This document shows positions 1-24,956 of a stretch of DNA of 24,956 nt, piece after piece. The DNA lies in the IMG/VR virus record IMGVR_UViG_3300024264_000162, positions 1 through 24,956 of that record. One strand, written 5' to 3'. A program made the position numbers and the translations under genes. Origin of the DNA: a virus. Within the stretch, counting starts at the first letter, position 1; each line of letters starts with the position of its first letter. The notes beneath the pieces are model-generated. The model was given only the letters and a program-made list of their open reading frames with translations, was not told where the DNA came from and made no database searches.

Positions 1-2
1 TC

Positions 3-176
3 TTTGATAAGTATTTTTATGTTGCCAAAGAACTTGGTGAAGGTGCTAAGGCAGAAGACATCCTTAAAATTATGGAGTCTCTTGCTGGTGTTGTTATGAA
101 GAAAAGATCTGAAACTAAAGTAGGACCTTTTGGATTTAATAAAAAACCACCGGAAGAGAACAATGATTCAGACTGA
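3..176 (+). CDS. 3' end of a conserved phage protein, partial
   Basis: The open frame runs in from the left edge (frame begins at base 3) and stops at TGA 174-176. The visible 57 residues start FDKYFYVAKELGEGAKAEDI and end in a Lys/Pro/Asn/Glu-rich tail (KKPPEENNDSD). It looks like the end of a small helical phage protein. I do not recognise a function. The next gene begins inside it at 163 with a 14-nt overlap in another frame, which supports the two being co-translated. Confidence 0.7.
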   Translation, partial: FDKYFYVAKELGEGAKAEDILKIMESLAGVVMKKRSETKVGPFGFNKKPPEENNDSD

Positions 177-417
177 TACAAAACCAGAAGTCATTATACC
201 AGAAGGTGCCGAACTAATTGATGAGTGTTTCTATGTTTGGGAAACTCGTTATGGTTTGTTTTCTTCGATGACTAAACAAGGTCGTCAAATGCTCACTGGT
301 GCTGTTAGGGATAATGTAATCATTATGACCCGATTTCATCTCAAATGTGAGCAGGATGGAACCCTAGATAATCATACAATAGTTGTTTCTGGTGGAGGAT
401 CCTATAAGGATTTGTGA
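163..417 (+). CDS. small phage protein, function unknown (84 aa)
   Basis: Begins MIQTDTKPEVIIPEGAELID and ends GGGSYKDL. I chose ATG 163 because an upstream in-frame start at 130 lies deep inside the preceding gene and would add a basic stretch unlike a natural N-terminus. No signal peptide or membrane segment is visible. The composition suggests a compact alpha/beta protein. The gene is followed by a terminator-like hairpin at 460-482, so it probably ends this transcript. Confidence 0.75.
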   Translation: MIQTDTKPEVIIPEGAELIDECFYVWETRYGLFSSMTKQGRQMLTGAVRDNVIIMTRFHLKCEQDGTLDNHTIVVSGGGSYKDL

Positions 418-459
418 TTATCTAAATAATGATGCTTAATCGTGGTTGTTTAAGCAAAC

Positions 460-482
460 AAAGGGGTCTTAGAGATCCCTTT
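460..482 (+). terminator. rho-independent-like terminator nested in a 12-bp inverted repeat
   Basis: The arms AAAGGGGTCT (460-469) and AGATCCCTTT (473-482) pair over about 10 bp with one G-T wobble and a tight TAG loop, followed by a short T/A-rich stretch. Outside it, TTAATCGTGGTT (436-447) and AACCACGATTAA (499-510) form a perfect 12-bp inverted repeat. The whole block sits between the 163-417 gene and the homing endonuclease gene, so it probably insulates the endonuclease from read-through. Confidence 0.65.
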
Positions 483-515
483 TCTAATAAATAATAATAA
501 CCACGATTAAATCAG

Positions 516-1097
516 ATGAAATACTACACTTACGCATATTTGCGTGAAGATGGAACTCCCTACTATATTGGTAAAGGAACGGGAAGAAGAATAGATAATC
601 CTAACACTCATTATTCAGGTTTGCCTCTAAAAAATAAAAGAGTATTTTTGAAACAAAACCTTACTGAAGAAGAAGCATTTAAGCACGAAAAGTATATGAT
701 TGCCATATTTGGTAGAAAGGATTTGGGCACAGGGATTTTGAGAAATTTAACTGATGGTGGAGATGGAAAATCTGGTTGGAAAATGAGTGAGGAGACGAAA
801 AAAAAGATTAGGGAATCAAATACTGGTAAGAGACATACTGATGAATCTAAGAAAAAAATGAGTAAATCTGCAAAAAATAGAACAAGTATTCATGGGATGC
901 TTGGTAAAACTCATACAAAAGAAGTTAGAGAGAAGTTAAGTAAGTTGTATAAAGGTAGACCATTTCCAGGAAATCCCTATAGTCAAAAAGGCACAACATG
1001 GTGGAACAATGGACAAATCACTAAACGTAGTGTAGAATGTCCAGGTAAACAGTTTGTTCCTGGTAGAATACCATTAGGACCATATAAAAGGAGGTGA
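516..1097 (+). CDS. GIY-YIG homing endonuclease with NUMOD3-type repeats
   Basis: 193 aa. The N-terminus carries a GIY-YIG signature (YAYL at about residues 6-9 and YYIGKG at about 16-21), then an Arg, then the metal-binding Glu region TEEEAFKHEKYM and the Asn-containing NLTDGGDG. This is the nuclease fold that makes a sequence-specific cut to spread its own gene. Residues 75-155 hold several copies of a short Lys-rich DNA-binding motif (MSEETKKKIRESNTGKRH, then GKTHTKEVREKLSKLYKGR) typical of NUMOD3. The C-terminus has WWNNG...CPGKQFVPGR, a module seen at the ends of such phage endonucleases. It is free-standing, lies between an inverted-repeat terminator and gene 1094, and ends in the GGAGGTGA that serves as the next gene's start context. 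The target is probably in the neighbouring gene or in the allele lacking the insertion. Confidence 0.9.
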   Translation: MKYYTYAYLREDGTPYYIGKGTGRRIDNPNTHYSGLPLKNKRVFLKQNLTEEEAFKHEKYMIAIFGRKDLGTGILRNLTDGGDGKSGWKMSEETKKKIRESNTGKRHTDESKKKMSKSAKNRTSIHGMLGKTHTKEVREKLSKLYKGRPFPGNPYSQKGTTWWNNGQITKRSVECPGKQFVPGRIPLGPYKRR

Positions 1098-1282
1098 TTA
1101 CCATTTATTCCGAGCTGAACTGCTTCGAAGAAGCATTAAAGCATTTTGGTACAAGAGTAGAAATCATTACTGCTATGGAAGTATCAAAACGCATTAGTCC
1201 AGATGATGCATATAAAATGATAAAAGATGAACTCAAGGAAGTAAAAAAGTGTCGTAAACAATTTAAGAAAGATGAGTGCTGA
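1094..1282 (+). CDS. small phage protein with GTG start (62 aa)
   Basis: Begins (M)ITIYSELNCFEEALKHFGTR and ends in a Lys-rich helix. The start is GTG at 1094, overlapping the TGA of the endonuclease gene (GTGA) and lying on its purine-rich GGAGG. No ATG is available in frame before codon 29. Residues 8-62 look like two or three helices. Function not recognised. The non-ATG start at the junction with a mobile gene suggests that the original translation start was rebuilt when the endonuclease arrived. Confidence 0.7.
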   Translation: MITIYSELNCFEEALKHFGTRVEIITAMEVSKRISPDDAYKMIKDELKEVKKCRKQFKKDEC

Positions 1283-1436
1283 TTCTCTTAAAGTTCATCA
1301 GAATGAAGATGGTTCATTTGATATTGAATGGGATAAAGAAGATCCTAACTGGAGTTGGTTAAATACAATGACCAGTAAAGAAATTCAATCTTTCATGGAA
1401 AAAGCAATTAAAGACGAACTTAATTCTCATGCATAA
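1272..1436 (+). CDS. small acidic phage protein (54 aa)
   Basis: Starts MSADSLKVHQNEDGSFDIEW and ends KDELNSHA. It overlaps the end of the preceding gene by 11 nt and the next gene by 8 nt, a packing that argues for real coding. The pattern (short beta hairpin with GSFDIEWD, then a PNWSWLNTM segment and a helix) is common among small cyanophage proteins of unknown role. Confidence 0.65.
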   Translation: MSADSLKVHQNEDGSFDIEWDKEDPNWSWLNTMTSKEIQSFMEKAIKDELNSHA

Positions 1437-1572
1437 AGACGTCACCAATTCTCAAAAAGACTGGGAAGATTTTTGGAACTCTCCAGAAACTTATGATGAA
1501 TGGAGTATTGATGACTTAAAAAGGGTATGGAATGAAATGGAAAAAATTGAACCACTGACAACAGAAAAATAA
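1429..1572 (+). CDS. small Trp-rich acidic phage protein (47 aa)
   Basis: Starts MHKDVTNSQKDWEDFWNSPE. It contains four Trp residues in a highly acidic helical sequence. The ATG lies inside the last codons of the previous gene, and the stop is 2 nt before the next ATG. No known domain. Confidence 0.6.
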   Translation: MHKDVTNSQKDWEDFWNSPETYDEWSIDDLKRVWNEMEKIEPLTTEK

Positions 1573-1574
1573 TT

Positions 1575-1805
1575 ATGGCACTCTCACAATCAGTCGAAGA
1601 ATCACTCAGAGAAGCAGAACAATCATTGAGGAATGCACTTGCATTTGCTGCAAGACAAGAAAGACCAATGGTTTGTAGCACTATTGCAGATATGATTGGT
1701 AAAATAGAATCAGTCATCCAAACTGATGAAATTCTCGATAAATTTGAAAATCGTAAACCCGGAGACAGTGGTATGTTTGGTTCTTGGTTCAATACCGATG
1801 AATAA
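1575..1805 (+). CDS. conserved small cyanophage protein (76 aa)
   Basis: Starts MALSQSVEESLREAEQSLRN. Residues 1-45 are strongly amphipathic helix (SVEESLREAEQSLRNALAFAARQERPMV), followed by another helix (IADMIGKIESVIQTDEILDK) and a Gly/Ser tail. The pattern matches a small helical protein I recall from several T4-like cyanophages, with no assigned function. Translationally coupled (2 nt) to the gene before it. Confidence 0.75.
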   Translation: MALSQSVEESLREAEQSLRNALAFAARQERPMVCSTIADMIGKIESVIQTDEILDKFENRKPGDSGMFGSWFNTDE

Positions 1806-1841
1806 ATCTGAATAAAATCTTAAATTTATAGATACTATTGA

Positions 1842-1857
1842 ATTCTAATGTTAGAAT
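1842..1857. repeat. 7-bp palindrome in an intergenic spacer
   Basis: ATTCTAA (1842-1848) and TTAGAAT (1851-1857) are exact inverted copies separated by TG. They lie in the 74-nt AT-rich spacer before the 1880 gene. With a 2-nt centre it is more likely a protein-binding site than an RNA hairpin. Just upstream, TTTATAGATACTATTG (1825-1840) recurs with one extra base at 11382-11398. Confidence 0.4.
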
Positions 1858-1879
1858 ATCAACACTTCACAAGAAATCT

Positions 1880-2035
1880 ATGACTTTACCAAAAAACGGC
1901 AGGAAATTGACCGAAAATGAAGAAAAAAGCATGAAAATTGCTCTACAAGAAGTAGGTATTCGTGCAATTCACCCCGAAAGAATGGAAGCTCTTGCCGATT
2001 ATTTGGTAGAAAAGGCAAAGAATCAAAATAAATAA
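1880..2035 (+). CDS. small basic phage protein (51 aa)
   Basis: Starts MTLPKNGRKLTENEEKSMKI and ends VEKAKNQNK. ATG 1880 is preferred over an in-frame TTG at 1838 because the extra 14 codons would cover the palindromic spacer. It has two predicted helices with the segment RAIHPERMEALADYLVEKA. Function unknown. Confidence 0.65.
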   Translation: MTLPKNGRKLTENEEKSMKIALQEVGIRAIHPERMEALADYLVEKAKNQNK

Positions 2036-2056
2036 AAACAGAAAAACGATAACACA

Positions 2057-2284
2057 ATGAAAGATATCGAAACTCACATCGCAAAGGACAAAGAAATCCT
2101 TGAAAATCCAACAATTTCTCCACAACAAAGGAGACATATTGAAGGTGAACTACATGAATTGGAAGATTATGTAGAACATCACAAGGCAGAGATTGAGGCA
2201 GGTGATCATCATGATCCCTCACCACTAGAACTATTTTGTGATGCTAACCCATCAGAACCCGAATGTCTAGTTTATGAAGACTGA
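2057..2284 (+). CDS. cp12: CP12-like Calvin cycle regulator
   Basis: 75 aa. The C-terminal block LELFCDANPSEPECLVYED (57-75) has the CP12 signature: two cysteines spaced C-x8-C (Cys61, Cys70) around a Pro, then an aromatic/acidic end that inserts into GAPDH. The middle (ELHELEDYVEHHKAEIEAG, 31-49) is the helical part. Host CP12 locks GAPDH and phosphoribulokinase into an inactive complex; cyanophage copies are thought to shut down carbon fixation so that NADPH and pentoses go to phage nucleotide synthesis. The N-terminal cysteine pair of plant and host CP12 is absent, so only the GAPDH-binding half can be redox controlled here. A strong terminator follows immediately. Confidence 0.88.
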   Translation: MKDIETHIAKDKEILENPTISPQQRRHIEGELHELEDYVEHHKAEIEAGDHHDPSPLELFCDANPSEPECLVYED

Positions 2285-2300
2285 TTGGGACAGTTTGAGA

Positions 2301-2343
2301 AGTGTCACACTGACCCTTACAGGGTCTTTTTTTATTGTATAAT
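2301..2343 (+). promoter_or_regulatory. promoter module A: AGTGTCACA + stem-loop + TATAAT
   Basis: The upstream element AGTGTCACA (2301-2309) lies 37 nt before the -10 TATAAT (2338-2343), with the terminator stem-loop between them. There is no good -35 hexamer at normal spacing. Same layout as the modules at 4093, 4599, 7630 and 12187-15718. It drives the methyltransferase-like gene whose ATG is at 2363. Confidence 0.7.
2312..2333 (+). terminator. rho-independent terminator after cp12
   Basis: GACCC (2312-2316), loop TTACA, GGGTC (2322-2326), then seven T residues (2327-2333). This is a textbook intrinsic terminator 28 nt after the cp12 stop. It is also the stem-loop part of the promoter that follows: the -10 TATAAT starts only 4 nt after the T-run, so termination of one unit and initiation of the next share the same 43 bases. 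Confidence 0.9.
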
Positions 2344-2362
2344 TGTAGAAAGAAATTTTGTA

Positions 2363-3736
2363 ATGTCTAACGCACTGGTTGATGTAATTCGTGAGAATGA
2401 ACCTTTTTATTCTGATGTGACTATGACTGAGAAAAAGAATCGAATCTATTGTCACCAATTTGAAAGTTGGATTGAACTAATTGCTCTTGGTTTGAGGGAC
2501 TTTTGTTTTTATATTGGTCAAACTGAAGCAGGTAGGGGATGGAAGGTTGTAGGTGAAAAACTGATTCGATTTTATGATGGTGATTATTCCAAATGTCCAG
2601 ACAAACCTAAACTTTATCGTTATTGGGATGTGCATCCAGATCTTAAAGACCATGAGATTAGGGAAGTTATGCGAAAATATGGTTTTATTAAAAATCCTTA
2701 TGGTGGATCTCCAGAGCTAGTATCTAATGCTAATATTAAGGATCTTGACACAGCACTCTTTATTCTTGGTAATGAGATTCAGAAATTGAATGATTATTAC
2801 TATAACTTTGAGAAGATGTTTGGCATTAGTCCTAGCATAGAGCAGAAGAAGGCAAAGAAACGTGAGGAGGATATGTTTCGCATCCCACAACGTTTTGCAG
2901 TATATGATATGTGCGATCAGTTGCAACATTTGCCGAAAGATGCTATGATTTATATTCCAAAGGATGCTTATGGTCGGTTCTGTGACTACCTTGTTCAGCA
3001 AGGTTTCAGTAACATATATACTGAAAAAGACTATGAGTATTTCTATGGATGTAAAGAACTGTTGGGGAATAAATTTGATGACATCAATCTTATTACCGAA
3101 GAAGAGTTTTTTGATATGAAGAAAAAGTTTGATGTAGTTATTGGTAACTATCCTTACGGTAATGGTGGTAATCTTGCTATCGATTTTCTGGCAAAGTCTT
3201 CTGAAACACTGAAAGATGATGGTATGATTCTTCAGATTGTGCCTATTTCTTTGAGAAAGAATGGTAGTCAGAACAAGATTATCAAACGTAATCCATATCT
3301 TGAGTGTGTGAGTGACGTTGACTGTGAGAAGGGCACTTTCCCTGTTGGTATTCATGCTGCTATTCAAGAGTGGCGTATTGGTGATAATCATAGGCAGAAA
3401 ATTGAGATTATTACTAATCACCCAGACTTTGATTTCCTTGATTATAAGGATGTCGTGACTGGTAAAGTGCGGGTAGATCTTGTTATTATTCGATCTGGCA
3501 ATGCTGGTAGAATGATTAGGTCTGAGTTTGAAAAGTATCTGCCTAAGAAAGGTGAACAACTTGATCATTTCTTTATACAGGCAAAGAATGAAAATGTAGT
3601 AGAAACTTTGATATCATTGGAGGAAGAACTTGTTAGAATTGGCGCAAACACAAATGGAAGAAACCACGTCTCAAAAGGTGAAATCATCGAAGAATACCAA
3701 AAACAAACACAATCAGGAGGTGGGATCTTCGATTGA
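2363..3736 (+). CDS. adenine-methyltransferase-like protein, motif IV part (NYPY)
   Basis: 457 aa from ATG 2363. I chose this start because the upstream in-frame codons run through the terminator and promoter. Residues 256-266 read FDVVIGNYPYG, the catalytic motif IV of N6-adenine methyltransferases with Tyr replacing the first Pro of NPPY. The following KDDGMILQIVPISLR (284-298) fits the next core strands, and 300-420 may be a target-recognition region. A degenerate motif-I-like stretch (MIYIPKDAYGRFCDYL, 195-210) precedes the catalytic motif but lacks the usual glycines. The C-terminus overlaps the next gene, which has a perfect motif I. The two could form one enzyme; alternatively this is an Eco57I/EcoRI-type methylase with a diverged cofactor site. 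Confidence 0.7.
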   Translation: MSNALVDVIRENEPFYSDVTMTEKKNRIYCHQFESWIELIALGLRDFCFYIGQTEAGRGWKVVGEKLIRFYDGDYSKCPDKPKLYRYWDVHPDLKDHEIREVMRKYGFIKNPYGGSPELVSNANIKDLDTALFILGNEIQKLNDYYYNFEKMFGISPSIEQKKAKKREEDMFRIPQRFAVYDMCDQLQHLPKDAMIYIPKDAYGRFCDYLVQQGFSNIYTEKDYEYFYGCKELLGNKFDDINLITEEEFFDMKKKFDVVIGNYPYGNGGNLAIDFLAKSSETLKDDGMILQIVPISLRKNGSQNKIIKRNPYLECVSDVDCEKGTFPVGIHAAIQEWRIGDNHRQKIEIITNHPDFDFLDYKDVVTGKVRVDLVIIRSGNAGRMIRSEFEKYLPKKGEQLDHFFIQAKNENVVETLISLEEELVRIGANTNGRNHVSKGEIIEEYQKQTQSGGGIFD

Positions 3737-4094
3737 GAGATCTGATGAACGCATCAAAGTTACTCAAGAAGTATTCACACCGATTGAAGTATGTCGTCAA
3801 ATGGTAAATAGTCTGCCAGAAGAAAGACTGAAGAACCCAGAGTCTACATTTCTTGATAATTCTGCTGGTTCTGGTAATTTTATGATTGCTCTGCGTGATA
3901 AACTGATTGAATATCACGATCATGATCACATCATCAACAACATGCTCTATGCCGTTGAGCTTATGGAAGACAATCATGCTGAAATGTGTCAACGTCTGGG
4001 GGTATCTGTCGATCACCCGCACTACATTTGCTACGATGCTCTAAAATATGATTACAGTTTCGGTGAAGCACAGGGAGTAGAACAGTTCTTTTAG
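3654..4094 (+). CDS. N6-adenine methyltransferase, cofactor-binding half
   Basis: 146 aa. RIKVTQEVFTPIEVCRQMV (33-51) is motif X, FLDNSAGSGNF (67-76) is motif I for S-adenosylmethionine, VELMEDN (101-107) is motif II and ICYDALKYDYSF (125-136) is the motif III region. The protein ends before any catalytic NPPY motif. It overlaps the upstream gene by 83 nt in another frame. ATG 3654 is the first plausible start; GTG 3720 just after AGGAGG is an alternative that would trim a polar Lys/Asn-rich leader. Similar short N-6 methylase proteins occur in marine T4-like phages. Its partner for catalysis is probably the upstream protein. Confidence 0.75.
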   Translation: MEETTSQKVKSSKNTKNKHNQEVGSSIERSDERIKVTQEVFTPIEVCRQMVNSLPEERLKNPESTFLDNSAGSGNFMIALRDKLIEYHDHDHIINNMLYAVELMEDNHAEMCQRLGVSVDHPHYICYDALKYDYSFGEAQGVEQFF

Positions 4095-4136
4095 TGGCAC
4101 ACAGCATCTTGAAACCCTCTTAGGATGCTCTATAAT
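4093..4136 (+). promoter_or_regulatory. promoter module B
   Basis: AGTGGCACA (4093-4101), stem AGCATCTTGA/TTAGGATGCT (4103-4112 / 4120-4129; two wobble pairs, loop AACCCTC), then TATAAT at 4131-4136. TTGAAA inside the left arm could serve as a -35 with a 16-nt spacer. The leader continues GTAATCAAGCAAAGG before ATG 4162. Starts directly at the stop of the preceding gene. Confidence 0.75.
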
Positions 4137-4161
4137 ATAGAGGTAATCAAGCAAAGGCACC

Positions 4162-4584
4162 ATGGGCACCCGCAGCAGAATTGGCATCCAACTTCAAGAT
4201 GAGAGCATCGTTTCTGTCTACTGCCATTATGATGGTTATCCTGCGTTCAATGGTCGTGTCCTGCGTGACAACTATGATACCGTTGAGAAAGTAAAAGAAC
4301 TGATTGACGGTGGTAATATGTCCTGCACCTGGACTAATGTCGGTTGGGGTAAAGAAACTCTGCCTGAGACTGGTGCTCTATATTATACTTCCCGTGGCGA
4401 ATCTCTTGAAGATAACGCACCACGTATCGATAGAGATATGGAAGAGTTTTTCTCTGATGGTGAAGAATACTCCTATATCTTCCGTAATGGTAACTGGTTT
4501 GCCTATGACATGCATCAGTTTGAAGATATGGTAGCACCAGAACCTGTGGAAATCCCTGCTGGAGAATTGGCAGTGGGGTGGTAA
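4162..4584 (+). CDS. conserved cyanophage protein, MGTRSRIGIQL family
   Basis: 140 aa. Opens MGTRSRIGIQLQDESIVSVY and continues CHYDGYPAFNGRVL, an N-terminus I recall as widely conserved in T4-like cyanophages and other marine phages, without a known activity. The middle is rich in aromatic and Gly residues (WTNVGWG, YYTSRGES), followed by an acidic segment and IFRNGNWFAYDM. No signal peptide or membrane segment. It has its own promoter (module B) and is followed directly by module C, so it is probably a monocistronic early gene. Confidence 0.85.
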   Translation: MGTRSRIGIQLQDESIVSVYCHYDGYPAFNGRVLRDNYDTVEKVKELIDGGNMSCTWTNVGWGKETLPETGALYYTSRGESLEDNAPRIDRDMEEFFSDGEEYSYIFRNGNWFAYDMHQFEDMVAPEPVEIPAGELAVGW

Positions 4585-4598
4585 GTTACAGTCTAAGA

Positions 4599-4642
4599 AG
4601 TGTCACACAGCACCCTGAAACCCTCTCAGGATGCTCTATAAT
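4599..4642 (+). promoter_or_regulatory. promoter module C
   Basis: AGTGTCACA (4599-4607), stem-loop AGCACCCTGA/TCAGGATGCT with loop AACCCTC, TATAAT at 4637-4642. Spacing from element to -10 is 38 nt, as in B and F. Compared with module F, one stem position changes T-G to C-G, so pairing is kept. Drives the gene at 4666. Confidence 0.78.
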
Positions 4643-4665
4643 ACATTCATACAAGGGAAACCACC

Positions 4666-5037
4666 ATGACTGCCACCTTCACCGACTACGTTGCTCAGAA
4701 AGATGCTCAGAACCTCATTCAACTGAATATCACTAAGTATAGTATGATGCTTTGTGATGCACTGCAACAGTCTCATCAACGTCAGTATCCAAATAGTGGT
4801 CGCAACTATTCTTATGCACTGATTTCAGGTCGTAAGTATCACAAAGTGATGCAGTGTATAGATGGTCAGACTGAATCAGTTCATGCCTTTATTGATAAGA
4901 AGACTGGTTCCGTATACAAAGCAGCATCAATCAAAGCACCTGCTAAGGGTGAGAGATATAATCTCTTATTGATCAAAGATCGTGAATGGTTATTTGAAAA
5001 TGCTGATTTTTGCGGATCGTATCTTTATGTTCGCTGA
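4666..5037 (+). CDS. conserved marine-phage protein (123 aa)
   Basis: Starts MTATFTDYVAQKDAQNLIQL. The core reads GRKYHKVMQ...SVHAFIDKKTGSVYKAASIKAPAKGERYNLL, a motif I recall from many marine podo- and myoviruses (VHAFVDKxTGxVYKPASWKAPAKGVRYNLL), also of unknown function. The C-terminus DFCGSYLYVR is also typical. First gene of a run of overlapping small genes (4666-5879) under promoter module C. Confidence 0.85.
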   Translation: MTATFTDYVAQKDAQNLIQLNITKYSMMLCDALQQSHQRQYPNSGRNYSYALISGRKYHKVMQCIDGQTESVHAFIDKKTGSVYKAASIKAPAKGERYNLLLIKDREWLFENADFCGSYLYVR

Positions 5038-5039
5038 TT

Positions 5040-5240
5040 ATGGATTACACCAAAGCACAACTGGTTGATGCACTTGTGGCAGAGTGGGACTATCTCTGCC
5101 ATGATGATTATGACCCAGAAGATCTAACATCGGAAGAATATCGTAAGGAGATGGAAGAACTTACAATCGAACAATTGATTGAAGAAACATCAACTGACGA
5201 AATTTACACTCTTGACGAATTTATGGAGAATTGGGTATGA
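5040..5240 (+). CDS. small acidic phage protein (66 aa)
   Basis: Starts MDYTKAQLVDALVAEWDYLC. About one third of the residues are Asp or Glu, mostly in helices (EEYRKEMEELTIEQLIEE). ATG 5040 lies 2 nt after the previous stop; an earlier in-frame ATG at 5010 lies inside the previous gene and is rejected. Function unknown; very acidic small early proteins in phages often bind host DNA-binding proteins, but nothing here shows that. Confidence 0.75.
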   Translation: MDYTKAQLVDALVAEWDYLCHDDYDPEDLTSEEYRKEMEELTIEQLIEETSTDEIYTLDEFMENWV

Positions 5241-5395
5241 AAGTATCATGTGATCGATGGATTGTCTCATGGAAACGTGAGAAGAAAAATGGTTACACTT
5301 CAACTCAGGAGGTTGTAGTTTATGGAATTGAAAATGTCAAGCACGTCATTGACACAATGGTTCCGAATGATGAATGGAGTGTAAAACCGGCATGA
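5237..5395 (+). CDS. small phage protein (52 aa)
   Basis: Starts MKVSCDRWIVSWKREKKNGY; overlaps the previous stop (ATGA). A beta-rich pattern (WIVSWKREKK..STQEVVVYGIENVKHVIDTM) followed by NDEWSVKPA. No recognised family. Confidence 0.65.
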   Translation: MKVSCDRWIVSWKREKKNGYTSTQEVVVYGIENVKHVIDTMVPNDEWSVKPA

Positions 5396-5535
5396 CATCT
5401 AAAGAAAAACTTTTATTCATCTCATCTTTCATTGTCTTTATGAACTGGGGAACCAGATTATGCATTCTACTATTTTCCATTCAGGATACGGTTATTCTAA
5501 GATCATCTGTGAGGATGTTACCTCTTGGTTTTTGA
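5392..5535 (+). CDS. possible small membrane protein (47 aa), weak call
   Basis: Starts MTSKEKLLFISSFIVFMNWG; ATGA overlap with the previous gene. Residues 7-29 are hydrophobic enough for one membrane span. It overlaps the start of the next gene by 76 nt in another frame, so either only the first half matters or the frame is fortuitous. Two other small membrane peptides in the window (7885, 16091) are placed the same way. Confidence 0.35.
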   Translation: MTSKEKLLFISSFIVFMNWGTRLCILLFSIQDTVILRSSVRMLPLGF

Positions 5536-5879
5536 ATGAATACTTTCCACGACATAAAATTGATGTGGATATTATTCATAAAGGACTGAAACGTGATGGT
5601 GTTGTTGGGTATTGTGATGTGATCGGTGGATATTATCGACCAAGGCATTTTCTGATTGAACTTCAGGCACGTATGTCTGAGGAAATGTATATAAAAACTC
5701 TTTTTCATGAACTGACCCATCTGGCACAGTGGGTAGGTGGTTCTCTGCGGTTTCATCATGGAAAAATGTGTTATTCTCAAGAACCGGTCGAAAATTATGA
5801 TTATTGGGATCAACCACATGAAATTGAGGCACGGGAGGAAGAAGTAAGGCTATATGATCGGTGGTTAAATGAGAAATAG
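5460..5879 (+). CDS. zincin-like metallopeptidase domain protein (HELTH)
   Basis: 139 aa. LFHELTHLAQW (81-91) has the HExxH zinc motif with His83, Glu84 and His87, and the later PHEIEAREEE (119-128) supplies a plausible third ligand Glu, the arrangement of small SprT/minigluzincin-like peptidases. Before the motif, RPRHFLIELQARMSEEMYIKT fits the strand and helix leading into the active site. No signal peptide, so it would act in the cytoplasm, cleaving an unknown substrate. Only the motif supports enzyme activity. The gene ends directly at promoter module D. Confidence 0.75.
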   Translation: MHSTIFHSGYGYSKIICEDVTSWFLNEYFPRHKIDVDIIHKGLKRDGVVGYCDVIGGYYRPRHFLIELQARMSEEMYIKTLFHELTHLAQWVGGSLRFHHGKMCYSQEPVENYDYWDQPHEIEAREEEVRLYDRWLNEK

Positions 5880-5881
5880 AG

Positions 5882-5940
5882 TGTGCCAGTTGATTGAACT
5901 GTCCACTGACCTCCACAGGGTTTCCTGACCCTGCTATAAT
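5882..5940 (+). promoter_or_regulatory. promoter module D
   Basis: TATAAT at 5935-5940, directly preceded by a perfect 6-bp stem CAGGGT/ACCCTG. ACTGTCCACTGACC (from 5898) occupies the place of the AGTGTCACA element, 37 nt upstream of the -10. The leader is ACAAAGTAATCAAGGGAAC. The first 18 bases from 5882 (TGTGCCAGTTGATTGAAC) are identical to 7286-7303, where they are the end of the Dam-like gene. Confidence 0.72.
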
Positions 5941-5965
5941 AACAAAGTAATCAAGGGAACGACTC

Positions 5966-6148
5966 ATGACCACCTTCGACTTTGAAACCGAGTACCACTG
6001 GGGTGCTCTCATGGTCAAACTGGTTCCCATGTTTGCCATGGATGTTTACAAAGCATCCGATGATGAGTTAGTATGGGTCTTTGATGTGAACAACCCCAAA
6101 GATGGTTATCATGTCCCTGCTCGCAATCTTTCTACTTATTCTTATTGA
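5966..6148 (+). CDS. small phage protein (60 aa)
   Basis: Starts MTTFDFETEYHWGALMVKLV. Beta-type pattern with DDELVWVFDVNNPKDGYHVPARNLS, resembling a small SH3-like or dUTPase-size fold but not assignable. First gene after promoter D and directly upstream of the MutH-like gene, with which it is probably co-transcribed (stop 6146-6148, next ATG 6151). Confidence 0.75.
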   Translation: MTTFDFETEYHWGALMVKLVPMFAMDVYKASDDELVWVFDVNNPKDGYHVPARNLSTYSY

Positions 6149-6150
6149 TT

Positions 6151-6795
6151 ATGTCTAGGATTAAAAAAGCAATCAAAAAAGTTTCTAAAGCAGAAGGATT
6201 CCAAAAACTTGGTGTCGAAGAGGTTGAAAACAAACTTAACACTTTTGATTACTCTCAACTTCCCAAACCTGGCAAGAATAAAGGTGATCGTGGGCAACTC
6301 TTTGAGACTGCTTTGGGTATTCCAAACGGTTCTGATTTGACTGACTTGATTGATGGTGAACTAAAGTCTTTTACTAAAGGTGAGACAATTAAAGTCACCA
6401 TGCTAAAGCACTGTCTTGACGAAATTGCTTCTAGCGTTGAATTTTATGATAGTAAAGTTTATCAGAAGTTAAAACAAACTATTTACGTTGGTTTTGATCG
6501 TGGTGGAAAGTTTCTTAAATCAAAAACTATCAATGAACAAAACGATTTTGATCATTATCAACAATTGGCAGAAGATTTTGGTTATATTGCAGTAAATGTA
6601 AAAAAAGCAATCGTTAATAAAGAAACTCTTCATACTATCACTGGACCTAACGGATTACTGCAAATACGTACAAACGCATCTAAGAATAAAAAGACTGGAA
6701 AATACACACCACTGTGCTATAATGGTGTTGAGTTGAAAGACAAATATATGGCATTCTATCTCCTTGCAGACTTCGGAAAATCAATTACAAAATGA
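6151..6795 (+). CDS. MutH/Sau3AI-family DNA endonuclease
   Basis: 214 aa. NKGDRGQLFETALG (43-56) followed by SDLTDLIDGELKSF (61-74) reproduces the MutH/Sau3AI active site: Glu52 in GQLFE, an Asp among the DLTDLID residues, and Glu70-x-Lys72 in GELK, the metal-binding set of this restriction-endonuclease fold. The later LLQIRTNASKN (169-179) and MAFYLLADF near the C-terminus match conserved family features. Known members cut at GATC and are controlled by adenine or cytosine methylation. ATG 6151 is preferred to a TTG at 6145. The stop overlaps the ATG of a Dam-type methylase, suggesting the pair works together: nicking or cutting unmodified host or rival DNA while phage DNA is protected. The substrate site is inference. 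Confidence 0.78.
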   Translation: MSRIKKAIKKVSKAEGFQKLGVEEVENKLNTFDYSQLPKPGKNKGDRGQLFETALGIPNGSDLTDLIDGELKSFTKGETIKVTMLKHCLDEIASSVEFYDSKVYQKLKQTIYVGFDRGGKFLKSKTINEQNDFDHYQQLAEDFGYIAVNVKKAIVNKETLHTITGPNGLLQIRTNASKNKKTGKYTPLCYNGVELKDKYMAFYLLADFGKSITK

Positions 6796-7301
6796 CATCA
6801 AACACACTTCAAGTTCTAACAGCAAGCACAGGTAATCGTAAAGATACGTGGAATACTCCTGCGGAATTTGTGGGTGATGTTATTAAGTTTTTTGATGGAC
6901 AGATTGATACTGACCCGTGTTGTAATGATGTAAACAATCCAAACGTGCCTGCCAAAGTTCTTTATACTGAAGAAACGGATGGTTTAAAACATCCATGGTT
7001 TGGTAAAGTTTTTGTGAATCATCCATATTCTGCTAGTAAAAAATGGATTCCCTATGCTGCTGCCCAGTATGAAAATGGAAATGCGAAAGAAATGGTTCTT
7101 CTCATTAAGTTGGACGTTTCTACCAAATGGTGGAGATCTATCACCAAATATCCATGGATAGGAGTCAATAGACGGTTAAGATTCGGTGCTGCCAAAAGTG
7201 CAGCACCATTTCAGTCTGCTATCATATACCTTGGGACTGATCTTGACCGATTTAAACATGCTTTTGGTAAGTACGGTCAATTGTATGTGCCAGTTGATTG
7301 A
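6792..7301 (+). CDS. dam: phage Dam-type DNA N6-adenine methyltransferase
   Basis: 169 aa. DTWNTPAEFVGDVIKFF (18-34), then DTDPCCND (39-46), LYTEETDGLKHPWFGKVFVNHPYS (57-80): the pattern of the phage N-6-adenine methyltransferase family (DxWxTP, DxDPC, DGL.xPW, NPPY). The catalytic motif reads NHPY (76-79) rather than NPPY. It would transfer a methyl group from S-adenosylmethionine to adenine, commonly in GATC for this family. ATGA overlap with the MutH-like nuclease gene gives tight co-translation. The last codons (VPVD, stop) are part of an 18-bp sequence repeated in the non-coding promoter D, so the regulatory module E begins inside this gene. Confidence 0.85.
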   Translation: MTSNTLQVLTASTGNRKDTWNTPAEFVGDVIKFFDGQIDTDPCCNDVNNPNVPAKVLYTEETDGLKHPWFGKVFVNHPYSASKKWIPYAAAQYENGNAKEMVLLIKLDVSTKWWRSITKYPWIGVNRRLRFGAAKSAAPFQSAIIYLGTDLDRFKHAFGKYGQLYVPVD

Positions 7302-7345
7302 ACCGTCCACCAACCGACCACAGAGCAGGGCAGACCTGCTATAAT
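7286..7345 (+). promoter_or_regulatory. promoter module E, starting inside the dam-like gene
   Basis: Stem AGCAGG/CCTGCT with loop GCAGA leads straight into TATAAT at 7340-7345, and the leader ACAAAGTAATCAAGGGAAC is the same as in D. The block ACCGTCCACCAACC sits 38 nt before the -10. Between the conserved ends of D and E the stem sequences differ but pairing is kept. Confidence 0.72.
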
Positions 7346-7374
7346 TACAAAGTAATCAAGGGAACACCACTCAC

Positions 7375-7629
7375 ATGCAACTCACTGCCAAGCACGGAAA
7401 CATGGTTGTTGACTTCTATCCGGTGAAGTATGCTGATAATACGATCAGTGAGCGTCTGATGTATAAGACCGTCACATTCAGTAATGACATGCAATCCAAG
7501 TCTTACATCAACAAAGAATCATTTGAGAAAGAGGTTAATAATCGTGTTGAGGGTTATGGTTATGAAGTAACTGATTTACATGTTGAACCACAACTGTTCA
7601 ATTCAGCACTGATTCAGACCAGATGGTGA
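7375..7629 (+). CDS. small phage protein (84 aa)
   Basis: Starts MQLTAKHGNMVVDFYPVKYA. Alternating hydrophobic pattern (VTFSNDMQSKSYINKESFEKEV, then GYEVTDLHVEPQLFNSALIQTRW) suggests a small alpha/beta protein. Expressed from module E and closed by module F one nucleotide after its stop. No function recognised. Confidence 0.78.
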   Translation: MQLTAKHGNMVVDFYPVKYADNTISERLMYKTVTFSNDMQSKSYINKESFEKEVNNRVEGYGYEVTDLHVEPQLFNSALIQTRW

Positions 7630-7673
7630 AGTGTCACAGAGCATCTTGAAACCCGCTCAGGATGCTCTATAAT
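7630..7673 (+). promoter_or_regulatory. promoter module F
   Basis: AGTGTCACA (7630-7638), stem AGCATCTTGA/TCAGGATGCT (10 bp, one wobble, loop AACCCGC), TATAAT at 7668-7673, spacing 38 nt. TTGAAA could act as a -35 with a 16-nt spacer. It begins directly after the preceding stop and heads the gene train 7708-9797, in which I find no further copy until module H. Confidence 0.78.
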
Positions 7674-7707
7674 AAGCACATACCAAACAAAGCAACCGGA
7701 CAACCCC

Positions 7708-7884
7708 ATGAAAATGTCACCCGAACTTAAAGCACGACTTACTCAACCCGAATCCAGAGCAGAGTATGCTTTTAAGTTTATCTCACAATGGACAAAGGAT
7801 GGTGCCAGTGGTCATGCAATGAATGTATGGTCTGAATGGTTGGATGTTGTGAATGAAACAGTTGAACCCACCGAACTTTACTAA
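7708..7884 (+). CDS. small phage protein (58 aa)
   Basis: Starts MKMSPELKARLTQPESRAEY. Helical, with AFKFISQWTKDGASGHAMNVWSEWLDVV; the C-terminus is acidic (ETVEPTELY). The stop TAA is immediately followed by the next ATG (TAAATG). First gene after promoter F. Unknown function. Confidence 0.7.
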   Translation: MKMSPELKARLTQPESRAEYAFKFISQWTKDGASGHAMNVWSEWLDVVNETVEPTELY

Positions 7885-8025
7885 ATGAAAGTAATTCAGT
7901 ATGTACTGAGTGGCATTTGTATTACATTTGCCCTCAGTGTTTATTTGGTATTCTTGGCACAACGTGATTCCAAACTGTTTCAGAACTATGACTCAACAAC
8001 AATCGAATCAAGAGTTCGTGAATGA
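7885..8025 (+). CDS. small single-span membrane protein (46 aa)
   Basis: Starts MKVIQYVLSGICITFALSVY. Residues 3-24 form one clear hydrophobic span followed by a polar tail with Arg, Asp and Glu, so an N-out or signal-anchor peptide in the host membrane is likely. Directly adjacent to the previous stop; its 3' end overlaps the start of the next gene by 38 nt. Role unknown; small membrane peptides of early phage regions often alter host envelope or exclude other phages, which is only a suggestion. Confidence 0.6.
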   Translation: MKVIQYVLSGICITFALSVYLVFLAQRDSKLFQNYDSTTIESRVRE

Positions 8026-8134
8026 TTTGTTTGATAAACTCTTTAAGCACACAGACACGGACATGATTGATTTGCACGATGATGATACGTGTTGTGACCA
8101 TCTTGAATTTGAACAACTCTCTCTTGATTTCTAA
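7988..8134 (+). CDS. small acidic phage protein (48 aa)
   Basis: Starts MTQQQSNQEFVNDLFDKLFK, followed by an Asp/His-rich stretch (TDTDMIDLHDDDTCCDHLEF) with a Cys pair and two His that might bind a metal. I use ATG 7988; an extended in-frame start at 7910 would lie in the membrane-protein gene. Its TAA overlaps the next ATG by one base (TAATG). Confidence 0.65.
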   Translation: MTQQQSNQEFVNDLFDKLFKHTDTDMIDLHDDDTCCDHLEFEQLSLDF

Positions 8135-8388
8135 TGACTGATTTAACTTTTTCTGGTGTATTTCTAACGGTTGAGGAACATGATTGCATGTATACGGTTT
8201 GTAGTGAGGGTGAATTATTCCGTGTTCCATTTAATCATCTCAATTTAAACTTTGATGAGTTTGAGATTGTAGATTTTTGGGATGATAATGTAGATGCAGA
8301 ACAATTAGAGGAGATACAATCAAAGTTAATTGATATGATGCAAATTGCCGGACTGTATTTCAAATCACAACCAATTGAATTATCATGA
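8134..8388 (+). CDS. small acidic phage protein (84 aa)
   Basis: Starts MTDLTFSGVFLTVEEHDCMY. The N-terminal half is beta-rich (YTVCSEGELFRVPFNHLNL), the second half a helix (DAEQLEEIQSKLIDMMQIAGLYF). TAATG coupling before it and ATGA coupling after it place it firmly in the operon. Unknown function. Confidence 0.75.
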   Translation: MTDLTFSGVFLTVEEHDCMYTVCSEGELFRVPFNHLNLNFDEFEIVDFWDDNVDAEQLEEIQSKLIDMMQIAGLYFKSQPIELS

Positions 8389-8555
8389 ATGTATCTCATA
8401 TGATTGAAAGACTTGAGGATGCGATTCAAGTATGTTATGATGTTGGTAAGGATAAAAACAAAGGTTATCCTTATGCGACTGGTTATGCACGAGCTACAAT
8501 GAAAGAAACCATATGGCAATTAAAGGAGTTAATGAATGAAAAAGACAGAAGTTAA
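8385..8555 (+). CDS. small helical phage protein (56 aa)
   Basis: Starts MNVSHMIERLEDAIQVCYDV; two helices with a Gly-Tyr-Pro turn (KGYPYATGYARATM). ATGA overlap upstream and a 20-nt overlap with the next gene. No family recognised. Confidence 0.68.
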   Translation: MNVSHMIERLEDAIQVCYDVGKDKNKGYPYATGYARATMKETIWQLKELMNEKDRS

Positions 8556-8751
8556 CATCGAATTAAATGTACATGAATTAGATATTATACTCAAGTCTCT
8601 TGAATTAGTGGATAGTAGAGATGAGATACAGATCAATCGATCATCAGGTAGTATTGACACCTTGTATGATCGGTTGTATGATTATTACGCTACATTAGAC
8701 ACAACAAACGTCGAACTCAATTACGAATCTTATGTTGACCAATCTTTCTAA
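8536..8751 (+). CDS. small phage protein (71 aa)
   Basis: Starts MKKTEVNIELNVHELDIILK. Likely beta strand followed by a helix (VHELDIILKSLELV) and a second helix (TLYDRLYDYYATL). GGAGTTAATGAATG upstream provides a ribosome-binding site (GGAG). Unknown role. Confidence 0.75.
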   Translation: MKKTEVNIELNVHELDIILKSLELVDSRDEIQINRSSGSIDTLYDRLYDYYATLDTTNVELNYESYVDQSF

Positions 8752-8899
8752 AGTCACACCACAGACCAATCCAGAGTTATGGTATTCATGGTATCATGTA
8801 GTTAAGGAAGATGCTCCTGAAGTATTAGATGAATTTTTAGAGAATACTGCTGCCAAGATGGAAGTTACGGTTGATTATCTTATGAAGGAGTTCTTATGA
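8732..8899 (+). CDS. small acidic phage protein (55 aa)
   Basis: Starts MLTNLSKVTPQTNPELWYSW; then an acidic helix (APEVLDEFLENTAAKMEV) and the end VDYLMKEFL. Overlaps the previous gene by 20 nt and the next one by 4 nt (ATGA). Confidence 0.65.
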   Translation: MLTNLSKVTPQTNPELWYSWYHVVKEDAPEVLDEFLENTAAKMEVTVDYLMKEFL

Positions 8900-9120
8900 G
8901 TAAGTATGTGTATTTGATTGATCATTGGTCTTTATCCGGGTTGATTGTATTAATTGCAGAGAATGATATGAGAGCATTTTCTCTTGTGATTACGGATCCA
9001 GAGATTAAGTTTCAGGAGGGTGATACTGATGCACTGATGAATGAGATTACAAATGCATCCAAGTTAAAGTTGTCGGATGATTATGAATGTGGTATAATTA
9101 GTGCAATGGTAATCGAATAG
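8896..9120 (+). CDS. small phage protein (74 aa)
   Basis: Starts MSKYVYLIDHWSLSGLIVLI. Hydrophobic N-terminal part (IDHWSLSGLIVLIAEND), probably core strands rather than a membrane span because charged residues interrupt it. It has an upstream AAGGAG. Unknown function. Confidence 0.72.
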   Translation: MSKYVYLIDHWSLSGLIVLIAENDMRAFSLVITDPEIKFQEGDTDALMNEITNASKLKLSDDYECGIISAMVIE

Positions 9121-9121
9121 T

Positions 9122-9277
9122 ATGGAAACTCCATTATACAAAATTGAAGAAGAATCAACATCAGGATGGCACGAAGTAAGAACATCACTTACAAGGGATG
9201 AATGTGAGGAAATTTATAATAGTTTATTAGATGATGGAATTAATCCTAAAAGAATTAAAATCACCAGAGTATCATGA
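9122..9277 (+). CDS. small phage protein (51 aa)
   Basis: Starts METPLYKIEEESTSGWHEVR. The pattern Y-x-I-E-E..GWHEV..SLTRDECEEIYNSLLDDGINPKRIKITRV suggests a small beta-alpha-beta domain in which the Cys-containing helix follows the strands. Its start is 1 nt after the previous stop; its end overlaps the next gene (ATGA). Confidence 0.68.
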   Translation: METPLYKIEEESTSGWHEVRTSLTRDECEEIYNSLLDDGINPKRIKITRVS

Positions 9278-9552
9278 TTGATTTCCCACATCTACCACCC
9301 GAAGGTTATTCTTATTCATTTGAATCATTTAATGCAAGGTATGATGCCATATGGATCATTAACCATGGATTGTTCTCTTATAGAGATACACCACCCAAAT
9401 CAATATGGGGATTTTATTCATCAAAGAAGGGAAAGTATTATGCTCCGATTAATTCAAAGAAGGTAGGTAAGGAAGTTTCTATTAAGGATACAACACCTTA
9501 TAGTTCGATGCAAAAGAACCTAAATCCATTAGAGGCACTATTGTTCTCATGA
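9274..9552 (+). CDS. small phage protein (92 aa)
   Basis: Starts MIDFPHLPPEGYSYSFESFN. Aromatic-rich N-terminal half (IWIINHGLFSYRDTPPKSIWGFYSSKKGKYYAPI), then KVGKEVSIKDTTPYS. Linked to both neighbours by 4-nt ATGA overlaps. Not recognised, though the WGFYSxKKGKYYAPI segment looks like a conserved core. Confidence 0.75.
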   Translation: MIDFPHLPPEGYSYSFESFNARYDAIWIINHGLFSYRDTPPKSIWGFYSSKKGKYYAPINSKKVGKEVSIKDTTPYSSMQKNLNPLEALLFS

Positions 9553-9797
9553 GTTATGTACCAAAGGTGAATGATTATGTAAGATGGAATCATCATGGTG
9601 TCATTCATCAAGGATGGGTTTATTTTGTTGATAGTTTGTACATTACGATTGAGACAGGAGTAAAACCAAAACCAAACTGTGAGTATACCCGTGAGGAGAA
9701 ACATAAGTATATTCATACTTTGTTATTGTGTTATCCGCATCAATGGAAGGATCTTACTTATGTAAAGAGTCGAAAGAGTATCTATGAGACAGATTAA
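9549..9797 (+). CDS. conserved cyanophage protein (82 aa)
   Basis: Starts MSYVPKVNDYVRWNHHGVIH. The pattern DYVRW...GWVYFVDSLYITIETGVKPKPNCEYT...KHKYIHTLLLCYPHQWKDLTYVKSR is one I recall from cyanophages: a small beta-barrel-like protein of unknown function. Last gene of the train that begins at promoter F; promoter module H follows the stop directly. Confidence 0.8.
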   Translation: MSYVPKVNDYVRWNHHGVIHQGWVYFVDSLYITIETGVKPKPNCEYTREEKHKYIHTLLLCYPHQWKDLTYVKSRKSIYETD

Positions 9798-9798
9798 G

Positions 9799-9842
9799 AA
9801 CTGACCACTGAACCCCCACAGGGCACACAGATGCCTTATACT
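9799..9842 (+). promoter_or_regulatory. promoter module H
   Basis: ACTGACCACTGAACCC (from 9800) replaces the upstream element and lies 37 nt before TATACT (9837-9842). AGGGCA/TGCCTT with loop CACAGA forms a 6-bp stem ending at the -10, as in modules D and E. Recognising this promoter moves the start of the pentapeptide gene to ATG 9870, because ATG 9831 would lie upstream of the transcript start. Confidence 0.6.
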
Positions 9843-9869
9843 CATTATATACCAAACCAGGATTACCAA

Positions 9870-10349
9870 ATGATAGTCAACGGATACGAAATCAAACCAG
9901 GAGATATTCTTGAGGGTGCTGACCTTAAGGGTGCTATTCTTGAGGGAGCTGATCTAAGTTATGCTGATCTAAGTTATGCTGACCTAAGAGGTGCTATTCT
10001 TGAGGGTGCTGACCTTAAGGGTGCTATTCTTGAGGGTGCTGACCTTAAGGATGCTGACCTTCGAGGTGTTGACCTAAGACGTGCTAATCTTAAGGGTGCT
10101 AATCTTGAGGGTACTAAACTTAAGGGTGCTAATCTTGAGGGTACTAAACTTAAGGGTGCTAATCTTGAGGGTGCCAAACTTAGGAATGCTGACCTTCGAG
10201 GTGTTGACCTAAGACGTGCTAATCTTAAGGGTGCTAATCTTGAGGGTGCTAATCTTTGGAATGTTAACCTTAAGGGTGCTTATCTTAAGGATGCTAATCT
10301 TAAGGGTGCTAATCTTGATGGAACTATTTTAGAAGGACTTAACCTATGA
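9870..10349 (+). CDS. pentapeptide-repeat protein
   Basis: 159 aa. After [19 protein letters not shown] the protein is a continuous run of pentapeptide repeats of the A(D/N)LxG type to the C-terminus (about 28 repeats), which fold into a right-handed quadrilateral beta-helix, a shape that in some family members mimics DNA. At DNA level the repeats are nearly identical 15- and 30-bp units (CTTAAGGGTGCTAATCTTG and variants), so copy number probably changes by slippage or recombination. ATG 9870 is chosen over ATG 9831 because of promoter H and because the same 5' sequence recurs at 10346 starting with ATG. No membrane segment. The role is unknown; gyrase inhibition by some family members is a possibility only. 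Confidence 0.85.
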
Positions 10350-10414
10350 TTATCAACGGATACGAAATCAAACCATTCATACTCACTGAATTCACAAAAC
10401 AAACATATGTTTAA
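10346..10414 (+). pseudogene. duplicated 5' end of the pentapeptide gene (22 codons)
   Basis: ATGATTATCAACGGATACGA at 10346 repeats the start of the pentapeptide gene (ATGATAGTCAACGGATACGA at 9870) and continues AAATCAAACCA, so the first ten codons encode [10 protein letters not shown] versus [10 protein letters not shown]. The frame then leaves the family and stops at TAA 10412-10414. It overlaps the pentapeptide stop (ATGA). Probably what is left of a tandem copy whose repeat region was lost; a translated 22-residue peptide cannot be ruled out. Confidence 0.6.
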
Positions 10415-10526
10415 CTTCTTTTCTAATCAGACTCAATCCCCAGAATCTCCAGACCCACTATTTACAACAGAAAAAGAACTAATTCTACATGTTTATGAAC
10501 AAACTATTTGGAGAGGTAAAGAGTAA
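10407..10526 (+). CDS. short phage protein (39 aa)
   Basis: Starts MFNFFSNQTQSPESPDPLFT and ends YEQTIWRGKE. It overlaps the end of the broken pentapeptide copy. It resembles the short acidic or polar proteins elsewhere in the window, without a domain. It is the last + strand gene before the oppositely oriented endonuclease. Confidence 0.45.
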   Translation: MFNFFSNQTQSPESPDPLFTTEKELILHVYEQTIWRGKE

Positions 10527-10538
10527 GTAATGGGTAAT

Positions 10539-11357
10539 TTATTGATCTCTAAACCAATAATATCCTTTATAAGAGTTGCGACGGGGATTTTTAAGAGAAA
10601 GTCTGATAGATGCTTCACTACTAACCTTACCACAAGCCCGTGCTGCTTCTTTTATACTATCAAATACTTGTGTCTTAACCCATGTTCTTTTATTGATACC
10701 ATATACAGGAATAGATCTTTTAGATTGTTCTAATCTTTTCCATAAGTGTCCATAACACTTATAACCTTTATCCATAGCACGAACAATATTACCAGACTTT
10801 TTTCTATCACCAGTAAGTTCTATTGCTGCCGAACTTATACTGTCCCATTCTATCTCTTCTCCTGTTTCTATATTCACACTCATTATCCGTGTTGCAAGGT
10901 GTTTACCATCACCCCTATTCTCTGCTAAGTGAAACCCCCATTTATCATTATTATCTAACTTATCTTTTAATCCATTACTGATATTATTACACCATTCATC
11001 TGATCTTTCTATATCAGACATTATATCGGATAACTTTTCTTTTGTTTCATTACTGTAAGTAGGAGTATTACCACCTGATGTTGCATTATATCCTTCTACA
11101 TTATTAAATGTATTGTATTCCTTAATGTAGTGTATTTCTCTTTCATCTAATTCATTTTCATTACAATCACATATTTCTTTAATCATAAAGTTATGATTAC
11201 CATGCTTACGCATAGCACGATGTAATGGATATGGACTCATTCTTTTTGCTTCATCAATGTGTTGCTTCCATCTCTTATTCATTCCTTGAGTTGTTTGACC
11301 CACATACTTATGTCCATTGACCTTGTTAATGATGAGATAGATTGTTCCTTGCTTCAT
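10539..11357 (-). CDS. GIY-YIG homing endonuclease with IENR1/NUMOD1-type repeats
   Basis: 272 aa read on the minus strand; ATG at 11357. GTIYLI and KYVGQT (4-22) are the GIY-YIG signature, followed by the Arg helix (MNKRWKQHIDEA), the catalytic Glu in ELDEREIHYIKEY and Asn in GYNATSGG. The C-terminal part carries two DNA-binding repeats: IMSVNIETGEEIEWDSIS...GHLWKR and IPVYGINKRTWVKTQVFDSIKEAA...GYYWF, typical NUMOD1/IENR1 units. It is one of only two endonucleases here and the only clear minus-strand gene. A TATAAATA late-type promoter precedes it, so it would be expressed late while its neighbours are early. It probably inserted between early genes; its target may be the empty junction near 10530/11400. 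Confidence 0.92.
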   Translation of the reverse strand: MKQGTIYLIINKVNGHKYVGQTTQGMNKRWKQHIDEAKRMSPYPLHRAMRKHGNHNFMIKEICDCNENELDEREIHYIKEYNTFNNVEGYNATSGGNTPTYSNETKEKLSDIMSDIERSDEWCNNISNGLKDKLDNNDKWGFHLAENRGDGKHLATRIMSVNIETGEEIEWDSISSAAIELTGDRKKSGNIVRAMDKGYKCYGHLWKRLEQSKRSIPVYGINKRTWVKTQVFDSIKEAARACGKVSSEASIRLSLKNPRRNSYKGYYWFRDQ

Positions 11358-11379
11358 TTTGAGATAGAATGCATATTAA

Positions 11380-11387
11380 TATTTATA
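11380..11387 (-). promoter_or_regulatory. T4-type late promoter for the minus-strand endonuclease
   Basis: The minus strand reads CTATAAATATTAATATGC, with TATAAATA at 11387-11380, 22 nt before the endonuclease ATG. This is the -10-like late promoter used by the T4-type late sigma factor gp55. It is separate from the early modules in this region. Confidence 0.65.
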
Positions 11388-11607
11388 GGATACTATTGTT
11401 AAATGATAGAAAACAATGCAAATAGAGAATCTAAAATTAATTATAAATAAATCCCTTATAAACCCCAGATCTTATGCAACCTTTATCGACAGGCTATCAC
11501 ACTCAGAGCATTTTGTCAAGACCCCCCACATAAAAACTCTGAGACCCACACATTTTTTCTCGTCGAGACTTATAAATAATGCTTATGAATACCGCACGAG
11601 ATCATAC

Positions 11608-11636
11608 TTGACATACGTGCGAGATGTCTGTATAAT
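11608..11636 (+). promoter_or_regulatory. consensus sigma-70 promoter
   Basis: TTGACA (11608-11613), exactly 17 nt, TATAAT (11631-11636): a perfect match to the bacterial housekeeping consensus, the only one of this kind in the window. It does not use the AGTGKCACA architecture of the other early promoters. It directs transcription into the ACGAGA-rich region and the small gene at 11669, and predicts strong immediate-early expression by host RNA polymerase. Confidence 0.85.
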
Positions 11637-11668
11637 ATACAAGTAACATACAAATCTCGACGAGACCC

Positions 11669-11872
11669 ATGTATTACGAAGACCACGAGTTACAGTATCA
11701 TTATAACAACGAGTCTTATACGTATTATAAAGACGAGATGTGTGAGCATTATGCACGAGATACATATACACTACGAGATACACATAACACCCAGGATACA
11801 TACGAGATAGATGATGAGTACGCACGAGATACATGTGATTACGTAGAGCTTGCGTATAAACATTACGCATAA
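11669..11872 (+). CDS. Tyr/His/Asp-rich small protein within the ACGAGA array
   Basis: 67 aa, starts MYYEDHELQYHYNNESYTYY. About a third of residues are Tyr, His or Asp, with ARDTY, LRDTH and ARDTC repeated where the DNA repeats fall in frame. The perfect sigma-70 promoter with a 33-nt leader supports expression. Against it, no recognisable fold is visible, no clear ribosome-binding site is present, and the composition follows the DNA repeat. It could be a real disordered peptide or a frame that survives by chance. Confidence 0.4.
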   Translation: MYYEDHELQYHYNNESYTYYKDEMCEHYARDTYTLRDTHNTQDTYEIDDEYARDTCDYVELAYKHYA

Positions 11873-11947
11873 CATACGAGATACACATATACATTACGAG
11901 ATATGTGTACACATAACACATTATAACACACATCACACGAGATACAC

Positions 11948-12100
11948 ATGTACGCACACAAACGCATCATAAGTGTTACATTAGACATCGAGTGTTATGA
12001 TGATTTAAATCTTAAAGATATTGATTGGAATGATATCTTAGGACTGGAAGGTGACGAGAATGTTGATATTAGCATCAGAGAGACCGCAGACGTGTATTAG
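11948..12100 (+). CDS. small acidic phage protein (50 aa)
   Basis: Starts MYAHKRIISVTLDIECYDDL and continues DIDWNDILGLEGDENVDISI, a beta-alpha-beta pattern with a conserved-looking DIDWxDxLGLEGDE core that I recall in small cyanophage proteins. Its first bases lie in the last ACGAGATACACATG repeat. Its stop TAG is the first three bases of the long inverted repeat that follows. Confidence 0.65.
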   Translation: MYAHKRIISVTLDIECYDDLNLKDIDWNDILGLEGDENVDISIRETADVY

Positions 12101-12198
12101 TGTGCCACTTCCCCGACTGGCACAAGAGGGCATTAGAAGACCTTATAAGACCCATAGAGAGACCTTATGAGTGTGACAGTCGGGGAAGTGGCACACTA
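12098..12198. repeat. 22-bp perfect inverted repeat (long stem-loop)
   Basis: The arms at 12098-12119 and 12177-12198 are exact inverted copies (core GTGCCACTTCCCCGACTG). One mismatch further in, CACA/TGTG adds four more pairs. The loop (about 47 nt) contains a near-duplicate AGACCTTATAAG / AGACCTTATGAG. The right arm contains AGTGGCACA, the upstream element of the following promoter; the left arm is the same element reversed. It would fold into the strongest hairpin of the window, either as a terminator without a T-run or as DNA with two opposed element copies. Confidence 0.85.
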
Positions 12199-12229
12199 GA
12201 TGGTCACAGACCTCAAAATCGTGTATTGT
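12187..12229 (+). promoter_or_regulatory. promoter module G1
   Basis: AGTGGCACA (12187-12195) is 37 nt before TATTGT (12224-12229). ACAGACCTCAAAATCGTG precedes the -10 and the leader is AGTTAAGTCATCAGGAATTC, both shared with G2 and G3. The element lies in the right arm of the long inverted repeat. It drives the gene at 12259. Confidence 0.72.
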
Positions 12230-12258
12230 AGTTAAGTCATCAGGAATTCATCCCAAAA

Positions 12259-12426
12259 ATGATTAACAACGACACACTTGAGATGTTAATGAGTCGTGAA
12301 CAATTGATGGAAGATATCATCGCAATTGTTGATGGTGAACTTGGTGGCATTATAAGTGATCGATTGAGTGATGAATTGACAACGCGACTATGTGATGCTG
12401 TCTGTAAGAATTTCCCTGCTAAGTAA
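12259..12426 (+). CDS. small acidic phage protein (55 aa)
   Basis: Starts MINNDTLEMLMSREQLMEDI and ends CDAVCKNFPAK. Two helices with ELGGIISDRLSDELTTRLCDAV. The leader CATCAGGAATTCATCCCAAAAATG places a GGA purine run before the start. The stop lies in the conserved AAGTAACACT tail. First gene of the cassette-like array. Confidence 0.7.
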   Translation: MINNDTLEMLMSREQLMEDIIAIVDGELGGIISDRLSDELTTRLCDAVCKNFPAK

Positions 12427-12437
12427 CACTAACTGTG

Positions 12438-12454
12438 GTATCACTAAATGATAC
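12438..12454 (+). repeat. GTATCA hairpin at the module start (copy 1)
   Basis: GGTATCACTAAATGATACC (12437-12455) folds into a 7-bp stem with a CTAAA loop. Other copies are at 14420-14438 and 15627-15645, where the outer pair is A-T instead of G-C, a compensating change. No T-run follows. At 15035-15051 the left part is replaced by GGGGAG/CTCCCC, keeping a hairpin at the same place. Confidence 0.65.
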
Positions 12455-12481
12455 CCAGGTCAGCTGCCTCCCAATCGGTAA

Positions 12482-12524
12482 AGTGTCACAAGGTCACGGC
12501 ACAGACCTCAAAATCGTGTATTGT
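12482..12524 (+). promoter_or_regulatory. promoter module G2
   Basis: AGTGTCACA (12482-12490), stem AGGTC/GACCT, TATTGT at 12519-12524; spacing 37 nt. Leader AGTTAAGTCATCAGGAATTC. The gene starts at ATG 12550. The module is open in the reading frame of the gene, so an automatic start could wrongly be set at 12448. Confidence 0.75.
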
Positions 12525-12549
12525 AGTTAAGTCATCAGGAATTCATCAA

Positions 12550-12768
12550 ATGAGTATGTTCAATGTCCGGGACGAAGCAATTGGTAGGTTAGCATCAGGT
12601 TTCGTAAAAGAGTTTGCTGAGTTTGCTGCAGGAGATGAGAGAATGCATGAGTTAATGATGGATCTTGCCTCAGAGTTTGTTGAGACTAATCTTCCAATTG
12701 TAAAGGAAGATGATTCTATCGATGTTGCTCATGAGTTAATGATGGGCATCACGATTCGTACTGTGTGA
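12550..12768 (+). CDS. small acidic phage protein (72 aa)
   Basis: Starts MSMFNVRDEAIGRLASGFVK. Helical and acidic (EFAEFAAGDERMHELMMDLASEFVE), with HELMM occurring twice. I place the start at 12550, downstream of the TATTGT promoter; upstream in-frame codons merely translate the regulatory repeat. Unknown function. Confidence 0.75.
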   Translation: MSMFNVRDEAIGRLASGFVKEFAEFAAGDERMHELMMDLASEFVETNLPIVKEDDSIDVAHELMMGITIRTV

Positions 12769-12778
12769 CAGTCAAGGA

Positions 12779-12821
12779 ACTATCACAAGGTTCCGGCACA
12801 GACCTCAAAATCGTGTATTGT
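12779..12821 (+). promoter_or_regulatory. promoter module G3
   Basis: ACTATCACA (12779-12787) occupies the element position, 37 nt before TATTGT (12816-12821). AGGTT...GACCT still pairs through a T-G wobble. The leader is identical to G1 and G2. It begins about 11 nt after the previous stop. Confidence 0.7.
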
Positions 12822-12846
12822 AGTTAAGTCATCAGGAATTCACCAA

Positions 12847-13086
12847 ATGCAAGGTTACAACGGTTGGGCAAATTGGGAGACCTGGAATGTTGCTCTCTGG
12901 ATCGGAAATGATCCTGGTTTGTATGAACTGGCATGTGACATTGCAAGAGATGGTGGAACTTACGGACACATGGTAAGTATCATCCACGATGCTGGAAGTA
13001 AAGAAACCCCAGATAGTTGTAAGTGGGACGATGTAAAGATAGACGGAATCGAGGTTAATAACATGATGAAAGAACTTATAGACTAA
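12847..13086 (+). CDS. conserved phage protein, YNGWANWETWNVALWI family
   Basis: 79 aa, starts MQGYNGWANWETWNVALWIG. The NGWxNWETWNVALWIxND motif is common in small phage and bacterial proteins of unknown function (I think the DUF7249 group, not checked). The C-terminal half is KWDDVKIDGIEVNNMMKELID. It is found in many marine phages, always as a small stand-alone protein. Driven by module G3; the stop overlaps the AAGTAACACT tail. Confidence 0.82.
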   Translation: MQGYNGWANWETWNVALWIGNDPGLYELACDIARDGGTYGHMVSIIHDAGSKETPDSCKWDDVKIDGIEVNNMMKELID

Positions 13087-13128
13087 GTAACACTTACTCA
13101 ACTCACACTAACTAACACTTTTTTTCAA

Positions 13129-13278
13129 ATGGATTACGACACTTTCGACACCGACATTTTCTCTGAGATTAATGATATGCCCGGTGAGATTTATGATGTG
13201 ATTGATTATAAAGAAGAGGGAGAAGATGATAAGAAGTTTGATGTAGAAGGTTACATTAACGGCAAACTAGATTACTAA
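13129..13278 (+). CDS. small very acidic protein (49 aa)
   Basis: Starts MDYDTFDTDIFSEINDMPGE; 20 of 49 residues are Asp or Glu. It follows a TTTTTTTCAA stretch and lacks its own module, so it is probably read through from G3. Ends in the AAGTAACACT tail. Unknown function. Confidence 0.6.
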   Translation: MDYDTFDTDIFSEINDMPGEIYDVIDYKEEGEDDKKFDVEGYINGKLDY

Positions 13279-13334
13279 GTAACACTCACTCACCTCCAAT
13301 TGACCCCTATAGTGTAACCACACACAGGCAACAC

Positions 13335-13772
13335 ATGAAATTTCAACTTAAGGTCAAACTTACCAAAAACGGTAAAACTTTTGCTAAAGGTAGTATTGTA
13401 ACAGAGGATCAAGTCTCTCGTTATGGTATCAACCAGGCATATCTTGAAAGTTACACCAAACCACGTAAAACGAAGGAGGTGTTTACATTAGACGAGGAGA
13501 ATCTACTTGTTGATTTGTATCTACAACACGCAGATCCTATCAACAAATCAGATAATCGCAAGTCTATTATTCATGATTATCGCAAGGAGTATGATACACA
13601 TTCAGACAATAGTTTGGAGATCTTTATCAATTCAATCAAACGAATTGATTTAGACTATCTTGCAGAAGGTATGGCACCTAATCGTAAGTTAGTCAAAAAG
13701 TTATCTGTTATCTATCCTGATAGGTTTATGACTTTAGATCAACTTGATTTGACTTTATCATTCAAGGATTGA
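13335..13772 (+). CDS. phage protein of unknown function (145 aa)
   Basis: Starts MKFQLKVKLTKNGKTFAKGS. The N-terminal 40 residues look like a beta domain with GSIVTEDQVSRYGINQAYLES. After KPRKTKEVFTLDEENLLVDLYL comes a helical part (SLEIFINSIKRIDLDYLAEGM) ending ...LDQLDLTLSFKD. The layout suggests a small DNA- or protein-binding helical domain fused to a beta module. A weak hairpin follows at 13781-13799. Confidence 0.78.
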   Translation: MKFQLKVKLTKNGKTFAKGSIVTEDQVSRYGINQAYLESYTKPRKTKEVFTLDEENLLVDLYLQHADPINKSDNRKSIIHDYRKEYDTHSDNSLEIFINSIKRIDLDYLAEGMAPNRKLVKKLSVIYPDRFMTLDQLDLTLSFKD

Positions 13773-13780
13773 TAACATGT

Positions 13781-13799
13781 AGGGGGATTACAACCCCCT
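13781..13799 (+). terminator. possible terminator hairpin
   Basis: AGGGGG (13781-13786), loop ATTACAA, CCCCCT (13794-13799). A strong 6-bp GC stem, but the following sequence GTATTATTG has no clean T-run, so efficiency is doubtful. It ends the 13335-13772 gene. Confidence 0.55.
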
Positions 13800-13832
13800 G
13801 TATTATTGTGACTCACCTCATTATCTAACATC

Positions 13833-14000
13833 ATGCTCAAAGGACAAGTTTTAAAAATCGTTGGTGAAACTGCAAGAGACGTTGATCCTAACATGACAAG
13901 ATTGGAGAAGTTTGAAGTATTTTGCCGTGTATGTGATGGATTACTTAAAGATGGTAGAATTAGTTCTGCTAAACATCATGCATGGACAAACCCTTTTTAA
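13833..14000 (+). CDS. small phage protein (55 aa)
   Basis: Starts MLKGQVLKIVGETARDVDPN and ends SSAKHHAWTNPF. Helical with FEVFCRVCDGLLKDGRI. No module of its own upstream. The region after it carries a conserved AAGTAACAC tail at 14018. Confidence 0.65.
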   Translation: MLKGQVLKIVGETARDVDPNMTRLEKFEVFCRVCDGLLKDGRISSAKHHAWTNPF

Positions 14001-14059
14001 CACTTAAGAAAAACACTAAGTAACACAAACCGGTCGGCCGCGAGTGGACAGTTGGTCAA

Positions 14060-14102
14060 AGTGGCACAAGGTCACGGCACAGACCTCAAAATAGTGTATT
14101 AT
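14060..14102 (+). promoter_or_regulatory. promoter module G4
   Basis: AGTGGCACA (14060-14068), AGGTC/GACCT stem, TATTAT at 14097-14102; spacing 37 nt. Preceded by the conserved block GGTCGGCCGCGAGTGGACAG. The leader AGAGTCAAAGGAATTTACC is a variant of the G5 leader. ATAGTG replaces ATCGTG before the -10. Confidence 0.72.
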
Positions 14103-14136
14103 TAAAGAGTCAAAGGAATTTACCAAAGGAACAACA

Positions 14137-14409
14137 ATGACTTCAGTTTATCTAGTTTTTGAAATCCAGTATGAAAGCGATGATTATGAAAGCTTTGAAA
14201 TTCCTATGCTGGACTCAGACCATACTAAGACTTTCCTTACGTTAAAGGATGCGGAGGATTACCTTGAAGAGATGAAGGTTAAGGAAATGCCTCGTCTTTT
14301 AGAACTTGCAAAGAAGTGGGAATACAAAAAAACTACTTATGATGAGTTGAATGATAGGTTTGGCGTAGAGCATGAGTTGGAGATCAAAGAATTAGTTCTC
14401 ACTAAGTAA
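14137..14409 (+). CDS. acidic phage protein (90 aa)
   Basis: Starts MTSVYLVFEIQYESDDYESF. Begins with a strand-rich part (VYLVFEIQYESDDYESFEIPM) followed by a long charged helix (LKDAEDYLEEMKVKEMPRLLELAKKWEYKK). The stop lies in the AAGTAACACT tail. Driven by G4. Function unknown. Confidence 0.75.
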   Translation: MTSVYLVFEIQYESDDYESFEIPMLDSDHTKTFLTLKDAEDYLEEMKVKEMPRLLELAKKWEYKKTTYDELNDRFGVEHELEIKELVLTK

Positions 14410-14468
14410 CACTCACTGTAGTATCACTAAATGATACTCAGGTCAGCCGCGAGTGGACAGTCGGACAA

Positions 14469-14511
14469 AGTGGCACAAGGTCACGGCACAGACCTCAAAA
14501 TCGTGTATTGT
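14469..14511 (+). promoter_or_regulatory. promoter module G5
   Basis: AGTGGCACA (14469-14477), AGGTC/GACCT stem, TATTGT (14506-14511), spacing 37 nt, leader AGAAGGGTCAAAGAAATTC. Preceded by the hairpin AGTATCACTAAATGATACT (14420-14438) and CAGGTCAGCCGCGAGTGGAC: the most complete copy of the module. Confidence 0.78.
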
Positions 14512-14539
14512 AGAAGGGTCAAAGAAATTCACCTCTCAA

Positions 14540-14818
14540 ATGCCACAATTCTCCAAAGCATACAACATCGAAGGTCAAATGATTATTCGTGATAATGAGA
14601 CTGGCAAGACAGCATTATCACTAATGGAAGACCCTAATTTCAAATCAGCAATGGGGGGTTTGTATAATTTTGTGGGTGAAATGGATGCTGATTTAGATAT
14701 GGCATACGATTGGATTGTTGAACAGGTAGAAGGTTGCAATTCTTTCGTGCATGATATATGGGCATGGGATTGTTTCTATGAAGTTTATGGTAAAGTTGCT
14801 CTAGAGCACATTATGTAA
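14540..14818 (+). CDS. acidic phage protein (92 aa)
   Basis: Starts MPQFSKAYNIEGQMIIRDNE. Contains GLYNFVGEMDADLDMAYDWIVEQVEGCNSFVHDIWAWDCFYEVYG: helical, acidic and aromatic-rich. The start at 14540 follows the shared leader; the longer frame from 14453 only reads the regulatory repeat. Unknown function. Confidence 0.75.
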   Translation: MPQFSKAYNIEGQMIIRDNETGKTALSLMEDPNFKSAMGGLYNFVGEMDADLDMAYDWIVEQVEGCNSFVHDIWAWDCFYEVYGKVALEHIM

Positions 14819-14854
14819 GTAACACCTACTCATTCACTCACTAACTAACACTTA

Positions 14855-15028
14855 ATGAACATTTCTGGCACTAACTTAAGAATGGCACTTGTAGACCGTA
14901 GAGGTGAACTTATCAGGTGTAGTTCTATTACGAAAGATAATACTTTCGATGAACAGATTGCTACTCTTGATGATATCATCGAACAGATTTGGATGGCAAA
15001 GAATGTAGAACTCACAGTCGTTAATTAA
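14855..15028 (+). CDS. small phage protein (57 aa)
   Basis: Starts MNISGTNLRMALVDRRGELI. Beta hairpin (LRMALVDRRGELIRCSSI) then an acidic helix (FDEQIATLDDIIEQIWMAK) and a terminal strand (VELTVVN). No promoter module directly upstream, so it is likely co-transcribed with the preceding gene. Confidence 0.65.
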   Translation: MNISGTNLRMALVDRRGELIRCSSITKDNTFDEQIATLDDIIEQIWMAKNVELTVVN

Positions 15029-15034
15029 CACTTA

Positions 15035-15051
15035 GGGGAGGCAATCTCCCC
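15035..15051 (+). terminator. GGGGAG hairpin replacing the module hairpin
   Basis: GGGGAG (15035-15040), loop GCAAT, CTCCCC (15046-15051), then ACTAAATGATACTCAGG, which is the right part of the usual GTATCA hairpin. A different, stronger stem has replaced the left arm. No T-run follows. Confidence 0.55.
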
Positions 15052-15093
15052 ACTAAATGATACTCAGGTCAGCCGCGAGTAGACAATCGGATA

Positions 15094-15136
15094 GGTGTCA
15101 CAAGGTTCCGGCACAGACCTCAAAATCATGTATTGT
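15094..15136 (+). promoter_or_regulatory. promoter module G6
   Basis: GGTGTCACA (15094-15102), AGGTT...GACCT wobble stem, TATTGT (15131-15136), spacing 37 nt. Unlike other copies it reads ATCATG instead of ATCGTG before the -10, which creates an in-frame ATG at 15128. Leader AGAAGGGTCAAAGAA. Confidence 0.72.
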
Positions 15137-15151
15137 AGAAGGGTCAAAGAA

Positions 15152-15322
15152 ACGAGTTCAATTTTGCTTTACACTGTTCACTGTCCAGCACTTAACGAAA
15201 CTGAGAATTGCTCCTCTCAGGATCATGCAATCGATGTTGCTTATTCGATGTATAGTGAGTCTAATTCCACTGTCTGGGTTGAAGATTACCTCGGACATAC
15301 TGTTATCGAATTGGGAGACTGA
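15152..15322 (+). CDS. small acidic phage protein with no ATG start (56 aa)
   Basis: From ACG 15152 the protein reads (M)SSILLYTVHCPALNETENCS and continues DHAIDVAYSMYSESNSTVWVEDYLGHTVIELGD. The leader of G5 would place an ATG near here, but the codon at the expected position is ACG, and no ATG follows until SMYSE. The in-frame ATGs at 15095 and 15128 lie at or upstream of the -10 hexamer. Either ACG (or the later TTG) is used, or the gene is a start-codon mutant, or translation depends on read-through transcripts using 15128. Confidence 0.55.
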   Translation, partial: TSSILLYTVHCPALNETENCSSQDHAIDVAYSMYSESNSTVWVEDYLGHTVIELGD

Positions 15323-15361
15323 TTTACTCACTGTTTAACACTTTCTTTCTTCATTAACATC

Positions 15362-15616
15362 ATGGCAAATCAGTTCTATTCACTCAAAGCACTCAAAGCA
15401 AGGGTAGAAAATCTTATCGAACAACAGGGAGAAGATGCACCTTGTTCGGCATGGATTTACACTAGCGAAGATGTTGTAAAGTATGATGATAATGGAGATG
15501 AGGTACAACAAACTGATGAAATCTGTGAGACAGTGTTAATCAACTTACAAGACTACGATTTCATCTATCAGGCAATTGGTGATGCTATTGATACAGAACT
15601 CGGTGAGGTTAAGTAA
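15362..15616 (+). CDS. acidic phage protein (84 aa)
   Basis: Starts MANQFYSLKALKARVENLIE. Helix then CSAWIYTSEDVVKYDDNGDEVQQTDEICETVLINLQDYDFIYQAIGDAID, an alternating strand/helix pattern. The stop is in the AAGTAACACT tail. No module directly upstream. Unknown function. Confidence 0.72.
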   Translation: MANQFYSLKALKARVENLIEQQGEDAPCSAWIYTSEDVVKYDDNGDEVQQTDEICETVLINLQDYDFIYQAIGDAIDTELGEVK

Positions 15617-15675
15617 CACTAACTGTAGTATCACTAAATGATACTCAGGTCGGCCGCGAGTAGACAGTTGGACAA

Positions 15676-15718
15676 AGTGGCACAAGCACACGGCACAGAC
15701 CTCAAAATCGTGTATTGT
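15676..15718 (+). promoter_or_regulatory. promoter module G7
   Basis: AGTGGCACA (15676-15684), TATTGT (15713-15718), spacing 37 nt. The stem position AGCAC no longer pairs well with GACCT, and the leader after the -10 differs (AGAAGTGGAGGGGACAGC). Preceded by the hairpin copy at 15627-15645 and GGTCGGCCGCGAG. Last copy of the series. Confidence 0.72.
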
Positions 15719-15776
15719 ATAGAAGTGGAGGGGACAGCACCTCACCACACCTCTCAGACCTTTCTACCTGCCTCTC

Positions 15777-16094
15777 ATGCGCAAAATCGAAACCCAGATG
15801 ATCGCAGCAGTTCAGAACGATGAACGATGGTCATCTGCCAATACGACTGTTATCCCCGGTTGGGAAGGCACCTCTGATGTGTATCTCCACGGAAACAAAA
15901 TCGCAACCGTTGGTGATACCTGGATTCAAATCTTTGACGGTGGCAGACAATCAAAGACTACCAAGTCACGTTTGAATGCTTTACTTTCTGCCTTCGGAAT
16001 GGACGGTGAATATGTTTTTCAAAAGAACTTTCAGTGGTTCGTTAACTATCAAGGTTCTCCAATTCCTTTCTTTGACGGTATGCGTCTTGCATGA
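15777..16094 (+). CDS. conserved cyanophage protein (105 aa)
   Basis: Starts MRKIETQMIAAVQNDERWSS and continues ANTTVIPGWEGTSDVYLHGNKIATVGD. This family of small early proteins is frequent in cyanophages and marine podoviruses (MRKIExQMxxAI...W..ANT.V......SxVYLHGN.IA). A strand-rich middle and the KTTKSRLNALLSAF helix follow; function unknown. First gene after the last module. Confidence 0.82.
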   Translation: MRKIETQMIAAVQNDERWSSANTTVIPGWEGTSDVYLHGNKIATVGDTWIQIFDGGRQSKTTKSRLNALLSAFGMDGEYVFQKNFQWFVNYQGSPIPFFDGMRLA

Positions 16095-16168
16095 TTAAAA
16101 CCAAAAAAGAATGGGCATCAATCTATGCCCAATTCTACTCAATTATTCTCATTCTCATCATTCTCTAA
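16091..16168 (+). CDS. short hydrophobic-tailed peptide (25 aa)
   Basis: MIKTKKEWASIYAQFYSIIL with a tail LIIL. A basic N-terminus and a C-terminal hydrophobic segment of about 15 residues suggest membrane insertion. ATGA overlap upstream and TAAATG abutment downstream make translation plausible despite the length. Confidence 0.45.
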   Translation: MIKTKKEWASIYAQFYSIILILIIL

Positions 16169-17080
16169 ATGCAAAACAAGCACATCGAACATCCCGAAGA
16201 TTCTATTCTCACCGGAGATTTAAGTGCTCTTGATTGTCTACGTAACGAAGGCAATCTGTCAGTGAAAATGGACGGAGCACCTGCAATCGTATGGGGAGAG
16301 AATCCTGCGACGGGTAATTTCTTCGTTGGTACTAAGTCAGTTTTTAACAAAGTAAAGATCAAAATCAACGAATCGCATCAGGATATTGATGCTAACCATA
16401 CGGGCAACGTTGCAACAATTCTCCATAAGTGCCTTGACTATCTTCCACAAAACGGAGGTATCTTTCAGGGGGACTTTATCGGATTCGGTGGCACTGATGA
16501 ATACACACCGAACACAATCACCTATCAGTTCGATAACATTGTAGAAGAGGAAATAATTGTTGCCCCTCATACGTATTACACAGCAGAGAGTGATTTAAGG
16601 GATGCAATCGCACACCCAATGAACTTCACTATTACAGACACATTCTATTGTAAGTTTGTGAAACCAAGAGCAACGATTGCGTCTGGTTTGTATGATGATG
16701 GTCTGAAGAGATTTCATGACTTAGACGACGTAATTGCCTTTGCTAAGGTAATGGCACAGAATGTTGAGTTTGTATCAGATAAGGATGCCAAACTGATTAA
16801 ACAGGAACTTAACTCTTGCATTCGTGAGAATCGTCCTGTCATTGCTTCCACCTTTATGAATGAGAATCTCATCAGTTTCTGGTTGTTAGTTAAGTCGATA
16901 AAAGAAGATGCTATCTATCTCTGTCGGAATAATGGTCCAAAGGCATACATCGGGCAGACCCCAATCGGTGGTGAGGGTTATGTCTACTCTAATGAGTACG
17001 GTACATTTAAGTTAGTCAATCGTGAGCAGTTCAGTTATGCCAACTTCAGCAACAATAAGTTCCAAAGTGTAGACAAATAA
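16169..17080 (+). CDS. ligase-like nucleotidyltransferase domain protein
   Basis: 303 aa. SVKMDGAPAIVWG (31-43) contains Lys33-x-Asp-Gly, the AMP-accepting motif I of the DNA/RNA ligase and capping-enzyme superfamily. IFQGDFIGF (98-106) fits motif III, GGEGYVYS (267-274) resembles motif IV (EG-V), and GTFKLVNREQF (278-288) resembles motif V (K-x-K). The order and spacing suit this fold. I recall related phage proteins described only as conserved hypothetical (possibly DUF6267, not checked). It could be an RNA or DNA ligase, but no C-terminal OB domain is visible, so a stand-alone nucleotidyltransferase or a divergent RNA ligase is as likely. Confidence 0.68.
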   Translation: MQNKHIEHPEDSILTGDLSALDCLRNEGNLSVKMDGAPAIVWGENPATGNFFVGTKSVFNKVKIKINESHQDIDANHTGNVATILHKCLDYLPQNGGIFQGDFIGFGGTDEYTPNTITYQFDNIVEEEIIVAPHTYYTAESDLRDAIAHPMNFTITDTFYCKFVKPRATIASGLYDDGLKRFHDLDDVIAFAKVMAQNVEFVSDKDAKLIKQELNSCIRENRPVIASTFMNENLISFWLLVKSIKEDAIYLCRNNGPKAYIGQTPIGGEGYVYSNEYGTFKLVNREQFSYANFSNNKFQSVDK

Positions 17081-17087
17081 TCTTATC

Positions 17088-17147
17088 ACCCCCATCAGCA
17101 ACCCTTATCATTCAGGGGGTTGTCATGGGGGTCTGATGCTGTAGAAT
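17088..17147 (+). promoter_or_regulatory. two-tier hairpin followed by a -10 (TAGAAT)
   Basis: ACCCCCAT (17088-17095) pairs with ATGGGGGT (17125-17132), and inside it CAACCC (17099-17104) pairs with GGGTTG (17117-17122). TAGAAT at 17142-17147 could be a -10. The hairpin-then--10 design matches the other modules, but the AGTGKCACA element is missing. It probably ends the ligase-like gene and starts the 17173 gene. Confidence 0.55.
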
Positions 17148-17172
17148 ATGAAAGAACAAAGCAACCCACCCA

Positions 17173-17358
17173 ATGACGACCACCGAACTCAACGCAGCAA
17201 TCGCAGAGGGAAAATTCACCGTGACCCGTCTGCCCGTTCGCAAACCCCGTAAGGGTGAGGCAACTATGTCTCAGGTCGGCGGTGCTAAGACGGCATGGAG
17301 ACCCTCCGTAAAGGCAGGTCATGCGAACCGTCGCATCCGTAGTGGAGCACCTGTCTGA
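17173..17358 (+). CDS. small basic protein (61 aa)
   Basis: Starts MTTTELNAAIAEGKFTVTRL, then PVRKPRKGEATMSQVGGAKTAWRPSVKAGHANRRIRSGAPV. Very basic, Gly/Ala/Arg-rich C-terminus; a nucleic-acid-binding role would fit but is unproven. It has higher GC than the surrounding genes. Confidence 0.72.
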   Translation: MTTTELNAAIAEGKFTVTRLPVRKPRKGEATMSQVGGAKTAWRPSVKAGHANRRIRSGAPV

Positions 17359-17369
17359 GACATGTCTCA
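17356..17369. repeat. 14-bp perfect palindrome at a gene end
   Basis: TGAGACATGTCTCA is its own reverse complement. Its first three bases are the stop of the 17173 gene, and its centre contains ATG 17362. Possible operator or short terminator stem. Confidence 0.5.
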
Positions 17370-17403
17370 ACCCTGCCCGTCAATTAATTTTCTATTTTCT
17401 CTC

Positions 17404-17595
17404 ATGCGTTCTGACCTTATCTGGAATCAGTTTCTCACCTCTGCTGAATGGGATGGCACCGTCTCCTGGTTACAGGGTTTGCGGTTTGTTCATCATCTGG
17501 GTTTGCTAGATGACTTCATTGCCTCTCCATGGTGGGCACTGATGAACGAACGTTTAGATGCTGGCGAGTTAGGCACCTGGGTTCTAGAGAATTGA
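17404..17595 (+). CDS. small Trp-rich protein (63 aa)
   Basis: From ATG 17404 it reads MRSDLIWNQFLTSAEWDGTV and ends DAGELGTWVLEN, with six Trp. ATG 17362 in the same frame would add MSQPCPSINFLFSL from a pyrimidine-rich leader and the palindrome, so I prefer 17404, but either is possible. No function recognised. Confidence 0.62.
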   Translation: MRSDLIWNQFLTSAEWDGTVSWLQGLRFVHHLGLLDDFIASPWWALMNERLDAGELGTWVLEN

Positions 17596-17623
17596 CAGAT
17601 AGGGTCATTCGTTCGTGAACAGC

Positions 17624-17687
17624 AGTGGGGGGGTATATGCCCCCTTATGTTATGCGTTGCCGTGCCCGTATATAAAACCCCCCCACT
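17624..17687 (+). terminator. alternative G7/C7 hairpins in the spacer before 17761
   Basis: AGTGGGGGGGT (17624-17634) is perfectly complementary to ACCCCCCCACT (17677-17687). The same G run can instead pair with the nearer CCCCC at 17640-17644 (GGGGG TATAT GCCCCC). The two structures exclude each other, and neither is followed by a T-run. It lies in a 165-nt gene-free spacer (17596-17760) that otherwise holds only AT-rich sequence and GATAAT/TATATAAAA boxes before ATG 17761. It may end the early region or act as an attenuator. Confidence 0.6.
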
Positions 17688-17760
17688 ACTTTAAGCTATA
17701 AACGACCCAAAGAGCGTTCTCGATAATACGAAGATAAAAAAAAGTTTTCATATATAAAAA

Positions 17761-17958
17761 ATGGCATCAGGATTCAAAGATATGCAAAAAAATCCGCAGG
17801 AAAATTTTACGACCGTAGAGATCGACCCAGTAAGTGGGGAACATATTATTACGATACCCGAATGGATATGTGATGAGAAGGGGTGGTATGAGGGAACAGA
17901 AGTAAACATCGAGGTAGAGAATGATTGTATTGTAATTCGAAGTATTGACGGTGTATAG
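17761..17958 (+). CDS. AbrB/SpoVT-like small protein (65 aa)
   Basis: Starts MASGFKDMQKNPQENFTTVE. GEHIITIPEWICDEKGWYEGTEVNIEVENDCIVIRS (28-62) has the swapped-hairpin AbrB pattern (strand, IP, helix, G-W-x-x-G-x-x-V, strand, D-x-I-V-I). Such domains bind DNA as dimers and act as transition-state regulators or antitoxins. No toxin-like partner is adjacent; the next gene is a glycosyltransferase-like protein. A similar cyanophage protein family exists in my recollection. A regulatory role is inference. Confidence 0.65.
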   Translation: MASGFKDMQKNPQENFTTVEIDPVSGEHIITIPEWICDEKGWYEGTEVNIEVENDCIVIRSIDGV

Positions 17959-17996
17959 ATAGAGTGTTATGATAGTGACGAAGTTCATTTAAAGTT

Positions 17997-18755
17997 ATGG
18001 CTAAAGGATTTACAGTAAAAGCAAAGACTCCCAAAGCAACTGAGAGTGCCCCTGAATGGGACTATGCGAAGGCAAAGGAAATGGTAAAAGGCAAATCCAT
18101 TGTCTTTTGTTTACCTGGTAGAGGAGTATCTTATACGTATCTCAAAAACTTTGTACAACTTTGTTTTGATTTAGTGCAGGCAGGAGCAAGTATCCAGATT
18201 TCTCAGGATTATTCATCAATGGTAAACTTTGCAAGATGCAAATGTTTAGGTGCGAATGTACTGAGAGGACCGGATCAAATTCCATGGGACGGTAAGTTAC
18301 AGTATGATTGGCAGTTATGGATTGACAGTGATATTGTGTTTAACTCAGAGAAGTTTTGGCAATTAGTACTAATGGATGAAGACATTGCGAGTGGATGGTA
18401 TATGACTGAGGATGGTAAGACCACATCAGTTGCACACTGGTTAGATGAGGAGGACTTCCGTAAAAGTGGTGGAGTGATGAATCATGAGACTGGGGAGAGT
18501 ATTTCAAAGCGTCGTAAACCGTTCACTGTAGATTATGCAGGATTTGGATGGTTACTAATTAAGCACGGAGTCTTTGAGAACGAAGGTATTAAGTATCCAT
18601 GGTTTGCACCAAAGATGCAAGTCTTTGAGAGTGGAGAGGTGCAGGATATGTGTGGAGAGGATGTATCATTCTGTCTCGATGCTATCGAAGCAGGATTTAA
18701 GATTTGGTGTGATCCACGGATTCGTGTTGGACATGAGAAGACAAGAGTCATCTGA
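17997..18755 (+). CDS. glycosyltransferase-like protein (GT-A, DSD motif)
   Basis: 252 aa, starts MAKGFTVKAKTPKATESAPE. GKSIVFCLPGRGVSYTYL (32-49) is the nucleotide-sugar binding start, WQLWIDSDIVFN (105-116) carries the metal-binding Asp-x-Asp (Asp110, Asp112), DYAGFGWLLIKHGVF is the acceptor region, and GEDVSFCLDAIEAGFKIWCDP (about 218-238) is the Glu-Asp segment typical of GT-A enzymes. Cyanophages carry this family near structural genes; the substrate (phage DNA, capsid or host glycan) is unknown. Confidence 0.75.
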   Translation: MAKGFTVKAKTPKATESAPEWDYAKAKEMVKGKSIVFCLPGRGVSYTYLKNFVQLCFDLVQAGASIQISQDYSSMVNFARCKCLGANVLRGPDQIPWDGKLQYDWQLWIDSDIVFNSEKFWQLVLMDEDIASGWYMTEDGKTTSVAHWLDEEDFRKSGGVMNHETGESISKRRKPFTVDYAGFGWLLIKHGVFENEGIKYPWFAPKMQVFESGEVQDMCGEDVSFCLDAIEAGFKIWCDPRIRVGHEKTRVI

Positions 18756-18916
18756 TGGGGCTGACAGAATATACAATTCTCCATAAGGGTAAAGTTCTGT
18801 ATAAGAATTTAACGGAGGAGGAGTATTTTGATAAGATGGAGGATCTTTCGATAGAGTATTATCAGAAAGGTTCTCCAAGACCGCAAGATTTAGAAACAAG
18901 AATCACAAAGTATTAA
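18755..18916 (+). CDS. small acidic phage protein (53 aa)
   Basis: Starts MGLTEYTILHKGKVLYKNLT; the NLTEEEYFDKMEDLSIEYYQKGSPRPQDLETRI pattern recurs in small cyanophage proteins. ATG overlaps the previous stop by one base (TGATG). It has a later-gene context. Confidence 0.72.
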   Translation: MGLTEYTILHKGKVLYKNLTEEEYFDKMEDLSIEYYQKGSPRPQDLETRITKY

Positions 18917-18925
18917 GGAGTTATT

Positions 18926-19078
18926 ATGGCAGTACGTTCAAAGGTTGGATTGAGGGGTGATGGTTTTGTGGAGGGGAAACCGAAGAAGACTCGTCAAGGG
19001 AGTGGTAAGCACACGAAGTATGCCGCGACTTCTCGTAATGGAAAGCGTAAGATGTATCGTGGACAAGGACGGGGTTAA
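18926..19078 (+). CDS. small very basic conserved cyanophage protein (50 aa)
   Basis: Starts MAVRSKVGLRGDGFVEGKPK and goes on KTRQGSGKHTKYAATSRNGKRKMYRGQGRG. Lys, Arg and Gly make up about half of it. The VGLRGxGFVEGxPKKxRQGxGxHTKYAATSRNG pattern is one I recall as well conserved in cyanophages. Preceded by AAGGAG. Probably nucleic-acid- or membrane-surface-binding. Confidence 0.78.
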   Translation: MAVRSKVGLRGDGFVEGKPKKTRQGSGKHTKYAATSRNGKRKMYRGQGRG

Positions 19079-19179
19079 TGGCACGTTGGATACATAAGAA
19101 TGGCAAATCAAAACCCGATAAACGTTGTAAAAACGTTTTAACGCCTAAAAAATGTGCTAAACGCAAAAAGAAAAAATAA
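19078..19179 (+). CDS. Lys-rich short protein (33 aa)
   Basis: MARWIHKNGKSKPDKRCKNV then LTPKKCAKRKKKK. About 40 percent Lys plus Arg, two Cys. TAATG coupling on both sides. Likely a small DNA- or RNA-binding peptide, with no known family. Confidence 0.6.
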   Translation: MARWIHKNGKSKPDKRCKNVLTPKKCAKRKKKK

Positions 19180-19775
19180 TGTATCTAGAAGGGAATCAGG
19201 AATGGGATCAAATTCACACTGATGACCTTTGGGTTTACAATAAGTTAATTTTAAGTCGGAAGTTAGGTTATACATGTGGTCCTGTCGGGACTGATGTTCC
19301 TAAGTCCGACTTTTATATTATACGTCCTTGTATGAATTTACTCGGTATGGGACGTTTTTCTCGTATAGAATATGTCTATAAAAGTACTGATTCATATCAT
19401 CCTGCCGAATTTTGGTGTGAAGTTTTTGAAGGAGATCATATGAGTGTAGATTTTCACAATAAAACTCCAGAATTAACCGTATTAGGTACTCGTGATTCAT
19501 ACGAACCACTATATAAATGGAAAAAATGGGAAAAAATTGATCATGAACACCATTTTCCCAAAATTTTAAATGATTTAGTAGGCAATTATGAGTGGATAAA
19601 CTGTGAATTTATAGGAAACAACTTAATTGAAGTGCATTTCAGACAAAATCCCGACTTTAAGTATAATAATACAGAGGCAATCCCAGTTTGGGAAAATGAA
19701 AAACCGGAAAATTTAAATTATTACCATTTTATTGTCGATGATGATTATCTACGTAAAGGATTTTGGGTAAAATAA
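19179..19775 (+). CDS. conserved phage protein (198 aa), possibly ATP-grasp-like
   Basis: Starts MYLEGNQEWDQIHTDDLWVY. The segments NKLILSRKLGYTCGPVGTDVP, FYIIRPCMNLLGMG, EFWCEVFEGDHMSVDF and LIEVHFRQNPDF follow the order of strands seen in ATP-grasp ligases, but key metal ligands are not obvious. I recall proteins of this type in T4-like cyanophages without an assigned function. Four-residue acidic end VDDDYLRKGFWVK. Most likely a late accessory gene. Confidence 0.62.
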   Translation: MYLEGNQEWDQIHTDDLWVYNKLILSRKLGYTCGPVGTDVPKSDFYIIRPCMNLLGMGRFSRIEYVYKSTDSYHPAEFWCEVFEGDHMSVDFHNKTPELTVLGTRDSYEPLYKWKKWEKIDHEHHFPKILNDLVGNYEWINCEFIGNNLIEVHFRQNPDFKYNNTEAIPVWENEKPENLNYYHFIVDDDYLRKGFWVK

Positions 19776-19833
19776 ATAAAAAATAGGGATAGTAACCCCT
19801 TAAAAAGTTCTGATTTTACTAATCAGGAGCAAA

Positions 19834-20010
19834 ATGGGCAATTCACCAGTCGATAGAAGTACAAGTTACATGAAAGAAGTGTGGGGAACAACAAGTTTGA
19901 CCACAGATTACTGGTCATTACCCAAAAAAACAAATGATCCAGAAGAAAAAGTACTTCAAGAGATTATGCACGATGATTTAAAGAAAGGACAGAAGAATCT
20001 TCAGGAATAG
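19834..20010 (+). CDS. small phage protein (58 aa)
   Basis: Starts MGNSPVDRSTSYMKEVWGTT, followed by SLTTDYWSLPKKTNDPEEKVLQEIMHDDLKKGQKNLQE. A good ribosome-binding site, CAGGAGCAAA, precedes the ATG, and a 6-bp hairpin CTGATT/AATCAG lies just before it. It ends 2 nt before the late promoter of the baseplate operon. Confidence 0.7.
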   Translation: MGNSPVDRSTSYMKEVWGTTSLTTDYWSLPKKTNDPEEKVLQEIMHDDLKKGQKNLQE

Positions 20011-20012
20011 AG

Positions 20013-20020
20013 TATAAATA
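20013..20020 (+). promoter_or_regulatory. T4-type late promoter of the baseplate operon
   Basis: TATAAATA (20013-20020), 22 nt before the gp25 ATG at 20043, matches the T4 late consensus recognised by the phage sigma factor gp55. It lies between the stop of the 19834 gene and gp25 and fits late expression of the structural genes. Confidence 0.85.
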
Positions 20021-20042
20021 TAATTAAGAAAACTCTTTAACA

Positions 20043-20444
20043 ATGGCAATTCAGAGGATATCACGGGCATTTAAGGACATTAGTTTATCTTTTGAGCCCC
20101 ATCCTGTGACAAAAGACCTTCCGATTCTAAAAAATGAGAACGCAATTCGTCGTTCCGTAAGAAATATAGTCGAAACTATCCCAACAGAGAGATTTTTTAA
20201 CTCTTTGTTGGGATCTGATGTAAGAAGAAGTTTATTTGAATTCGTTGATTTTGGTACTGCATCAGTGATTCAGGATCAAATTGAAATTGCAATTAATAAT
20301 TTTGAAGATAGAGTCGAAAATTTGATCGTTCAGGTAGATCCAATAGCAGACGAAAATACATTTAATGTAACAGTCATATTTGATATTATTGGTCAAGAGT
20401 TTCCGACACAAGAATATTCATTCCTCTTAGAGGCAACAAGATAA
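20043..20444 (+). CDS. 25: baseplate wedge subunit gp25
   Basis: 133 aa, as in T4 (132). Starts MAIQRISRAFKDISLSFEPH; contains KDLPILKNENAIRRSVRNIVETIPTERFFNSLLGSDVRRSLFEF and the ending VTVIFDIIGQEFPTQEYSFLLEATR typical of gp25/GpW-type baseplate proteins. gp25 caps the inner wedge and contacts the sheath initiation point. The gene order gp25-gp6-gp7-like is that of T4-like cyanophages. The next gene starts 1 nt after its stop. Confidence 0.92.
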   Translation: MAIQRISRAFKDISLSFEPHPVTKDLPILKNENAIRRSVRNIVETIPTERFFNSLLGSDVRRSLFEFVDFGTASVIQDQIEIAINNFEDRVENLIVQVDPIADENTFNVTVIFDIIGQEFPTQEYSFLLEATR

Positions 20445-20445
20445 T

Positions 20446-22347
20446 ATGCCTTTTACAAAATATACAAATTTAGATTTTGATCAGATAAAGACCTCGATCA
20501 AAGATTATCTCCGTGCCAACTCTACATTCACGGATTTTGACTTTGAGGGGTCTAATTTTTCTGTTTTAATCGATACGTTAGCATATAATACTTACATTAC
20601 TGCATTCAATTCGAATATGGTTGTGAATGAATCCTTTTTGGATTCTGCAACTCTTCGTGAAAATGTAGTTTCTCTGGCAGGTAACATTGGATATGTTCCC
20701 CGTTCCAGAGTCGCATCAACGGCACAAATATCATTTAATGTAACAACTAGCACAGATACTCCTACACTCACCCTGAAGGCAGGTATAGTGTGCGTAGGGA
20801 GTACTAATGATACTACATACACCTTTGCCGTCCCAGAAGACGTTACAGCAAACGTTGTGGACGGTACAGCATCTTTTAATAATCTTGATGTTTATCAAGG
20901 AATATTCCTAACAAAACAATTTCAATACGATGGTTCATTAGACCAAAGATTTGTTTTAAATAATTCTTTTATTGATACATCGACACTTAAGGTATACATT
21001 AAGAAAACAGAACAATCTGGAGTTGGTATTGAATATTTTCTTTCAGAAAATATTTTTGATGTAGATAAAAACTCTAGAATTTTCTTTATTAATGAAGTTC
21101 AAGATGAAAAATATGAATTGAGATTTGGTGACGGACTGATTGGCAAGAAACTGGGTGATGAAGTTGGTTCCGATGGAACTATAATCACTGCCAACTATAT
21201 TATTACTGATGGTAGAGATGGAAATGGTGCTTCTAGTTTTTCATTCTCTGGAACATTAGAGAATGCGACTGGTGGAATTATTGATCCAGGAACTGTTACA
21301 ATTACAACTAATCAGTCATCAATCAATGGTGGAGATATTGAACCTATCGATTCAATTAAATATTATGCACCAAGACTATATTCATCTCAATATAGAGCTG
21401 TTACATCGAGAGACTACGAAGCAATTATAAAAAGAATATATCCGGATACTGAATCAGTATCAGTAGTCGGTGGTGAAGAAATGGATCCACCTCAGTTTGG
21501 TACAGTCCAAATCAGTATTAAACCAAAAAATGGATCATTTGTTTCAGATTTTAATAAGACTCAGATTTTATCAAAACTAAAACAATTTACAGTATCTGGA
21601 ATAAATCAGAAGATAACTGACCTTAAAATTCTTTATGTTGAACTCAATAGTTCTGTTTACTATAATTATTCACAAGTATCGAATTCAGATACATTAAAAA
21701 CTTCTGTTATAAATTCTCTTCAAAAATATTCAGAATCTTTAGATTTAAATAAATTTGGAGGAAGACTTAGATATAGTAAATTGCAACAAGTTATTGATAA
21801 TACTAATACTGCAATTACATCAAATATTACAAAAGTTATTATTCGCAGAGATTTAAAGCCTGTACTCAATAAGTTTGCTCAATATGAACTATGTTATGGA
21901 AATAGGTTTAATGTAAAATCTGAAGGTCTTAATATCAAGTCCACAGGATTTAAAATTTCAGGAGAAACCGATACCGTATATTTTACAGATGTTCCTAATG
22001 CAGATTTGAAAACAGGCACTTTATCCATTGTAAAGCAAATATCTGATGAAACAAGAGTAGTTGTGAAATCTGCAGGAACTGTGGATTACTTAAAAGGAGA
22101 AATAATTTTAGGAACTGTTAATATCACTTCAACTTCATTAAGTAACGGATTAATCGAAATACAAGCATTCCCAGAATCTAATGATGTTGTTGGACTGAGA
22201 GACTTATATATCTCATTAAACATTCCTAAAAGTACAATAAATATTGTCAGGGATGTGATTGCTTCTGGGGATGAAATATCTGGCACCAGATTTGTTAACG
22301 ACTTCTATACATCAAGTTATTCAAACGGAAATTTAGTAAGAAAGTAA
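20446..22347 (+). CDS. 6: baseplate wedge subunit gp6
   Basis: 633 aa. Starts MPFTKYTNLDFDQIKTSIKD and continues YLRANSTFTDFDFEGSNFSVLIDTLAYNTYITAFNSNMVVNESFLDSATLRENVVSLAGNIGYVPRS, the conserved N-terminus of gp6. Further on, YELRFGDGLIGKKLG and YRAVTSRDYEAIIKRIYPDTESVSVVGGEE are the baseplate J/gp47-like core. Slightly shorter than T4 gp6 (660). It forms the ring of wedge dimers that joins the six wedges. Followed by the gp7-like gene after one base. Confidence 0.93.
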   Translation: MPFTKYTNLDFDQIKTSIKDYLRANSTFTDFDFEGSNFSVLIDTLAYNTYITAFNSNMVVNESFLDSATLRENVVSLAGNIGYVPRSRVASTAQISFNVTTSTDTPTLTLKAGIVCVGSTNDTTYTFAVPEDVTANVVDGTASFNNLDVYQGIFLTKQFQYDGSLDQRFVLNNSFIDTSTLKVYIKKTEQSGVGIEYFLSENIFDVDKNSRIFFINEVQDEKYELRFGDGLIGKKLGDEVGSDGTIITANYIITDGRDGNGASSFSFSGTLENATGGIIDPGTVTITTNQSSINGGDIEPIDSIKYYAPRLYSSQYRAVTSRDYEAIIKRIYPDTESVSVVGGEEMDPPQFGTVQISIKPKNGSFVSDFNKTQILSKLKQFTVSGINQKITDLKILYVELNSSVYYNYSQVSNSDTLKTSVINSLQKYSESLDLNKFGGRLRYSKLQQVIDNTNTAITSNITKVIIRRDLKPVLNKFAQYELCYGNRFNVKSEGLNIKSTGFKISGETDTVYFTDVPNADLKTGTLSIVKQISDETRVVVKSAGTVDYLKGEIILGTVNITSTSLSNGLIEIQAFPESNDVVGLRDLYISLNIPKSTINIVRDVIASGDEISGTRFVNDFYTSSYSNGNLVRK

Positions 22348-22348
22348 T

Positions 22349-24956
22349 ATGATACAAACTGGTTTTGAATCTAGAATCAAAGTACAAGATCTAATTGATC
22401 ATCAACTTCCAGAGTTTATCTTGGATGAAAGTCCGAATGCGGTAGAATTTTTAAAACAATATTATATTTCACAAGAATATCAAGGTGGTCCTATTGATAT
22501 TAGTGACAATTTAGATCAGTATTTAAAATTAGATAATTTAAAACCTGAAGTTATTGTTGATAGTACGACAACTAGTACTAGTATAACATCTACTGACACT
22601 ACAATTAATGTCTCTAGCACAAAAGGATTCCCTAATCAGTATGGACTCCTTAAAATTAATGATGAAATCATCACATATACTGGAATTACTACGAATAGTT
22701 TTACTGGTTGTGTTCGTGGATTTAGTGGAGTAACTGATTACCATCAAGATTTAAATAAAGAAGAACTTGTTTTTTCTACATCAACAGCAGCAGAACATTC
22801 TGATAGTTCATCTGTACAAAATTTAAGTTCTTTATTTTTAAAGGATTTTTATAAAAAACTGAAGTATACTTTTACTCCAGGATTAGAAGATATTAAATTT
22901 GTAGATGAAATTGATGTTGGAAATTTCATCAGAAGAGCAAAAGATTTTTATGCTTCTAAAGGAACAGATGAAGCAATAAAAATTCTTTTTAAAGTTATTT
23001 TTGGGGAAACACCTTCAATTATAAATTTGGAAGATTATTTAATCAAACCATCTTCTGCAAATTATGTAAGAAGAGAAGTTGCAATAGCAGAGGTAATATC
23101 AGGAGAACCCTCAAAGATTGTCGGACAAACTCTTATAAAGACCACTGATGAGAACACAACTGCTTCAATATCGGCAATAGAACCATTTTCAAGAAAAGGT
23201 AAAACATTCCATAAAATTGAATTTTATATTGGAAATACTGAGAATTCTTCATCAGTTGTAGGAAATTTTGAAATCACACCAAATACAAAGTTAATTGAAA
23301 GTGTATCAGTGGGATCATCCATCTTAACTGTAGATTCCACTTTAAGTTTTCCACAATCAGGAACATTAATTTCTGGAAATAATACTATTTCTTATACTGG
23401 AAAAAGTATTAATCAATTTTTTGGATGCACTGGTATCAGCGATACAATATCTATAGCATCAAATATTAGATCTAATGATACATATTTCTCTTATGAAGAT
23501 GGAGATACTTCAAAAAAAGTCGAATTAATATTACTTGGAGTAATACAAGATTTAGTAGAAGAAAATGAAGACTTTAAAGTAGACGAAAACGATATAATTG
23601 TAGTCAAAAATCTTGGAGATAAGATTAAGAATAGAAATTCAAACTGGAAAGAAATTTTTGCAAATTCTTTTATCTACAATACAAGTGCAAGATATGAAAT
23701 TGTAGATAATAATACTACTAAGTTAGGATCTACTATTGATAGATCCAGTTTAAAAATTGGAGATGAGGTTGAAATATTAGAAAGAGGAAGTGAAGATATA
23801 GTATTTTCTAATGATACGACTTATATCCAAACTATTAATGAATCCCAAAATTCTTTAGAATTAGGAAACAGACCAACTTTAGATCCAAGTAAAGAATATG
23901 ATATAAGAAGAAAATTAAATAAAACAAAATCTTCAGGTTCAGATTTTGGGAGTAGTTCTGTATTATCAGACATTCTTAATGTATATGCTGATAAAGATGA
24001 TTATGCATATGTTGCATCAAATTCACTACCATCAGAAGTAATTTTAGACGAAGATGATGAAAAAATTATAAATTATCGTCTTGATATTGAAACTAGTATT
24101 AAAAAAGTAAGTATTGCTAGCACAAATAATCTTGTAGATTTTTTTGAAGATGTTTATAATACAATTGAATTCAATCCTTCTATTCCATTTTTAACAGGAG
24201 ATAAAATATATTATCTTCCACAAGATGAACCTTTGGTTGGATTGCAAACTGGCAATTATTATGTAAAAGTAACATCTACAAATAAATTTAAATTATATAC
24301 TACACCCTCTTTATTAAATTCGGACAGTAATGTAACATTTCAAGTACCAAATTCTGGCATAGGAACTCATACTTTTACTTTAAACTCTCAAATAAAAACT
24401 GATCTAGGAATACAAAAACTTTTAAGAAAGTTTCCATTAGAAAAAAATATTGAAAATGGTTCTGGAACTTTAACGATTCCGGGAACTACTGGAATGCTAA
24501 TTAATGGTGTCGAAATTAATAATTACAAATCTAAAGATGCAATTTATTATGGCCCAATTGAGAAAGTAAATATTCTTTCTGGTGGAGAAAATTTTGATGT
24601 AATTAATCCACCATTAGTTGAAGTTTCTACTGGTGCTGGTATTACTGCAAAAATTCAACCAGTCATTAGTGGAGGTTTTGAAAAAGTATATGTAGATTCG
24701 CAAGATTATAATATTGGAGAAATAACCTCTATTAATATTTCAGGTGGAAATGGTAGTGGTGCAGTAATTGAACCTGTAATAATCGAAAGACCTAGAGAAG
24801 TTTTATTTAATGCAGATGAATTTTCTAGTGGTGGTGGAGTTAGTCAAACAACTGATCAAATTGTATTTTTAACAGATCATAACTTTGTTAATGGTCAAGA
24901 AGTAATTTATAATCCTTTAGGTAATGATCCAATAGCAATTGGAACGGCAGGAAATA
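22349..24956 (+). CDS. 7: baseplate wedge protein gp7-like, partial (runs off the window)
   Basis: At least 869 codons from ATG 22349 (MIQTGFESRIKVQDLIDHQL), still open at the right edge. The start GFESRIKVQDLIDHQLPEFILDESPNAVEFLKQYYISQEYQGGP and the later KDFYASKGTDEAIKILFKVIFGETPSIINLEDYLIKPSS match cyanophage baseplate wedge initiators. The sequence alternates beta-rich modules; KGFPNQYGLLKINDEIITYTG (92-112) and a similar TLSFPQSGTLISGNNTISYTG (about 330-350) share a pattern ending F.GC. Position after gp6 supports gp7; the end lies outside. Confidence 0.85.
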   Translation, partial: MIQTGFESRIKVQDLIDHQLPEFILDESPNAVEFLKQYYISQEYQGGPIDISDNLDQYLKLDNLKPEVIVDSTTTSTSITSTDTTINVSSTKGFPNQYGLLKINDEIITYTGITTNSFTGCVRGFSGVTDYHQDLNKEELVFSTSTAAEHSDSSSVQNLSSLFLKDFYKKLKYTFTPGLEDIKFVDEIDVGNFIRRAKDFYASKGTDEAIKILFKVIFGETPSIINLEDYLIKPSSANYVRREVAIAEVISGEPSKIVGQTLIKTTDENTTASISAIEPFSRKGKTFHKIEFYIGNTENSSSVVGNFEITPNTKLIESVSVGSSILTVDSTLSFPQSGTLISGNNTISYTGKSINQFFGCTGISDTISIASNIRSNDTYFSYEDGDTSKKVELILLGVIQDLVEENEDFKVDENDIIVVKNLGDKIKNRNSNWKEIFANSFIYNTSARYEIVDNNTTKLGSTIDRSSLKIGDEVEILERGSEDIVFSNDTTYIQTINESQNSLELGNRPTLDPSKEYDIRRKLNKTKSSGSDFGSSSVLSDILNVYADKDDYAYVASNSLPSEVILDEDDEKIINYRLDIETSIKKVSIASTNNLVDFFEDVYNTIEFNPSIPFLTGDKIYYLPQDEPLVGLQTGNYYVKVTSTNKFKLYTTPSLLNSDSNVTFQVPNSGIGTHTFTLNSQIKTDLGIQKLLRKFPLEKNIENGSGTLTIPGTTGMLINGVEINNYKSKDAIYYGPIEKVNILSGGENFDVINPPLVEVSTGAGITAKIQPVISGGFEKVYVDSQDYNIGEITSINISGGNGSGAVIEPVIIERPREVLFNADEFSSGGGVSQTTDQIVFLTDHNFVNGQEVIYNPLGNDPIAIGTAGN

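Follow-up and report, generated by a model that had tools for sequence, protein, structure and literature searches.

A fixed-distance dyad upstream of the −10 in T4-like cyanophages: putative activator-assisted sigma-70 promoters

Among the systems described in T4-type phages, the promoter-early stem-loop (PeSL) cassettes reportedly set out by Arbiol in 2010 and Comeau in 2014 are close to the modules considered here, and synteny breaks cluster at such cassettes. The MotA/AsiA-dependent middle promoters of T4 keep a −10 but have a poor −35, with the factor upstream at a single MotA box near −30. For Syn9, Doron et al. (2016, ISME J) reportedly described a new control element for early genes, conserved in T4-like cyanophages, with the middle genes under host-like promoters. 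A passage of a 2010 review calls early and middle control of cyanomyoviruses unclear and reports motA and asi absent from them (PMC2984593). In an excerpt of another paper, which cites the PeSL studies, the density of PeSL elements in S-PM2 is unlike that in other T4-like phages (PMC4503421). Passages of two more give the consensus of NtcA as GTA-N8-TAC and of the Pho box as CTTA-N7-CTTA (PMC3037559), and report that promoters of cyanophage S-PM2d bind host PhoB (PMC10976474).

The modules resemble PeSL cassettes in lying between the small genes that make up hyperplastic regions and in having breakpoints and reordered cassettes at them, and perhaps in joining a promoter to a stem-loop, but they add a dyad at fixed distance, their −35 is weak and terminators occur in a minority. 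By analogy with MotA/AsiA promoters they too have a −10, a poor −35 and a putative upstream-bound factor; however, their site is a dyad near −53, and they lack the MotA-box arrangement of a site at about −30 with TATAAT. Host-derived NtcA and Pho-box promoters likewise have a binding site upstream of a sigma-70 −10, although both consensus sequences are unlike the dyad and the modules fall outside the NtcA regulon. We consider that the modules are probably sigma-70 promoters aided by a dimeric activator at the dyad, a reading drawn from sequence comparison. Host RNA polymerase with a sigma-70-type factor would read each module as a promoter: its −10 is TATAAT or, in one subfamily, TATTGT, its −35 is weak or missing, and at the dyad near −53 a dimeric protein would bind beside the polymerase and assist it.

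The modules and their spacing

The window, the whole stretch of DNA analysed, comprises 24,956 nt (positions 1 to 24,956 of IMG/VR virus record IMGVR_UViG_3300024264_000162, one strand). The original prediction was of at least fourteen modules, and all 14 are present where it placed them:

Module 2301: 2287..2350, plus strand; dyad 2287-2308; −10 TATAAT at 2338; predicted start about 2350; spacer with terminator-like hairpin GACCCTTACAGGGTC plus T7; counterpart present in S-SKS1 (W01 161387-161438, minus strand).
Module 4093: 4079..4143, plus strand; dyad 4079-4100; stem-loop spacer; TTGAAA-16-TATAAT, −10 at 4131; predicted start about 4143.
Module 4599: 4585..4649, plus strand; dyad 4585-4606; stem-loop spacer; −10 TATAAT at 4637; predicted start about 4649.
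Module 5898: 5883..5947, plus strand; near-perfect dyad GTGCCAGTTGATTGAACTGTCCAC at 5883-5906, half-site gap 7; stem-loop; −10 TATAAT at 5935.
Module 7302: 7287..7352, plus strand; dyad 7287-7310, gap 7; stem-loop; −10 TATAAT at 7340.
Module 7630: 7616..7680, plus strand; dyad 7616-7637, left half CAGA; stem-loop of −15.4 kcal/mol; TTGAAA-16-TATAAT, −10 at 7668.
Module 9800: 9786..9849, plus strand; dyad 9786-9808, left half CAGA; weak stem; −10 TATACT at 9837.
Module 12187: 12173..12236, plus strand; dyad 12173-12194; −10 TATTGT at 12224.
Module 12482: 12468..12531, plus strand; dyad 12468-12489, degenerate left half CAAT; −10 TATTGT at 12519.
Module 12779: 12765..12828, plus strand; dyad 12765-12786; −10 TATTGT at 12816.
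Module 14060: 14044..14109, plus strand; dyad 14044-14067, gap 7; −10 TATTAT at 14097.
Module 14469: 14453..14518, plus strand; dyad 14453-14476, gap 7; −10 TATTGT at 14506; S-SKS1 synteny break here.
Module 15094: 15079..15143, plus strand; dyad 15079-15101, left half CAAT; −10 TATTGT at 15131; nearby cassette order unlike S-SKS1.
Module 15676: 15660..15725, plus strand; dyad 15660-15683, gap 7; −10 TATTGT at 15713.

From the first base of the element to the −10 the distance is 37 nt in ten modules (2301, 5898, 9800, 12187, 12482, 12779, 14060, 14469, 15094 and 15676) and 38 nt in four (4093, 4599, 7302 and 7630), and this spacing is shared by the ACTGnCCAC-type copies (37 nt at 5898 and 9800, 38 nt at 7302). 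What had been taken for the element, AGTGKCACA, was correctly placed but incomplete, being the right half of a larger imperfect dyad of 22-24 bp, GTGnCAGTT-N4-AACTGnCAC, whose midpoint lies some 41 nt upstream of the −10, at about −53. The left half reads CAGT in 10 of the 14 modules, with the one-base variants CAGA or CAAT in 7630, 9800, 12482 and 15094, and lies 6 nt before the right half in nine modules and 7 nt before it in five. On the plus strand of the window ASTGKCAC occurs ten times, with TATWRT at 37-38 nt in nine cases; on the minus strand it occurs six times, none so spaced. In 300 Markov shuffles of the window the mean was 1.06 ASTGKCAC and 0.007 spaced to TATWRT, with at most one spaced copy.

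A search in related cyanophages found element and spacing kept well beyond the window. Scans of two IMG/VR samples permitted 16-48 nt between right half and TATAAT, and among the unique matches listed the right half lay 37-39 nt before TATAAT in 143/175 and 89/124, with a half-site gap of 6 in 161 and 101, respectively. A dyad matrix, whose training loci include pieces of G001 and G002, gave 11-40 strand-hits per genome across nine cyanomyoviruses vs 0-5 in one shuffle of each, a near-palindrome possibly counting twice in these and in the seven-genome strand-hits; it had no match in T4, Ma-LMM01 or 40 of 45 kb of P-SSP7. In seven cyanophage genomes (40 training-like matches dropped; G002, S-SKS1 and the window left out), TANNNT stood at offset 48 in 42 of 124 strand-hits, compared with 2.7 on average at the remaining offsets, and at offset 47-49 in 55. 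The claim that the spacer differs yet the distance stays constant is borne out: the spacing to the −10 is held within about one base as the intervening DNA drifts.

The window modules fall into clear sequence subfamilies, evidently copied, as would be expected if the fixed spacing merely reflected the copying of a few ancestral modules. Against this very improbable explanation stand the spacing held in the unselected, training-unlike matches of the seven genomes and a spacer nearly without information across 563 sites thinned to <75% identity.

Syn9 itself has dyads at 44779, 48563, 51005, 53001 and 127497 (14.4-23.1 bits), each with a TANNNT resembling a −10 at offset 47-48, although with three mismatches allowed its 21 dyads are barely above the 19 in the control. 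The dyad may be the same as the early element reported in Syn9 by Doron et al., which is a lead rather than a result. The original remark that no such design had been described in cyanophages is doubtful because of that reported element. No description of the dyad was found in the titles, abstract openings and passages among the matches listed, and the likeliest papers lie outside that coverage. Beyond the reported element, the present analysis adds the dyad symmetry, the spacing statistics, host and covariation tests, and the cassette shuffling.

The 563 sites, whose offsets of 47-49 and TANNNT −10 were imposed by the pattern and which say nothing on spacing, carry a start signature (Y-1 70%, R+1 80%, T+2 65%). 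Their −35 is weak and the −35/−30 zone information-poor, with TTGACA matched at 5-6 positions in 56/563 vs 8 in shuffles. It had been stated that most copies lack a convincing −35, which is right in general; the exceptions are 4093 and 7630, with TTGAAA and a 16-nt spacer, and 4599, with CTGAAA. The T4 late −10 TATAAATA is found at none of the 14 window −10s, a result that holds for these modules, the wider set having been selected for TANNNT and so being unable to test it. The dyad is not tied to a poor −35. Across nine genomes, the dyad accompanied 13/841 TATAAT boxes with two −35 matches, 23/828 with three, 11/284 with four and 6/111 with five, so that its share rises with the −35 match, the perfect ones (0/51) excepted. 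The activator reading is weakened by this rise.

The same trend bears on the possibility that the dyad is the operator of a repressor that closes these promoters later in infection. Repressor operators are commonly dyads, a good −35 is retained at some sites, and a better −35 is, if anything, accompanied by the dyad more often, save for the 51 perfect cases. We nevertheless regard repression as unlikely, as a centre near −53 leaves the dyad clear of the −35 and −10 that operators usually overlap, and a one-base constraint on spacing better fits contact with polymerase. The protein at the dyad would activate rather than repress.

Dyad halves, stem-loops and cassette boundaries

If the dyad acted as a hairpin, its halves should co-vary. 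The variable S position of the halves is complementary in 185/379 sites vs 201.9 expected, and in 15/43 vs 21.5 for sites from complete genomes only. One outer pair is complementary more often than expected across the full set (209 vs 182.1 of 379; Fisher p 0.002), without excess in complete genomes (12 vs 17.2 of 43); most of the IMG/VR sites come from loci collected with the left CAGT fixed, making the 43 genome sites the cleaner test. No Rfam family reached its gathering score in the window, and the dyad as RNA hairpin or cruciform is unsupported. A protein site is favoured over a hairpin because no consistent base-pair co-variation links the halves, and a protein would be expected to bind there. 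The proposal of a factor bound at fixed distance is in this respect well supported at the level of sequence: the spacing is held, the site has dyad form and the halves vary largely independently.

The spacer was said usually to enclose a stem-loop. This applies to the six copies from 2301 to 7630 (30-nt spacer dG −7.9 to −15.4) and weakly to 9800 (−5.9), but not to the seven from 12187 to 15676, which fold weakly (−1.9 to −6.2). Set against the PeSL composite of sigma-70-like promoter and stem-loop, the modules have the −10, a weak −35 and, in a wider thinned set, a strong stem (−8 kcal/mol or better) in 75/203 spacers vs 5/203 in the upstream and 1/203 in the downstream flank. The suggested coupling to termination of the preceding transcript would extend to a minority only, 32/203 spacers being intrinsic-terminator-like; some spacers may double as the hairpin or terminator of the preceding gene.

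Predicted starts fall 0-60 nt before an annotated gene at 26 of 36 sites, 23 of them at 13-24 nt, compared with 6-20% of random places; the other 10 are not near any annotated gene start. The count was made on the plus strand of five annotated stretches from three phages, with matches lacking TANNNT at offset 47-50 dropped. Dyad sites precede small-gene cassettes and cobS/peptidase genes, with corresponding placement across genera before the peptidase gene in S-SSM7, S-RSM4 and Syn9 and before cobS in S-SSM7, S-PM2 (offset 50) and P-SSM2; the site before the peptidase gene of Syn9 is weak, at 14.4 bits, and its predicted start lies 4 nt into the gene as annotated. The modules would sit between small-gene cassettes of unknown genes and before cobS/peptidase genes leading into the replication block. 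As with PeSL cassettes, variable regions carry many copies of the modules, interspersed with small genes.

Alignment with S-SKS1 also points to PeSL-like modular shuffling between relatives. Synteny ends at modules, which make up 9.7% of the window, in 12 of 26 cases for this one pair of phages (matches ≥300 bp, a limit chosen after seeing the list), and the clustering has p ~2e-6 if ends are assumed independent, which they are not fully. One cassette pair is in opposite order in the two. Modules may be joints for cassette shuffling in addition to being promoters. That they are nothing else, either recombination cassettes or RNA-level elements joined to an ordinary sigma-70 promoter with no protein partner for the dyad, would suit these ends, the spacer hairpins and the outer-pair excess; we think it quite improbable, however, in view of the lack of consistent covariation between the halves, a −10 distance fixed across unrelated spacers and the sites that also precede core genes.

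Host genomes and candidate factors

The original prediction left open whether the factor is phage- or host-encoded, and the cyanobacterial genomes searched showed no host regulon marked by the dyad. Dyads at ≤1 mismatch numbered 38 vs 48 in the reversed control (117 genomes from a family whose genomes are of picocyanobacterial size). Exact dyad plus TATAAT gave 28 genome_contigs matches, none in marine Synechococcus or Prochlorococcus, and the 386 cyanobacteria scanned gave four, with gaps of 32, 38, 38 and 40 vs 29-31 in phages, none at the phage distance. These results stand against a host DNA-binding protein borrowed by the phage, with host sites differing in make-up or position, a view that we find doubtful. 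It would allow the promoters to fire at once, and in its favour a large number of sites are found between the small hypothetical genes adjoining gp25 or in similar regions, which we take to be early; the host PhoB binding noted above is a precedent. The module genes would be early genes; should transcription begin with them, an activator that the phage has yet to make would come too late.

No examined phage candidate fits all nine genomes with support, which also favours a host factor: no dyad-binding protein was identified among the 11 distinct small phage proteins scanned (Pfam or PHROGs). One weak candidate lies in the window:

phrog_661: 17761..17958, plus strand; 65-aa AbrB/MazE-like protein.

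It is acidic, its Pfam MazE match is below cut-off (E 0.048), and its predicted model resembles MazE/AbrB with no Foldseek match at E ≤ 0.001; it occurs in 7/9 genomes, missing from S-SSM7 and S-CRM01. By reading of its sequence phrog_1920 is a candidate helix-turn-helix protein (7/9 genomes, missing from P-SSM4 and S-SSM7; no Pfam hit). S-SSM7 has 33 dyad strand-hits and neither protein, and therefore neither fits as the sole factor. The annotated 'transcriptional regulator' phrog_385 is in 9/9 genomes with no Pfam hit at E 0.1, and phrog_507 in 8/9, its helical model (pLDDT 71) without convincing fold match. Separately, cyanophage ORF matches were also present in 39/54 loci without a spaced site.

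Returning to the activator reading, the factor would be phage-encoded or virion-borne. A fuller proposal, which we hold only tentatively, is of a phage-specific class of activator-dependent promoters in T4-like cyanophages, whose factor, unlike MotA, is virion-borne or made at once and whose cassettes are recombination joints.

In conclusion, one fixed-distance dyad in 9/9 cyanomyovirus genomes, with no sign of a host regulon, poses the concrete question of which protein reads it. The dyad offers a sequence-based marker for such promoters in uncultured cyanophages, and the modules are a possible reason why small cassettes of the variable region shuffle easily. A paired mark at a fixed distance probably lets a protein switch on many cyanophage genes.

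The dyad modules of the window

All fourteen modules of the original prediction, each named by the start of its AGTGKCACA-type element, are present in the window, a virus record of 24,956 bases from IMG/VR, with the element 37 nt before the −10 in ten and 38 nt in four. A strict search of the plus strand returned ten copies of ASTGKCAC, nine of them with a −10 at 37–38 nt, compared with a mean of 0.007 so placed in the shuffled window. The promoter design is real and was correctly spotted, but only half of it was seen, as the element forms the right half of a dyad (GTGnCAGTT-N4-AACTGnCAC) whose left half, CAGT or a one-base variant, lies 6 or 7 nt ahead. The stem-loop described between element and −10 has a strong stem in the copies from 2301 to 7630, whilst the stems of the copies from 12187 to 15676 are weak.

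Features of the window in and around the modules
516–1097 (+) and 10539–11357 (−): putative GIY-YIG homing endonuclease-like ORFs, recognised by eye
5883–5906: GTGCCAGTTGATTGAACTGTCCAC, example of the dyad, module 5898
9870–10349: putative pentapeptide-repeat-like protein, recognised by eye, immediately 3′ of module 9800
11540–11960: short ORFs and a unit resembling CGAGATACACAT repeated many times, recognised by eye
12437–12455, 14420–14438 and 15627–15645: hairpin around GTATCACTAAATGATAC, between the preceding gene and the dyad in three of the modules at 12–15 kb; a candidate 3′ terminus for the transcript of that gene

Of the named phages searched, the one nearest to the window is Synechococcus phage S-SKS1 (95.7% identity over 39% of the query). 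An inverted pair of dyads about 50 bp apart, at 12103–12122 and 12174–12193, gives rise to a long near-perfect inverted repeat, and a similar pair is found in S-SKS1 at 150585 and 150656.

Conservation of the dyad and its spacing

A dyad matrix trained on 189 thinned IMG/VR dyads was applied to nine cyanomyovirus genomes at a threshold of at least 14 bits. Strand-hits numbered 16 in S-SKS1, 11 in Syn9, 24 in S-PM2, 15 in S-RSM4, 24 in P-SSM2, 17 in P-SSM4, 33 in S-SSM7, 40 in S-CRM01 and 24 in G002, compared with 0–5 in Markov shuffles (one per genome); T4, Ma-LMM01 and 40 kb of P-SSP7 gave none. As a guard against circularity, 40 training-like matches, G002, S-SKS1 and the window were left out, which kept 124 strand-hits from seven genomes. 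TANNNT lies at offset 48 from the dyad in 42 of these, compared with a mean of 2.7 for the remaining offsets; 55 of the 124 have it at offsets 47–49. The promoter design is real and widely conserved.

With up to three mismatches allowed, dyads outnumber the reversed control in each of the nine genomes, barely so in Syn9 (21 vs 19), and fall under it in T4, KVP40 and Ma-LMM01; P-SSP7 has 3 vs 2. The strict dyad followed by TATAAT at 15–45 nt is present in 8 of 15 records, including P-SSM2, P-SSM4, S-SSM7 and S-SKS1; two of the four P-SSM4 matches are off-distance, as is the only match in S-CRM01. This strict pattern is absent from T4, KVP40, P-SSP7 and Ma-LMM01, and from Syn9, S-PM2 and S-RSM4 as well. 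The zero matrix count in Ma-LMM01 agrees with passages of PMC5780444 that report no phage-specific motif there. At this same offset, many dyads of the freshwater phage S-CRM01 have an unusual −10 zone, for example GTTATGCTAGC or GTTAGAAT.

Two IMG/VR scans, both samples, permitted a half-site gap of 3–9 and a distance to TATAAT of 16–48 nt. Among the unique matches listed, the gap is 6 in 161 of 175 and 101 of 124, and the right half begins 37–39 nt 5′ of TATAAT in 143 of 175 and 89 of 124. An ORF similar to a cyanomyovirus ORF is carried by 163 of 164 loci with a spaced site, and also by 39 of 54 loci without one. For cellular genomes, the exact dyad with TATAAT occurs in 28 matching stretches of genome_contigs from scattered taxa, none in a record titled marine Synechococcus or Prochlorococcus, and in 4 of 386 cyanobacterial genomes, where the gaps are 32, 38, 38 and 40, against 29–31 in phages. 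In 117 genomes of one family (1.0–2.5 Mb), which we infer to be picocyanobacterial, dyads with at most one mismatch are not enriched (38 vs 48 for the reversed control).

A probable promoter class and candidate factors

When 563 thinned sites were aligned on the −10, taking +1 as 12 nt after its first base, they showed a −10 of TATAATA, a spacer almost without information and a start signature of Y−1 (70%), R+1 (80%) and T+2 (65%). The −35 is weak: at least four positions of TTGACA match in 183 of the 563, compared with 64 in shuffles. Across the nine genomes, 56 of 2,349 TATAAT boxes have a correctly placed dyad; this share climbs with the −35 match up to five of six positions (6 of 111), which argues that the dyad does not simply substitute for a missing −35. 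At the 51 boxes with a perfect −35 there is no dyad, about one being expected. Spacers fold at −8 kcal/mol or below in 75 of 203 cases, against 5 and 1 of 203 for the flanks, and 32 of 203 are intrinsic-terminator-like.

The variable S positions of the two dyad halves are complementary in 185 of 379 thinned sites (201.9 expected) and in 15 of 43 complete-genome sites (21.5 expected). One outer pair, M with K, has an excess of complementarity in the 379 (209 vs 182.1 expected, Fisher p 0.002), and no excess in the 43 (12 vs 17.2 expected). The half-sites are separated by roughly one turn of the helix and for the most part vary independently of each other, as suits a protein dimer, and the dyad would accordingly be a protein site rather than a hairpin. 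The modules are most likely a sigma-70 promoter class aided by a dimeric activator, which would occupy the dyad and help a sigma-70-type promoter.

In searching for this factor, ORF families of the nine genomes were compared and 11 distinct small proteins were scanned with Pfam or PHROGs. The candidate phrog_385, annotated as a transcriptional regulator, is found in all nine genomes and is without a Pfam hit. The families phrog_1920 and phrog_661 are each found in seven and would not suffice alone, since S-SSM7 has many sites yet neither family; the model of the phrog_661 member in the window (pLDDT 78.5) resembles MazE/AbrB, with a best Foldseek probability of 1.00 but an E value of 0.2. The factor may be supplied by the host, carried in the virion or encoded by an early gene. 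A very basic 50-aa protein (KKTRQGxGKHTKYxATSRN) encoded at 18926–19078, with no Pfam hit at E 0.1, belongs to a family present in eight of the nine genomes.

Doron et al. 2016 reportedly described a novel element, conserved among T4-like cyanophages, that controls the early genes of Syn9, the middle genes of which are said to be driven by host-like promoters. If so, the present dyad is probably that early element; the promoter class probably overlaps one already reported. PMC2984593 describes cyanomyoviruses as without motA and asi and calls their early/middle transcription mechanism unclear, PMC3037559 covers how sigma-70, T4 late, Pho and NtcA promoters were sought, and PMC5780444, citing Doron et al. 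and Thompson et al., states that T4-like cyanophages are without T4-like middle promoters.

Genes served and possible cassette joints

Gene distances were counted for plus-strand sites with a −10 in P-SSM2, S-SSM7 and S-PM2, over five annotated stretches. The predicted start lies at most 60 nt 5′ of an annotated gene in 26 of 36 sites (23 of the 26 at 13–24 nt), against 6–20% expected for random places. Some sites occupy matching places between genera, ahead of the peptidase gene in S-SSM7, S-RSM4 and Syn9, and ahead of cobS in S-SSM7, P-SSM2 and S-PM2 (offset 50). The peptidase site of Syn9 is a weak one, with a predicted start 4 nt within the annotated gene. Both P-SSM2 and S-PM2 have cobS followed by gp45, gp44, gp62, regA and gp43. 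Other sites precede cassettes of small unknown genes.

The window and S-SKS1 share 14 matches of at least 300 bp with 26 inner ends, 12 of which fall in module zones (9.7% of the window), a clustering with p of about 2e-6 on the assumption of independent ends, which does not hold for neighbouring ones. The cassettes at 14538–15138 and 15051–15358 stand in reversed order in S-SKS1. The promoter-early stem-loop (PeSL) cassettes of T4-type phages show the same shuffling behaviour. The modules may serve doubly, as promoters and as recombination joints.

Follow-up and report, generated by a model that had tools for sequence, protein, structure and literature searches.

The overlapping genes for a MutH-superfamily nuclease and an adenine methylase of family PF05869 (Table 1) probably form a phage-borne unit of restriction-modification type, in which the nuclease would cut unmethylated GATC and the methylase would protect the phage's own DNA, the whole being an exchangeable cassette. 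The sequence studied, called here the window, is the 24,956-nt virus record IMGVR_UViG_3300024264_000162. Its baseplate gene gp6 shares 98.7% identity with that of Synechococcus phage S-SKS1 (Llyrvirus, host WH7803), the closest isolate, and the alignable parts of the two show about 94-97% DNA identity, which marks the window as a fragment of a T4-like cyanophage related to S-SKS1. Elsewhere the window encodes a 483-aa protein (2285-3736, phrog_5172) with weak similarity to Eco57I methylase (1.1e-4) and an NYPYG motif, possibly a second DNA methylase; a protein with NUMOD3 (516-1097) that matches homing-endonuclease families of phages; and a pentapeptide-repeat protein (9831-10349; PF00805, 6e-55) whose DNA has a period of 15 nt. 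Between 12186 and 15746 an intergenic repeat of 72 nt occurs seven times, along with other intergenic repeats; they are promoter- or hairpin-like.

Table 1. Features of the nuclease-methylase cassette and its borders (positions in the window)
Feature	Position	Strand	Remarks
Left copy of intergenic repeat (hairpin + TATAAT promoter-like site)	5875..5960	+	
60-aa gene (phrog_12800), just 5' of nuclease	5966..6148	+	In L007 it likewise precedes the nuclease (87% identity)
MutH-superfamily nuclease gene, phrog_15364	6151..6795	+	Intact ORF, 214 aa from ATG
Glu52 codon, counterpart of MutH Glu56	6304..6306	+	Invariant in 39 relatives; hhalign with E. coli MutH
D65-L-I-D-G-E70-L-K72, counterpart of MutH D70/E77/K79 (DEK) motif	6343..6366	+	D65, E70, K72 invariant; hhalign
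Lys106 codon, counterpart of MutH Lys116	6466..6468	+	Invariant in 39 relatives; hhalign
Arg173 codon (LQIR), counterpart of MutH GATC-contact Arg184	6667..6669	+	Invariant; hhalign; role PMC10940147
Tyr203 codon (FYL), counterpart of MutH methylation-sensing Tyr212	6757..6759	+	Invariant; hhalign; role PMC3848065
PF05869 (Dam) DNA N6-adenine methylase gene	6792..7301	+	Intact ORF, 169 aa; PF05869 match
Methylase motif IV, Asn-His-Pro-Tyr-Ser (NHPYS; usual form NPPYS)	7017..7031	+	N76-S80 invariant in 11 aligned relatives
Right copy of same hairpin/TATAAT repeat; bounds cassette	7279..7365	+	1404 bp downstream of left copy

A first-pass annotation of this DNA had taken the upstream protein for a MutH/Sau3AI-like nuclease with a GQLFE...GELK pattern, and both parts of that assignment hold. 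The pattern is present as GQLFE...DLIDGELKS. A Pfam search returned no family, and a PDB sequence search with the protein gave a weak MutH match alone (E 0.21), so that profiles and fold were required to place it. The NCBIfam MutH model NF003458 is matched by 39 of 39 nuclease relatives (best 1.7e-10, window protein 2.5e-4), and hhalign pairs the nuclease with E. coli MutH over 164 columns (probability 94, E 1.3e-7). A Foldseek search with its AF2 model (pLDDT 86) gave nine matches at E<=0.001, five chains of MutH and four of Sau3AI, and none other. Judged by these whole-domain matches of profile and predicted fold, the protein belongs to the MutH superfamily. It appears to be a relative of MutH and not the repair MutH itself, since its score of 20.2 bits lies far under the NF003458 equivalog cut-off of 243 and neither MutL (PF01119) nor MutS (PF00488) was found in the 16 phage records searched. 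PHROGs assigns it to phrog_15364, with function there given as unknown; a TTG at 6145 is a possible alternative start.

Residue conservation was judged on the alignment of 39 relatives, in which K44, aligned with MutH K48, is invariant along with the residues of Table 1; an editor built on MutH loses its activity with K48A, R184A and Y212S (PMC10940147). In MutH, Tyr212 senses the methylation state, and unmethylated sites are also cleaved, with double-strand breaks as a possible result (PMC3848065). The kept counterpart of Tyr212 suggests a nuclease blocked by methylation. Comparison with the counterpart in IMG/VR locus L007 (dN 0.073, dS 0.47) indicates purifying selection. A scan of cellular genome contigs gave a single relative, on a Rhodobacteraceae MAG contig (L171), and no bacterial source; the other genes of that contig are odd, repeat-rich and look atypical of the bacterium, and it is possibly a misbinned viral contig.

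The next gene, an adenine methylase according to the same annotation, indeed matches PF05869 (Dam) at E 1.3e-15, with 57.9 bits against a Pfam gathering score of 28.1. In place of the usual motif IV, NPPY, its subfamily has NHPY, which is present in all 80 of the 80 methylase loci scanned; the distant Alteromonas phage PT11-V22 has NHPF, and other PF05869 members have NPPY. Because the variant is subfamily-wide and the gene is under purifying selection (dN 0.065, dS 0.24 against the counterpart in L094), the histidine is a trait of the clade and not a mark of decay in the window phage. The AF2 model of the methylase (pLDDT 62) was too poor for use.

The two reading frames share 4 bp, the ATGA overlap seen at first pass, and the same overlap is found in 19 of the 22 loci that have this methylase with a MutH-like gene directly upstream. 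A search for the pair in other phages, which had been proposed as a check, found relatives of the nuclease in 25 Synechococcus phage records (58-73% identity over 91% of the length) and the nuclease in at least 80 IMG/VR loci, and because of this recurrence the pair is real and not due to chance. A nuclease gene adjacent to a methylase gene, in a conserved pairing, is the arrangement of type II restriction-modification. The cassette is bordered by two copies of an intergenic repeat that agree at 84% in a stretch of 37 nt and at 97% in one of 31 nt, a pattern with two occurrences only in the window and an expectation of 0. With a hairpin and TATAAT at both borders, promoter-like by sequence, these repeats resemble the PeSL elements, with which the shuffling of genes among T4-like phages has been connected (PMC4503421).

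The restriction-modification-like character of the pair, also put forward at first pass, is supported by the exchange of its partners. In the Synechococcus phage records inspected, the MutH-like nuclease adjoins an unrelated methylase, a D12 Dam lying upstream, with the exception of S-CAM7, where the D12 Dam is located elsewhere, away from the nuclease; in S-8S29 (L003 5110-6588) the two are joined in a single 492-codon ORF. L007 retains the upstream gene of 60 aa and a nuclease at 87% identity, with a D12 Dam downstream in place of the PF05869 gene. Among 78 loci that have a methylase of the window type together with upstream sequence, a MutH-like gene lies directly upstream in 22 and a PDDEXK_11 nuclease (PF20472) in 23, the latter overlapping the methylase by 4 bp in 19 of 23 cases, as the MutH-like gene does in 19 of 22; the two nucleases occur together at none of the 78. 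A ParB-like gene lies between in 12 of these loci, most of which have a MutH-like or PDDEXK_11 nuclease just before it, and no nuclease is nearby in 15. At L106, L113, L133 and L134 a 467-470-aa protein of no Pfam family stands directly before the methylase, in two cases after a nuclease gene. In S-RIM12 and S-RIM50 a PDDEXK_11 gene follows the D12 Dam, in the MutH-like gene's place; their D12 Dam had been considered as an orphan, a candidate rejected because this nuclease adjoins it. From L007, the PF05869 loci with either nuclease, and S-RIM12 and S-RIM50, it follows that all four combinations of nuclease (MutH-like, PDDEXK_11) and methylase (PF05869, D12) exist.

S-SKS1 itself (L294 3024-4455) has at the same locus a 176-aa protein (phrog_18119, no Pfam family) that overlaps a PF01555 methylase. 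This protein has a PD...ECK pattern (SPDF...DIECKS) and is nuclease-like by eye, and the pair has the neighbours of the window cassette, the metallopeptidase gene on one side and the downstream promoter junction on the other. It looks like an exchange of the whole pair, giving a third nuclease-like/methylase pair at the window's locus. This modular exchange, of either half or of the whole pair with the pairing kept, is the new part; a literature search, with subscription papers outside its scope, found no earlier account of a cyanophage pair of this kind.

The D12 Dam is found at >=60% identity in 64 cyanophage records, and the 25 MutH-like and 39 PDDEXK_11 cyanophage records do not overlap and have a union of 64. 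The D12 matches listed (60 of the 64) all fall in this union, whose other four members bring the count to 64, and each D12-Dam cyanophage record, judged among the matches listed, appears to have exactly one nuclease. Thirteen cyanophages without an EcoDam-like D12, an absence that for 6 of the 13 rests on their not being among the 64 records and not on a profile search, have neither nuclease, save for a weak, decayed trace in Syn19 (NC_015286, 24668-25021 minus; E 1.6e-4, two stops), possibly what is left of a nuclease since lost. The co-occurrence of D12 and nuclease is still striking when genera are counted, with the reservation that genomes of related phages are not independent. It bears on an alternative that we consider unlikely, namely that the methylase is the functional part, for protection against GATC nucleases of host or rivals or for regulation, with the nucleases as passengers or serving other ends. 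The 15 PF05869 loci with no nuclease nearby, the 236-kb PF05869 contig G032, in which none was found, and the frequency of orphan methylases in phages all speak for such a reading, but the nuclease is kept in the D12-Dam cyanophage records (64; among the matches listed), it is under purifying selection with every active-site residue retained, and it is tied to the methylase by the translational overlap and the S-8S29 fusion.

Since the D12 partner is close to the GATC enzymes E. coli Dam (2e-68) and M.DpnII (7e-46), GATC is its expected site, and the proposal of GATC at first pass gains support from this likeness and from the depletion of the tetranucleotide. Ratios of observed to expected GATC, from a maximal-order Markov model on samples of 20-90 kb per genome, run from 0.12 to 0.80 in 17 genomes or contigs with a nuclease and from 0.64 to 0.98 in 13 cyanophages that have neither nuclease (P=1.1e-5; 8e-5 after collapsing to genera, 6e-5 for isolates alone). 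None of 136 tetranucleotides is more depleted than GATC (mean ln ratio -0.80); GGCC comes next, at -0.28, which is not significant. CATC, AATC and GACC, each one step from GATC, are elevated in the nuclease-bearing genomes. Both nuclease families are concerned, the ratio being 0.13 in S-RIM8 (MutH-like) and 0.12 in S-RIM50 (PDDEXK_11), with ACG-2014g (PDDEXK_11) also depleted. S-CAM7, with nuclease and D12 present, is scarcely depleted (0.80), and Syn33, with neither, stands at 0.64. The window has 89 GATC sites, those cited earlier at 474, 3492 and 3724 being real, and a ratio of 0.64, a mild depletion; the statement that the phage does not avoid GATC does not hold in general, the nuclease-bearing genomes being depleted as a group.

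In PF05869-type contigs the ratios are 0.44-0.84, and PF05869 contigs in which no nuclease was found are similar (0.46-0.82); depletion there was therefore rejected as a sign of nuclease action. As no isolate has the EcoDam-like D12 and lacks a nuclease, the effects of nuclease and methylase on GATC are inseparable. The depletion, the likeness of D12 to E. coli Dam and the MutH residues together point indirectly to GATC as a site that nuclease and methylase may share; for the PF05869 enzyme, GATC is suggested by its interchangeability with the D12 Dam. Other palindromes are wholly or nearly absent from single lineages (TTAA in S-ShM2, CTAG in S-SM2, GCGC in MED4-213, and ACGT, at 0.05, in G007), as is CCGG from most of the Kyanoviridae sampled, and such losses may mark other restriction-type pressures.

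The avoidance of GATC would be unexpected for a repair mark. Methyl-directed repair or strand marking, in which the nuclease would nick hemimethylated GATC like MutH and act with host MutS and MutL in repairing phage DNA, draws on MutH being the closest structural and profile match and on the conserved Tyr212 counterpart, but MutL and MutS are absent from the 16 phage records searched, and same-place replacement by the unrelated PDDEXK_11 or by the third pair would be incompatible with a MutH-specific MutL contact; we regard this reading as decidedly unlikely. A mobile or selfish, homing-like nuclease that spares its own copy through methylation is highly improbable. The promoter-hairpin repeats bounding the cassette and the repeated exchange at one locus might speak for it, but a site of 4 bp recurs too often for homing, and the loss of GATC throughout the genome agrees with exposure of the whole genome and not of a single insertion site. 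Repeats of the PeSL kind are reported (PMC4503421, which cites Arbiol 2010 and Comeau 2014) to serve T4-like phages as points of passive recombination.

Among known systems, MutH of E. coli and H. influenzae (NF003458, TIGR02248) has in common with the phage nuclease the fold, the whole-domain alignment and counterparts of E56, D70, E77, K79, K116, Arg184 and Tyr212; the phage enzyme differs in falling far under the equivalog cut-off, in belonging to phages without MutL and MutS (16 records), and in being paired with a methylase, once by fusion. Sau3AI is its second-best fold match. GATC type II systems of the Sau3AI/DpnII class likewise have a nuclease beside a methylase, and the phage D12 partner resembles M.DpnII. 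Sau3AI is about 500 aa long and has a cytosine methylase as partner, whereas the phage nuclease is a single 214-aa domain with an adenine methylase partner and a lytic-phage carrier. The PDDEXK_11 (PF20472, phrog_6124) and Dam pairs of S-RIM12, S-RIM50 and ACG-2014b have the same locus and the same D12 partner as the MutH-like nuclease, to which PDDEXK_11, a PD-(D/E)XK nuclease annotated as hypothetical, is unrelated. Chloroviruses use adjacent nuclease/adenine methylase pairs on host DNA (PMC7019647), and marseilleviruses have a GATC restriction-modification system that probably acts on rival viruses (PMC7253447), the proposed roles being the breakdown of host DNA or the exclusion of other viruses. 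These resemble the cyanophage pair as virus-borne, adjacent nuclease and adenine methylase genes, with GATC in common in the marseilleviruses; they differ in belonging to eukaryotic viruses, and the relevant passages of the two papers report no comparable partner exchange.

From the enzyme families, the conserved residues, the overlap, the partner exchange, the D12 co-occurrence, the GATC depletion and the missing MutS and MutL, all read from sequence, we infer that the nuclease cleaves and is methyl-sensitive, that the PF05869 methylase acts on GATC, and which DNA would be the target, as follows. The MutH-superfamily nuclease would recognise GATC and cleave if the adenine is unmethylated, and the PF05869 methylase would mark the same GATC in the phage's own DNA and so protect it. 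The DNA cleaved would be the host chromosome, for nucleotide supply and take-over, or that of a co-infecting phage without the mark. The dmtA gene, encoding the GATC methylase of other cyanobacteria, is generally missing in picocyanobacteria (PMC4390886), and host GATC should for that reason be open to the nuclease; the same would apply to rival phages that have much GATC, for instance syn9 with 6.0 per kb. Loss of GATC in the carrier would fit imperfect self-protection, as for cellular restriction-modification systems, and exposure to rivals bearing the same weapon would explain it equally. The unit is an exchangeable cassette, its nuclease, its methylase or both being replaced by unrelated enzymes with the pairing retained.

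A broader view, quite possible and held tentatively, is that T4-like cyanophages keep a dedicated and rapidly exchanged restriction-modification locus, with at least three unrelated nuclease types and at least three unrelated methylase types, most combinations being aimed at GATC, swapped singly or as pairs and in some cases joined by a ParB-like third gene, that would drive genome-wide loss of the target site and act as a weapon, turned on phages infecting the same cell or on the host chromosome.

Restriction-modification usually defends a cell from phages. In the present case it appears to belong to the phages, lytic ones that infect abundant cyanobacteria of the ocean, and to be modular, leaving a genomic footprint of GATC loss that can be tested. 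Cultured carriers (S-RIM8, S-RIM50, S-RS29 and S-8S29, on Synechococcus WH7803) allow such tests. Two nuclease families now listed as hypothetical or of unknown function, phrog_15364 and phrog_6124, would gain a name, and the pair offers a route to how cyanophages degrade host DNA or exclude their rivals.
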